From contig OY848920.1 in NCBI GenBank assembly GCA_963693285.1, forward strand, positions 3,795,135-3,859,134: a DNA stretch of 64,000 nucleotides, read 5' to 3'. The position numbers were made by a program, and so were the translations under genes. Source of the DNA: Xestospongia muta (Eukaryota > Porifera > Demospongiae > Haplosclerida > Petrosiidae). Position 1 is the stretch's first letter; every line of letters starts with the position of its first letter. The notes under the pieces were generated by a model. The model saw nothing but the letters and a program-made list of their open reading frames with translations. It ran no database searches and was not told the origin of the DNA. Below are positions 1 to 64,000 of this stretch, one piece after another.

Positions 1-353
1 GGATGTCCATACTGTCATCCCTACTTTGGTTTGTTTAAAATTTAAATTAACTCGTTCTTTTGTCATAAAACATGGACTAACTATGTAAACCTAATTTTGG
101 TAATGACATTTAATTGTGAAGCTTTTTAAAGTTTCTTTTGGTGTTCATCAGTTCAATTTTCAGTAGTAGAATAAAAATCACTACATGCTAGCAACAAAAT
201 TTTTAAAAAAATTATTAAGACTTAAGATTTTATCACCAAAATGTTTGTATATATGGTAACATTAGACCATCTGAATAACACTTCAATTATAATATTACAG
301 CAATTTGTACAATAAACGTAAGGTATTGATATATTGTATAGAAATAAAAGTAC

Positions 354-410
354 CTGAATCAGGCATTTTGATGTCTAGATCAGGATTAGGTGAAGTTCTT
401 TTAAATTCAT
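354..410 (-). CDS. Gene 1 exon 4: 19-codon linker exon
   Basis: A 57-nt exon read on the minus strand between a TAG acceptor and a CAG|GTACTT donor, phase 1 at both ends. It encodes DEFKRTSPNPDLDIKMPDS, a short polar, Pro/Asp-rich linker with no recognisable domain. The exon at 30787-30843 has the same length, phase and spacing (NLNPDTEISDS), where it precedes a Roc-COR exon, so I infer that gene 1 continues to a GTPase exon beyond the left edge of the window. Splice borders were read by eye; the paralogy makes the exon credible despite its size. Confidence 0.6.
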
Positions 411-1830
411 CTACATGTAAAATTGTAGAGAATATCAATGATAATGATAAATGTATTGGTGATTTCATTTGCTTCACCGACTTGAAGTTAACAAAGTTAT
501 TAGCTATGCTATTGCCAATATTATGCAGACTTAATTAAATATAATATAATGCACAGTCAGTTCATTTCATATAACAAACACTCAAACATTGCCTATGTAT
601 TTTGGACCACAGGCCAATGGTAATACTGCTTATATAGGGATGGCATGAAAGTGCTATCTACTTTATTATCTTTTTCAATGACAATTACAAAAGTAGAGGT
701 CTTACAAAAAACATTTAATTTTACGCAGAAAGGTATGTTTTCTCATTAGGTATTCACTTTTAGAAGTCTTAGTTCAAATTCCATGCTTTTAACAATGATA
801 GTAGTGGTTTGTAACTTTTGAAGATGAGATTGTTTTGTCTTCTAACAATCAAGAAGTAGATATCATTGCATTGCATTGCATTTCTAATTGAATTAGGTAT
901 TTTTGGACTGATTAGGTACATATAAAATAGATAACTCATTCTTTCTGTTACATGCATCATATAATATTGGTCTTATCATTATAAAATTATAAAAGCACCC
1001 TGCTTTATAACATAAACTGAGTTAGTCTAGCAAGCTAACCCCTCTTCCCTTTTATTAGCTGATGGGAGAAGAGTATATAAGTGAGCTAAGCTTACTGTCT
1101 CATTGGAATATATGGAATGTGGGTCTGTACCACAGTTTTTACATAGTGGGTATAAACTGTTATTGCAATTACCAAGTGGACGGCTGAGTTCTCTTTCTGT
1201 GTTTGTTGTCCTTCAAATTTGAAGCCAAAATCGAAAATGCCATGCCAAGATAAAATACCTAAAACCAATGAACATATTCATACAGTACTAAAAGAACTTG
1301 TTAAAGAAATTGTTTTGAGGGAATTCCAGGTCATTACTCTGCTGCCTATAAACACTATGAGAATTCTCCCTTTCAAAAACAAATGTAAAAATCATAGCGT
1401 TTTAGAAGTGGGTAACTAGAAAAAGACATCCAAACAATAGTTTTTCATACCATTTAACCATTTAATATCACTTAATCATCAAAAATCAAACATCATCTAA
1501 ACATCATGTAACCCATCATCTAACTATTGTCATAATCTTCCTCATGCTTCTAAGCTAAAGTACACAAAGTATATTAAATTTGGAGGTATGGTTTCAGGTG
1601 ATACATAAGAGTATATTTCCACATACATTGCAGCAGCACCTTTTTTATTTAATGCTTAGCACTGATCTTCTATTAGAGCTAGCAATGGTGGAGTAACTAA
1701 TATATATGTGTTAATGCTGTCATCCCCATATATAATTATTTTTGTAGAAACTTTTATTTATGTGCATGCACATGTTACATACATCTGGTGTATGAGTAAC
1801 AAAACATAATTAGTTAAAATAATCACTTAC
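411..1830 (-). other. Intron of gene 1
   Basis: AT-rich, no coding segment recognised on either strand. Short open frames around 1219-1419 (plus) show no family resemblance. Nothing else seen. Confidence 0.5.
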
Positions 1831-2127
1831 CATATTTAAGTCTTTGAGATACAACATTAGAAATGATGTCGCTGAAAAGATCATAGCTTTGGATATCGTG
1901 AATCACTGTCTCCCACGTAACAAGTGAGGATGGAGTACTTTTCTTCCAGCATTCAATTACCTTACGGAGTTTGCTGCATGAGTAGCCCAAGCTTTGTCTT
2001 AAGTTTTCTAAGACACTGCGATGCACTTGTAAAGAAAGACCTATCTCATACCATTTGTCGGCAATTTCACATAAATAATCATATAGATCTTTATCATTAA
2101 CAGTCTCCTTTAAGATTCTGGTAATAT
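1831..2127 (-). CDS. Gene 1 exon 3: second Death domain
   Basis: A 297-nt exon (99 codons, phase 1 in and out) between TTATCTTAG and ATG|GTAAGTG. It encodes a Death-fold domain: an ITRILKET start, the WYEIGLSLQV helix-2 core, a KLRKVIECWKKSTPS stretch and the VTWETVIHDI tryptophan block near the C-terminus. This is the same pattern as the exons at 3117-3398, 32006-32299 and 39351-39644. Death domains bind other Death domains to assemble signalling complexes; the partner here is unknown. The frame is open, so this copy looks functional. CARD or another six-helix Death-fold member is possible, but the W-x-x-I-G and SW-x-T pattern fits Death best. Confidence 0.75.
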
Positions 2128-3116
2128 CTAAGATAATCACAAAACAATACATACTTTTATATCATAAATTAATTTAAAAAGTACCATTTCATATCTATGT
2201 GGTATTGACTGTTGCTTTAAGGTAATATTAATATTCATAGTATAACCTTTTTATTATATCTTTTGATATTTTCAGCCATTCTTGGACTACTTATTATGTA
2301 TAAACACACATACACTTATGAATATGCTTGTTTCTTCATTGTTCCATTGTATTGATGTATGCAACATTTGAATAAAAACACAAAGTGTAATGCCAACACC
2401 CTTTTTCATAATAAAAATTACAGTATCATTATGTAAGTTTGTGCAACAAAAACACATTTATGTTTTGCTATTTTCTATGGTATGTAGAAACAGATGATAA
2501 CTACATCACAGAGCCAAAGTAGAATTTTGAAATTAGTCTCATATACAGCCATTTGTTGAAGAGAAAGAAGGGCTGGTAATTTTTGTAAATTTACAAATTT
2601 ACAAATTAACTATTAAATATTGGATTTGCTGATGAAATCATTTGTGGACTAAGATTTTATTAATGATGTCATCATAATTAAGGTTAAACAAGAAATCAAT
2701 TAGTATAACAGTATATATTCATAATCTTTATTTTACGGCTCCTATGACAAGAATTGGACTCTCTATTCTATATTATTAGACACACAACAAAATGGTGAGA
2801 CTTAAATGTAATCAGTCATTGCTCACAGCATATAACTAAAGGACCAGTGCTTCTGGTACACAGATAATCAAGATTATAATTGCAAAGATCGTACTATGAT
2901 TGCCTAAAATGATACTGCTACTAGAATGTTTTGATTGGTACAACCTCCTGTATGGTCCTTGCAAATACATTATTACTGTCAAATTGATAAATTTTGTATG
3001 GGTATGCTCCATATATATACATGATACATGTTATGAGACATTGAGTTAAACACATCCAAAGATATGATAGATATGATTTTTAATACTTAACAATAATAAT
3101 AACTTACTACTCTTAC
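2128..3116 (-). other. Intron of gene 1 with copied intron sequence
   Basis: No exon seen. The stretch next to the Death exon, including the words 'tatgtggtattga' near 2200, recurs beside the other three Death exons (near 3480, 32380 and 39730). Around 2740-2840 a segment resembles 37985-38110. Both point to duplication of exon plus intron. Confidence 0.5.
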
Positions 3117-3398
3117 CTGTACTAACATACTGAAGTATCATATTAGCTTTCCTCTTGTGCTTAACAATAGGACTTTCCAAAGCAGTAATCATTGTCTCCC
3201 AGGTAAGAGGAGATGGTTCAGTATCTTTCCAGATTTTAATTACTTCAATGAGTTTACATTCATTGCTGTCTGTTCTGCGTTTTAAATTTGCCAAAACACT
3301 GCGAGGTATGTGTAAAGATAAACCAAGGTCGTACCATTTGTCTCCAATCCCATATAATAGACCACATAAGACAATTTTATTAGGGGTCTCTTCTAAGG
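3117..3398 (-). CDS. Gene 1 exon 2: first Death domain
   Basis: A 282-nt exon (94 codons, phase 1 at both ends), with acceptor TTATTTTAG and donor CAG|GTAAGAG. It begins LEETPNK, 12 nt shorter than the paralogous 294-nt exons. It then shows the Death-domain core: WYDLGLSLHIPRSVLANLKR, a charged KLIEVIKIWKDTEPS segment, LTWETMITALESPIV and KHKRKANMI. The open frame continues above residue MANLKRR because the same frame is coding up to the acceptor. It follows the 2A-leader exon in phase, so the mature product would start at the 2A proline and run almost directly into this domain. Confidence 0.75.
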
Positions 3399-5077
3399 CT
3401 AAAATAATAAAAGAAACATTTTAATAGACTTTCATATTAAATTGGATATTATAATATCTTTAAAAATATTTCACATTTATGTGGTATTGATTAATGCTAT
3501 ATATAAATCTAGACAAATGCAAACTCAAATTCACGTAACAATAATAACTTACTCTTAGTTTAGTTTACTACATATTTAGTGGTAAGATGAAATACAGTCA
3601 CCAGATGGTAACTTACAGGAATTCATTGTAATATGCAAAGCACATTTAGGTCATTACTTTTTAGCTAATGATACCAAAACTATCAACAAGAAAAAACCTA
3701 TTCTACTAAGCATTTTTAGTACAAAGTTGTATTAATTTAGTTTTACTTATTTTAGAGTGGTTTTTGCTGTTGATCCTTTGCAATTTTACTCTATTTAACT
3801 CTTCTCTGTCTAATCTAGTTCTATAAAGTAAATACACATATTGTAGATCCAACATTTAATTTTGACATGTTTGTACACAGTAGAAAAAATCCGAAACGTA
3901 TTCATCATTTTTCCATCTCTTTTGGACGACTACAATGACTTAATATTAGATAGCGTATGGCATATGTTGAGCACAGATCCATGAAAAACCTTTCAAAATG
4001 CAATTTTGAGATTCTGCTCATTTACAATTTTTCTTAATTTTATAAGTAATTTTGATTTGAAAAAAGGAGATTGGTATTTCAAGCAAACCAAAACATTAAA
4101 TTTCGTTAGACATTGATCTTAGAAACAATTATACCTTTAATGACAAATGAAGCAACTATACATTTATAGACAGTTTTGATGATATACTGTAGACAATTCA
4201 TGAAGATATAAGGTCTTGTCAATTCTTAACTGAATAAAACTTTCATTCAATACTAGCTGAACTTAAGAGTCATAGAATACTCAGAAGAGTGTTTATGGAA
4301 GACATCTTAGTCTTGTGAGTGATTTTGTTAGCATAAAAATTGCAAGTTAAAGCAATGTATGTTGGCAGGTCTTTGATCAGCAATGAGGTTAGGGAATCTA
4401 CCCAGATGTTGCTCAGAAATATGGTTTTAACCCGATAGCCAGTTTGTAGCAATTGTACAAAAATTTTTATTAAATAATATTTTTTGTCTTTTTAAATTTA
4501 CAATCAAGACCATACTTATACATGTGTAGATGCACACATACACAAATAAGTACAAAGTAGGCAGTGTAGGTTGGTCATTATCTGCTATTATCAGCAATTA
4601 CTGGTTTAAATTACATACATTTATACATGTACATTTTTTAAAGTTTTCACAACTTTCTTGCTTCCCTATAAGAGCAGTACTCTCATTGTGTCATCCTTCT
4701 AGTCAAGATTCTAAGCCAGGTTGCATGTCAATAACACACACATATTATTTTTTAAGTCATGTGTTTAAATATATTAATATAAAAGGTCATTGTAGAAAAC
4801 AACATCAGTCAATTAGAAATTGGTCTCCTCGTTTTGACCATGTATCATAACTATAAAGGTAAAGTAAATAATAACATGCAATGATCATTATTATTTTTTC
4901 TCAAGAACAAGCAACACTGGTAATGCATTAAGTAATTTCAAATTGTTGCTTCATAAAATCCTAATTCTGTAACTCTAAAAAACGTATTGTATTAATATCA
5001 AGGACAACCTGACGCATGATTACTGACTAATGGATGTGTATAAAAATACAAGAACCATGCATTTTAAACAGTATTAC
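3399..5077 (-). other. Intron between 2A leader and first Death domain of gene 1
   Basis: AT-rich with scattered short open frames (for example plus 4530-4850 and minus 4270-4452) that show no family resemblance, no consistent splice sites and ordinary low-complexity composition. Nothing supported. Confidence 0.5.
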
Positions 5078-5372
5078 CTGTTCCAGGTCCAGGGTTGCAT
5101 TCAACATCTCCTGATAAAATAAGGAGAATAAGAAAATGTAAGAGAAAGAGTCCTAATAAAAAGAAAGCAAGATATTTAATCTTCCTGATCGTAGTCACTC
5201 CATCTATCTTACTACTGTTCTCAGTGTTTGGAATCTTTTTAGTGTTACTACTGTATAGTATTCGATGACACACTCTCAATCTAATACTCACTCTCGATTG
5301 AGTGATACCAGTCATGCTACAATAAGAGAAAAACATGTCTAAGTGAGTAATGACAAGAGAAACAGTTTGCAA
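5078..5372 (-). CDS. Gene 1 exon 1: hydrophobic leader with 2A-like recoding motif
   Basis: Candidate first exon on the minus strand. Three in-frame ATGs lie at 5370-5372, 5334-5336 and 5313-5315, and the true start is undecided. After a basic, Ser/Thr-rich stretch comes a run of about 20 hydrophobic residues (LAFFLLGLFLLHFLILLILS), followed at once by GDVECNPGP and the donor ACAG|GTAATA. The motif matches the 2A consensus D-V/I-E-x-N-P-G-P, at which ribosomes skip a peptide bond between G and P. From established knowledge, 2A-like leaders that double as signal sequences occur in sea urchin NLR proteins. Here the skip would release a protein starting P-G-T-A and leading into the Death domains; without a skip the product would carry a signal or anchor. 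The phase (1) agrees with the next exon. Confidence 0.7.
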
Positions 5373-6886
5373 CTGTGCTAATTATGTTCATTTGCTACAT
5401 TTCACACAAGTATATCAACTCATTCAGCTGGGACACAAAGTTATCAGAAGTACTTTGCATGCATGTCAGAAGCCAACATTACTAAGGTGGTGGCAGGATG
5501 TTATGGGCACCCAATAAAAGCCATGCTTTGGCTATTTTTAAAATTATCATCATCATGATTATCATTGTTAATAGCCCAATATTATTTTTCCGTACAAAAT
5601 CTAGTGACCAATTGACACTATAGCTCCTGATTGTGCTTGTGTATAGTTAATCAATTAACCAGGTTGACATTGTAGACCACTGAGCCTGTACAAATCAAAG
5701 TATAGCTTTTAGGAAGAACCAACAGGTACTTCTAAATATGTTTATTTACTAGTCACAAGACTAGTTAGTGTTTACATACAACAACAATCTTGTTCCAGCT
5801 AGCCAAACCCTGCAGGTGAAACTATTTCACATTCATATTCATTTTCATGGTAACAGAAAGAATGCTGGCTCACCAATCTGGTTGTTTAATGCTATCAAGT
5901 CTTACATTATTATATGAATTTTATTACATGTTCTGTTACAAAAACTTATTAGAAACAGATTTACCTACATTTTAAGACTTGTTTTTGTCAAATATAAGAA
6001 GTAAACAGCAGTTCTTCATTATAAAATGGTTTACTCTGTTTGCATGTATGCATCTATGAACAAATAGCTGTGCAAATGGTCTCAATTGATCAATAATATT
6101 CTATTCTTTTTATGGAAAATATAAAAAGGAATTCAGGTATTTCGACTGTTTTCTGAGACATGCTTGCAGAAAAATATACAGGTTGATCTAATGGCATCAG
6201 CTAATAGCCAAAAGTATTTTCACTAGTGAAAATTTGGAGAGAATGCTCCATTATAACAACCAAACGTTTAATCACTTATCTGACATTATGAAAAGTGAAG
6301 AATAGCTGAAACTTATAATTTAAGCTATTAGATTGCTATTAATAACTAGCAATAACCTTAACCATCAGTTTCTATAACAAGACAATCACAACTTCCTTTG
6401 CTAGGAACATCGACTTCGAATGCCAGACAGTTATGTAACATGGTAGATATGGTACAGATGGTCATGTACATGTATCTGTAAGCTTATGACAACATGGTAT
6501 TGATCATCTTCCAGGTAACTAATGATAATTGAATTTTTAAGCTGTTATAAGTGACTTCAAAAAGCTCAGAATAGATTTGTGATTGTATTTTAAACCACTT
6601 AAATTAATATGAAGAGTTCATCAAAGCTAAACAAATTTCACAGTAATTTATCATCCTTGTCAGCTCACAGTACACTAATAACAAAAATATATTAGGATTA
6701 ATAATGTTAAGGAAAGAGTTGTATAATGTAGTTGGAAGTACTAAATACTTCAATTCTCCAAGCAAAAGGCATTAAATTTTAAAAACTAACTGCAGCAATG
6801 AATAATAATAAACAATGAGATTTAACAAATAACCTAAAATCACCAAAATTTTTACATAAAAAATAGCTACGTTATAGCACTGATAA
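5373..6886. other. Intergenic region upstream of gene 1
   Basis: No coding segment recognised. The promoter of gene 1 must lie here, but I see no convincing TATA box or CpG-rich block. Confidence 0.4.
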
Positions 6887-7147
6887 TCATAAAAGTATAA
6901 TAATTACTAGGGGAGTACTCAAAAAATTGTAAACATGTAAAAGTAATACAAATAAATAATGAGTTTTATATTTCCTCAATTGGTCAATACACTTGTTGTA
7001 TATACTTTCATTACTTAAATGATCTCTGACTACATCAGAAACAGACTTGAAATCAGCTCTATTACTCCAATTTTCAATGGTAGTCGGTTTATCCATTGCA
7101 TTAATGCAAAACCCAAGTGTAATTGTAACTATCAGCATTTTCTCCAA
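6887..7147 (-). CDS. Putative terminal exon, unknown protein (downstream part of locus A)
   Basis: An open minus-strand frame ending in a stop at 6887. A possible acceptor (TTGGAG) near 7132 would continue the exon at 7202-7335 in phase 0. The first half reads as an ordinary soluble helix-rich protein (TTIENWSNRADFKSVSDV, RDHLSNESIYNKCIDQL). The last 25 residues are hydrophobic and could be a tail anchor or simply intron read-through. The acceptor is weak. No family recognised. Confidence 0.3.
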   Translation of the reverse strand: MEKMLIVTITLGFCINAMDKPTTIENWSNRADFKSVSDVVRDHLSNESIYNKCIDQLRKYKTHYLFVLLLHVYNFLSTPLVIIILL

Positions 7148-7201
7148 TTATCTCATCAATCAGAAACACAAGATCAGTAAAATTAAAAAACCATAAATCA
7201 C

Positions 7202-7335
7202 CTTTTTCTGCATTTCGAGAAGACGCTTCCCAAACAACTCACTCCATTTTTTGACATCACCTTTAATATCATCTAACACAGTCATTAGATCAGACTTGTC
7301 AGAAATGACATCTATGATTTCATCAATATCAAAAT
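7202..7335 (-). CDS. Internal exon, unknown acidic/helical protein
   Basis: A 134-nt minus-strand exon between AAATAG and AAG|GTGATT (phase 1 to 0). It encodes DFDIDEIIDVISDKSDLMTV followed by LDDIKGDVKKWSELFGKRLL, an amphipathic, Death-fold-like helical stretch too short to classify. It fits in phase behind the exon at 7386-7463. The open frame and good splice sites are the only evidence. Confidence 0.45.
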
Positions 7336-7385
7336 CTATTTAAAAAAGTACAGTTATAAATAGTATATATATCTCAGTAACAAAC

Positions 7386-7463
7386 CGTCATCATTTGGAT
7401 TCAGATTATTTGCAGGTGTATAAATTGGATATGGGTACATGTCAAGAGTAGGATGAAAGGTAC
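7386..7463 (-). CDS. Internal exon, Pro/Tyr-rich linker
   Basis: A 78-nt exon, phase 1 at both ends, between ATATAG and ACG|GTTTGT. It encodes TFHPTLDMYPYPIYTPANNL and NPNDD. The Pro/Tyr bias matches the next upstream exon (8261-8365), so the two probably form one disordered linker. The donor is weak. No domain recognised. Confidence 0.45.
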
Positions 7464-8260
7464 CTATATACATGCATTGATTACAAATGTCAATTATTGT
7501 TCACATAAATTGTGTTATTATTAATATATTATTATTAAAATTGGCTTTTGAAGTTTAGTGTATATGATATAGTAAGATGGTTATTAAAATGTTCTGCATA
7601 CTTGTAATGTTAATGCGTGAGCTTGATTACTTTAAGAAAACAGTAACGGAAAAGAAAATTAGATTATATTATAAAGCAAAGCCAGTGATTACAACAGTCT
7701 CTAAGATATTATATGTTATATATGCAATGGTTCAGAGTCCTATATGTGTTATATAAACCTGTATGTCAATGAAGGAATTTGTAAAAGATATCCCTTGAGA
7801 GTGATAGTTTTACATAATGTTGAGTTAGTAGGTTCATATAATGTATATATAACTCAATGAACTGTGATATATTGATATAACTTATTATAAGTTTAATACT
7901 AATCTGCCCCTATTGCTCCATAATATAAAAAGTATCCATTAAGAAACTGTCTTTTGAACTGTCTTTTAAAATTTGGGGTTGGCTGGTTTATAACACTTAT
8001 AGACCTGTCAATAATGACAGAACTGATAAAGCTTGTCATAAGGTCCATATAAACCTGCCTGATTTTTATGAAAAAAAGAGTAGCTGTTTAAGCTGTCTGG
8101 TAAGATATGTTCAAATATTTACCTGCTGTGAGATCTAGATGTGTTATATAGAACAAACAAACCCATTCAAAATGTCTCAGTTATTAATCTCATCATCGTA
8201 TATATACATTATGTTTGTGTGTGTTTGTGTGTGTATATATATCACACAATATAGACATAC

Positions 8261-8365
8261 TTGTTGGATTATAGGCTGGATAAGAACTGTTGGGAGTAGA
8301 GTATAATGTAAGGGATCGAGGAGGGTAGCTTGAACATGGGAGATATCCAGAATAAAGAGGTTGTG
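8261..8365 (-). CDS. Internal exon, Ser/Pro/Tyr-rich linker
   Basis: A 105-nt exon (35 codons, phase 1 in and out) between AATAAAAG and ACAA|GTATGT. It encodes QPLYSGYLPCSSYPPRSLTL and YSTPNSSYPAYNPT, a low-complexity segment that is probably disordered. The exon upstream of it that would supply a start was not found. It may belong to the locus A transcript or to a separate small gene. Confidence 0.45.
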
Positions 8366-8801
8366 CTTTTATTATTTTATAAAAAATATCAAAATAATAT
8401 TTTAATGGCTTCAAAATGCATCAAAAATTATGTAACACAAAGGAGTAACTGGTAATGACACGAAGACGGTTACTTCTAAAACCAGCTGCAGAGAGGACTT
8501 GACTTTATTTCTCAATGTAGTGTAATGTCAATAATTACAGAATGTTTGGTCTTATAAATGTGTTTTTACTAGGTAACTAAAGGTTGAAATAATATTATTA
8601 ATAATATTAATAGGAATGCTCATAGTAAGGCCATATAAATAGGAAACTACAAATACAAGTATTAGAAACATTCACTTGGTAAATTACTGGTCAGTGATCT
8701 AGTAATCCTAAAATTAAATCTATTGTCGGCTGATGTTAGACTATTAGCAACTCCAATATCTTCAATTGTTAAAGAATGTTCGAAATCATTTACAAAGATA
8801 C

Positions 8802-8883
8802 TCATTCTTGGATTAGCAGAACTTGTACAGTAATATTAGGAGGATCAAGACTCAATGACTGACTAAAGTCATCACCATAATGC
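8802..8883 (-). CDS. Locus A terminal exon
   Basis: An 82-nt final exon with acceptor GATTATTAG. It joins the preceding exon in phase 2 and encodes HYGDDFSQSLSLDPPNITVQ and VLLIQE, then TGA. Just downstream, in another frame, is a coding-like stretch (MSIFVNDFEHSLTIEDIGVA), so either the gene once continued with a small frame change or a second splice form exists. Family not recognised. Confidence 0.4.
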
Positions 8884-8925
8884 CTAATAATCTTAAGAAA
8901 TTGAAATACAAAAATAGATACTCAC

Positions 8926-9182
8926 ATGTAGTTGACATGAATATTTTTTAAACCACACCCATCCATGACACTCACAACATTACTTACTACAGGTGTATGT
9001 AGTGGTATTATTTCCCACCCATTAACTGATTCATCAGGGAATCCTAATAACTTTAACATCTTTTCTGCTTCAATACTTCTTGCTGCCTCCTCCTGTTCAC
9101 TTAATGAAAATGTCTTAGTAGCAAAATGAAATGGAAGGTTGAAGTCTTCATTACCGAACTTAGATATCACTTTTAGAATTGT
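8926..9182 (-). CDS. Locus A exon, possible PUB-like helical domain
   Basis: A 257-nt exon (phase 0 to 2) between TTATAG and ACAT|GTGAGT. It encodes TILKVISKFGNEDFNLPFHF, a segment KTFSLSEQEEAARSIEAEKM, then LKLLGFPDESVNGWEIIPLH. The order 'basic helix, small hydrophobic helix, E-x-L-x-x-L-G-F' recalls PUB domains of PNGase-like proteins, but the match is by eye and weak. It is continuous in phase with 9225-9331 and 9460-9621. The frames are open, so this 3' part of locus A looks intact, unlike its 5' part. Confidence 0.45.
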
Positions 9183-9224
9183 CTATAATAAGAAATATCA
9201 ATGATTAAATAATAACTTTATTAC

Positions 9225-9331
9225 CTTTGAATATATATCTTGAACAACAGTGAATCGCATAATCCATGTTCCTATATTTATTACTTTGTATAAGATATGA
9301 GATCGATAGTTGTAGTCAAAAAGATCAGTAT
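9225..9331 (-). CDS. Locus A exon
   Basis: A 107-nt exon (phase 1 to 0) between TATACAG and AAAG|GTAATA. It encodes DTDLFDYNYRSHILYKVINI and GTWIMRFTVVQDIYSK. It joins the exon at 8926-9182 without breaking frame. No domain recognised on its own. Confidence 0.5.
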
Positions 9332-9459
9332 CTGTATAAATTATATTTGGAGTTTAATTCAAAGCTATGATTTACATTACACAACAAGCAATTGCTGACT
9401 CAACAGCACTGTTCTAAACATTTATTCCATATATGTGTAAGTGATCAGTATATACTTAC

Positions 9460-9621
9460 TAGTAGCATAATGATATCCAATGTCACTGAAACCTTTACCT
9501 CCTAGAACTATGCTAGTTCCTCTAAGACCCAGTGTGGTACTACCAACAACATCTTCATATTCTAGAACTACTCCTTTTAGATTGAATGCAGCACCATCAA
9601 CTGCAGTACAATATACTATAT
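9460..9621 (-). CDS. Locus A exon, beta-rich segment
   Basis: A 162-nt exon (54 codons, phase 1 in and out) with acceptor CATTTCTAG and donor CTA|GTAAGT. It encodes IVYCTAVDGAAFNLKGVVLE, YEDVVGSTTLGLRGTSIVLG and GKGFSDIGYHYAT. The alternating hydrophobic pattern suggests beta strands. The frame is open and the splice sites good. Family unknown; the neighbouring exons link it to the Death-fold gene family by shared upstream exons (10243-10832). Confidence 0.5.
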
Positions 9622-9904
9622 CTAGAAATGAAAATTATTTGAGATTTATAGTGCCATATTGTGAACCAGGCCAAAATGATCCTCCTGGTATATAGGATCA
9701 AATTAAGAAGATAAAAGATATTATATACACAAGTACAACAAGGTTAGCAACGAGATCAGTCTCATTCAATGTACAAAAGCAATTAAAACTAGACTGGAGT
9801 CTAACTCCAAAGAAACAATAACAAATTATTGGCTCATTGAATAGTAACAATGAAGCATAGATAGGCAAGGGTTCTCTAAAACAAAGGGAAAATTGAAAAA
9901 TTAG

Positions 9905-10135
9905 TTACCAGCTTCTAACTGAGATTACTTGAAGTCAAAATATATATTCTGAAGTGTAAAGTGCATGTTTTATCTTATTCATTGATCTATTTGATAGCAG
10001 CTATCAACTTTAAAATGAAAAGGAGTGTCCTCACATGAACAAACAATGTATATATTTGTACTGTGTCATCAAAAAAGTCAAACAGAAAAAAAATTAATGT
10101 TACGTTTGACTTATCCGTTACCATTTCTTTCGATT
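9905..10135. repeat. Intronic repeat, copy 1 of 3
   Basis: About 230 bp beginning 'ttagttaccagcttc' and containing 'gatagcagctatcaac' and 'tgtgtcatcaaa'. Two diverged copies lie at 21096-21345 and 21918-22205, at the matching place in gene B (between the Ser/Thr exon and the last exons). This supports common ancestry of locus A and gene B. Confidence 0.6.
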
Positions 10136-10242
10136 TAAAACAATATATGAAAGTGTCACATGTACTGTTATCTTAAATTAGCTTTAATATGAAGGACAAC
10201 TAATTCAAATTATGTTGAACATAATTAAATTCAATTACTGAC

Positions 10243-10307
10243 TTGAGGTAGTGGTAGATTTCATTTTTGGTAGTGTTATTTCCTCCATCTGACTGGGTCA
10301 TTCATGA
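10243..10307 (-). pseudogene. Locus A copy of the Ser/Thr linker exon (broken)
   Basis: Matches gene B exon 9 (22883-22954) base for base over most of its length: SQMEEI..., then KMKSTTTSSQ. A CGA codon has become TGA, and the acceptor reads TATATG instead of TATATAG, so both splicing and frame are damaged. It encodes a short basic, Ser/Thr-rich linker in the intact paralogue. Confidence 0.5.
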
Positions 10308-10599
10308 CATATAAAAGAACAACATGACAAACTGAACTCCTAATGGATCACATTAAAATAGTTAATATAAGTTATCAATACTATGATTGATGTTAATGTT
10401 TAATGTAAGTTGCACTTGTAACAGACTAAAAACTGTTAACATGTTATACAATGATCTATGTAAAACATACATAATATAATATAATAACAATATGCACATA
10501 GAATTTGATCAAGACTATTGTCTGCAACTATTTCTCTATTGAGTACCTAATGTCAATCAGTAAGCTATCTTCATTACATGTCAGTAAATCAGACTATAC

Positions 10600-10832
10600 T
10601 TTTATGTTCCATTGGTATTCTTATGGGTGGTAATGAAGGTGTGATTTTGTGAGATATTCTTTTCTTTTGTAATGTCTCTAATTAACTGGTTCCTTACCAC
10701 ATTTACTTGATATGTCATATGATTCTAAGTCATTGTCAGATGATACATAATGAGATCTTTGTTTACTACAAGTTATATCCTCACCAGACTTTGATTGATC
10801 AGAATGCAGTTCTTCTAATCTCAGTTTCTTTC
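10600..10832 (-). pseudogene. Locus A copy of the Lys/Ser-rich exon (broken)
   Basis: Paralogue of gene B exon 8 (23252-23476). Shared features are an opening of G-K/E-K, the 'SSDNDLESYDISSKCGKEP' block and the basic tail. It carries an in-frame TAG after GKEPVN and a frame change after it, and the donor lost one G. Intact copies give a disordered linker with acidic Ser clusters that look like casein kinase 2 sites, followed by a Lys-rich, NLS-like tail. This copy is non-functional unless mis-assembled. Confidence 0.55.
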
Positions 10833-10839
10833 CTGTGAT

Positions 10840-13190
10840 AAATCAAAAAAATATTAGTAGTAGTTTTGACATGTATAGTGAATGCACCACATTTCTAGTA
10901 TTAGAGTCTATATATAATGCTACAGTATCATTTGATTAAGACTATGTTTTGTCAGCACTTTCTAAGTCTACATATGGTATCACTTGTTCTATGTTACATA
11001 ATTAGCATAGTTACATGTTCATCAGGAACTGAAAATTACACACCTAACAAAAGGTGGTGGAACATGAACCTCATACACAAATGGTTAATATGTATGAAAT
11101 TATAGTGTAGATGGAGAATTATTTGTGGTATTTTATAACCACCAAAAATTTATATTCTTAAAGCCATTCCTATTATTAAAATTAATTATAATTAATACAT
11201 GGACATTTTATCTATTATTTTTGTTTTTTTTTAATGCTAACATGTAATTAATGGTTGACCTAATGTACACAAATGTAACAATAATATAATTATAAAGATC
11301 ATTCTAAAATAATTTTGATGGTACTGTTCTTGCTGTATTGGCTGGAATAAATAGGCTACAGAGTTGGCAGAAGCTATAGAACTGCTTGAAGACATTTTTC
11401 AAGCAACAAACTCAGAAGCATTGATCAGTTGCACTCAATTAAAAGCACTTGCAGTAAATGTAATGATATTCATTGGCTGCTATACCTGTATGTGTGTCAG
11501 CAGTTACTGTATGTAGGTTATTATATTTGTCACTCTCAAATGTTGCATGCAATAAAATGATGGACAAAGATACTGTATGTATAATTATGACATGGTCCAG
11601 AGCAATCTTAGGACTGCCTGGGATGCACAGCATGTCAAACAGAGAAAATAAATATAAATAATAAGTTAAACTAACATTTTTATCATAATTTTAATCCAAA
11701 CATTGATGCTATTTATGTTATTGGACAATGCATGTAGTGTATTTGGTGTTGGAGCAAATAGATAGGCTTATACATGTAATACTGGCAGTACAGAAATAAT
11801 TGTACCAGGTTTTGTTAGAAACAGTCACTACTGTGAATCTAGAAATCATACTGTGAGCCTGTGACAACATCTATAAATGTCCTGTATTCTAATGATTCAT
11901 TGTGGGATGGACAACAGTGTGCAAGCTTAGAACAGCCATGTTGTATTTACCCAAAGATGCCGTGGTTGACAAAAAACACTCAATGAAACTATATGCATCA
12001 CAAGACATTAGATTGAAAATGATGACTGATGAAAGGACATACGATGAAGAATTTATGTTTATGTTATTGGATTCTACATCCACTATATATACATAAATCA
12101 ATTACAAAACTAATAGTTTCAATATGAGCAGTTTACAAAAGCTTGTTCAATGTCTAAAAAAACTGAATATATGTAGTAATAATTATGCATATGTTTACAA
12201 AAGCATCTTATAGTGATTCATTGTTTGTAGAATGTTATAAACTGATATGTGTAGCTTACAAAAAATATTGTAGTGTCATACAATTACTAGTAAGTAATTG
12301 CTAATCACTTCTCAATTGCAAATTAGTCTTGTTTCGGTTTTGGATTTTTAATGTCTTTTAAAATCATATACACTAATGTCAATGAAATACACATACTAAT
12401 ATGAGTGGATGGTAAATTACAGTGGTAGTCTCACAAGGTCTTGCTCTTTAAGTAAAGGGGGCTGTCATAATGAGACTAATTCAGAGGTTCAATTTAGCAA
12501 TTAAATAGAGTATAATACTAAAACATTTCCATGAGCTTAAAAATTATTGTTCATTTTTGGAGTATAGTCCTCTGTTTAGAAGTAATAGCTATTGCTATCA
12601 AGCCAAGTTGGATTCTCTATTTAATCAGTACAACGCTTGACTGAAATCAAAGTAGGAGGTGGGGTTAATAAAGGTTTAAAATTCAAGAAGAATACCTTTG
12701 TCATATCCTGTAAACAAAAACATATATAATAAAGTCAGTTTCTTCAACTACAAATGAAATGGTAAGTATTCCTTTGTTATCTAAAGCTAACAAGTAGATT
12801 TGACACAAATGTATCCAAAGCAACAGAAGCTGAGTATAATTATACAGCAATTGAAATGAATAAATTATGTATGTCATAAACAAACATAAGTTAACATACT
12901 ATTAGGTTCATGTAATATGACTCATCATGAATAATTATTGGTTCAAGATAGACATTTCAATGTGGTCATGTATGGAAGGTTACACTATGTTTATACATGT
13001 ATACAGTGTACTTGATATACTTACTATGATCCATGACTTTTGCTTTAACACGACTGCTGACTATTACCTATATGTAGATGAAATAATTATTATTTTATCA
13101 GTGGAAGAAGTATATACTTTAGATTATAAGCTAATGTAATGTAAACAAATGTACATATGTAATACCAATATGTACAACTGAGTGGATATA
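10840..13190. other. Intron or intergenic stretch within locus A
   Basis: No exon supported. Several short open frames (10917-11105, 11473-11661, 11902-12096, 12927-13139) have no family resemblance, lie in AT-rich DNA and lack paired splice sites. An equivalent of the Roc-COR and caspase exons of gene B is absent here. Confidence 0.45.
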
Positions 13191-13195
13191 GTATG

Positions 13196-13896
13196 TATTA
13201 ATAATTCATTATATACTGCTTTCTCTCTCTTATTAAGAATAATCTGATGTCCAATCTGTAACAAAATTACTTCAATACCATTGAGATATGGTACCTTTGT
13301 CTTTGTCATTTCCACTAGTGAACCCATTAGTTGTTTGGGAGCACACATAGTAACAAAGATACAACCTTTTCCCAATTTACAAATATGAATATACTGAGAG
13401 CAATCAGAAAATAAATTATTAATAACTATCTCAAATCTTTCACTGTTGTATCATTATTAGGCCTAAATGAGTTTAGTTTAAGAGAAATTGTATGATCTGG
13501 TGTAGGATGACGATCTATTAACTCAGCTTTATTAATAAGGTCCTAAGCAAAAGCAGTACTCAACAGTTTCTTATAATATTTTTGTTCTTCCACTTTGTAT
13601 CATTGAATAATTTTAATGGCATCAGAAAGATTAAAGTGATCACACATGAGTATTAGGACTTCTATGTTAACTGGAGAGCAAAACTTACGAACTATAACAA
13701 AGACACTTGAAAAGGTTTTTGTTTCTTGTATCATACTCTCAAATTGTTGGTAAGACAGGATAAGTAGCTGCTTCAGTTCATCAATATCAATATCAGCTGA
13801 CTCAACTATTTTTTGAATCTTAAGCACCAGAGAACCCAACTTTTCTTGCATTATCAACAAATTATATTCACTTTCACCAAGTGCATATGCCAATGT
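13196..13896 (-). pseudogene. Locus A large exon, broken; sponge-type domain after the CARD-like region
   Basis: Minus strand from acceptor TTATTCAG at 13897. It reads LAYALGESEYNLLIMQEKLG..., then FVIVRKFCSPVNIEVLILMC, then YYKKLLSTAFA followed by TAG. After the stop the frame resumes with INKAELIDRHPTPDHTI; after one further 1-nt shift it gives GKGCIFVTMCAPKQLMGSLV and EVILLQIGHQIILNKRE. I recall this block as a recurring, unnamed domain following Death-fold modules in predicted sponge proteins; its function is unknown to me. One stop and one frameshift make this copy a likely pseudogene. Confidence 0.55.
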
Positions 13897-13942
13897 CTGA
13901 ATAATTATTAGAAAAATAGTATCTATGATTATTTACTATTAC

Positions 13943-13998
13943 CACTGTATTTACTTTTACATGTTGATGATCTGTAGACTGATTCATGGATGACATTT
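13943..13998 (-). CDS. Locus A small exon
   Basis: A 56-nt segment between TCTTACAG and GTG|GTAATA. It encodes EMSSMNQSTDHQHVKVNTV, a polar linker between the CARD-like exon and the large exon at 13196-13896. It is supported only by splice sites and position. Confidence 0.35.
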
Positions 13999-14079
13999 CT
14001 GTAAGATACATTGTCATTCAGGAATGTAACATAAATTATAATTACCATATCACTATATGCAAAATTGACATTGTTTTAC

Positions 14080-14347
14080 CTGTTATCATCCTTTCAGCAA
14101 TAGCACTGACATCTGGGCCATGACCTTGTAACACTGATATAATTTTCATAAGGTTAGTAGGGTCAGTAGCTATTCTAGTCATTAATTCATTTAGAATATA
14201 ATAATTCCTTGCTTTTTGGCAACTACTGTCATTATTAATTTTCTGACAAGTTATATCTGAGATGAGTTCAGCAACTGACTTGTCAGCAGCTAATGCAACT
14301 GGATCAGTAATTGCATTAGTCAAATCACCAATGTACTACTGTAACAC
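14080..14347 (-). pseudogene. Locus A first exon: CARD-like Death-fold domain with early stop
   Basis: A minus-strand segment between AATTGCAG and ACAG|GTAAAA. After a short VLQ comes TAG, then YIGDLTNAITDPVALAADKS, a middle helix and ARNYYILNELMTRIATDPTN followed by LMKIISVLQGHGPDVSAIAE. The 'ITDPV-x-LA ... R-I-x-x-DP-x-x-L-x-x-I-x-x-L' pattern is typical of a CARD/DED-like helical module repeated in sponge and cnidarian innate-immunity-type proteins. The TAG sits at the usual Gln position, so one substitution explains it. The MULE remnant begins only about 20 bp upstream, and the true 5' end may have been lost to that insertion. Confidence 0.5.
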
Positions 14348-14365
14348 CTGCAATTTATTCATAGC

Positions 14366-15690
14366 ATCCAGATTGTGCCTGGAGAGGTGCCTTGACATTT
14401 ATCAGTGACAAAGAGCAAAAGTGTCAAATCCACCACACTCTCCACACACTACTTGATGAAGAAGATGACAATGACTTTGAACTACTTTTCAACAAGTTAT
14501 GACTCTTATTGACAATAATGAGAGTACTCAACATTTCACTAAGTACTTCAAGCAAGTGTACAATCAACGCAAACATCATACATAGTACATAGTATAAAGT
14601 TTTCAATATAACCTGTAACAGAAACTCACTATAATGAATGGACAGTTACCTCTACATCAAAACCTGAAAACCACTAGACTTTCAAGAAACAACAAAGAAT
14701 TTGTCAAAATTGCTATATACGATGCAAGAAATGCAACATTTGTATACATGAGTATACATGTACATGTCCAGACTCTCTTCTCAATTAGGCATATCAACTC
14801 TCATCTGAATTATATTCTAGTAGAACCTTCAAATGTCTCTATGAAGTCACTCAATGTTGGGAATAAGGAAATATTCCATGAAGTAAAAGTCTTAGGAGAA
14901 TACACCACAACCACTGCCATGAAAGACATACAAATAGATATGGATCATCTATATACCTTGTTAGATCATTGTACAGATGAAAATATCCTGCATGCAACAT
15001 GTAAAAAGAATATAAGAGCAGCATTAAATCTTGTTGAAGTCAATATAATAGAATCATCATCTAGATTTAACAGGCTATCAAATGAACCAGCAAACAAAGC
15101 ACTATCACCACAAAAACCATTCTTCACAACTCGAAAACATCATAAAACTCCAACAACAAAAATAGCTAAACCAATCAACAGACAAAAACATGAGCTAAAA
15201 CAGTCACTTCTATTAAACTCAAATCACTCAATTTACCCAAGTCAGTTATAGGTAAGTAGCAACTTACATAGTTTATTTTTAATAAACACTGTATACACAT
15301 ATATTTTAGATGTGATAATGAGATCAAAACTGTAAATAATGAAAAGCTGGTGCATGAGGATAATAGTAGATATTATTATGAACAATTTGTTACTACACTA
15401 TATATAATTCTTGTGCCATAGAAATTCTAGCCATGACTGTCAATGAAACAAGTATTGAACCTTGTCACAACATGGACAACTAATTACAACAAATGGTCTT
15501 TTACTTCATTAATGATGTGAAGCATTATTTCACTGAATACGCCTGGTATGAATTATTACAGAAAGGTATATCAAAATATCCAGTGTAAAGAATTATTTTA
15601 CTTGTTTTTGATATAGTATATGAAAAGAAATGTGAATGGACCTTTAAATTATGCGACAATTTTTCTACAACAATGAATATGATACAATGT
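14366..15690 (+). mobile_element. MULE DNA transposon remnant (copy 1, internally deleted)
   Basis: Closely similar to 53645-55815 (copy 2). It starts within the region C-terminal to the catalytic core ('LHTLLDEEDDND'). It then jumps at about 14575 over a piece corresponding to 53863-54640. After this it continues through a 205-residue open frame (14634-15251) ending in the conserved PFFTTRKHHKTP tail. The SWIM zinc-finger segment (C-x-C ... C-x-H) present in copy 2 is deleted around 14785, so even the open frame cannot make a complete transposase. Homology ends near 15690. No terminal repeats or target duplication identified. Confidence 0.7.
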
Positions 15691-15699
15691 CTATGGATG

Positions 15700-16030
15700 G
15701 TATTTACTCTTCGACAAGTTCTGAAGAATTGATTGCAACTACTTCAACACAACTGTCTACAGTTGAGCTGCTACCTACATCTGGAATAACGCAATCTTCT
15801 GAGACAACTGATAGTGATAAATCTCTTTTTTCGAAATGACAAGCAGTGTCACAAGCAAAATGTTCCTCAAAGAAAAAGAAAGACTTGGATGAAATTGTTA
15901 CTGATTTAGGTGTTGTGGTAAACTATAAATATTCATTTTGAGTTATTATTTCTGTTAGGCTTTTTTTATTTAATTTCCGGTGAAACCCTATGTGTATATG
16001 TTTATAGATAGTGCTGTAAAACCTTTTTAT
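15700..16030 (+). other. Ser/Thr-rich coding-like stretch, unplaced
   Basis: After the MULE homology ends, the plus frame continues as SSTSSEELIATTSTQLSTVE and ELLPTSGITQSSETTDSDKS, stops at TGA (15837), then resumes in another frame with KKKKDLDEIV. It could be an N-terminal exon of the ParB-like pseudogene that follows. Evidence is limited to composition. Confidence 0.25.
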
Positions 16031-16034
16031 TTCA

Positions 16035-17343
16035 GTTCGTTGTAGTTCGTTATAGTTCCGTTAGTTCATTCATAAAAGGTTCAGTCAAAGATTGTTTCAT
16101 CGCGTGCTCGGTCAAAACAGGTGTAGAAGATGTCAGCAAACACTTCATAGGTAATATCTTCTTACTAGAGTTGTCGTGTGATTTATATATAATTATATAT
16201 CTTAATAAGACAATTCAAGTTACCAGTCACATGTTTGGTGCAGCCTAATCTTAAACGTCAAATACGCTCACCAGATCTTCATTTTGTTAAATGTTTACGC
16301 GAAGAAATGCTTAAAAACCCAACACTGGGTGTAGCTCCTTTGGTAGCCTTAGTTATATTACCAAAAAAGAGAATTTTAACCCTGCTCATGCAGAGGTATC
16401 CAAGTACGAAACTATTGGAGGCAATCATTCTAGGATTGTGAAATTATTAAGGATGAATTGTGTGCTCATCTATCTACATGATATCTTCAGTCATTGTTTA
16501 GTTAGTGTTTCCATGGCCTAACGGATGAACAGGCACAGCATATAGCTCACAGGCATAACAGAGCCACTGAATTCACCAATAAAATGACAACTCAAGATAA
16601 GGTATTATGTCACATGTACTTACACTTTCATAATAAATAATGTTAGCTGTTCACAAAAGATTTCTGCATTATGTGTATAACAGAACATGTAAACAGTTCT
16701 TTAGTATTTTTTTTATTTTCAATGCTAATTTAAAGTGCATATGTGTCAAATGAGGCGATATGATATACGATATATCTGAAGAACCACCTGAGAGAAGAAC
16801 AGAATGGAGGGACTCCTGTTCTGCCACATTATTAATGATGACAGTAAATTTGTTGTAAATTGTACTTTTGTTTTATTTTTGTGTAAATAGAAAAAACAGC
16901 TGGATGAGACATGATATTCCTTCTTGCAACACTGCCCAAATCTCAATACAATGTCCTACTGGATATCTTTAAAGACATGAAGAAGGAACCTTAGTGAAGC
17001 CTAACAAGACTGATAGTCATACAAAATTTGATTGTAAAGGTAGTATTTTAGAGGACTTCAAAACCTGGATGGAGAAACTATTTTAAAACTACTGAATCAG
17101 ATTTAGAATGGGTCCCTGCCTTTGCATATGTTGAATGCCTGGTGCCAACAGTTAAAAAAATGAGAGAGTTAAAAAGCAAGCATGTGGAGTTTTGTGGGTT
17201 GGCTTCTTGGGAAGATGCTCAAGCAGCATATCCAAATTTTGCAGATGAAGAAATGTTGAAGGCCCAATTCATATCCTTATCTAAAGGACATGCAGCCATT
17301 GGCAGGTCTAGACTATTGCCAAAAGGCAATGAGGTAAGATCAT
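16035..17343 (+). pseudogene. ParB/sulfiredoxin-like domain gene, decayed
   Basis: Plus-strand exons separated by GT/AG borders. The first (16036-16151, donor before 16152) reads FVVVRYSSVSSFIKGSVKDC. The second (about 16208-16450) gives LVQPNLKRQIRSPDLHFVKC, then after a 1-nt shift the motif YETIGGNHSRIVKLL. The 'LGGNHSR' loop, which in ParB-like nucleotide-binding domains contacts the cofactor, is the key evidence. Further matches to a metazoan multi-copy family follow in changed frames: a DEQAQHIAHRHNRATEFTNK block near 16530, an exon WVPAFAYVECLVPTVKKMRE... at 17108-17335 and a donor GAG|GTAAGA. Several frameshifts and a stop indicate a dead copy. Function in animals unknown; the family behaves like a mobile or high-copy gene. 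Confidence 0.45.
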
Positions 17344-17539
17344 AAATTACACGTGTATTATTGTTTTTAGAGCAATATATCACCAGATACATAGCTATTT
17401 ATAACGATATATATAGTCTTTAATATACATTAATGATTCCTTTTGTGTTTTGCCTGTTGACTGATAAATAAGTAACATAATTTATTGTAATAGAAGAATA
17501 ATTTTATCAAAATATATACTATTCTTAATAATTAAATTT

Positions 17540-18345
17540 GAAGAGGCTACTCTGGTTCCAGAGCACTCTGAATATGCAATTGAACTCTATCTCTTATTCA
17601 ATTGTGAAGAAAATGTAATAGAGTTGAATTGTAAGGATTATATAGTAGTGTCAGCAAAACATATACAAGAACAATTGTCTTTACATTGTACCTCATTTAA
17701 GCTCTCCTTGTCACTGCAGACATTAATTTCTAGTTTTACTCGTTAATTGAAAGCAATTATCACAGCAGCTGGATAGGAATGTATATATATCATGCTGTAC
17801 CATACTCCACTTGACTTCTCTTTATTGTACGAAGCTCAAAAGTTACTGCTAGATGGAGGTATGAAGATGGAGGTAATTTTTATTAAACGAAGAATGAAAT
17901 CAGAAAATAGTATGTTAAAAATTGTATATTTAATATTTAATGTTAATTATTATAAAGGTTTGATACTTAAACCAGTACTTACTCCAGATCTTAATGCTGC
18001 TCATCACGTCAATGGACATTTGCCATCATTAGAGACTAATAATATCTTCAGTGATGAAAATTATTTTTATAAGCTCACTAATAAGTTGACTGAGAAAAGA
18101 GGCTTCATCCTTTATATGGGCTTTTTGTTCGGTACTAACAGATATACTTTACAGAAAAATTTGAAAAATTTACTGACAATTCTCATGATTATGAGGGCAA
18201 TGTTGCCTACCTATTGAAAGATGAAAGGAATGCACCAGACATTGGATCCTTTATGGATATGACTAAAGTTGAGAAGTTGCTAAATAAAAATAACATTGGA
18301 AAAAGAAATTACAAATGAGTGTGAAGAAGTAAACACAACTGTTGA
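17540..18345 (+). pseudogene. Unrecognised decayed coding region
   Basis: The longest open part is 17792-18217 (LYHTPLDFSLLYEAQKLLLD ... LKPVLTPDLNAAHHVNGHLP). A frame change near 18160 then gives DNSHDYEGNVAYLLKDERNA and KVEKLLNKNNIGKRNYK. Codon use looks coding but I cannot name a family. It probably belongs to the same decayed gene as 16035-17343. Confidence 0.3.
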
Positions 18346-18359
18346 AGTAAGTCTTTCAC

Positions 18360-20102
18360 ATTAACTATATATCATGATCACACATTTAGATTAGTTACCA
18401 TTAGAGATTGTTTACATTGAACAACACAGTGTGCTGTTTGAAATTTCAAGATATTTAGACATGTTTTTCACATTCTAACTTTACACTTTGACATCTTGAA
18501 ATTTCAAGATGCTTTTCATTATTCTAGCATTACAATGCTAACAGTTCAAAATGTTCTATGTATTTCATTGTTAATATGTTATTATCACAGATGTCTCCTA
18601 TCTAACTGCCTGGAACAAGAATTCAAACAGACAATTAACTTTTCTACAATGACTATATATATAAATATATATTTAAATTAATTCTCCTCGTTTTAAATAA
18701 TGTAAGATATTAATTAAGCTAACAATTTGTTATCTACAAAATCTTATCACTAGATAAAAAAAATTGCAGAAAAAAAGCCATTTCTTCAATTTTTTCAAAA
18801 CTTTCGAGCGATTTTACAAAAAATAAATTGTAATTGGAGATTCTACAATGAAAATAGAAAACGTTGACTTGATATTTACATGTCAAGTCAGTATACTAGA
18901 TGTATTCAATTCTAACTGTGTCATTAAATTAAGTCACTTTTTAGTTGCAACATAGGTTCTCTTATTGAAACCTGTTGGTTTAATTATAAGAGTTGTAGTC
19001 CAATAATCAAGAAAAGGACTAAAGTGTAGAACCTTTGCTGTTGTTTCTGTACTCATTTTTAGTTTAATTCCCCTTGTTCCACCTTACCTGCGCTTTTCAA
19101 GATTATTCTGATTTTTCAAACTTCGTCTTTCCTTCACATCCTTTATTGAGAATGATGATCGTGTCACAAATTCACGACACGCCCACTTCATTAAAAACCA
19201 CTGTCACGAATTGTGACACATGGAATGTTAATTAAAAATGTTTGCTATTGCAATTTAAGCTTTTGTAAAAAGTTTAACAATAAATATTAAAAAAATTACT
19301 GCTTTTGAAAAACAATGAATGTTGACCAGGTTTTAGAAAATGGTCAGATATTAGAACAGAGATAGACCAGTTACAATTTTGACTGTAGTAGTGATGATGA
19401 ACTGGATATTGAAGTCCTATAGGTTGCTGTGTTGAGATACATTAATTAAAAATTGCATACTTGACTCATAATCATCAATCGTAGCCTTTCATATATGATA
19501 AGTCCAAATAATTACACAAGTAAAAAAAAATACAAACTTACCAACCAGTACTCGTTGCTAAGGAGATCACACATGTTCAAATGGTCCCATAGGCACGAAC
19601 AACAAACATACCATAGTGGTTGATGGCCTGAGCAATACACCATTGAGATAAAAGAAATTCAACCATACATTGAATGGTTATTTTTATTAACAAAGTCAAG
19701 TTTTTTCTACTAGAATCCTGTGTTTTTACGGTAACATAAATAAAATTAAATATGCATGGTCATCTAAAGGTTAACTTTTGCCATTTTTGTGACTTCACCT
19801 GTAAACACTTTCATTGCCAAGTTAGAGTAGTTAAAAATTGATTTCCATCTAATGGACAGACACTATAATAATGCTTCCCCACATAGTAAGTGATAAGGAT
19901 TAATGAAGCCAAGCCGTTAGAGAATACATACACCGTAATGCCAATATTATTATTGCTAAATATCACAAGTATTTCAAACAACAAAACAACATATACTAAA
20001 GAACTAATGATGTAATGTAATGATGTGCATAGTCTTTAAAGAATAATTATCATGTACTAGTATATACATGTATATATATATCATTAGTTAACAAGGAGAT
20101 AA
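18360..20102. other. Non-coding stretch downstream of gene B
   Basis: No gene supported. Near 19158-19220 the words 'gtcacaaattcacgacac' and 'gtcacgaattgtgacaca' form short inverted repeats around a CACGCCCAC core; this could be a MITE edge but has no clear partner. Elsewhere AT-rich with TA-rich runs (20055-20080). Confidence 0.4.
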
Positions 20103-20156
20103 TTAAAGTAATATAATCAGCTTCTTAAACAATATGTCAAGAACGTTAGAAAGTTC
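20103..20156 (-). CDS. Gene B exon 11 (last, tentative)
   Basis: Tentative final exon: acceptor ATAGTAGAAG, phase 0, encoding ELSNVLDILFKKLIILL, then TAA. It fits the phase of exon 10 and closes the protein within 210 bp. The acceptor lacks a strong pyrimidine tract. Reading through the exon 10 donor instead would add VSYIVHISMYICT and stop at 20320. Confidence 0.35.
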   Translation of the reverse strand, partial: ELSNVLDILFKKLIILL

Positions 20157-20361
20157 CTTCTACTATGACATTGAGGTATGTATCTGTGGAATTAATAGAT
20201 AATAATTATGTACAGAACCACAGAATAAATATAATGGGAATATTACATCTAAAATCAACTGAGTTGTGATTAGCATCAAAATAGATCAAAGACAGCTATT
20301 CTTAGCTAAGGGTTTCACTCTATGTACATATATACATTGATATATGGACAATATAACTTAC

Positions 20362-20657
20362 TTTAGTTTTTAAATAATCTTCATAAGCATCTGCTACATA
20401 ATTCTGTCTAATAGCTCTTAAAGCAACTAATAAACTCCTATTTGTTGCACTTCTTCCTTTCTCCATAATCCATAACCGATACATTCTAGTACAGTCGTGA
20501 CATCCATCTAGATCCACACTGTCCAGTTCTAATTTCACACCCAACTGATACCATTCTGCTGTTCTAGCATGTGAAATTAATTCATCATGTGTAGGTTGTT
20601 CATCCAAGAGATGATCTGGTATAGTAGATACACGTACACCTTCTTCAACTGTATTAT
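20362..20657 (-). CDS. Gene B exon 10: C-terminal Death domain
   Basis: A 296-nt exon (phase 1 to 0) between TCATATTAG and AAA|GTAAGTT. It encodes NTVEEGVRVSTIPDHLLDEQ, then the Death-fold core ELISHARTAEWYQLGVKLEL, DSVDLDGCHDCTRMYRLWIM, SLLVALRAIRQNYVADAYED. The pattern W-x-x-L-G-x-x-L, a charged middle and 'LL-x-AL-x-x-I' is that of a classic Death domain, more diverged from the N-terminal pair than these are from each other. A C-terminal Death domain after a protease domain would let the product recruit, or be recruited by, other Death-domain proteins. Confidence 0.7.
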
Positions 20658-22882
20658 CTAATATGAATTAGAAAAATATATAATTTAATATTGATATAAC
20701 AAAATGACTTTTTGTTAAGCAATATAATAAGTGTAATCATGTTATTGTTTAAAACAGCCAAACATTAAACACAATATTCATAGTTGATTGTGTCTATGAA
20801 CATGAAGTCCATACATCAATGATAAATTAATACCATACCTTTGACCTTACATTATAAATATTAGAGCCTAATAGTATAAATTTTGTATTGGAGTATGCGT
20901 GTCCTGTGTCTTATAAACAGTCACTACATTCTTATATTTGAAAATGTCAACAAATGTAAAAAGGAAACCATTAAAAATTATAAAACCAGACTAAAATTTT
21001 ACAGAAAGTTCACTTCAGATATATCAGAGTCATGATGTAATGAAAAACACTTAGGATTTGTAGGTTGTGATTTATACACAGGAATATTTCTTGGAGCTTA
21101 GAAAGCCAATAAGTAACTTTAAAGGAAATGGATAATTGAAAATTACTTGTCAAACTAATAAGATTATTTGAAGACAAAATATATACTCTGAACTGTAAAT
21201 TAAATCTATTTGATAGCAGGTATCAACTTAATACTGTAAAAGACTTTCTACAAATGATCATACAATGTAGAGAGATGCACTATACCATCAAAAATATTTC
21301 GAATAAAATAAAAGATAATAAGTTTTATTTATCCATTACCATTCTGTTATAATAAAATATTGTTGTTTAATTCAGTAGTTTTAACATAATATAATGATTG
21401 TTCGATCCCTAGCATAAAAGACTATATATAGTGTGTAATATTATTTCAATGAGTCTGTAATTTGTCAATACTTTAAGTATCTATATCACTTGGTTAATGT
21501 AACATCATCATATTTGGTGTAACACCTAAAACTAAATCAGAAGTCCATTATTACAAAAATGCAAAAAGGAAAGAAACGTGAAGTTCAGATATAACATTTG
21601 AACATACTAGTTTAGACATACAAACAGTTACTGAGAATTTGGTTACAGTAATTACAATATTATACAACAAACCTAAAATTTCAACAATATATTATCATCA
21701 GTGCTATAAATGAAAGACCTATTTACAACAAATGTACATGTATATATAAGTAGGTATACAATGTAAGAAGAAAGTATAAACAAATTAGGGGTTCAAGAAT
21801 ATTAACTATGAAGTCAAACATAGATAGATGAGAGTTTGCTGGGCTAACTTGTCAATAGTTCCCAATTGTTTAGGAACAATTATCAATTTATTATCATGGC
21901 TATACAGTTCGCTTTATTGGAGCTAAGAAAGCCAATAAGTAACTACAAAAAGAATATTGGTAACTGATAAATTAGTTATCAAACTAATTGGATTACTTGA
22001 AGTCAAAACATATACTATGAAGTGTAAAGTAAGTGATTGATTTATTTTATTATCAACCTCTTTAATATCAGCTGTCAACTTTATAATGTAAAGGAGTGTA
22101 CAATCATGAGCATACAAAGTGCATACATGTACTATGTCATCAAAATAATTCATATAGAAGAAAAGCCAATAATAAGTTTGATTTATTTATTACTATTTCT
22201 ATTATGAAGCCCTATCTCCAAGCCTTATCCTAAAATTTAAGTTGAATTTAAGGCTCTCTGCAATGATTATGGCTTGTGTTTGAGAATTGTGTGAATTATG
22301 TGTATACTCAGGATAACTCCACATGTTAAACTAATTTCTTACATATAATATTATATTTTGTGATATTCATATCACAATAACTAAATAGTCTCCATAGTGT
22401 GTGAGACAACTACTACTTACTGAAGTGAAATTATACAATAATGAACTTGTTATTGTAAGCCATGTTGCTCAAAAACAATAATAGACTGCCTGTGCCTGTT
22501 AGTTGTCTGTACCTATGCCTGCACATTGTAAGTGTCAACAGGACCTATATTGACCCAAATCACACAAGTATTCCTTTTTGGGCAATTTTTTGTGAATGAC
22601 TATATAAACAAATGTTTAATTATATTCATAGCATAGTTAATCACATTCATAATTGGTAAGCTTTGATCCTAAGCAGGTTTTTCTAATGCATTAGAATTGG
22701 ATTCACATACTCTTCCTCCTTAGTGAGGATAAGGACTCCTGTTACACTTATTTATGAGTTGAAACATGCTATCATTTAGGCAATCCTAAAGTTATGTTTT
22801 TGGGTATGATAATAATTGATTTGAAGCAATATATGAAATGGCACATTTATTACTATCTTAAGTTGGTTTATTAATTGCTGAC
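20658..22882 (-). repeat. Gene B intron 9 with tandem copies 2 and 3 of a 230-290-bp repeat
   Basis: Two diverged copies lie at 21096-21345 and 21918-22205. Both open with 'aagccaataagtaac' and contain 'ttacttgaag'/'ttatttgaag' and 'atcaactt', then 'accatcaaaa'/'gtcatcaaaa'. A third copy lies at 9905-10135. No coding potential. The remainder is AT-rich with nothing recognised. Confidence 0.6.
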
Positions 22883-22954
22883 TTGAAGTAGTAATAGTAC
22901 TAGATTTCCTTTTTGATGATGGCATTTCCTCCATCTGGGTGGGTCGTTTATGAC
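22883..22954 (-). CDS. Gene B exon 9: basic Ser/Thr linker
   Basis: A 72-nt exon, phase 1 at both ends, with acceptor AATATAG and donor CAA|GTCAGC (weak). It encodes HKRPTQMEEMPSSKRKSSTI and TTS, a short basic, Ser/Thr-rich linker. A broken paralogue lies at 10243-10307. The exact 3' border is uncertain because the donor is poor. Confidence 0.5.
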
Positions 22955-23251
22955 CTATATTAAAGGACAACATTGTAAACTAAATTCCTGCTAGATAAAA
23001 TTAAACTAGTTAATATTAAAATATAAAATAAATCAATACTATGATTTGCGTTAAAGGTTAAATGAAAGCTGTACTTGTAATAATAGAGTTATACACATTG
23101 TTAACATGTTATACAATAAGCAAGTTATTCAATACAGTGTACATTGTAATTGATTATAACAATTGTCTACCAATGTCTCTCTCTTGCCTACCTAACGTGA
23201 CAATTAAATTAGTAAAGTATCTTTATTACATGTCACTAAATCAGACTATAC

Positions 23252-23476
23252 CTTTTTGTTCGTCTGGTATACTTTTAGGTAATGAAGGTATCTTTTTGTG
23301 AGGCATTCCTTTTTTCTTATAAGGTCTCCCACTAGCTGGTTCTTTACCAAATTTACTTGAAGTGTCATATGACTCTACATCACTGTCAGATGATAATGTA
23401 TGACATTCTTGCTTCCTAGGAAGTATATCTTCATCAGACTCTGATATATTTAATCTCGGTCTCTTCTGTTTCTCTC
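23252..23476 (-). CDS. Gene B exon 8: Lys/Ser-rich linker, NLS-like
   Basis: A 225-nt exon (75 codons, phase 1 in and out) between TTATTACAG and AAAG|GTATAG. It reads EKQKRPRLNISESDEDILPR, LSSDSDVESYDTSSKFGKEP and GRPYKKKGMPHKKIPSLPKS. The acidic serine clusters fit casein-kinase-2-type phosphorylation and the Lys-rich end could act as a nuclear signal; both are inferences from composition. It sits between the caspase-like and C-terminal Death domains as a flexible tether. Confidence 0.65.
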
Positions 23477-23599
23477 CTGTAATAAATTGAAGAAAACTTA
23501 GTATTTACAGTAGTTAGAAGTCATTATAACATCAGTAATTTTTCCTCTTGCACAATATAGATTAGCTTGTATGCATGACAATCTTTGTAAAGCTGATTT

Positions 23600-23985
23600 T
23601 TTCTAGTGACAATGGTAAGAACCTATATCCATGAATACTTAATATTAAGGGATATATATTCACTGAGCTCCAAAATTAACCTTTGATTGGACTGCTCCAG
23701 AATGTATTAAGAAATACTTAGGTATGCACTGAGCTCATGTGACTCATCATTGCAGGATGTATTAAGTATTTGGTGATACCAGTGTTTAGGGATACACATG
23801 CATTGGCTCATGAATTGATCATTCCAGGATATACCAGAGATAGTATGAATACCTAGCACTAAGAAATGTGTGTATCTCTTGAATTGTGGTCACAACAAAA
23901 TGTGCCAGTGATGTTTGGTGTTGAGGAACATACACATAATAGTATTATGAGTATGTTCCTCAATACCAAGTATTACTGATTAGAC
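23600..23985. repeat. Irregular minisatellite-like repeat in gene B intron 7
   Basis: Repeating words 'tactta(a/g)(t/g)attaaggga', 'ccaggatgtatta', 'gagctcatg' and 'ttgaggaacatacac' at roughly 70-100-bp spacing. A longer homologous block lies at 29880-30370, in intron 4 of the same gene. Too diverged to define a clean unit. Confidence 0.5.
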
Positions 23986-24086
23986 TTCTAAATTTGGTGG
24001 CCATAAATTATAAATATTTTAAATTTCAAATTCAGTCCTTTAGTACTAGCTAGAATATTTTAAACTCATTCTGACTGGTAACATAC

Positions 24087-24845
24087 CTGAAATGAGGTAG
24101 TCATCTCCACAATTTATTAATTGAAAAGGGGCTTGGACTTTGTATGGTGTCATATCTATGACATCTTTTCTTGTCTTGTTAAGTATTTCATTGACTGTCA
24201 TAGTTTTAGCGTATTCCTTTATATTTTCACACAATTTAATTGTCCAAGCACCTCCCTTTGAAAAATCACCCTGAGCAACCCCTCTGTAATATGTAGCATG
24301 TGCAACTATAGTGTAATCATTAGGTGGTTGGTAACAAGGTAGATATGGATTTAAAGGAGGTGGAGCTGTTGTAGGTAATGTTTCAGTTTTATGTTCGTTT
24401 AAACAACAGTCGAAGAGAAACAAACGTTTACGATCTTCAAGATGACAATTTGGATTGATAGGTTGAAATTGATTAATGACTTCATCAATAGAAAAATTCT
24501 CATGTTTGTCATTGTCACATGGTAAAACAAAGTAACCCCTTTTATCTATACTTCCACCATGACCTGCATAATAAAACACCAACCATTTCAATTTAATTGA
24601 GAAATTAAAATATTCTGATACAATCTTCACTGCTTTCTTCATTATTGTAGGTGTCGGATTTTTAATAACCCAGGTGGCAAAGTTGAGACCATTGAAAGTT
24701 GTTTTGATGTTTTTAATATCTAAATCAGTTCCCTGTGGTACCATCTTATTCACCACACCAAATATGATGGCAAGACCACTTTTAGGATTAGGACCACTCT
24801 GTGCATTTGCCATTATCTCTACAGTAAACTCTTTGTACATTTCAT
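24087..24845 (-). CDS. Gene B exon 7: caspase-like (peptidase C14) domain
   Basis: A 759-nt exon (253 codons, phase 1 at both ends), with acceptor CTTTCAG and donor TTTCAG|GTATGT. It covers a complete caspase/metacaspase-type fold. The p20 start SGLAIIFGVVNKMVPQGTDL is followed by the 'D-I-x-x-I-x-x-x-F-x-x-L-x-F' helix, then the His motif LVFYYAGHGGSIDKRGYFVL and the Cys motif RLFLFDCCLNEH. The p10-like segment has GGAWTIKLCENI. Both the catalytic His (Y-A-G-H-G) and Cys (D-C-C) are present, so activity is plausible. The site reads DCC rather than the caspase QACxG, closer to metacaspase/paracaspase-like relatives, so Asp specificity cannot be assumed. Joined to Roc-COR upstream and a Death domain downstream. 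Confidence 0.8.
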
Positions 24846-25149
24846 CTGAAAGAAGTAATAAATAGATAATCATACTTCAGAGTCAATAATATTATGAATT
24901 ACTCAAGTCGCTGTCTTCAATCCAAAAACCATACAGTTATATAATGGAACATTTACCAAAATGATTATTGGTCAGTGTTATACATGCATTACATTTGTAT
25001 TGTAATATTTGGTAGGTATATCAAAAGCTTATGGAATGTTATATTGTATGCAGTTAGTATATGAACCAAAACAATTTAGGACTAGTCACCACACACTTGT
25101 GGTAGGCAGTTGAAACTAGCAATTGTCACTATAATATTTATTAGCTTAC

Positions 25150-25179
25150 CATTATGTGGAATAGCCTGTTTTGATGAAT
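25150..25179 (-). CDS. Gene B exon 6: 30-nt microexon
   Basis: A 30-nt exon, phase 1 at both ends, between TTTTGTTCAG and ATG|GTAAGC. It encodes SSKQAIPHN. It has a strong pyrimidine-rich acceptor and consensus donor, and the right phase to join the Roc-COR and caspase exons with or without it. It may be alternatively used. Confidence 0.55.
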
Positions 25180-25552
25180 CTGAACAAAAAAAATTGAATT
25201 ATATCATTATGGCCATTGTATTAAGAAGAAACTTATATAATATTTTGCTTTTGATGCAGGAGCTAATTCAAAACTATTTACTTTACACTAAATAAAGTCT
25301 ATTCACATTTACTTCAAGCTTGTAAATATCTTTACTTCTTAATTATATTTTAATGTTGTTTCTTTTGGCCATACTTTACTTGTAAATTAAAAAAAAGTCA
25401 CACATTTTGAATGTAGACTTGTACTACATTAACTGCAAGTAGTATTGGAAAAATTATAACACAACACCTTATTTAGCAAAAAAGTCGACGTTATGGTAAG
25501 TCAAATTAACGCGAGCAGTCTTTTAGTATTTATCTTCCTAACTAAAACTTAC
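25180..25552 (-). other. Gene B intron 5
   Basis: A short AT-rich intron with nothing recognised. Confidence 0.4.
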
Positions 25553-27637
25553 CTATAAACCAAGGTAACTGATGTGACCTATCAGTGTCAGTTGTTTTAG
25601 AGCTATCTTGACAGGTAAGTGTTAATTTATCATCACTTAAACGACAAAAATGTTCTGATGATTTATTGGGGCAATCTGGTATTCTACAATAAAAGTAATC
25701 TTCAAGACTGTATACATTAACTGTATATTGGAAATTGTCTATGATCTCAATAATTGCTGCATGGACAGTATTACGTAAAGAATAACATTCTTTACTAGAG
25801 CCAGAATAGTAGATTGCCAACCATGATTTTCCATCAATTAAAAGAACATCACCATGATTAGCTTGTAAAGTAATAATATTACGATAACGAGGTGTGGTAG
25901 GGGTAGGACGTTTAAGTTTAAAGGTCATCTGATCTTTACAATTTAGAAGGTTGGTAACTAATGCAGGAAAAATTCCATGAGGAAAAGGCTTCATATCCCA
26001 TGACAAAATTAGAGGCTCAACATGTTGCTTAAAAGGAGATGGTATAGACTTATAGTCGATAGAAGATGTAGTAGGAAGAACAGTTGGTAGAAAGTACTTT
26101 CCTTCTTCAGGTAGAGGAGCCATAATAAACAACATTGTCATTAAAATGAGAAAATTGTCTGCTGAAAAGTCAGAAAAAAATTTATCAAATAAAGGAAGAG
26201 TTAAGAGCTGTTTACTGAAAGATCCTTTTTCTTTGAGTTCTGCAAAATCATTCTCATCGATAAAAATATTATGATCTCTTAAAAGATCAAATGTTTCAGC
26301 AAATGAGATGCTGATCAAAATAGACAGAATATCAAATAGTATTTGTGGATGAAGAAACACTACATTAGACAAGATTTTAGGAAAGTACAGGAAGATAGTC
26401 ATATCATGGTAATACATTAATGCTTTTTCAACTTCTTCTGGTTCCATATATAAGGTCTTTCCAATATCCAAGCATATAGATTTGGTTACAACTAAGACAT
26501 TAAATTGACAAAACTTCTGGTCTAATTCTAGCTGAAACAAGAACCATCGAATCGGAATTTTAACTTTTAAGGAAAATCTACATATTTGACGACGTATCTC
26601 ATCAGCTAATTTTATTTCATTACCACTTCTGGCAACAGCATTCACAGGAAAAATTATTTGATTTCCTGTGGCACGATATTTAATTACTTGATTGTGTAGT
26701 TTTAAATCTTTCAACATTGACATAAGAATAGAATTTTTGTCTACTAGTAACTCACCAGAGAAACCAGACTTCAGTAGTTTATCATAAAATGTCCCTAGTA
26801 CTATGCAATGTGGCTCTTTAAAATTCCCTTTATCATTTTCACTTCCGTTCTCAATTGAACGTTCTAAAATTTGAGTGAATTGAGGACAATTAAATGATGT
26901 TAGGGACCGAAATGAAGCTTGGAGAAGCTCTAAATTTGTTATCTGATGATTAGCTGGCTCTGCAAGTTGATCTCCTTTAATACAATAGAAGAACTTAGCT
27001 TTTTCATGAAGTTGTTCATCTAGCTTATGTGTAAGAATATTGACAGAGTGATATCGTAACAAAATCGGAGCAATATCTAGAAAAGCAGCCTGACCTCCAG
27101 TATCAACACCATATATCCAATGAGTTTTATAAAGCTCTTTTGAGCTCTGCACATGAGGTAAAAGGTTAATAATTTCTTGAGATACATCGGACTTTATTAC
27201 ATCTTCTGTTGTGGTGGTTTGTTCAGACTTATTTGTGTCTATGTCTTGTACTTGCAGATGTGACTCAGTTGTTACTGGCTGTTCAATTGACTGTTGACTT
27301 CCTAACTCTGAAGATTGTTGACTTTCTAACTCTGGAGATATCTCCATGTTGTTTTTAATATTTCCAGCAATTATTTCCTTCACTTTGTCTGGATCCACCT
27401 TCATCCATAACAAATTATGATTGTCTCCTGTGATGGCAGTTACGACATGTGCTGGACGTGGGGCAACTACATTAGTACTGTTATGTACATTGTCATTATC
27501 ACTTGGTTCATCATTATATAGTAGCTTTACAAAAGATGATTTACCAGTTCCAGGTGCACCAGATATTAAAAACTTGGAGAATTCAGCAGTTACAAAACCT
27601 TTCTTCATAGCTTTGTCCAGTAACACATCATTGCCAT
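25553..27637 (-). CDS. Gene B exon 5: Roc-COR GTPase
   Basis: A single 2,085-nt open exon (695 codons), with acceptor CTTTGCTAG and donor ATAG|GTAAGT, phase 1 both ends. The Roc GTPase part has a P-loop GAPGTGKSS near exon residue 26, a G3 motif DTGGQAAFLD near 178 and a G4-like VLGTFYDKL near 280. Between P-loop and G3 is a Gln/Ser/Thr/Glu-rich insert of over 100 residues, unusual for a small GTPase. From about residue 365 the IPIRWFLFQLEL opening and following helices fit a COR dimerisation domain. In-frame ATG at 27663-27665 exists, but the TTTGCTAG acceptor, the phase and the paralogous linker exon argue that this is internal. Roco proteins (LRRK2, DAPK1, MASL1) use Roc-COR as a dimer-controlled switch; no kinase or LRR is seen here. 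Confidence 0.85.
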
Positions 27638-30600
27638 CTAGCAAAGAAAAAGTCAGTTTTTCCATACAATACTAAAACCTAATTAATATTATATATTTTG
27701 GACAACATGTTGTATCTATTAGACAACTCTAATCTATAAGTAACAAATATGAGGGAGGATCATTATGTCCAAGATATTAGTATGACACAAGGTGAAGGGA
27801 AGTTTGTATAAACAGACCCCATCTCTTTTGTATTCTACATATATATATGTGTAGCTTATTACATGATGTAATATATATATATATATAATATATATCCCCT
27901 TGAACAAAAGGACAGTCTAGTACATTGGCTTTAAATTCATGGTCCTAAAGTCATTAGCATGAGATTTCAAGACCATCTAATCATGTACCTATGGTCACAA
28001 GAGAAGTAGCAGATTATAAAAGAAGTCATTAATAAAAAATATTGATAATTCTGCCACTAAAACTACAATCCACGGTGATACAAGTATAATTTTAACTCTG
28101 TGTCAAATTTAATAAGATTACACTGAAGTGATGCATGATCAACTAGAGCTTATACCATCATTATAACTATTCTCCTATTATTAACACATGAGATATCATT
28201 TCCAATAACGAAATACATGAACAAGCTTGCTACATTAGCCATTACTAAGAGGCCTCAAAATGTAGCAATCATATGTTTTTCCAAAAAGATATGTGTTCAT
28301 CAATATCATGTTGATGACACTATTTAAAGCAAATAAATCAGACCACAATTTTCACTCAGAGGTGTGAACATATAGGGTTAAAACTAAGTAGTAGTCATTT
28401 TCTAATAGTATTCCTTTCTATCCCTTCTAGTTCTTTAAATGACATTGACATTGATGGTATCCTCAAATAAAAACACAGCAATGACCACTTGAAACACACT
28501 GATAAGTTTCTTCTCTAAATATAGGATTTCGTTTTACGTGGGCAGTGGCCATGAAATTCTGATGTTTAGGTTACACAACTGATTTAATCATTATAAGGAT
28601 TGTAAAACTAGTCCTTAATCTGGTGAAGCAGCTATATACAAGAAGCACATTATTGTGGTTTTGACAGCTTATGACTCTCATTAAACATAAGCCTAAGTTA
28701 TAAAATATTGACATTTTTGAGGTTAAAAAATTTATCCTGCCTGTAATATTATAACATAGTTAATAACAGTGTCCTGTCATCTTACGATGATAAATTACTA
28801 AGTGGATGTAATGTCATGATAAGTAGCCACAAACACATTGCTATGAATGTTAGATTATAATAAAAACTTGTTACTTTGAGAAGTCTTAATCTGTTAGTTT
28901 GAAGCTAAAGATTAGAACAAATGAAATAAACCTTTTTTTTCTATGAACTATTATAAGACTGTCTGACATGCTATGTGTGACAAGTGAATTTAGCAAAATG
29001 GTCCTAAAAAGCAACCTTTCACTCAAGAATTTGCTTCTAATCCTATTTCTTTACACAATGATATGCGTGTATTATAATACTGAAATAACCCAGAAACTAT
29101 ACTCTGTTCAAGTTGACTACTGACTCAGTGATATACCTCAGGCTAAGGATAAGCAAGAGAGAAAAGGTTTTTCTATTCAGTATAATCTTACAAATCCACT
29201 TAAAACATAAAAATAGGTGTGCTAGATGTTTAGGAACAAAATCCTATATATCAGGAATGGCATTCTTCACATACCACCATGACATGATTATTAACGAATG
29301 TACACACAAATGTTCACTAACTGAAATAAAAATGTGGAGAAACAGTAGATGTTTTTTATAGCACATAACACTTTGTGTACATGTACAATAGATAATAGAG
29401 TAAAGGAAATGGATATGACTTGTAGGTGTGGTCACAATAGGACATAAATTTATATGGGCTACAAATTAGACACATGTACAGTTGACTGGAGTCATAATTT
29501 CAGTACAATTACAAACAACATGTTTGCAGTAGTAAGGTATGTAATGTTTCAACTTTCATTGTTATATATAAAGTTCACAAATGCTTATACAATAGTGTTC
29601 ATATTACTTGATTCATATTAATCACTTTTTATTAAATCAGTGGGTGTAATGTTGTGATAATTGTTGTGAAAATAAGCCACTAGTATATTGATTAATAATT
29701 TATATTATCACAGTTAAAGTACCGTAAATCGGTATAAGGCTTGTGGTTAGGAAGAGAAATCACTTAAACAACTTGGAAACCTTCACATCCTTGAAATATT
29801 GACAAGTGAGTAAATAAATATTTGTTGAGAATGAATGTTCCTGGTAGAGTTACTCATATACTAAACTTTCTCTAACCACAAAGGCAAGAATCCATATCCA
29901 GGAATACTTAGTATTATGGGATAAATATGCACTAGGCTCTAAAAAGTATTCAGGAATACTTGGTATTAAGCAACAAACATGAATGCAATGAGCTACTAAG
30001 AACCATCGCAGGATGTACTAATTATTAAGAATATAGTACTAAGGGATATATACGTACGTGGCTCTAAAATAAACCCTGAATGAACCATCCTGGGATGTAC
30101 TAAGTACCAAAAGATACTCAGTATTAAGTGATACATAGGTATCTATTGGGTTCCTGACAATCACTGTCCCAGGATGTACCAAGTATCCAGCGATTCCAAT
30201 GTTTAGGTATATGTATATACTGGCCTCATGAATGGACTATTCCAAGATATACTACAGTTAGTATGTATACTTAGTACTAAGGAATGTATATCTCTTGAGT
30301 TGGGATTATATCAAGTTGTAACAGTGATACTTGGTATTGAGGAACATACATGTACTGAACACAGCCTGTATCAATTTTAGGAAACTCAGTGTTGACATTG
30401 GTCCAGTCGTAGAGACTACTTAGTATCCTGGGATATATATATATAGGATTGTTAGTTAATGCAAAGGACAACATGTGGTAGTACTGAACATCACTCGTTT
30501 TGAAACTAAAGATCAGAACAAGTGAGTGAAAACTGTTTGTTTAAAAGTAATTGTAAGACTACCTGGTATGCCAAGTTAATTAAGTAATATACAACCTCTC

Positions 30601-30786
30601 ACATGAACATTTGTTTCTAATATAATACCAATAGTCTTATAGGACCTTTGTTATTACCCACATTGTTTACTATGATATAAAACTATCAGTTAGACCTGGG
30701 AAGAAGCTATAATTATAATACTACAGTAAATGTCCAGTGTAACAGTTAACATAATGTATTGACATATTATATAGAAATTAAATTAC
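27638..30786 (-). other. Gene B intron 4
   Basis: About 3.1 kb, AT-rich, with a (TA)n run at 27870-27892 and the minisatellite-like block at 29880-30370. Short open frames (29113-29361, 29244-29435, 30277-30474) lack family resemblance. No exon supported. Confidence 0.45.
29880..30370. repeat. Irregular minisatellite-like repeat, gene B intron 4
   Basis: At least five diverged units built from 'caggatgtactaa', 'atacttagtattaaggga' and 'actaggctc', about 70-100 bp each. Homologous to 23600-23985. The two ends of both blocks match ('atatccaggaatactta' and 'ttgaggaacataca'), so the block as a whole was copied between introns. Confidence 0.55.
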
Positions 30787-30843
30787 CTGAATCAGATATT
30801 TCAGTGTCAGGATTAAGATTAGATCGAAGTCTCCTAATTACAC
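30787..30843 (-). CDS. Gene B exon 4: 19-codon linker exon
   Basis: 57 nt, phase 1 in and out, acceptor CATGTAG and donor TCAG|GTAATT. It encodes VIRRLRSNLNPDTEISDS after a split Arg codon. Same length, phase, flanks and ending as the gene 1 exon at 354-410. It connects the second Death domain to Roc-COR. Confidence 0.65.
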
Positions 30844-32005
30844 CTACATGAACAAACAAATTATAGATAATATCAATAATAATGATGAATTAATTAATAA
30901 TGACCTATTGTTTGGATATACTAACTACAAATTATTACAGTTATTAGTTATGTTGTTGTCAAAATTATAATTATTAATAAACTATAATTAACTGAACTGT
31001 CAGTTATTTCACTTAATCCTAACATTACATATTTGGACCACATGTACTGTATGTATTACATAACTCTGATTTATCAGTAACTTATACCATGATATGTCTT
31101 AATTACCCAATCAGATTGCTCTATTTCAGATCAATAAATAACTTCCACACTTCCCAGAAAGGTATACAAGTTCTTTTACAATCCTTTTTGAAGCTATGAT
31201 TTCCAAGGTTTTAACAATCAATTTAAATTACTGCATTATGTTTTAAATACAAGCTGTATGTGTACCTCTGACTTTGTCAAAAATAATTATTGTTTATAAT
31301 TACATTCATAACATAGTTAAGCTTTCAATAACGAACATGAGCTTTAGAATAAGATTTGTACACTCGTCCTCCTTAGTGAAACTAAGGACTCCTGCTATTA
31401 GTTCATTGGCTAAATGTAACAGCCATTTTAAACACAAGTTCTACATCTACCTCTAACTTTGTCAAAAATAATTATTGTTTCAATAAACATCAAATTTTAC
31501 CTCTAATTATTCATCATGAAAATTACTACACACAATCTAATTTGATAAATGGTTAGAAGCTTTATGGTTATTAATGATGGATGTGTCTAGAATATTATGG
31601 GGAATGCTATGATCATCATAAGTCTAGATTCAGTGACATTTACACAGTGTACAGCTTCTGTACGTGATAGTATAGTTATCTATAGTATCTTTAACTACAA
31701 TAGTAACTGTGAACTAAACAGATAAGAATTACTATCAAGCCAATATGTGGGTTCCATGTGTGTATATGTTATGAGACATATTGTAAGATAGACACATCCT
31801 AAAAACACAATAAAGTTCATTCTAAATACCAGTACTACATACTACATGTATGTTGTGATGTATAGAAGTAGTTAATAAAAAACTATATCAAAGTCTTTGA
31901 CAACAGAATAATAACATTTTGTAAGTCATAAAGTTTGTACTATACAGTTTATTGACAGTGACAGTATTAATAAAACAACCTCATTACTTAATAATAATAA
32001 CTTAC
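30844..32005 (-). other. Gene B intron 3
   Basis: AT-rich, no coding segment recognised. The stretch 31290-31470 contains an imperfect direct repeat of 'gtcaaaaataattattgttt', with no further structure. Confidence 0.4.
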
Positions 32006-32299
32006 GTAATTGTAGAATTTGACGTATCTCATCAGCTATCACCTTCTTGTTAATAACAGGACTCTCCACAGCAGTAATCACTGTTTCCCAGTTAACAAAG
32101 GATGATTTTATATCTTTCCAGATGTCGATGACTTTCTCAAGTTTGCTTTCATTGTTGTCCTCACTATGTTTTATCTCATCCAAAACATTGCGATGTACTT
32201 GTAATAATAATCCAATATCGTACCATTTGTCACTGATATAAAATAATCGATGAAATACTTCATCTTCATTAGGAGTCTCCTTTAATATACTGGTAATAC
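32006..32299 (-). CDS. Gene B exon 3: second Death domain
   Basis: 294 nt (98 codons), phase 1 at both ends, acceptor TTATTTCAG and donor TTAC|GTAAGT. It encodes ITSILKETPNEDEVFHRLFY, WYDIGLLLQVHRNVLDEIKH, KLEKVIDIWKDIKSSFVNWE and TVITAVESPVINKKVIADEI. It is very similar in protein and flanking intron to the exon at 39351-39644, pointing to a recent exon duplication within the gene. Intact frame. Confidence 0.75.
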
Positions 32300-33557
32300 C
32301 TGAAATAACAAGAAATTATTATAACAAACTGTCATATTATAAATTAAATAATGTCTTAAAATTATCATTTTAAATGTATGTGGTATTGATTAAGTGTTGA
32401 CAAATAAAAACTTCGATCAATAGACATGGAATTTAATACAGAAAATTTGATTTATATTTATACAATTAACTAGGACATCTACATGTACTACTATTCTTCT
32501 ACTGTTAATAACATTTACTGTTTATCATTCTATGACTTCACCCACATTGATCTAAAAAATTTACTACTTATAATATAATGGTTTGTCATTGGGCTATAAA
32601 TAGAATATGTGGTAAATGTTTCAACCAATACTGGATATCAGCACTTTAGGGTGTGGCATGTTTAGGTTAATTATAAATTAGTTTTACATGTGTACATGTT
32701 AACCAGTAAAGTAGTACTTTGTGTGTGTACTGTTGATATATACTAATATTAATATTGTGGGACAAGTAAAGATCACAATATTACTAACATCATCTTATAA
32801 TTAACAGATAGTGTAAGAGTAGGTCCCAGTAATTCTATATCAACATAGATTATTAATTACATGGAACTAATAATGATTATTTATTTTTAAGTCATTGTAA
32901 TGTGAGCATTAAGTGACTACAATAAATAACATATTTGTAGGAGTTTCTACTTTGATAAGAAAAGTGGATAATTTTGTTAAGGTACATGTATGTGTAAATT
33001 TTAAGCTCACTTTAAAATTATCTTGTAAGTTTGTCATAATAATATAGAAAGGATATATATTCTTATTACTACATGTATATAGTATTTAAAGTCATTTTGA
33101 TCATTGTAACTTAAAAAACAAAGTATAATACTAACACTCTTTTTCATAGTAAACAGAGCTAATGTATCATAGTTTGTCATTATAATAACAGAAAAGTATC
33201 CATGTTTTACTATTTTCTATAGTATATAGAGACAATGATATAACAGTAACTACATCACAAAGACAAAGTAGAGTTCTAAAACTTTGCGTCATACCCAGAC
33301 ATTCTTCGTTCAAGGGAAGGATGAGTTGTAATCTATCAAGTTAGACCCTCCTCATTGCTAATACACAGTTAAAGTAAAGTAAAGGCCACAATAAATTAAC
33401 TTCAACTAAAAAATCAGATTCCACTACTCATATTCTGGCTAGTGTGGGTGGTAGGAAGTAGAATATAAATGTTGTTCACTCTCTATTATTCAAGTGAACA
33501 AATCTATTTTATTCTTCTTTTCAAACTAAGACTGTTTTATGACATTATAAGTCAGTA
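32300..33557 (-). other. Gene B intron 2, part between Death exon and LTR element
   Basis: The first 170 bp (to about 32480) match the DNA beside the other Death exon at 39645-39840, including 'aattaactaggacatctacatgtactactattctt'-type words. The rest is AT-rich with nothing recognised. Confidence 0.5.
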
Positions 33558-33562
33558 ACTAT

Positions 33563-33732
33563 TGTCAATTAGAGTGCATCTCTCTTAACCAAAGATTATC
33601 ATGACAAGAAAACAATGAACATGAGGTCCCCCTTTTCTCACGTGACCTTGTATAGTTACATTTATATAATACATTAATACATAAGCGCAACATTAATACT
33701 ATTACAGTTCGTAAACTGATACTAATACTACA
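33563..33732 (-). repeat. 3' LTR
   Basis: 170 bp. On the minus strand it starts TGTAGTATTAG and ends CTAATTGACA. It differs from its partner at 37475-37644 at a limited number of positions, mostly transitions, consistent with a moderately old insertion. Confidence 0.9.
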
Positions 33733-33742
33733 TCTCCCCCTT

Positions 33743-34996
33743 TTAAGTCCAAGTGGGATCATATCGTACAGGAGAGCGCGAGGCCCTTCCACTCCTCCAG
33801 CTTGATATAGTCCTAGTACACTCCAATGGTTCCTGGTCATTTGCTGTTTCTGTTTGACTCTCCAAATCTTGATGACGTCCTGTGTTTCTATCAACGGTTG
33901 GATATATTTCGATCTCTACTGGATCTTCCTCTTGTAGGTTTGTTGTGGGTTCCGGTATTGGCCTTAGATTGTATCTGTTCCTGTTGTATGTTACTCCATT
34001 CTGTGATTGAATCATATATGACCTTTCTCCTGTCCTTTTCTTAATGAATCCTTCTTCCTTTCTATCCACCATCCAAACAGGATCATTCTGACATAAGTTA
34101 TTCAGTGGTCTTGCTCCGTGTCTCCTATCAAAGTTTTTATTTTGTTTTTGCTTGTATTGCTTATCTCGATTGGAGATAATGAAGTGTTGGACAACTCTCG
34201 GTTGAAGTTGATTAATGGTCAGGGGCAGTGTTGTGCGTAACCGCCTACTCATTAGTAGTTCTGCTGGACTATGCCCAATACAAGGAAGTGGTGTACTGCA
34301 ATATGTTAGCAATGCCAGGTAAGGGTCCTTGGAGGTTTTAAGTACTTCTTTGATTGTCTTGACTGCTCTCTCTTCTTCTCCATTCCCTTGTGGATGATAT
34401 GGGCTGGAGGTGTGATGTATGAAGTCATACTTGTTACCAAACTCCTTAAACTGATATGACACGAACTGTGGTCCATTATCAGATATTACACATTCTGGTA
34501 TGGCATGACAAGCAAATATTGATTTAATGTGATGTATGACTTCTCCTGCTGATTGGTTGTTGAGTTTGGCAATTTCTATATAATGAGATATAATAATCTA
34601 TTATTATCAGATACATCCTACCTTCCCACTGAAATACGTCCATGCCCACTTGATTCCATGGTTAACTTGGTAACACTGTTGATTTCAGGGGTTCCATTCT
34701 CTGAACTAGTTCTTTGCAGCAGAGTGGACACTTTTGAATAAGATGTTCTATCTGACTTGATAAGTTTAGCCACCACACCCGACTATCTTGCTCGTAGTCT
34801 GCATTTAATGATTCCTTGGTGACCTCATGTAGTCGATGTAAAATATCTTGTTGAGTTCTGCTGGGATGACTATTCTATTACCTCTCATTAACAATCCATC
34901 TTTGACAGAAAGTTCTGATGACACTGTTATGTATGGTTTGAGCATACTTGGACATTTTGTACTTGTTGGCCATCCATTCCTACAGAACTTTGCCAA
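33743..34996 (-). pseudogene. Gypsy integrase (pol C-terminal part), broken
   Basis: Begins with the region before the integrase core (VKDGLLMRGNRIVIPAELNK), then a zinc-binding H2C2-like piece with C-P-L-C-C (near 34715). The catalytic core shows the first Asp in VGMDVF (near 34640), the second in VISDNGPQF (near 34475) and the Glu in NGEEERAVK (near 34375). The C-terminal 120 residues, with PVWMVDRKEEGFIKKRTGER, form the DNA-binding tail. At least one stop and one shift lie between 34462 and 34805. It ends close to the polypurine tract, as expected for the last pol domain. Confidence 0.75.
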
Positions 34997-35530
34997 TTTC
35001 TACAATTACATCCTCCTCTTGTTTTTGTTGAATTTGAACCAGTCTGTGTTCAGTAGGTGGGAGTGTACTTATTACTTGCTCTACCCACAATGGCAAGCTC
35101 TCCAAACTCTTCGTGCTCAGGATCAGGATCAAGGGCTTATGGTCTGTAACCACGTGAAAATGAAGTCCTATGAGATAGTCGGAAAGGCGTTCACACCCCC
35201 AGGTAAGAGCCAGAGCCTCCTTTTCTATCTGAGCATACCATTGTTCTGTGAGGGACAATGCTCTTGAGATATAGATGACAGGTTGGTATTCTCCTCCTGG
35301 TTGTTGCTGAGTTATCACCACTCCTAACCCAAATGATGACGCATCAGCTGACAGTTCTGTAGGACGGTTTGGATCATATAATGCTAGAACAGGAGTGGTG
35401 CAAACAGATGTCTTAACATCCTGGAATGCCTTTGATTGTTGGTGGTCCCATTACCACTGGTTGCGTTTGTTAAGCAGCTCTCTGAGTGGTTGAGTCCTAT
35501 CAGCTAACTTATCTGTAAATTTACTAAGCT
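34980..35530 (-). pseudogene. Gypsy RNase H domain, broken
   Basis: Minus-strand reading YQPVIYISRALSLTEQWYAQ, IEKEALALTWGCERLSDYLI and the VVTDHKPLI motif, which is the standard Gypsy RNase H signature (Glu and Asp catalytic residues visible). The upstream part, 35325-35530, reads on in other frames. Part of the same damaged pol. Confidence 0.75.
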
Positions 35531-35554
35531 GATTCACGATTCCGAGAAAACGTC

Positions 35555-36300
35555 TTAGTTCTGATATGTTTGTTGGTTGTTTCGGACTGCCAGTACTTTC
35601 TCTGGGTCTGGAGACGCTCCTGAACTGTCTATCACTTGTCCTAGGAATTTAATCTGTCTCTGAGAAAATATACGTTTGTCTTTATTTAGTGTCAGTCCAG
35701 CCTTCCTCAATTTCTGAAGCACGTTCCGAAGATTTTGATCATGTTCTTCTTGAGACTTCCCATATATTAAAATGTCATCTGCTTGGCATACCACTCCTCC
35801 TAGACCACTCAGTATTGTTGACAATGTGACATTGGAAATGCTCAGGTGCTGAGGTGATGCCAAAGGGAAGGCAATTGAAGTGAAACCTTCCAAAGGGTGT
35901 GATAAATGTGATCAATAGTGACGATTTAGTGTCTAATCGGATTTGCCAAACCCCAAATTTGCATCTAGTTTCGTGAAGACTCAAGCTCCTCCCAACTGTT
36001 CAAGTTTTTGTTCCATTGATGGCAATAAGTGTTGTTCTCTTTTCACATTCTCATTCAGTTTGGTCATGTCCATGCAAATGCACATGCTACCATTTTTTTA
36101 GGGACTACTACCATCCACCAGTTTGTGGGCTCGATGACAGGTGATATGACTCCCATTTCCTCCATTCTCAGCAATTCCTGCTTCACTTTGGGCAATAACG
36201 ATATCGCCACTCGTCGAGGTACCAACAATGTATAAGGATGTGCACCTTCTCTTAATTGTGAAACATGTTCTCCTTCCAATTTCCCCAAACCACAAAACAG
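35555..36300 (-). pseudogene. Gypsy reverse transcriptase, broken
   Basis: Fragments in three frames. PRRVAISLLPKVKQELLRME and MGVISPVIEPTNWWMVVVPK form the palm entry. GRFHFNCLPFGITSAPEHFQ forms the finger/palm core. VCQADDILIYG at about 35780 carries the active-site Asp pair (x-x-DD), followed by the LRKAGLTLNKDKRIFSQRQI thumb. Frame changes near 36065, 35890 and 35560. No intact polymerase. Confidence 0.8.
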
Positions 36301-36747
36301 GGTTGGAAACTCTTTCACTGTGTCTATAGTCCCATTCTCAACAACATCTAGTCGTTGGACTAACTTAAGTCTTATAATAGCTTGGCGCCCTAACAAAGGT
36401 GTCTGAAGCGATTTCACAACATAAATTGTCTCCTCTGTAATTCTGTCTTTATATTGCAGTGTTACTAATAAACAGCCAGCCACAGGTAAAACAGCTGAAT
36501 TAGGCCCACCAGGTTGTTTGTCTGGAGGTTGTGACTCAATTATATTTCCGAATTCATGAAGATCAGCTGACAATATCACAGTCACATCTGCTCCTGTGTC
36601 AAGTTTAAATACCATTGGTCTGCCATTAAGAGACACTTGTGTTCTCCATGGCTGCTCATTTTGAGTACCTTCTTGGACCACTCCCAGAAAGGCTGCATCT
36701 ACCTCTGCTGTTTCCTTCGTCTGTATTTCTTTTATCTGTGATGTCAA
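36301..36747 (-). pseudogene. Gypsy aspartic protease region
   Basis: Contains the active-site loop KLDTGADVTVIL with D-T-G at 36592-36600 and a downstream flap-like region (TPLLGRQAIIRL). The frame runs on into RT. Retropepsins are dimers that mature the Gag-Pol polyprotein; here the surrounding gag and RT are broken. Confidence 0.75.
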
Positions 36748-36753
36748 TGTCGG

Positions 36754-37463
36754 ACATACTGCCTCATAATGGCCTGTACGGTGACACCTATGGCAAGTTG
36801 CATACAGAGCTGAGCACTTCTGTTGTTCCTGGTAATCTTTTTTTCCTACTTTCTACACAGTATTCTGTTAGTTTTCTGTCCGATGATTTCTGTGACACTA
36901 TCTTGATACGTGTTTCCTCTTGAAAATCTTTTCTCAGTATCTTTTGTTGTTGCTTTATGGCTTCTCTTTCTCTAGCTGCTTCTGTAGCTTTTGATAGTGT
37001 TATCTCTGAATCCATTTGTAGCTTTTCTGACAGTGCTGGATCATTCAGACCTACAACAATCCTATCCTGAATCATCTCTTCTCTCGATACTCTTCTCTCA
37101 GTGCTCTGCTAACCCGTGCAATGCCGTAATAAAGCTGTCGACCATCTCCTCTTCTCTCTCGTATCTCCTATTGAATTTCGCACGTTCAAATATAATGTTT
37201 CGGCATTTTATGAAGTAGGACTCAAATTTTCCCTTGACCATCTTGTATACCTTCTTCTCCTCCTCTGTCATCCCAAAAGAAGCTAAAATGTCATCTGCTT
37301 CGTCTCCCATTGAGTACACAAATGTGTTTACTTTGTTCTCTTCTGACTTGCTAGCCAGGCCAGATGCTTGCCTGAGTCTTTCGAAATGGCGGATGCATTT
37401 AGGCCAGTTTTCTGGATAATGTATATCAAAACTTTCAGGTGCAGTAACTTAAAAAGTAGCCAT
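36754..37463 (-). pseudogene. Gypsy gag with CCHC zinc knuckle, broken
   Basis: A start ATG lies right after the primer site (37461-37463), but codon 5 is TAA (M-A-T-F-stop). The capsid-like part follows, with ADDILASFGMTEEEKKVYKM and REEEMVDSFITALHGLAEH, then a frame change near 37100 and MIQDRIVVGLNDPALSEKLQ. A zinc knuckle C-x2-C-x4-H-x4-C (CHRCHRTGHYEAVC) is at 36754-36795. Typical Gypsy Gag layout; inactive. Confidence 0.75.
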
Positions 37464-37474
37464 CGCTGCCACCA

Positions 37475-37644
37475 TGTACGATTAGAATGGATCTCTCTTA
37501 ACCAAAGATTATCATGACAAGAAAACAACGAACACGAGGTCCACTTTTTCTCAAGTGACCTCGTATAGTTACATTTATATAATACATAAATGCATAAACA
37601 CAACATTAATATTATTACAGTTCGTAAACCAATACTAATACTCA
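37475..37644 (-). repeat. 5' LTR
   Basis: 170 bp. On the minus strand it starts TGAGTATTAG and ends CTAATCGTACA. Flanked by the target duplication at 37645-37649. Confidence 0.9.
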
Positions 37645-37649
37645 ACTAT

Positions 37650-39350
37650 GGTGTTTTAAATTATGCAAATCTGCAAACATAACATAAATGTATTGTAACG
37701 GAAAATAGTGTGCTCCAGGAGAGGGTGTGGCTTCTTCATTTCCGTTTATCATAGTTACATGTACTTCAAACTCTGATAAGCCCTTCACTAGACATTTCTA
37801 ACACATCAGTTAAGAGGAGGGTATAGCTGGATAGACTAGATGGACTGGTAACTATTACTTGTACATGTACCAATTAATTGGAATCAATGATAAAGTCATT
37901 CATGAGCTAATCCTTTAACAATGAATTAGTCATAATTAAAATAAAATAATAAATCAATGGTATACATTAATTTCCTTTATATTATAGCTGACTATGGAAA
38001 GAGTTGGATTCTGTCTTCTAAAGAAGATAACATCAAGTTTGCTATGTAACATACAACAGAATGGTAAGTCTTAAAAATATCAGATGAAATCAGTCACTGT
38101 TCATATCATATGAGTCATCAAATCAAGTGTATCAGTGCACATAAGGTTAAAAGACATGTAATACACTGTATTGTAATGAAAAAACAAACTAGAAAAACTA
38201 GAAAAGTTTACATATGATTGAATCTACTATATGGTCAATGAAGATGTGCTTTCAGTCTAACTTTAACTAGAACAGTAACTGTGAGTTAAACATATAAGGA
38301 TTACTATCAAGTCAATGTGTGTTTGTGTTATGTTCTATGTGTGTACATGTTACATGTTATGAGATAATCTTGTCAGTCAGACACATCCAAAATACAATAC
38401 AAGTTCATTCTAAATACAAGTACTACATACTATATGTATGTTAAAACTCATTGACACAGTACTGTAATTATTCTAAAATTTTGTCCCTCTAATTTCAAGT
38501 TTGTAAACTTTCTATAATTTATCTTTTTTAATATTCCTTTGTAAAAATAAAGCTCCGTGTGTTTCTAATTTAATCATTTATCTCCTTATTTGGCAAGGTG
38601 TTACAGTGGAGAAGACGGTTATTCAGACATTTGAGAAAGCAAAGAAGACACCATTTTACTGTAATGATTATCATTGTTATTAATCTTAATCTTAATTTTA
38701 ATACCAAATAGTAGATCAGTTTGAAATATTCTCATGACACATGTTCTATTATTCTTCTATTTATTATGATGACTACTGTGTATCTATCATGACTATTCAT
38801 TTTTTCTATTCCTCCTTAAAATATGAAACATACATCAAGACTCCATTTAACATTGTAAAAGTGATAGCGTCTGTACCATATTGGACAAATTGGCTCTTAG
38901 AACTTAGTCTGTTGTCTCTTTGTTTTTAATTAGTTTGTCCATTGTTATTTTGGTACAGTGTATTGACAGTGGCATTAGGTGAGTTCATATTCGATGCAAT
39001 TCAATGAAGCTTACATCTATAAACTGACTTAATTCCATTCAAAAAGGATTGTCAATGACCTTCAAAGTTTGGCATTTTAGGGAAAGGTCAGAGCAAAACA
39101 TGACTGCCTACAAACTGATCACAATTATTCATAACATGTACAAAACATTCCTGTGTTCAAATTATAACTGATACAATCAACATCAAACAACTTTGAAGTG
39201 AATTGAGACTAATTTGATTTTTCAATCACATTCAACTGATGTACATTGTGTGTGAATAATGTTGATACTAACTAAATTGAATACAGTTTACAGTAACAGT
39301 CTGAACACCACTATTAATAACATTAATAACTAAAAAGTTATTACTCTTAC
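37650..39350 (-). other. Gene B intron 2, upstream part
   Basis: AT-rich. A segment at 37985-38110 resembles 2740-2840 of the gene 1 intron (shared 'acaacaaaatggt/acaacagaatggt' and 'aatcagtca'), a trace of gene duplication. A short coding-like plus-strand piece at 38601-38652 (VTVEKTVIQTFEKAKKTP) has no partner exon. Nothing else supported. Confidence 0.4.
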
Positions 39351-39644
39351 CTGTATTAAGATATTGACGTATTAAGTTAGCTGTCTCCTTGCTGTTAACA
39401 ATAAAACCCTCAATAGCAGTTATCACTGTTTCCCAGTTAACAGAGGATGAATGACTAGTTAGAAAGTTGCCAATGACTGCATTGAGATTTTCCTCATTGC
39501 CATTCCAAGTTCGTTTAAAATCATCCAAAGCATGGCGACTTACTTGTAATGATAATCCAATATCATACCAATTCTCTTTGATACCAAACAATAGATTGAA
39601 TAGTTCATATTTTGTAGGAGTTTCCTTTAATATACTGGTAATAT
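39351..39644 (-). CDS. Gene B exon 2: first Death domain
   Basis: 294 nt (98 codons), phase 1 in and out, acceptor TTATCTCAG and donor ACAG|GTAAGAG. It encodes ITSILKETPTKYELFNLLFG, WYDIGLSLQVSRHALDDFKR, a helix NLNAVIGNFLTSHSSS, VNWETVITAIEGFIVNSKET and ANLIRQYLN. It is the closest relative of exon 3 of the same gene. With exon 1 supplying only Met-Ala-Ala and a split Asp codon, the protein starts almost directly with this domain. Confidence 0.75.
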
Positions 39645-40067
39645 CTGAGATAACAACAAAATAACTATTATAATAAACTGTCATAATTATTATAAATTAA
39701 TTAACGTCTTAAAAATTATCATTTTAAATGTATGTGGTATTGATTAAATGTTGACAAATGAAAACTTCAATAATCAATAAATGGACATGTAATTTAATAC
39801 TGAAACTTGGAATATAAAATTGTAATTATATTTATACAATTAACTAGGACATCTACATGTACTACTATTCTTTTACTGTTAATGACGTTTACTGTTTATC
39901 ATTCAATGACTTCATTCACACTGATCTAACAAATTTGTGATTGGGCTATAATAGAATATGTGCCATATATAAAGTGAACATTAACACATCAGGGTGAGGC
40001 TAATTATTAACTAGTAATACATGTACAGTTATCTTTGTTACTGTCTACAATTATAATGATCATTTAC
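39645..40067 (-). other. Gene B intron 1
   Basis: About 420 bp. Its first 200 bp match the DNA upstream of exon 3. No coding segment. Confidence 0.5.
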
Positions 40068-40077
40068 CTGCTGCCAT
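40068..40077 (-). CDS. Gene B exon 1: start codon exon (MAA)
   Basis: ATGGCAGCAG followed by the donor GTAAATG. The 10 nt give Met-Ala-Ala and leave phase 1, which matches exon 2 exactly. No 2A-type leader is visible within the next 4.9 kb upstream, in contrast to gene 1 and the 56-kb pseudogene. The assignment rests on phase, donor and closeness to exon 2; RNA evidence would be decisive. Confidence 0.5.
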
Positions 40078-41602
40078 TTTCATGTAAATATACTCTCTCA
40101 GTACTACTTCACAGTGTGGTCAGGAGTCACCTGACTTGTTAACAAATGTAAGACCAGGCCTGATGTTTGTTAAAGTACCAATTCACAGATCTAAATGATA
40201 CATAATTTATCATTCACTAATTCCAAATGTATGCTTAATTTGTGACCTGATTTGCAATAAGAGACCATTTCTGTTAAAATATTTGTAATGTGATTTTTGA
40301 AAAAGGATCAGCATTAAAACATCTCAAAAACAGTTTTGTATACATACAGCTGCTATGCTTATATAACTGTTAATGGTAACTGCATATATATATATATATA
40401 TATATATACAAACAACAATGATTTCTTTTCATAATCACGTCACAAATGTTTTGACGGAAGACGTCCCTCATTGTGAATCAGGTCACATATAATTAAGTTA
40501 AAATGTTTAGTGATTGCCTATTCTTATAGACTGTTATATTTACAGTTACTACAGTAAGTAACCTCATTTATATTAGGAGTTAGACACAGAATTATCATCA
40601 AGTAATCTTAGGGTAATTACTATAAGTATTACATATATAATCTTGTTTTGGTATACAACGATTATAGTCTTTTTTTTAATTTCCATATTAACTTTAATAT
40701 CCAGATAGACATATGCATACAAGGTGGTCTAGTCATCAGTGAACTTTCTATTTGTACAGTGTCAACTTATAAGACCTTACAGTTTAGGAGTTTAACTACA
40801 TTATCATAAATATTCATTAGGCTTGTTTGCAGGATTTTTCAAGGAGGTTCACATTATAGCATGCTGACAGTATATATATATTCATTAGGTGTACACATAT
40901 AAGCTTTTTTATGAAGTAATGCTGATGTATTATTTATTGATAGACATGGTCAATACATTAAGTACATCAAAATGACTTTCTGTCAACTTGGCATTTTGCA
41001 ATGGCATCTAACAATCTAATTAGACTGCCACACATACAACAATCAATCTAAACAATGTTTGGGTTGGTAAATTTAGTGTTGAGAAAGGAGGCTTCCTATA
41101 AACCTACCAAACATCACCCATGTACTGACCAGTATAATCAACAGCCAATTACATGTAAACTTATTCATGTTTAATCACATTCATCGTTGATTAGATAAAT
41201 GAATTTTACTATGACACATCTAGTGATATCTCCTTGGGTGTCAATACAAGATGTATCATATTACAGTTCAAAATCTAATGAATATTAGTATTTTTTATAT
41301 AGTAATTGAAGATTGGCCTAGGAGAGTCCACTTATTAGTCTATAAATAGTATTTACTAGATACACGAATATGTATATATAACTTCACTTACACACATAAA
41401 GGGCAAAGTCATTTAACCTGACCAGTCTTCTTTAGTCTAGTATATCACACAGACACATTCTGAAGAAGATTTGTAAAATTGAAGCTATTCAATTAAGCAC
41501 ACACAGATATGACCTTATTAATTAGATTGCCTTTAGCCAATATTTGAGTATATAAGATGTATCACTTTATTTGGATGGGATATCATCTTATACAGTTTGC
41601 AC
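40078..41602. other. Region upstream of gene B
   Basis: No gene seen. It contains a (TA)n run at 40385-40407 and, just after it, a GC-richer spot with 'cacgtcacaa' and 'gacggaagacgtccctca' (40436-40470). A gene B promoter should lie in the first few hundred bp, but no element is convincing. Confidence 0.4.
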
Positions 41603-41833
41603 ACTGTAAAAATTAATATTTTATTTTAACAACTAATTTGTACTTTACATGGGTGGATTACTGTGGAATCTAGAATTTTCATGAATTACTCACTGTATAA
41701 TTTGTTGCTTTGTAACAGTATAACATACCAATATATTACACAGTGAGTAATTCACAAAAATTCTACATTCCTTAGCAGTCCATCCATTTCAGATACAAAT
41801 TAGTTGTTAAAATGACAAATCAATTTTTACAGT
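41603..41833. repeat. Inverted-repeat MITE
   Basis: Left arm (about 41603-41698) and right arm (about 41737-41833) are reverse complements over nearly 97 bp, with scattered mismatches. Both ends read ACTGTAAAAATT, with 'ttttaacaactaatttgta' inside and 'gaattactcactgt' next to a loop of about 38 bp. This is the structure of a foldback, non-autonomous DNA element. No clear target duplication. A partial third piece ('gcagtccatccattt') lies at about 41844. Confidence 0.75.
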
Positions 41834-41839
41834 TTGAGA

Positions 41840-42555
41840 CAAAGCAGTCCATCCATTTTTAATATGGGCTTTATTTTATGCAAGCAGACTTTCCTCAGAA
41901 TAAGTGTGACATGGGAACTAAGTGTTCATCTTTGCTTTTAATAAACAATACCCATACAGTCTCGACATACAACATGTACAAGGTAAGATATCAATAGATT
42001 TATACCTTTTTATTTCTTCCAGTAAAACTAGCACAATAATTTACTGCAACTATCTAAAAACTGCAACTTTTATTGAATGAGTGATTACAGCCTCTTTTTG
42101 ACAGTCAAATAGCTAGCGCTGTTGTTTGTTGTACACACCCCAATATATACCAGAAATAACTGCAATTCGTAAAATTAGAAACAATGGAATATTAGGCGAC
42201 CTGTCACGCCGAAAATGGTTCCCGGATCATATATTGCGGTGTTTTTGTCCTTCCCTACTGTTTCTATCAGTAATGACATTCACAAAAAATAGCTCCCACA
42301 GAGTGTAGCGAGACATCACTTCATATATAGTAGTGTATATAATGAAGGTTGTCTGATTAGTTGTCATTCTAGAATCCAATATATAGTGCATATACACTTT
42401 CTCTTATTTACTGTTAGTTTTGTTCTGTATCATGACTGACAGGAAGAATGTATCTGATATTCCCCTAGTAACTAATGATCTAGTAGCTCAAAGTCAGTTT
42501 TGCAGTTATTTATAGATACGATCTTATCTTCCACAAAAGTCTACAGAGAGGCAAT
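41840..42555. other. Non-coding stretch
   Basis: Mostly AT-rich. 42160-42310 is less so and holds an open plus frame without family resemblance. No supported gene. Confidence 0.35.
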
Positions 42556-42559
42556 TCTT

Positions 42560-42896
42560 GAAATTTAATAGAAGTAACTGAACAACTCATTAAAAATGCC
42601 AGACAGAGAAGTTGCTATTTTTCCAAAAAGAGGAATAAAAACGCATTCAATTTCAATGAACAAATTAAAGAGCCTTTGGATGTTGTACAAGCAGTGTTGG
42701 AAAAAGTAATAGCAGCAGACAGCAAAAGAGAAGAAGTTTTAGCTAAAGTTTCTTAGAGTCATTACATGAGTATGACATGACTGAAGTCTATGATTGTGTT
42801 ACTGACACTGGTGTTGTCTGTGATGGTTTAGAACAGTTAGACATTCTGACTTGCACTGCCATGTGTTGTGAAGTGGACAAAGTCCAAATCCTATGA
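42560..42896 (+). pseudogene. Unrecognised decayed coding fragment
   Basis: The plus strand reads EVTEQLIKNARQRSCYFSKK and IKEPLDVVQAVLEKVIAADS, then KREEVLAKVS and TAG. In the next frame it continues ESLHEYDMTEVYDCVTDTGV and VCDGLEQLDILTCTAMCCEV. Strong coding bias and continuity across one frameshift suggest a real former gene, but I cannot name the family. No promoter, partner exon or terminal repeat found. Confidence 0.35.
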
Positions 42897-42899
42897 CAA

Positions 42900-44992
42900 T
42901 ACCAGATACAATAAATGTTAAGGAATGTTTGACATGTGATATTTTATTCTTAACAGACACAGTGAACGAAAGCACATAGTTCTGTTTTGATCTTAATTAA
43001 AGATAGAAAATATATATCACCTTTAATATCAGTTCAAGACCTGTCAGAGTTACTATTTGAATTATTGTCAGAGTTAATATTTGAATTATAATTTTGCTGG
43101 TGGTGACAATTTTTACTAGTCTAGCAAGGTGTGGTAGTGCTAGCTCTTCAATCAGGTCCAGGAACCTTATGGCTGGATATTTGTGTGATGCATCTTTATC
43201 TTATCATTGTCTTTTTCCATTGTTTTAAATTTATTGTTCATTGTTAATTTTGTTGTCATTTGTTGTTTTTATTTGTTTTTATTTGAGCTGTTTCAATAGA
43301 TTTTCTCCTGCTTTATTTAAAGACTAATTTTTTTGCTACAGCTAAGGTTTTCCCTTGAGAAAAAATTATCTATTGGGCAGTGACATTCCTCAAAGTCCAT
43401 TTTTTTTGTTTTGTCCCAGTTCATCATTTTATTTGTATATCAGTTCTGTTTCCAGATAGTATATATTTTGTTAAATACTGTTAGTGTGTGCACAACCAGG
43501 AAAAAACCCAATATTATTACAATTATTAGTGGTGCATGAGTGTGTTTTTGAGATGTGTATTATTTGATAGTTTCATTGTACAAGATACATTGCATGTGAA
43601 ACCACTACCTAGAAGTATAAAAGTAATTGCTGCTCTTATGCAGTATACAGGCAGTAAACTAAAAATAATGAGATGTGATAAGTGATTGTGGTCTGTACTC
43701 ACTATACAGCATTTATTATAGATGAATGTTATCTTTATTTAAAAGAAGATATGATACAATCATATCTCTTAGTATAGTGTCATTAACTAAAAACTCATAA
43801 TATATTTCCCTCTAATAAAGTCAGAAGAACAAAGAAAATGCACTTTACAAGCACTAGCAAATTTAAAGTATTCTGTATTTGTCAACATTCTGGAGCAAGT
43901 TAAATGATACTATGTTGATTACATGATGAATGACATGATATCATATAAGTAGAGTAATCTATTCTCTATTTTCTTTGATATGGCATTCATAAAATTAGTT
44001 CCTAGTGGGCTTATCTGAATATTATGGTTGCAAGAAAATTAATGTAAACTTTTCATATTGGGTACTCTTTTGACTTAGTTAAACTATTCATTTATGTTTA
44101 CCATTAATCATAAAATATTATTATTATTATTAATTGTAACAGTAATCATTACAATTAGTTACATTGTCACCTAATGAATATTATTGAAAACTAATTAACA
44201 AAACAAGTCAGCTAGTTTGGTTACACTATCTACATATCATATTACTTTCTTCATTATGAATCTATTATAAGTGTTTTATTAACAGTAAGTCACAATGTAC
44301 AATTGATACTACTAATACTAATAAAGTACCAGTTCTTTTAAGATATATACAGTTTAGAAAGGTATTGTAACCATTTATCTACTATTATAGTTATTAGTGA
44401 TTCACAAATTGTATAATGCTCAATAACATCAATAGTCCTGTGTTAGACCACTTCTGGTAATGTTTTCTTTGTACAAGTAATAGCAAAAAATCTGGATTGT
44501 TACTTTTTTGAGCAGAAATACAGCATCACTGCAAGTCACTGCAAACAACCCTTTTTGAGGAAAACATGATGAATGTATACAATGTCTAAGGAATATTGAT
44601 ACCAAGTTTATTAATACTAAGTTTTTTGAGTAGGTAGCAACTTTTTCAGAGACAATAATTTGTAAACCCAAAAAATCATCAAACTTAGTGAATACATATC
44701 CTGCATTGATGATAGTAAATGAACATTATATATTTTTCTTGGAGATTGGAAATCATCACCTCAAGATATCCTGCCATTTTTCATCCATTGTATCATGAAT
44801 TCATGATAGATTTCCTGAAAATAAAGTTATCCAGAAATGTGTTTCTGTGTTTGGTTGAACTTAATTCCTGAATGTCTCTAGCAAGAGAATGTAGAGTAAC
44901 TGAAAAAGGTGATGAGTATGTAGCAGGAATCAATGGGGGTCAAGATAGTACAAGTGATACCAAGTGCTAGTGACATAAGACTGTTAAAGGAA
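42900..44992. other. Non-coding stretch before the CACTA-like element
   Basis: AT-rich; no gene supported. At 44874-44970 a short plus frame reads RECRVTEKGDEYVAGINGGQ, faintly like the start of a kringle domain, but with no partner. Confidence 0.35.
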
Positions 44993-45105
44993 CACTGTTA
45001 AAACATGGTGTTACATAAACACCATGGTGTATGTATCTTACACTATATTGGTGTGTTCACACTGCACCATGTGTTACCCATACACTAACTAAGTGTTAAT
45101 TTGTA
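44993..45105. repeat. Left terminal and subterminal repeats
   Basis: The terminus CACTGTTAAAACATGGTG is followed by ACACC, GGTGT, ACACT and GTGTT words roughly every 10-15 bp to about 45105. Pairs with 50440-50547. Confidence 0.6.
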
Positions 45106-45139
45106 AATGGTGAAATATTACAACAAGGTTATACAACTA

Positions 45140-48100
45140 TTATTTTACATAATATTTCAACACAAGGGCAATATTTGATGAAATATAGTTCTGATGTAAG
45201 GAAATATATGTAGATAAAGAATCATTAGGAATTAAATGAAAGTGTTCTGTTTCCGTAATGATATAACAATTAAAGAGTCTATTATATTCAATTGTCTTGA
45301 AAAGTTGTACATGAAATGTTATTCCATCTTTGAAAATAATGTCTTGAACTTTGCCGAAAGTTACGTCTTCCTCCACCCTCTCTTGAAGAACAATGAAGGT
45401 TGTCGAGGTATTGTAGTAGGTGCCATGTATTTGAACCCATTTCAAGTTGTATAATGAGATATAAACCAGTATAGCCATTATAAACAAACTATGTATAGTA
45501 TAGTGATTGGTCAATTAAACATGCATAGTTAACTTTGAATACTATACAAGCTATACTTTTTTGCCATTCACCATTGTTTACTTAAGTGGTTGTATGTTAT
45601 ACATATATAATACAAGTATTGTACTACCTAAATGGTAGCTGAAAAATATACACGAATGTATACCATTCCACATTCCTCACAATGAGATTGTTACTTATTG
45701 AATGTACTATCAATTTTGGACAAACAACAAATGATGATGATAGTTAGAATTTCAATGGACTTACAAATGAGGTTCTGGAAGAAATTGTTGGCATTGTAAA
45801 TAAGAGCTGCTTGGATGAGCTTCTAAAATTTAGAGAAAAGATATGGTTTATAGTAATTTTTATTACATGTATATTGAATGTCCAGTATATGTATTTATTT
45901 ATACTATATACTGTCATCATAACACTTGAGAAAACATTTACCTGGTCCACACTCGATAGCTTTCAATAGGGGAGCATTCTCCTTTAACAGATAACACTGT
46001 AAACTTAGATGTCTACTAGCTAAAGATAGAGCTAAGTTTTTGAAGTTGCCCAATCTAGTAGATAACTGTTTTAACAATCGATGTTTTCTTCAAAACGAAC
46101 TGTCCAGTGATGCACCAAGTGGACCAAACCTATCAAAATAGCATACACATAGGATTATGATAACTTAGTTCACGTACTTCAAAATTAATCGAGGGGTATG
46201 TATAAGAAAATGCATCTTGGGAATTACATTAACATCAGAATAGAGAATACAGAACTTCTGATGGTGTTCTGTTATTAAGACATCCAGATAAGCTACATCA
46301 TCTCCATCAATTTTGGGAGCAAATAAATATTGGGAAATCTTAAGTAATGTCAAAAAACACAACCAATAAGGATCGTCTTCTGAAACCATATCACCAATCA
46401 TCAAAGGTAAAAACCGACACAGAACCCACATTTGTACTCCTAGGTAGTGTATCATAATTATAGATCCACTTTAACTTTACCTTGCTGTTTGAGTGAATGG
46501 CCTGGATCAACAAAAAGTGTCTTACGTGATATCAAGGATGGACAGTCCATTGAATCAAGATGCCCAAGCTCAATGCTCTCAATGGCATAGTTAAGTTGAT
46601 TCAAGGTTAAACAGCCTTCATCTTGTATCAAGTGCCTAAGCAACAGTTTAACTTCAAAAGGAAAAACCCCTTCAAGTATATCATGAAATATATCGGGTAG
46701 CATTGCTCCAGTACAGACATGAAAGTATGTGAGATCATTCAAAACTGACCTAAAGTTGAGACCATATTCTATTGAGAAATCATTTTGTTTCTATTGAGAA
46801 ATCATTTTAGGAGTTTCCATTTCAGATAAAGAACAATCATATTGTTTAGAGTCCTCACTGTACACTGACATTCATGAATCTAAACAAAGCAGATATTTAA
46901 CTACCACTTAGACATATGATAACCTTCAATGACATTTCTCTTAGCAATATGTTGCATTGCAGAAAAGGCCGATAAGCAGAGCAGCTCTCTTTAAAGCCAC
47001 CAACAGAGCAAATAGCAGGATTATCAGCTAAAACACCAACTAAGGTACCATACAATACTTCAGGATATTATTGAATACAAAAGCTGTGACCACTTTCCTG
47101 TATACAGTTAAAGTATTGTATGCAAATAAATCACTTTTACTCACCAAAACCGCTACATCCCTTACGAATGGCTCCAAAATTTTGTTCATAGAATATTTGC
47201 TAATGTAACTCCGTTTTACAAGGGCCAGTAATTGAATCTGATTGACCCTTGTACGATAAAGTGGTCTTAAATTACCCAATGAATAATAAAACACACCTAT
47301 AGCAAGCATAATATAAGGTAACAATAACAAAATACTCACCAAGTTTGTGTTTGTGTTTTTTAGATCCAAAGGGATTACAAAATTCAACATCGCGATAATA
47401 GAGAAATAGCTGTAAGCTATTAGGATAAAGTGAAAAAAGTGGATGAGACAAGAACATGCTACGATCTTGGAAATCAGTAAGTAATCCATAGGAATCATGG
47501 TCTGTTAAAATCTACAAAAAGACTATAATCCTAGCCAGTCAAATGTACTAACTTCAGATTTAATAAGATCAGTTTGCAGAAGTTGTTTCAATGATTGAAG
47601 TAAAGGTATATAGGTATATTTTCTCTTCAACTGTTATACATTGTCATTTTGAGCCATGTCCTATCCACTTTCTCACTGTCCCAAGGGTTAGAGACTTGGG
47701 TTCCTAAATAAATAATAAAAAAATAAATAAATTTACTAAAACCTATTTGAGCTTACAAACAAACTTATTGTCATGTCAAATGCATCTTTAAAATATCGCT
47801 GTTGTAAATAGTCTGTTTCTAATTCATTAAAAGGTGACAAAAAAATGTTATTGCAATCAAAAACTTCCGATAAGCAACTCAGCTGGTCTTGATTAAGACT
47901 GGATGATTCCTCAAGTTTGGCAAGAGCATACATATCATGTACAAATTGAAAAAGCGATATTACATCTTCTATAATTGTTTCAAGGGTAGATTGTGGCAGC
48001 TTCAGACATTCCTTTGTTTTCAATATCCATGAAGCTGCAGAGTCCTTTACTACTTTCTCAACTGTCTATAAAATGATAATAAATTTATACATCGATGTAT

Positions 48101-48518
48101 AACTTTGATTCATACAGCATACCTGCAATCTTGTATGAGAGGAAAAATTACAGTCGAATTTACTTTTATCAAGGTCTAGATGAAGTAAGTCATTGGGCAC
48201 AGAATTAATGGTGTCCTGAGAGTTTGATGACACTTTTGAATGGCTATCTACTAACGAAGAAGGTTGATACACAATGTTGTTTGGATTGAAGTTGATTATG
48301 TGGTCTACATAAAGGTGGTTTCTGTACATTTTCACAAGTGTAAATGATCTTGTACAGCCATTAATTTCACAAGCAATTTGAAAACCAAGTCTACTTGAAT
48401 GAATAAACTGAATGTGTGGCAGCAAATGATGAAATCTGACAACTGTATTTTGACATCTCTCTAACATAAAATAAACACGTGACATCTGTGCATGCGCGCA
48501 CATGTCATAGTATCGCAA
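45140..48518 (-). pseudogene. C2H2 zinc finger plus transposase-like protein (HDILEGV family), slightly decayed
   Basis: A multi-exon minus gene. Exon 48123-48518 has a C2H2 finger, C-x4-C-x12-H-x4-H (CEINGCTRSFTLVKMYRNHLYVDH in two parts). Exon 47757-48065 carries TVEKVVKDSAASWILKTKEC and FLSPFNELETDYLQQRYFKD. Next come PLLQSLKQLLQTDLIKSE (about 47565), FLSHPLFSLYPNSLQLFLYY (donor at 47339) and YYSLGNLRPLYRTRVNQIQL (47040-47296). A frameshift leads to VGVLADNPAICSVGGFKES (near 47020). Then follow LPDIFHDILEGVFPFEVKLL (46458-46742), LCRFLPLMIGDMVSEDDPYW and NVIPKMHFLIHTPRLI (46165-46455), RLLKQLSTRLGNFKNLALSL (near 46060) and a C-terminal domain (45140-45514). The order matches a high-copy metazoan family usually annotated as unnamed host genes. 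Several shifts and a stop (near 46105) show decay. Confidence 0.65.
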
Positions 48519-48572
48519 GACGTGTGAAGTTTCAAATAGCGGCTGGTACAGTTACAGAATTAAAAGACAACT
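48519..48572. promoter_or_regulatory. Short divergent promoter region of the CACTA-like element
   Basis: Only about 54 bp separate the first open frame of the minus gene from the ATG at 48573 of the plus gene. It is richer in G+C than its surroundings and contains no TATA box. Start sites could lie inside either first exon. Confidence 0.35.
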
Positions 48573-50335
48573 ATGGCTTGTGGCGTTAATGTTAAAGAAC
48601 TTGGATCCTTATCTGTATGTGAATTCGCTGAATGAACGAAGTTCGATAAAGATCTAGTCAAAGCATTTAGAAGAAACAAGATTAGTGGATCAATCTTCTA
48701 GTTAATGTCTGCAGAGCAGATAACCTCTTTAGTAACTGCCATTGGTGATATAATTGAACTGCAACAGCTCCAAAAAGAATCTCGTCCCACTCCTTATAAC
48801 ACTCCTGTCACGTCTATAGTAAAAGTATGCTTATTATATATATAATATATATATATATAATATATATGTATATATTTATATATATATATATATATATTTA
48901 ATATTTAATATATAAAATGTTCATGTACTTCTACTTATATAGCATTCACATTAATCATATGTCCAAAGTACTCCTACACAGTATAACTGGTATTTAGAAA
49001 TAGATATACCAACAAATTTTTCCACAATGACAAATTGCGCTCTTCACTCCGGTAACAGATTGGAAATTACTGATCGTGTTCGGGATGAAATTGTTTCAAG
49101 TCTTGCTGCCAGTATATTGAAGTACACAATGAAACCATCACCTCAACAATATACTTTCGTATGCACAAAATTGGTAGAAACATATCCTATTTTAAAAGAT
49201 ATTTATGGAAAGGAAGGTATTAAAATTGTAAGTTAACTGTGAATAATACATAGTATGTTGTGTTCGTGTTTTATAGGGATCTTGGAGGAAAAAACTTATG
49301 ATGAAATCCTCGCAACAAAACTGATAAAAAAAATGAATCTTTAGAGCAACTTCCTAAGAAAAGGAAGTGTCAGTGCCTTCATTACTCTCCATCACCTAAT
49401 GATGATAATGAGCTATCTATAAAGATGCATATTCCACCTTACAAGATGAATGGTCTAAGCAAAAACCTAAGAGGAGAGTTCTTAAAGAACTTTTAATAGC
49501 AACAATGAATGAATGGCAGACATGGGTTAAAGGAACAGGTGCTAAAGTAAAAGATGTCTTGGAAAAGTTTCCAATGTTGACAAAGAAGCGTTGGGTGAGT
49601 TTCCTTAACTATATACTAATGTGACTAGTACTGTATGTATTTTGAATTAAATTATGATATACTTGTGCTGTGTGTCTCATTTAGTTATGGCAAGAGTTTA
49701 TAGGAGTAACTAAATATAATCATAGTTTGGAAGAGTTCAAAGCTGACTGGAGAAAGTGGCAAGTAAAGATATTAAGGTTACTAGAGAAAGAAGCATCTTC
49801 AATTGTCACAGAAGAAGACTTGACAGGTTTGTATAGTTGGCTATTTCTATGTAGCTATTTTATTACTCGGTCTACTTATACTTTCACAGATGATCATGGA
49901 ATTCAGTGTGTGTATTTGCTTGAAAAAAAGTTGTACACAAGATCTCAGAAAAATAAGAAAAGCATCATAATTACTGCTGATGTAAGTTAATGTACAATTT
50001 ATTTCAAAACGTTGTGAACTCTGTTTCTCCCTACAGAATACTATAGATATAGATAAGTTTATTGAAGAGCAAAGTAGGCTTGAGCCTTAAATCGTCATTA
50101 TTAATGCTGCATCTAAAAAGGAGTTCCTTGTAGGTGTAGAAAGGACATCTCTAGTCACCACAAGTTGTTTCGGTGAATGTCTTGGCTGTTCACTGGCAAG
50201 GTACTTCGTGTTTGATATAGCGTATCCAAGACAACATTATCCATTTCTGCTGTTTGTACAGCATGCTGTTTGCAATTTAAAAGATGAACAAGAACTTCCT
50301 ACTGGCCTAACTACATTTCTCTCAACGATTATGTG
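48573..50335 (+). pseudogene. SAM-domain (SAMD3-like) gene inside the transposon, decayed
   Basis: Exon 1 (48573 to about 48822) reads MACGVNVKELGSLSVCEFAE, TGA, TKFDKDLVKAFRRNKISGSI, TAG and MSAEQITSLVTAIGDIIELQ, a sterile-alpha-motif-like helical domain with two nonsense codons. Exon 2 (to 49229) has RLEITDRVRDEIVSSLAASI and QQYTFVCTKLVETYPILKDI, the block that follows SAM in SAMD3-like proteins. Exon 3 opens GSWRKKLMMKS and, after a shift, gives VLEKFPMLTKKRW. Exon 4 (49685-49981) starts LWQEFIGVTKYNHSLEEFKA. The last exon (50039-50335) has SLVTTSCFGECLGCSLARYF and VFDIAYPRQHYPFLLFVQHA, with an in-frame TAA at 50088. SAM domains usually mediate protein oligomerisation. Role in transposition unknown. 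Confidence 0.6.
48830..48916. repeat. (TA)n microsatellite in intron of the SAMD3-like gene
   Basis: About 85 bp of nearly pure TA with occasional TTTA or TGTA interruptions. Its ends ('aatatatatatat') are self-complementary and it may extrude or be prone to length change. Confidence 0.85.
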
Positions 50336-50439
50336 AACACTAAACTCTATTGTACTTCATATGTCAGTTATAATATTATTATACATTGTGTTAACAAATA
50401 TTAGGTTATATTATTTCTCTCAAACAAACTATAGTGTTT

Positions 50440-50547
50440 CAGTAACACTTTCACAGTGTCTCACTTGTAACACTTTAAGGTGTTTATTTTGCCCACTTGT
50501 GAGAACACCTTTTTTGGTGTTCATCTAACACTTTTGTATTAACAATG
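50440..50547. repeat. Right terminal and subterminal repeats
   Basis: Several AACACTT, GGTGTT and AACACC words in both orientations, ending TTTTGTATTAACAATG. The final about 31 bp pair with 44993-45023. Confidence 0.6.
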
Positions 50548-50985
50548 AAATGATCACAAAACAACAAGAAATGATAAGTTCATTAAATCTTCAACTGATA
50601 GAGAAAATGAGATGATTAAAGAATTAGAAGCACAATTGAAAGGTATTTAATATCATTAAAAGATAATAATTCAATGTTTCATGTTCTTGAACTATTAATA
50701 TAAAGTATAACAATGTTGGTCATTAAGAACTCAGATACTATACATAGTTTACTATAATTTTTTTCTTTTTTTATCTACTACAAAGTGATACTTGAAACAA
50801 GAAGAAAAATGTAACCTGATATGATGTCTGGGTATATGCTAGAAGCAGGTACAAACAGTTCATTTACCATTATATATACCATACAAATAAATTTTAAAAA
50901 ATACAAATTGTAACATGGTATGTCCCTTGCAAAAATGGAGGATCAGATACATTGCATAAAAAAGCTGCAAGCATTCTGTTACTTG
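50548..50985 (+). repeat. 438-bp dispersed repeat, copy 1 (contains coiled-coil exon)
   Basis: Matches 58536-58972 at high identity from 'aaatgatcacaaaacaacaag' to 'ctgcaagcattctgtt'. The start encodes MITKQQEMISSLNLQL, a short coiled-coil tail, in both copies; here one A is missing after 'gagaaa', which breaks the frame. The repeat begins exactly at the right end of the CACTA-like element. Confidence 0.75.
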
Positions 50986-50989
50986 GGAA

Positions 50990-51485
50990 AGAGATATGAA
51001 AAAATTGCATGTCAAGAGTATGTTAAACATATGAACTTAATGAATGGTCACACCAATCTTAAGACTTTCAGCTGGAGTTGTTGTACATCCTGAAAATTAT
51101 TGGTTTAATTCTTCACAAGATTTTTCTGTGATTGACCCTTCAGTACCCTTTATCAACAGAATAGCTGAGTTCAAGTGTCCATACATTAAAGGAACCAAGA
51201 CATCTAAGCATGTGAAGACCCTGAGGAGTTCTACTGTCTACTGTTGAATAATTGAAGACAAACAATACCTAAAGATAACCCACACATATTACCACCAAGT
51301 CTAATTGCACTTCTGATCTTAGTAAGTTGTGTGACTTTTGCATATATACCACAAAGGGAGTAGCAGTAGAGTACAAATACCCAGACCTTGTGTGGTAAGA
51401 TATACATTGCCTTCAGCTTGATAGTTATTTCTTCAATGACATCCTTCCAGAGTTACTTTCTCACAAGAACAAGCCTAATTATTAC
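50990..51485 (+). pseudogene. YqaJ-like exonuclease domain fragment, decayed
   Basis: The plus strand reads GVVVHPENYWFNSSQDFSVI and DPSVPFINRIAEFKCPYIKG, then stops. It recovers as YLKITHTYYHQV and, after more shifts, DFCIYTTKGVAVEYKYPD and FNDILPELLSH. The G-S-P-D-like position (here SSQD) and the E-x-K motif (EFKCPY) with the downstream H-x-Y-Y-x-Q-V block are the signature of YqaJ/lambda-exonuclease-type nucleases, which occur in many invertebrate mobile elements. Multiple stops: not functional. No boundaries found. Confidence 0.6.
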
Positions 51486-51860
51486 TTATAGTATTGCTTA
51501 TTATTTTCAAATTTGATTTTGTCTAAAATATATAAATTCTACAGTTATTTTTAAGCACAAAGTGGTGGATGCATATTAGATTAACAACGACAAACAAAAA
51601 ATTCTAAACATTAACAAAGTGTTTACTGTAAACTCAGGTATTGGTGTTGATAGAAATTCTTCTCCCAATAGCATAGACACATTGCTTTAAAACAGATTTT
51701 TTACTTAATAAGAGTCGAAAGAAAGATAAGTGAGGGTCTCTAATAGAATTACTCAAACAACTCGTTACTGGGTACACAGCAGAAATGAACCATAGTGATG
51801 CTCACTCTATGTAACACGCAACCCCCACAGTATTTCCTATTTAACCATGTCTAAGTAATA
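51486..51860. other. Non-coding stretch
   Basis: AT-rich, nothing recognised. Confidence 0.35.
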
Positions 51861-51865
51861 AACAT

Positions 51866-52045
51866 GTGCCATTTGTTGCTAACGTCAAAGGAGTACAATC
51901 AAAATCATAGCGTGGCTATCTAGCACCATTTGGTAGCTAACGTCAACAAAGTACAAGCAAAGTTAAGCTTGGTTTATCTAGTACTTAAACTACCTTTCAG
52001 AATTTGCTGCTAATGTCAACGGGCTACAAGCAAAGTCATTGAATA
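51866..52045. repeat. Diverged tandem repeat, three units
   Basis: Three imperfect units built on 'ttgctgctaacgtcaa...gtacaagcaaagt', at about 51876, 51932 and 52008. Spacing is 57 and then about 75 bp because of an insertion. No coding potential. Confidence 0.55.
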
Positions 52046-53337
52046 TAAGTAAGTACATTTAATTACTTTATTACTAATTTTAAACAAATGTATACACCTG
52101 ACTGTTTAAATGGACCTTCAATCACTGATACTGGAGGGTGAAGGGCCCTGGGCAAGAACAGGTGTGGTATATGTTTAGCTTATAGTTTAGTCTGGTCACT
52201 GATTTCTATGTTCTGGTGTTGCTCACTGTACATAAGAGAAAGAGTCAGGAAAAGAGAATAAATCTCCTCTTCTTAAATCATCACAGCCTCACAGTAACAT
52301 TTGCCCTAAATGCAAGAAAGAATACCAACACAAACAAAGCCTTCACAAGCATATTAAAAAAAACACAACAAAGATGGTAACGAAATGAATACCATGCAAC
52401 AAAAAGTAATGTACCTTCAGTTGCCGTTAAATCAAACAACTAAGACAAGATCTAAATGAGCATCACAACTTCAATATCAAAACAGAAACATTACATTTCT
52501 CAACAATGCAAGATTTCTTATGAATAATTATACAAGCTTTATACATGTACTGCAGTATTGGTAATACACATCACTATTGCTAAATAAGATTATTTACTTG
52601 TAATAAATCTTTAACAGTTGCATGTGATAAAGGATACTTCACTCTGTGTTTAATACGATACAACTATAACATTTCTTTCATTACACTAAACCTTACCTTC
52701 TACAGAGTTTTCACAGTGGAAAGAGGAAGTACTGGAAGTAGCAACAGACTCATCTTACATAAGAGCTACCAGGAAGAAGGAGACAGTGAATATGAAGACA
52801 ATTTACTTCTATTGTAGCAGGAGTGGTTTTTTTTGTTAGTGAAACAACTAGTGTGAGAAGCCTGAAGTCACAAGGAACAAACAAGATAAACCCTTATTGC
52901 ACAGCAACTTTAACTCTTACAAGTGACAAGCACACTGAATTAATTAGAGTTGAACTATATGACACACACTATAATCATGACAAACAACTTTGACACTTAC
53001 AAATATCACAATCAAAATGTGCTAAAAATTGCTGGTCAATTATCTAAAGGTATGCCTATTGACAGAATTTTAAATGGCATAAGAGACAGTGTCCCACTAA
53101 AATTGATAAAATGCATTTACTAACGAGAAAGGACATAGTCAACATAGAGAAAGCATATGGTCTCAAGGGAGTGGAATGTCATTCTAATGACTCAATGAGT
53201 GTAGCACTATAGGTGGAGGAAATAAGACAAAAGTGTGCTGATAATCCAGTACTCTATACAAACCACAAGAACTTAAACCAACAACTAGCTGCCAGTACTT
53301 AGACAATGATGACTTTGTACTGATCCTTCAGGCACCA

Positions 53338-53628
53338 TTGCAGTGTGCAATGATGAAAGAATTTAGAAACAACATCATTTATGTTGACTCAACACACAAG
53401 ACAACAGGATATGACTTTCAATTGACCACAGTAATGATTGTTGATGAATATGGTGAGGGCTATCCAGTTTCATGGTCCCTAAGTAATAGAGAGGATCAAA
53501 TACTACTGACACATTACTTTGAACACCTTAAGAAAAAGACCAGGACAATATCTCCAAAACGGTTTATGTCTGATGACTTTGACAAGTTCTATAATGCATG
53601 GATATCAGTATTCAATAGACATCCATAA
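53338..53628 (+). pseudogene. MULE transposase catalytic core
   Basis: A 96-codon open stretch with the first catalytic Asp in YVDSTHKT, the conserved DEYGEGYPVSWSLSNRED block and the second Asp in FMSDDFDKFYNAW. TAA follows at 53626, although homologous sequence continues (KILCSRHVDYTWRGALKFIS) in the neighbouring frame. A putative third acidic residue lies after the nested insertion, where V-K-A-F stands in place of the V-E-A/S pattern I expect, suggesting loss of the catalytic Glu. Confidence 0.75.
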
Positions 53629-53907
53629 AAAATCCTATGTTCAAGGCATGTAGATTATACATGGAGAGGTGCCTTGAAATTTATCAGTAATGAAGAGCAG
53701 AAGTGTTAAATCTACCATACTCTCCACACACTACTTGATGAAGAAGAAGACAATAACTATGAAATACTTTTCAACAAGTTTATGACTCTTATTGACAATA
53801 ATGAGAGTACACAATGTTTCGCTAAGTACTTCAAGCAAGAGTACAGTCAACGCAAACATCAGTGGACTACATGTTACAAAAAAACAGTTGGTATCAACAC
53901 CAATATG

Positions 53908-54464
53908 TACCGTATTTCCTCGTATAAATGCCTATCCCAAATAAACACCTTACCCCGTTTAAAAGCCTAGCAACATGGCTGAAATAGCATAATAAACACC
54001 CAGTCTTGAATAAACACCTGGGTGTGGTCAATACACCACATGGTTTGTCGCATTATAATTATGGCGGCGTCTAAAGAAAGTCACAGAAGCTTTAACATCA
54101 GCTTTAAACTTCGTGCTGTACAAGTTGCTAAAGAAACTTCAAAATCTAATGCTGCACGAGTGGCATGTGTCTTAGATTTTGCCATCTCTTGTTAATGATA
54201 TGGCGTATTTATCAGGCAAGTTGCCTTCTTCTATCTCATCTGGCAGCATCTCTCCAATAAATGGAGTCCGTATAGTCTTGTAGATATGGTGGCCAGTAAC
54301 AGCGTTATTTTTCTTGAGTATCTCTATATTGGTAAGTGGAGCCAACACATGCTTACTTTATAAGTTACTGATAAACACCCATCACTGAATAAACGCCTAC
54401 CTAAATTATTATAGTCAAGATAAGAAAGAAATAAACGCCTAGGCGTTTACATGAGGATATGGTA
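53908..54464. mobile_element. pogo/Tc1-like element nested in the MULE
   Basis: 553 bp (53910-54462) flanked by TA dinucleotides at 53908-53909 and 54463-54464. Ends are inverted repeats: CCGTATTTCCTCGTATAAAT on the left and, reverse-complemented, CCATATCCTCATGTAAACGC on the right. Both ends carry repeated 'aaataaacgcct/aaataaacaccta' words. Inside, 54061-54192 encodes MAASKESHRSFNISFKLRAV and QVAKETSKSNAARVACVLDF, the helix-turn-helix start of a pogo/Tigger-like transposase, then stops. So it is an internally deleted, non-autonomous copy. Removing it restores one continuous MULE frame across the site. Confidence 0.8.
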
Positions 54465-55316
54465 TGTTAAAGCATTCGACCACATACTAAAGTATTTGTA
54501 TATGAAAGGTAAAATCAATCGACATGTTAATAAATGTATTCATCTGCTCATGAAGATAGCAAAAGACAAAGCTTTTGAAAAACTAATAAAGTTAGAGAAG
54601 GGGAAGACATCATATCGAATAGATCTCATTAAGAGCAGACATGTACATAGCATAAAGCTTTCAATATAAGCTGTAACAGAAACTCACTATAATGCATGGA
54701 CAGAGTTACCTCCACATCAAAACCTGAAAACCACTACACTATCAAGAAACAACAAAGAATTTGTCAAAATTGCCATATATGATGCAAGAAATACAACGTT
54801 TGTATACGTGAGTATACATGTACATGTCCAGACTCTCTTCTCAATGTAACAATGTGTAAACATATTCACCTTGTTATTAGATATATCAACTCTCACCTGA
54901 ATCATATTCCAGTAGAACCTTCAAATGTCTTTATGAAGTCACTCTATGTTGGGAATAAGGAAATATTCCATGAAGTAAAAGCCTTAGGGGAATACACCAC
55001 AAACGCTGGCATGAAAGACACACAGATAGATATGGATCATCTTCTCTACGCCTTGTTAGATCAATGTACAGATGAAGATATCCTGCAACATGTAAAAAAG
55101 AATATAAGAGCAGCATTAAATCTTGTTGAAATCAATATAATAGAATCATCATCTAGATTTAACAGGCTATCAAATAAACCAGCAAACAAAGCACTATCAC
55201 CACAAAAACCATTCTTCACAACTCGAAAACATCATAAAACTCCATCAACAAAAATAGCTAAACCAACCGACAGACAAAAACATGAGCTAAAACAGTCACT
55301 TCTATTAAAACTTTAA
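54465..55316 (+). pseudogene. MULE transposase C-terminal part with SWIM zinc finger
   Basis: After the nested element the frame reads KAFDHILKYLYMKGKINRHV and KAFEKLIKLEKGKTSYRIDL. The SWIM finger CTCPD...MCKHIHLV (54815-54872) is split over a 1-nt frame change. The open frame 54852-55316 then ends in the family's conserved C-terminal KPFFTTRKHHKTP. SWIM fingers bind DNA or protein in MULE and other transposases. Paired with 14634-15251 and, more distantly, with 59421-59908. Confidence 0.7.
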
Positions 55317-55816
55317 TCACTCAATTTACCTAAGTCAGTTATAGGTAAGTAGCAACTTACATAGTTTATTTTTAATAAACACTGTATACACATATATTTT
55401 AGATGTGATAATGAGATTAAAACTGTAAATAATGAAAATGTGTTGCATGAGGATAATAGTAGATATTACGAACAATGAATTTGTTACTACACTACATATA
55501 ATTCTTGTGCCATAGAAATTCTAGCCATGACTGTCAATGAAAGAAGTATCAAAACCTTGTCACAACATGGACAACTAATTACAACAAATGGTCTTTTAAC
55601 GTCATTACCAGATGAAATCATTGACAACTTCATTTATTGTGAAGCATTATTTCACTGATTACGCCTGGTGTGAATTATTACAGTAAGGTATATCAAAATA
55701 TGCAATGTAAAGAATTATTTTACTTGTGTTTGACATAGTATATGAAAAGAAATGTGAATGTACCATTAAATTATGCCACTATGTTTCTACAACAATGAAT
55801 ATGACACAATGTGACT

Positions 55817-56150
55817 TACGTGAAGAGTTGTATCACTTGTACGTTTATCAATCCAAAGAATGCATAAATTAAACATGCTTTGTCTTTTAATAATCTTTGA
55901 TTCAACATATAATTACAATAATTTCACTTACATTGAATAGGACCTCTATTAATATCAAACATCCTCCCACTATTGAATGGTATTGTAACACGTGCTTAAC
56001 ATCTAAGAAGACAAGACAAAACGCATCATAAGTCTAACTCAATCCATACTTAACACAACAATAACTTCATTAATAGACTATATTATCTTGAATATTTATC
56101 ATTACCCCATTATAATATAAAGCAACACATGACAGATGATTCTGAACGTT
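55817..56150. other. Non-coding stretch upstream of the 2A pseudogene
   Basis: AT-rich; nothing recognised until the GC-richer promoter-like block that follows. Confidence 0.35.
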
Positions 56151-56286
56151 CATGTGACGACGTAGTGTTCACGTGATCGACCAAAGCAATCAATGAATCT
56201 TCTGAATATTAAGCGATTCGTTCCTGTGACTAGCCGCTTTTGGAAGTACGGAAGTACTCTCGGTTACCTCGCGGCTACTATTTGCA
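56150..56286 (+). promoter_or_regulatory. Promoter-like GC-richer block
   Basis: Noticeably more C+G and CpG than the surroundings, with 'cacgtgatcg' (E-box-like CACGTG), 'gtgacgacgtag' and 'ctcgcggctac'. It lies directly upstream of the ATG at 56287. Interpreted as the 5' region of the 2A/Death gene by position and composition only. Confidence 0.45.
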
Positions 56287-56509
56287 ATGATTGATATATC
56301 TCAATGGAGGATTACCATTGGATTATGGCATTGTTGTCATATACCATGTAATACTGCAAGGGGAGCTGTCAATGTTACTAAATTGATGGAGTCATTGCTG
56401 TGTTCTGAAAATGGCGGTGTTACAAACCCTGATTTTTACCTGGTTGTATTTCTTTTGGTACTTCTTATATTATCAGGTGATGTTGAACTCAATCCTGGAC
56501 CTTTAACAG
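56287..56509 (+). CDS. 2A-leader exon of the Death-domain pseudogene
   Basis: ATG at 56287 opens a 74-codon exon ending ACAG|GTAAAC, phase 1. It encodes a soluble N-terminal part with several Cys (GLWHCCHIPCNTA), then a hydrophobic stretch YLVVFLLVLLILS directly followed by GDVELNPGP. As at 5078-5372, the motif matches the 2A consensus, the donor falls four codon positions after it, and a Death domain follows. The exon itself is intact, even though the downstream exons are damaged. A skip would give a leader of about 71 residues and a downstream product starting with Pro. Confidence 0.7.
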
Positions 56510-56807
56510 GTAAACATTAGCTTGTTGACATTCATTTGCGGTGAACTGAAATGACTTTTTTAATTGCCATATTGCGACCATCATACCACATTCACACAAT
56601 ATATTGTGAATTCATATTATGGTGCCAGCATATGTTTATGATATACTTGTGATTTTCAGAGTGTTAGAGATGTAGCAGGATGTCTGTATTTAATTGGTTC
56701 TGATAATACTGTAATCATAATATCACAATATAATTATGGTATAGACTTCTGCTGGACCTATAGATACTTTTTGTGATGCATTACTGATTTTGTTCTTTCT
56801 ATTTTAG

Positions 56808-57094
56808 ATATTTCTAATATTTTAGAAGAGATACCAAGGCACAATGATGTGTTATATTTATTAGCAGATATGAAAAATAGTTGGCAAGTCATTGGTTTGG
56901 CCCTTGGAGCATCTCGGAATTATTTGGGTGGTCTATATGCAGTCAAGATGACCCTATCATTAAACTATCTAATGTAATTAGAAAGTGGATGTATTCTCAA
57001 TCATCTCCTGTCAGTTGGAAAACACTGATTTCTGCCATTGAAGGTCCTATTGTTAATGATAAAAGGAAAGCTGATAAGATTCGAGACTACTTTG
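56808..57094 (+). pseudogene. Death domain exon with 1-nt frameshift
   Basis: Acceptor CTATTTTAG and donor TTTG|GTAAAT. 287 nt where 288 are expected. It reads ISNILEEIPRHNDVLYLLAD, WQVIGLALGASRNYLGGLYA and then, one frame over, SQDDPIIKLSNVIRKWMYSQ, VSWKTLISAIEGPIVNDKRK. The break is near 56942. Death-domain pattern as in gene 1 and gene B. A sequencing or assembly error could mimic the loss, but later exons are also damaged. Confidence 0.7.
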
Positions 57095-57260
57095 GTAAAT
57101 TAATAATTATTGTCAAGTTAATTATAAGGCTTGTTAGTCTTTATGACATCTTATCATTACAATATAGTTGGTACTTTATGACCAAGTACCCTAGTATGTA
57201 ATTACAAAGGTTGTGTGAATTCATTTTTTATTGTTTTAAATAATCTGTTTCAGTTTATAG

Positions 57261-58320
57261 ATCTTACTAATTTATTGAGTCAGTATGGCCTACAATATAA
57301 AGACTTGGAAAAGGAATGTGATGGTAGTCTTATAATTGAGGTTACACAAAATATAGATGACTACTTAAAAGTAGGACATGGTCTTACTTTATCTAGAAAA
57401 ACACTACAAAGTATTTCTCAGGACAACGATAATGACATACACAGGAAAAATGCTGTTTTGTGAGCCTGGAAAATAAAGAATGGAAATAATGCAACCTATA
57501 TAGAGCTGTTAAAAGCATTCATGAAAATGACAGACCGATCTGTTATAGAATCCATTTTGAAAATTACCTCAAGGAAAACTACATCTAAGCAAACTGTCAC
57601 AACAATTCACCTGTCACCAGAGATGGCAAAAGACAGATATCCCAACCTGGAAGATATTAACAGATACTCAGAAGGAAGCAGAGAGATATAAACTTATGGA
57701 TGAGAATCGTGATGTAGGTAAAGCTTATGTGGCTTGTATTAATCAATTTATTGGTTCTTTTAGTGACGTAAAGTTGAACCAATGTGTATTCAGACACTTG
57801 CTAATTTTTATTGTGGTAGGCAACTCTTTCCTGAAGTTGTAGATTCAAAAGAAGACAGCATCACTACTGTGTTTAATATCCTTACATGGAACCATTGTAC
57901 ATGGTTCAACTATGACTTAATTCAAGTTATTGTTGATAATATAGCCAATGATGATGAAAAACAGTACTTGGAAATATATAAGAAGGAACATTTGATTCCT
58001 TATTTAAACCACTCTTTGTATGAGATACCATGTTCTCCTTCTAATGATCAATATCGTACCAATCTTGTCTTCAAGGTGCCTATAGCACTCACTGGAAATG
58101 AAGTGAAAAGTATTCAATGAAATCTAGCTAAATTACTGGGAACTGAAGATTGTGTTACTTTGCATTTTGAAGATTATAATGTAGTCTGTATTGAATTGGT
58201 GTTTAGTCTTCCCACAGTTGTATTGGAAAGTACTTCTCCCAAATTTCAGCCATTTATTGAATAGAAAGAATCAATACAATCATGCAAAGCTAAAGTTGAT
58301 CTAATAACTGTTATGTAAGT
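57261..58320 (+). pseudogene. Second Death-like domain and C-terminal conserved region, broken
   Basis: Acceptor GTTTATAG, phase 1. It reads LTNLLSQYGLQYKDLEKECD, GLTLSRKTLQSISQDND, HRKNAVL, TGA (57461-57463), AWKIKNGNNATYIELLKAFM: a Death-like domain cut by a stop exactly before the conserved AW. A frame change near 57650 and another near 57780 lead to DSITTVFNILTWNHCTWFNY and EIYKKEHLIPYLNHSLYEIP. I recall this W-x-x-x-x-W-F-x-Y-x-L block as common after Death domains in sponge and cnidarian predicted proteins. A TGA (58118) and TAG follow. Clearly a pseudogene. Confidence 0.6.
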
Positions 58321-58535
58321 GTGTAATTTAAACTTAATTGATAATTAATTGATATGTTATTCACAATTCTATCTTAGATCTATGTCTGAAAACCAGAAGT
58401 GCCAATTCTTCACAAGCTGCTTCAAAAAAAGATGAACATATCATGTCTACTTTTGAAGAAAAAAGAAGTGATTAAATAACACATTGAATTAATGTGTGAC
58501 ATTATTGTATTTCTCTGAAGTTACAGAAAGTCAAG

Positions 58536-58972
58536 AAATGATCACAAAACAACAAGAAATGATAAGTTCATTAAATCTACAACTGATAGAGAAAAATGAG
58601 ATGATTAAAGAATTAAAAGCACAATTGAAAAGTTTTTAATATCATTAAAAGATAATAATTCAATGTTTAATTTTCTTGAACTATCAATATAAAGTATAAC
58701 AATGTTGGTCATTAATAACTGAGATACTATACTTAGTTTTTTCTTTTTTACCTACTACAAAGAGTTATATGTAACAAGAAGAATGTAACCTGATATAATG
58801 TCTGGGCATACGTTAGAAACAGGTACAAAACAGTTCATTTATCATTATTAAGTCTAATGAGAAAAAGTATATATCATACAAATAAATTTAAAAAAATATA
58901 AATTGTAACATGGTATGACCCTTGCAAAGATATAAGATCAGATCCATTGCATAAAAAAGCTGCAAGCATTCT
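58536..58972 (+). repeat. Dispersed repeat, copy 2, with last exon of the 2A/Death pseudogene
   Basis: Begins with MITKQQEMISSLNLQLIEKN and EMIKELKAQLKSF followed by TAA, a coiled-coil tail in frame with an upstream acceptor 'aagttacag'. This is probably the native 3' exon of the pseudogene. The following 330 bp are non-coding and shared with 50650-50985. Confidence 0.65.
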
Positions 58973-59350
58973 GTTTCAGGAGGAATTGAAGTGATAACAC
59001 TTTCATTTTAACCTTTTACATATGCCATGGCTGACAAACGACTAAAATATACTTTTGAAAGCAGAGCAGGAAATATGAATGCTCAGTTACCATTTTATCA
59101 AATTTTATTACTTACTTTGACATTATAATTATGCTAAGAGTGCCTTAACCATCTGTCAACATGAAAGGAACTGATGTTGGCACCTATGAAAGTGAAGTTA
59201 GTAACAATGAATAAAACGTCGCATTATCAATTTTATGTCACTAACTTTACATCCAAATATCACAAGACATGATAAGCCTTTCATCAAAAGCAGAGTTATG
59301 TTATTGAGCTGCAATTTCAATACAGTTAATGAGAAGTTGTTCATTGGTTT

Positions 59351-59404
59351 TGATGATAGAACACTATTATAGTACATTGATGATAGAACACTATTACAGT
59401 ACAT
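59351..59404. repeat. 27-bp tandem duplication
   Basis: Two copies of 'tgatgatagaacactattat' plus seven bases, differing at one position. It lies just upstream of the SWIM-finger remnant and interrupts its frame. Confidence 0.8.
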
Positions 59405-59420
59405 TTAAACTAAAGATGCA

Positions 59421-59908
59421 ATGACTCCAACATGTGTGTGCACTCCTACTTGCACATGTCAAGACTATATTACAATAGGAAACATTTGTAAACACATTTA
59501 TTTAATGGTACAGTTTCAACATTGTAACAGGAAAGAACAACAAAATGAAAACAACTCAACTATTGATGGAAAGAATTCAGACAAAGAATTAAATGACTTA
59601 CTTGAAGCAATAATGTCAGATGGTGGTGATTTGGACATTATTGAAACCAGACAACATATTTTAACAAAATTCAGACTATTACAACATTGGTAGAACAATG
59701 TATACATAAAAAGACATTACAAACGATAAACTCACAGCTTGGCACCACAATAGAAATGATAAAATGTTATTTGGAGCAGACAAAACCAGCACTTCCACCA
59801 ACACAACAAAATATAACTATAGCTCTACAACGACCATTCTTCAGCACTCATAAGAGACAAAAAACACCATCGGAAGCATGTGAAGTATTTCAACAACATG
59901 TAAGGTGA
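59421..59908 (+). pseudogene. Third MULE-like C-terminal remnant with SWIM finger
   Basis: Starts MTPTCVCTPTCTCQDYITIG followed by NICKHIYLM, a complete C-x-C...C-x-H SWIM finger. A polar helical region follows (NDLLEAIMSDGGDLDIIETR), with a stop at 59691. An overlapping frame then gives QLGTTIEMIKCYLEQTKPAL and ALQRPFFSTHKRQKTPSE. The RPFFSTHKRQKTP end corresponds to KPFFTTRKHHKTP of the other MULE copies, so this is a diverged relative. No catalytic core upstream. Confidence 0.6.
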
Positions 59909-59929
59909 CATGTACATTACACTTTAGCC

Positions 59930-60240
59930 ATACTCACACAAAACTACAGTAACTACTAAATGTCTTGAATGGATGTGCTCTCAGTGTTAACTATCTACAA
60001 CACACAGAGACATAATAGAATGAGATGACTGCTGTAGATGGTTTCACTGATGAGTATATTAAATGATATGTTAAATATACTAGAAACGATAACAATAATT
60101 ATACAGACCAAGATTAACATATAACATGTGTATAGTATACCTTCTATATTGTAGGACATGTGTGATTATTGAAAACCCACCAAGCTCTCCATGCATCTGC
60201 TCAAGTTGCATTAAAAAAAGGTCAATTAAAATAGAAGAAT
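59930..60240. other. Non-coding stretch
   Basis: AT-rich. No recognisable coding segment apart from short fragments leading into the integrase remnant. Confidence 0.3.
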
Positions 60241-60971
60241 GAGGTGTTTCCTATAAAGGCAGCAACTTCTTCCCACTCTATTGAGAAATTAAGAATGATA
60301 TTTTTCATCGTTTGGTCTACCACACAAGATAGTGAGTGACAATGGTTCTGTCTTAACAAGCCAAGAGTTTCAGTTTTTGAAGAGTAATGAAATTATTCAC
60401 ATCAAAGTAGCACCATAATCACTCATTGTCTAACAAACTCACTGAGAGAACAGTACAAGTTTTCAAGAGAGGTCTAGAATGACAAACAGAAGGATCTTTA
60501 GAGTATGAATTATCTAAAGTTTTGTTCGATTACAGAGTGACTCCTGAATCTACTACAACCAAATGTCCTGCATCTTGGTTAAATTTGTTACACCCAGATC
60601 TCCAGGGGAAGGTAGAGTCTGAAGTGAAGAAACAGAAGGAAGCTCATGATAGATATAGTCAATTCAGAGAGTTCAGTGAAGAAGATTCTATGTATGCTAG
60701 AAATTATGGAACTATAGTCCTAAATGGATAGAAAGAACTGTCAGAGTGATTTAGGTCCAGTATTCTACATGTGAAATTGAAGAATGGAGTTGAACTTAGA
60801 AGACACATAGATCAGTTACATAAGAGGACATTGCTATGGTCTGAAACAGACAGATCAGACATCTCATTTGATGATTTTCAGGTAGTTATATCTGAAAGAA
60901 CTATTGTGGATGCTAGGTCACCACCAATTCCAGGATCAAGATCTACTAGAATTCGTAAACCTTCTCACTGA
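60241..60971 (+). pseudogene. Gypsy-type integrase fragment, heavily decayed
   Basis: In changing frames the plus strand reads EVFPIKAATSSHSIEKLR, then FGLPHKIVSDNGSVLTSQEF (second catalytic Asp region), then YRVTPESTTTKCPASWLNLL, HPDLQGKVESEVKKQKEAHD. The C-terminal HVKLKNGVELRRHIDQLHKR and PGSRSTRIRKPSH end at TGA 60969-60971. This is the end of a Ty3/Gypsy pol of a different lineage from the element at 33563-37644 and in the opposite direction. No LTR confirmed; 'ggtgagagaaatgtac' at 60988-61003 might be a polypurine tract plus LTR start. Confidence 0.65.
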
Positions 60972-60974
60972 TAT

Positions 60975-62680
60975 TTTTAATGTTAAGGTGAGAGAAATGT
61001 ACTGTATTATTGTTTAATAATGTCTTGTGTTTGCTTTGATTTTTTTATGTATGCTCATTATCTCATTTAGACTTCCTGTCCTCTTAGTGATCTATGAAAC
61101 ATACATTAGGATATTGTTTAGGTCTTTTGTGTTTTGTGTTATGTTGAATGTGTGTGCGTGTGTGTCTTCATACTCAAATAAAGTTATAATTAATAACTAT
61201 AATTGAGTGAATACACCAGAATGATTTGCATACAATGCATGTCCTATCCATCAAATGTATGACTTATTAATTCAGTATATATAGTTAGTTTGATATTCAA
61301 GCATGATAAAATAATAATTGTTTAAGGAATTCACTAAAAGTTAGCATTTCTTTTGTTATCATTTATTTCTTTAATTCCAAGGCTACTTGTAAAAATTAAT
61401 AACTCTGTCTATCACATTTTTATCTAACAAAAACAAATGAAACATGATTAAAAATTTCCAAACACTTTTTTATTAAAATAAACTTAAAACGTGTATTATT
61501 AGAGACTAGAGTGTTTACACAGGCCAGTGTTATAGAAGTGTTTCTAAAATCAGAGAATGCTAAAGGTTTAAATAGTCATTCCCAAAATTATAGTGCTCTC
61601 AATTGAGGAAAAGTAAATTCATTAGTTGCTTATTGATTGGCTGTCAATGTATAGGAGTTAGTTTTTATTTATGAAACTAGAAAGTTCCATACAGCAATAG
61701 AAAAGAATGAAAACAAACATGTATATGTAATGTATATCTTGGTTCAAAGGTCAATATGCATCAAAACACCACTACATCTTGATGTATGTATGTTAATAGC
61801 ACTACTGGTAGTTTGTTCTACACTTTCACTTCCTGATACCTGTATAAATAAACAACATCCACATCTAACTATTTCAATTATAATAAATATTATGTAACAA
61901 TATAAAGTGTCTGTGTGGACTACATCCTAATGAAATTAATATTATGAACGAGCAACTAACTAAATTTGGGATATCTTCATGAGTAATAAGAACCATGAGG
62001 AACCATGTGCTAAAAATCTTCAAATAATGCACCTAAAAGATAATATTGTCAAGTATGTGGGCAAGTCAAAGGGTACCATCGTGGGAATGTTGATGGTATT
62101 TATGATAATCATAATGGATCTCCATTAGATATAATTGAGTTTTATGTTTGCTAAGTTCTATTATTAATAATTTAATTCTCTTTTTAGTTTTTGTGTAGTT
62201 GCTGCTTTATTTGAACATGTGCATAGTAATCAACAGTTATTAAGTATTACTTTCAAATAGTACCACTGATAATAAATACTCAGAGCCCTATAATGTGGTC
62301 AAAAAATCAACAATTTACACAAACTGTCATTTCAAACCACATCATCTGACACTCCATTGTCTAGAATGTTAATCATTGCTGTGTCTGCAGTAATAACATA
62401 ACAAGTCACTAGAGGTTCAAATATTACACATCATTTCTTTGCCTTATTTATTTACCTTGCATAATTTTGATCGTAAATACAAGTTTTGTTTGTTTTTTAT
62501 CCATTGTAACCATATTATTGATTTCCAATGATATTAATATTCAACAAAAGCCACATTAGTCAAAAATTTTAAACTTTTTCTCTGCTTGTTTGTGCTAATT
62601 CAAATACTTATTGTTTCTTCATATATGGCTTTTGACAAATGTGTATAAAACAAAAAAAATTGGCATGCCATGTACGAAAG
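60975..62680. other. Intergenic, no gene
   Basis: AT-rich. There is an AATAAA signal at 61178-61183, possibly the polyadenylation site of the former retroelement, and a short (TG)n run at 61147-61167. Nothing else supported. Confidence 0.35.
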
Positions 62681-62681
62681 T

Positions 62682-62742
62682 ATAATCTGATGTGTTGATT
62701 TGTCCTCAAGATTTATGAGGACAAATCAACACATCAGATTAT
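62682..62742. repeat. Perfect 27-bp inverted repeat (hairpin, 7-nt loop)
   Basis: Left arm ATAATCTGATGTGTTGATTT plus GTCCTCA (62682-62708), loop agattta, right arm 62716-62742, an exact reverse complement. A transcript would fold into a 27-bp stem without mismatches. No coding frame around it. Confidence 0.85.
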
Positions 62743-62895
62743 CTTTCTGTCTTCTTAGTATATAATTTGGACTATAAAATATACACAATTAAATATTATT
62801 ATCAGTTTTGTCACTGCACTACCGTACATGTGAACATTTCAAGAAAATGGTAAAATATCAAACCATTGCTATTTTTTTCTATTATGCTGGATTTA

Positions 62896-62985
62896 GCACT
62901 AGCAGTGTATAATGTATAATGTGTAATGTGTAAGCACTAGTAGTGAATAATGTATAATGTGTAGTGTGTAGGCACTACCAGTGAC
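62896..62985. repeat. 38-bp tandem repeat, 2.4 copies
   Basis: Units start GCACTAGCAGTG (62896), GCACTAGTAGTG (62934) and GCACTACCAGTG (62972), each followed by 'taatgtataatgtgta'. Inside each unit is a shorter 8-9-bp rhythm of 'ataatgt/gtaatgt'. Confidence 0.8.
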
Positions 62986-62989
62986 ACTT

Positions 62990-63566
62990 ACACTAATACA
63001 GTAGTAATGCTTATAGTAAAAATAAAGCCTTCCCTTATGTTTTGTAGATGATCACATTTTTTTAGAAATTCAATATCCACACATTATAGAGGACTGTACA
63101 TTATGTGTTAGTGTCTGTCCTATTATTAATTGTATTGAGATGATCCCACGTCAAACACCCTACTAACCCAGACAAGGTATATCCCAAAGAGTACAACCAC
63201 TAACAATATAAGACCATAAATTTTAAGATGATATTATTGATATTTTATTGATATATTGGGCAGTGTCTGGGTGTAACCAGTATATGGATTACATCATGCC
63301 CACTGTTGACTATTCCCTAGACCCTAAAAATAGTAACATACAGTAATGTGTTACAATTCATAGCAATCAAGTCAATACTTCAAGTGGTTACATCCAGAAG
63401 TGCCAGTTTATACAATGGTAAATAAATGTTTCATATCATAAACATATGCTGTCATTTTGGAGTCAGCATTTAAAGTAGTTTTTGAAGTAAATCATCACAA
63501 GATATGTAAGTATAAAAACATCGCACCAACTTACGTTTATCACAACAAGTGAACAGAGTGCTTATC
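62990..63566. other. Upstream region of the GPCR-like gene
   Basis: No gene. 'tataaaaacatcgc' at 63511 could act as a TATA-like element about 55 bp before the start codon. Confidence 0.3.
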
Positions 63567-63971
63567 ATGAAGAGGACTCTTGTTTTTCTGTTTGTTTTCT
63601 TCCAATTCCTTTTGCTGACCAAGTGTGCAGTTCAATATCATTATGGCAGTCCTCCTGAATCTATTCTTGAAGCTGATGGAGGTACTAGAATAAGTGGCAT
63701 ACAAGATCGTGAAGATAAAGATATCATTTTAGGTGGGTTGTTGATAGCACATCCACACGATCCTGTATCAAGTGGTGGTAAATGTGGTGAGATGTTTGTA
63801 GACACAAGTATAGAAAATATGGAAGCCATGTTTTTTGCAATAGACCTCGTTAACAGTGACCCTTACCTTTTACCTAATATAACACTTGGTTATGATGTCA
63901 GGGACACTTGTATAAGTGAGAACATAGCTCTTGATGAAAGTGTTGACCTTCTTTATCAAGTGGACAATTAA
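63567..63971 (+). CDS. Class C GPCR (metabotropic-glutamate/GABA-B-like) N-terminal ligand-binding domain, partial
   Basis: Start chosen at ATG 63567 because it opens a clear signal peptide, MKRTLVFLFVFFQFLLLTKC. After a short linker come ILGGLLIAHPHDPVSSGGKC, ENMEAMFFAIDLVNSDPYLL and PNITLGYDVRDTCISENIAL, the opening of the venus-flytrap (ANF-receptor) domain of metabotropic glutamate-type receptors, including the Cys pattern and the 'EAM-x-FAID-x-IN' helix. The frame meets TAA at 63969-63971, far short of the usual 500-residue ectodomain. Either it is a pseudogene, or an intron or sequence error intervenes; the window ends 29 bp later. Such receptors are numerous in sponges and sit in the plasma membrane. 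Confidence 0.75.
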   Translation: MKRTLVFLFVFFQFLLLTKCAVQYHYGSPPESILEADGGTRISGIQDREDKDIILGGLLIAHPHDPVSSGGKCGEMFVDTSIENMEAMFFAIDLVNSDPYLLPNITLGYDVRDTCISENIALDESVDLLYQVDN

Positions 63972-64000
63972 AACTGGAAAGTTGTAGTGACCTCGAGTCA

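Follow-up and report, generated by a model that had tools for sequence, protein, structure and literature searches.

A Putative Death-Roc-COR-Caspase-Like Gene of the Sponge Xestospongia muta

Organization of the Gene

The window, that is, the whole stretch of 64,000 nucleotides of Xestospongia muta DNA analyzed here, contains on its minus strand, from position 40083 to 23252, eight exons which, by the reading of splice sites and phases, form 1,253 codons with zero stops; all the joins from exon 1 to exon 8 are in phase 1, with AG/GT borders (Table 1).

Table 1. Exons and mobile element identified at the locus
Feature	Position	Strand	Description
Exon 1	40083-40068	minus	ATG, MKMAA, phase-1 donor
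Exon 2	39644-39351	minus	Death-fold repeat 1; phase-1 joins
Ty3-type LTR retrotransposon	33568-37642	minus	within the exon 2-exon 3 intron; frames disrupted; does not belong to the gene
Exon 3	32299-32006	minus	Death-fold repeat 2; Pfam Death below cut-off
Exon 4	30843-30787	minus	19-codon linker; 86% over 111 nt in L077
Exon 5	27637-25553	minus	Roc-COR GTPase module; GAPGTGKSS (presumed G1), DTGGQ (presumed G3)
Exon 6	25179-25150	minus	30-nt microexon; same splice sites in 4/4 copies, window copy counted
Exon 7	24845-24087	minus	C14 caspase-like domain; catalytic His (YYAGHGG) and Cys (FLFDCC)
Exon 8	23476-23252	minus	Lys/Ser-rich linker
Exon 9	22954-22776	minus	probably an alternative last exon; stop after 59 codons
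Exon 10	20657-20362	minus	Death domain 3; Pfam Death and family position
Exon 11	20183-20163	minus	proposed, from splice-site reading only; six codons and stop

An earlier note on this DNA had proposed a chain of about 1,390 residues encoded by ten or eleven exons. The joins of exons 1 to 8 stood, including the four junctions that it had singled out (39351/32299, 30787/27637, 25553/25179 and 24087/23476), but the length did not, since the path from exon 8 through exons 10 and 11 yields 1,358 residues; its start at 40077 falls in the same exon 1 but is the second ATG. Two open reading frames, 709 and 276 codons long, lie in DNA of 31-33% GC and have relatives at 23-90% identity, the window's own entry aside; judged by sequence, these frames are not products of chance, and the exons of the window are real. 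No Rfam match was obtained over the whole window at gathering thresholds.

Exon 1 recurs in the paralog L077 with 98.7% identity over 76 nt, including the ATG and the GTAAAT donor, and in this paralog the order exon 1-Death-Death-exon 4-Roc is identical to that of the window gene. The retrotransposon-bearing intron that separates exon 2 from exon 3 in the window corresponds to one of about 0.7 kb in L077. Exon 2 is homologous to exon 3 (53-54%); exon 3 scores 15.6 bits against Pfam Death, under the cut-off of 22.6, and exon 2 gave no Death match in Pfam. In an alignment that has exon 10 among its members (A3), 8 of the 11 sequences match Death at E<=1. Both exons of the proposed N-terminal Death pair fall short of the Pfam cut-off; the 19-codon linker placed between them and the Roc-COR exon was found as described, with phase-1 joins on both sides.

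The Roc-COR Module

Exon 5 is, according to its modeled fold, a Roc-COR module, an assignment also held up by its relatives. The AlphaFold2 model (pLDDT 79.6, pTM 0.83) retrieved in Foldseek the LRR-Roc-COR structure of CtRoco (E 3.8e-12) and LRRK1 (2.6e-11), with LRRK2 next. These matches extend over the whole module, with moderate TM-scores that mostly lie at 0.42-0.49 when normalized to the query. COR-A was matched at E<=0.01 by 12 of 29 aligned family members, the window copy not being among the 12. The assignment holds because of these two results, the Pfam scan of exon 5 itself having returned neither Roc nor COR; the earlier identification of a Roc-COR GTPase exon is therefore upheld by fold and relatives, but not by Pfam on the window copy. 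The key residues of the P-loop GAPGTGKSS and of DTGGQ, which we take to be the G1 and G3 motifs, are largely invariant in the 29-row alignment (A1). Against PDB sequences, exon 5 alone gave chance matches only, and the family profile reached LRRK1 at E 0.004, with no stretch passing by itself; neither result settled the identity of the exon, which the fold search did. An AAA or NACHT ATPase was ruled out as an identity for exon 5, the fold being that of Roc-COR; no NACHT match was found for it in Pfam.

The Caspase-Like Domain

That exon 7 encodes a caspase-like domain with catalytic His and Cys was confirmed: it matches Pfam Peptidase_C14 with 72.9 bits (cut-off 21.4), and its model (pLDDT 76.3) resembles caspases 9, 3 and 6 at a Foldseek E of about 1e-11, the best 50 matches being all caspases. 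The dyad consists of H95 and C147, the latter aligned with the caspase-3 Cys. Among loci of the same genome aligned at both places, the window copy included and the duplicates L065, L068 and L070 left out, the catalytic His is present in 19/20 and the second Cys in 19/20.

In caspases, roles are assigned to the arginines of the S1 pocket and to the QACRG motif. In exon 7, the S1-pocket Arg positions of caspase-3/7 are aligned, in a sequence alignment only, with Pro and another non-Arg residue, and a QACRG-type motif was not found, FDCCL being in its place. Since neither S1-pocket Arg aligns to Arg, an Asp specificity of the caspase type appears doubtful. Compared with six more distant paralogs, the caspase exon has a dN/dS of 0.15-0.60; among the window copy and its three closest paralogs, pairwise values range over 0.44-1.32 for this exon and over 0.36-1.02 for the final part of Roc-COR.

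Genomic Family

The neighborhoods were counted for all 64 listed Roc-COR copies, 44 of them on C4, together with 87 of the 150 listed exon-10-type (D3) Death rows (C4, C6, C10 and one on C1), 81 of the 150 listed D1/2 rows, all of them on C4, and 48 places with a caspase; for the latter, two C4 hits that were split were combined or counted a single time, and two short fragments on C4 were omitted. A copy without a D3 or D1/2 neighbor has none among the matches listed. Around the 44 listed C4 copies, and among the matches listed, an exon-3-type Death exon is found within 10 kb upstream in 29 and downstream in 2, and an exon-10-type one within 5 kb downstream in 32 and upstream in 2. Death, COR and C14 domains are all expanded in this genome. 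The sequences indicate that the basic family plan is Death-Death-linker-Roc-COR-Death, built of symmetric phase-1 exons, and that the caspase is a cassette added to it, made up of the microexon, the C14 exon and the Lys/Ser linker exons. A count of Roc-COR end-donor patterns was too crude to use (14/42 by an ad hoc pattern, the other 44/86 being without the anchor motif).

A caspase follows 4 of the 44 listed C4 Roc-COR copies, each time at 710-724 bp. These four are the window copy and its three closest paralogs, which have the same splice sites in exons 5, 6 and 7 (4/4) and introns nearly as alike as the exons; because they are recent duplicates, their shared layout amounts to hardly more than one observation. 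On C6 and C10 the order is the opposite, with the caspase 82-208 bp upstream of Roc-COR in all 12 and all 7 listed copies, respectively; the three junctions read there are phase-1 introns of 52, 54 and 55 nt. A 987-codon C10 frame was discarded as proof of an intronless fusion, its junction being a 54-nt intron that stays open by chance and measures 55 nt in the sister copy. Altogether, a caspase hit of the same orientation is found within 725 bp for 23 of the 64 Roc-COR copies listed, Roc-COR coming first on C4 and the caspase on C6 and C10. On C4, 40 of the 44 listed copies have no listed caspase partner (within 5 kb; downstream within 10 kb), and 11 of the 15 entered caspase places have no listed Roc-COR partner within 5 kb; one of these 11, L053, is adjoined by broken Roc-COR remnants.

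The End of the Gene

Exon 10 exceeds the Pfam Death cut-off (27.1 bits against 22.6), the join of exon 10 to exon 11 is in phase 0 and that of exon 8 to exon 10 is compatible in phase. A join of exon 9 to exon 10 was not confirmed: exon 9 has only two internal phase-1 GT sites (TCTA/GTACTA and TCAA/GTCAGC), both weak. Because of these weak sites, and of the stop followed by AATAAA in 3 of the 6 other copies read (L049 and L050, which are near-identical, and L080a), exon 9 looks like a last exon, probably an alternative end of the gene that does not lead on to exon 10. Exon 8 is tandemly repeated in L080, and decayed copies resembling exons 8 and 9 lie at 10.2-10.9 kb, the exon-8-like one having stops.

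It is quite conceivable, if somewhat doubtful, that exon 9 closes the gene, the third Death exon being a relic or part of a different transcript. In addition to the exon 9 copies just mentioned, ten AATAAA lie between exons 8 and 10, against 4.9 in mononucleotide shuffles; no D3 match was found in L078, nor within 10 kb beyond the L050 copy on its downstream side, and the listed D3 exons are 13.4 kb from Roc-COR in one copy and more than 15 kb in two. However, AATAAA is generally frequent in AT-rich DNA, in L080b exon 9 is soon interrupted by an in-frame stop and AATAAA is absent, and L080c and L080d are diverged. Moreover, the 32 of 44 listed C4 members with a D3-type exon at most 5 kb after Roc-COR speak for exon 10, which has good splice sites and phase, and the search with exon 1 before it gave short chance matches at most; in L084 the phase-1 donor of Roc-COR is followed, after 264 nt, by a phase-1 D3 acceptor closely similar to that of exon 10. 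Of the third Death domain claimed for the chain, the domain and its usual family position stand, but its join to the window gene is a putative one, and exon 9 rivals it as last exon.

One Gene or Several

Close paralogs and two other arrays give good support, at the sequence level, to the placement of Roc-COR and caspase in one gene. An alternative, which appears unlikely, is that the main product is Death-Death-Roc-COR, with or without the final Death domain, the caspase exons being a gene of their own or belonging to a rare isoform. The family plan is in fact caspase-free in the 40 of 44 listed C4 copies that have none within 10 kb downstream, the caspase paralogs L051 and L052 follow a D3-type Death exon with no listed Roc-COR nearby, and, upon intron retention after the exon 5 donor, the frame would stop within a few codons. 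Against a separate gene, exon 7 starts at a phase-1 acceptor, and a search with exon 1 and its flanks between exons 5 and 7 gave at best a 19-nt chance match (E 7.9); AATAAA is absent between exons 5 and 6 (0.98 expected) and occurs once between exons 6 and 7 (0.47 expected). The microexon sites are shared by all four copies, and on C6/C10 only the 52-55-nt introns read at three junctions separate caspase and Roc-COR. A promoter/terminator scan of the interval from exon 5 to exon 7 relied on bacterial consensus and has no bearing on an animal gene. In the protein database, 0 of 86 matches span both Roc-COR and caspase, with a query coverage of at most 75%; this is weak counter-evidence, because the entries of that database appear to be single open frames.

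Decay of the locus as a pseudogene, or an assembly collapse, with an unexpressed fusion is very improbable: the 4-kb retrotransposon and the decayed copies of exons 8 and 9 would fit it, but the former is intronic, and the eight exons keep 1,253 open codons, good splice sites, a dN/dS below 1 against the six distant paralogs, and the catalytic and P-loop residues. Taken as a whole, a single gene of a large Death-Roco family with a caspase cassette, presumably working as an induced-proximity protease, is the best explanation and a likely one.

Proposed Mechanism

In the subgroup of four listed copies, the chain would be Death-Death-Roc-COR-caspase-linker, with two possible ends: termination at exon 9 would give about 1,312 aa, and termination at the Death exons 10/11 about 1,358 aa. 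The N-terminal Death pair may bind, or be nucleated by, an upstream Death partner, while the nucleotide state of Roc would set the COR-mediated balance between monomer and dimer; pairing of the chains would bring two caspase domains together, i.e., induced proximity as in initiator caspases, and the activated protease would cleave itself in the Lys-rich linker and/or its substrates, with cell death or an immune response as output. The sequence shows the exons with their phases, the predicted folds, the residues of the catalytic dyad and the P-loop, and a gene order kept among relatives; a single transcript, GTP control, activation by dimerization, protease activity and an immune role are features that we infer, and the earlier label of "GTP-controlled dimerising protease" would hold as a prediction of this kind.

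Relation to Known Systems

DAPK1, an animal apoptosis protein, combines Roc-COR and a C-terminal Death domain with a kinase and ankyrin repeats; unlike the window gene, it has no caspase and no N-terminal Death pair, and no kinase was found in the Pfam scans of exons 2, 3, 5, 7, 8 and 10. The initiator caspases 8/9, with FADD, PIDD1 and APAF1, use Death-fold recruitment, an NTPase platform and activation by proximity, but these jobs are spread over several proteins and the platform is a STAND ATPase, not Roc-COR. The paracaspase MALT1 shares with the window gene Death and C14 protease on one chain and an Asp two residues before the Cys; it has, however, Ig domains and no GTPase.

DAPK1 has been placed among the Roco proteins in the accessible text of PMC6337361. 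Placozoan Roco proteins with Death or CARD domains (PMC4104024) point to an early animal Roco expansion associated with Death-fold domains, although the accessible part of that paper names no caspase domain. The Death-TRADD-N proteins of Amphimedon, as presented in the accessible part of PMC8195603, have a Death-fold N-terminus, a huge expansion in the sponge and variable C-termini with caspase among the shuffled effectors, but their core is TRADD-N, and Roc-COR is not named for them there. The same text describes bacterial conflict proteins, LRR-AP-GTPase(Roc)-COR with a C-terminal caspase effector, which resemble the window gene in joining a Roc-COR switch and a caspase effector in one chain, and in forming multi-copy families with exchanged effectors; they differ in having LRR in place of Death, no flanking Death exons and, as far as that text goes, no exon shuffling. 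In the literature searched, no animal caspase-Roco fusion was found, though subscription papers or supplementary tables may tabulate one. The architecture, thought at first to have no known counterpart, thus remains without one for animals within that literature, but since the bacterial Roc-COR/caspase arrangement is published (PMC8195603, accessible part), the window gene is new only as its animal version.

Significance

If this reading is correct, animals made the same direct link as bacteria between a Roc-COR GTPase and a caspase-type protease, and did so inside a large duplicated family of Death-domain genes; GTP state, Death-domain assembly and proteolysis could then be tested together on a single chain. 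This would bear on how Roc-COR switches, e.g., those of LRRK2 and DAPK1, are coupled to their output, and on whether the cell-death receptors of early animals were all-in-one and later split, or were re-fused in one lineage. The relatives elsewhere in the genome point to animals, too, having built sensors of cell death that are all-in-one. It may tentatively be proposed that exon shuffling has given the genome a repertoire of GTP-gated caspase receptors of the all-in-one type, in two domain orders and in part beside exchangeable Death exons, as an animal counterpart of the bacterial Roc-COR/caspase conflict systems, diversified like immune receptors; the adaptor, switch and protease of an apoptosome would then be carried by one chain.

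Gene model and its 3′ end

Splice-site and frame reading joined eight exons of the minus-strand gene without phase conflict into 1,253 codons; all introns among them are phase 1 with AG/GT ends, and the four junctions named in the earlier note all match this reading. That note had joined ten or eleven exons into about 1,390 residues: the eight exons are in phase and exons 10 (third Death domain) and 11 (stop) are compatible with the model, but no convincing donor was found in exon 9 of the window copy, and a splice from exon 8 to exon 10 would give 1,358 aa.

In the paralogous copies L049, L050 and L080a, the exon 9 frame runs into a stop codon with AATAAA after it; in L080b the stop comes earlier, without AATAAA, L080c and L080d are diverged, and the window exon differs in length by one base and reaches a different stop. 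From these patterns, the gene has two possible ends, at exon 9 (about 1,312 aa) or at exons 10-11. No exon-10-type Death exon was found within 10 kb downstream of the L050 copy. At L080 (C4:3882200-3886199, C4 being the contig that carries the window), exon 8/9 units stand in tandem repeat downstream of one paralogous caspase copy, a repeat-number variation of the Lys/Ser linker.

Features of the window, including the gene, a decayed exon-pair copy and neighbors
Feature	Position	Strand	Remarks
Eight joined exons	40083-23252	-	
Ty3-type LTR retrotransposon	33568-37642	-	Lies in the intron that separates exon 2 from exon 3; fragments of protease, RT, RNase H and integrase, frames broken; LTR segments 91% alike across 162 nt
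Decayed exon 8/exon 9 pair	10851-10233	-	In-frame stops interrupt the exon 8 part; the third Death exon is about 9.5 kb upstream
Apparent beginning of next family gene	3420-327	-	
Two Death-type exons of apparent next family gene	3396-3118, 2128-1835	-	
Exon-4-like match of apparent next family gene	417-327	-	
ANF_receptor protein (class C GPCR-like), N-terminal part	63516-63968	+	
MULE-type transposase fragment	53245-53625	+	

Identity of the domains

The caspase-like reading of exon 7 is borne out by Pfam (72.9 bits, single-exon scan), and its model (pLDDT 76.3) has caspases as structural matches. As for the Death domains, single-exon Pfam scans matched exon 10 at 27.1 bits, but left exon 3 sub-threshold and exon 2 unmatched. 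Exon 5, proposed as Roc-COR, gave only weak P-loop matches in the single-exon scan of the window copy, neither Roc nor COR being matched; however, COR-A was matched in 12 of 29 aligned proteins (the window copy and 28 relatives), and the best solved-structure matches of the exon 5 AlphaFold2 model (pLDDT 79.6) were C. tepidum Roco, LRRK1 and LRRK2, with moderate TM-scores. The predicted fold and the relatives, though not Pfam on the window copy, thus bear out the Roc-COR identity. Two Roc-COR relatives, P0061 and P0075, have about 200 extra N-terminal residues, with no Pfam name above cut-off.

Of the 20 own-genome loci where both positions were readable, the window copy among them, 19 retain the catalytic His as well as the second Cys in FDCC; L055 has lost both. 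Two caspase-like copies at locus L078 (3830-3345 and 1673-1188, minus strand) show the His motif YYSGYAG, where Tyr replaces His, and the Cys motif FELCL, with the second Cys retained; they are apparent pseudoproteases. The two Arg of the Asp pocket of caspases do not show up in the alignments of the caspase exon, and, in common with paracaspases and metacaspases, the exon has an Asp two residues ahead of the Cys; our guess from this placement is a basic P1 preference. In comparison with six caspase copies that are more distant, dN/dS of the caspase exon was 0.15-0.60.

Family plan and caspase cassette

The genome (158 Mb, 28 contigs) contains at least 150 Pfam matches each to Death and COR-A, and 106 to C14. 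Exons 3 and 10 as queries each gave at least 150 matches, exon 7 gave 31, and exon 5 gave 64 scored copies among 938 candidates, 44 of the 64 being on C4. Among the matches listed, 29 of these 44 Roc-COR copies have an exon-3-type Death no more than 10 kb upstream and 2 have one downstream; 32 have an exon-10-type Death no more than 5 kb downstream and 2 have one upstream. Opposite-strand counts, over 10 kb, are 1 and 1. These positions indicate that the family gene plan is Death-Death-Roc-COR-Death. At L084, 264 nt separate the Roc-COR donor from the Death acceptor, each in phase 1.

A caspase exon accompanies only 4 of the 44 listed C4 copies, each time 710-724 bp downstream of Roc-COR, and exons 5, 6 (a microexon) and 7 have conserved splice sites, donors and acceptors alike, in all four, the window copy included. 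The other three have Roc-COR 86-90% identical to the window copy; in one of them, L077, reading upstream showed exon 1 (98.7%), then a pair of Death exons, exon 4 and finally Roc-COR, an unchanged order, with a short intron at the place of the window's retrotransposon. Introns are nearly as similar as exons, and dN/dS of the caspase exon among the four (0.44-1.32) is uninformative; the copies are, by their similarity, recent duplicates, worth little more than one observation. L053 holds an additional caspase copy adjoining broken Roc-COR remnants.

Probable reversed fusions on other contigs

Same-strand caspase matches lie just upstream of all 12 listed Roc-COR copies on contig C6 (82-91 bp between matches) and all 7 on C10 (187-208 bp), in a tally that includes the single C1 Roc-COR copy and leaves out C1 caspases. 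At the three junctions read, out of 19, the caspase frame ends at G|GTAAGT and is taken up again in phase 1 past TTAG or ACAG, the spacing being 52, 54 and 55 nt; since this would hardly accommodate a poly(A) site, a promoter and a leader, we take the pairs as fused genes. Their order, caspase before Roc-COR, is the reverse of that in the window gene, so that the fusion would have arisen or been rearranged at least twice, or the ancestor was permuted.

The single-gene claim of the earlier note gains from these junctions and from the cassette splice sites, but a fused database protein was not found: the Roc-COR/caspase part matched 86 proteins, one being the window's own entry, and none is fused, the maximum query coverage being 75%, about the share of Roc-COR, in a database apparently of single open frames.

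Known architectures and proposed working

Bacterial AP-GTPase-COR proteins are reported with at least 24 kinds of C-terminal domain, caspase among them (PMC8195603), and resemble the window gene in combining a COR-type GTPase with a caspase, which is C-terminal there; Amphimedon Death-TRADD-N proteins likewise include caspase among their C-termini (PMC8195603). Also described are placozoan Roco proteins with CARD and Death (PMC4104024), exon shuffling in brown-algal Roco genes (PMC11378527) and Roc and COR together with TIR in a sea slug (PMC9334734); a sponge NACHT gene figure has CASc and COR among its abbreviations (PMC12909245). No report of an animal caspase-Roco fusion was found in the literature searched; as far as it extends, the combination is known from bacteria and the animal version is new.

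As to mechanism, the anatomy alone is established and the steps are proposed. The Death domains would likely serve recruitment or nucleation, GTP would likely set the dimer state of Roc-COR, in line with the Roco behavior described in PMC6337361, and the caspase domains would likely be activated on pairing; the Lys-rich linker may be a cleavage target. That caspase and Roc-COR act within a single chain in this animal is most strongly supported by the C6 and C10 pairs.
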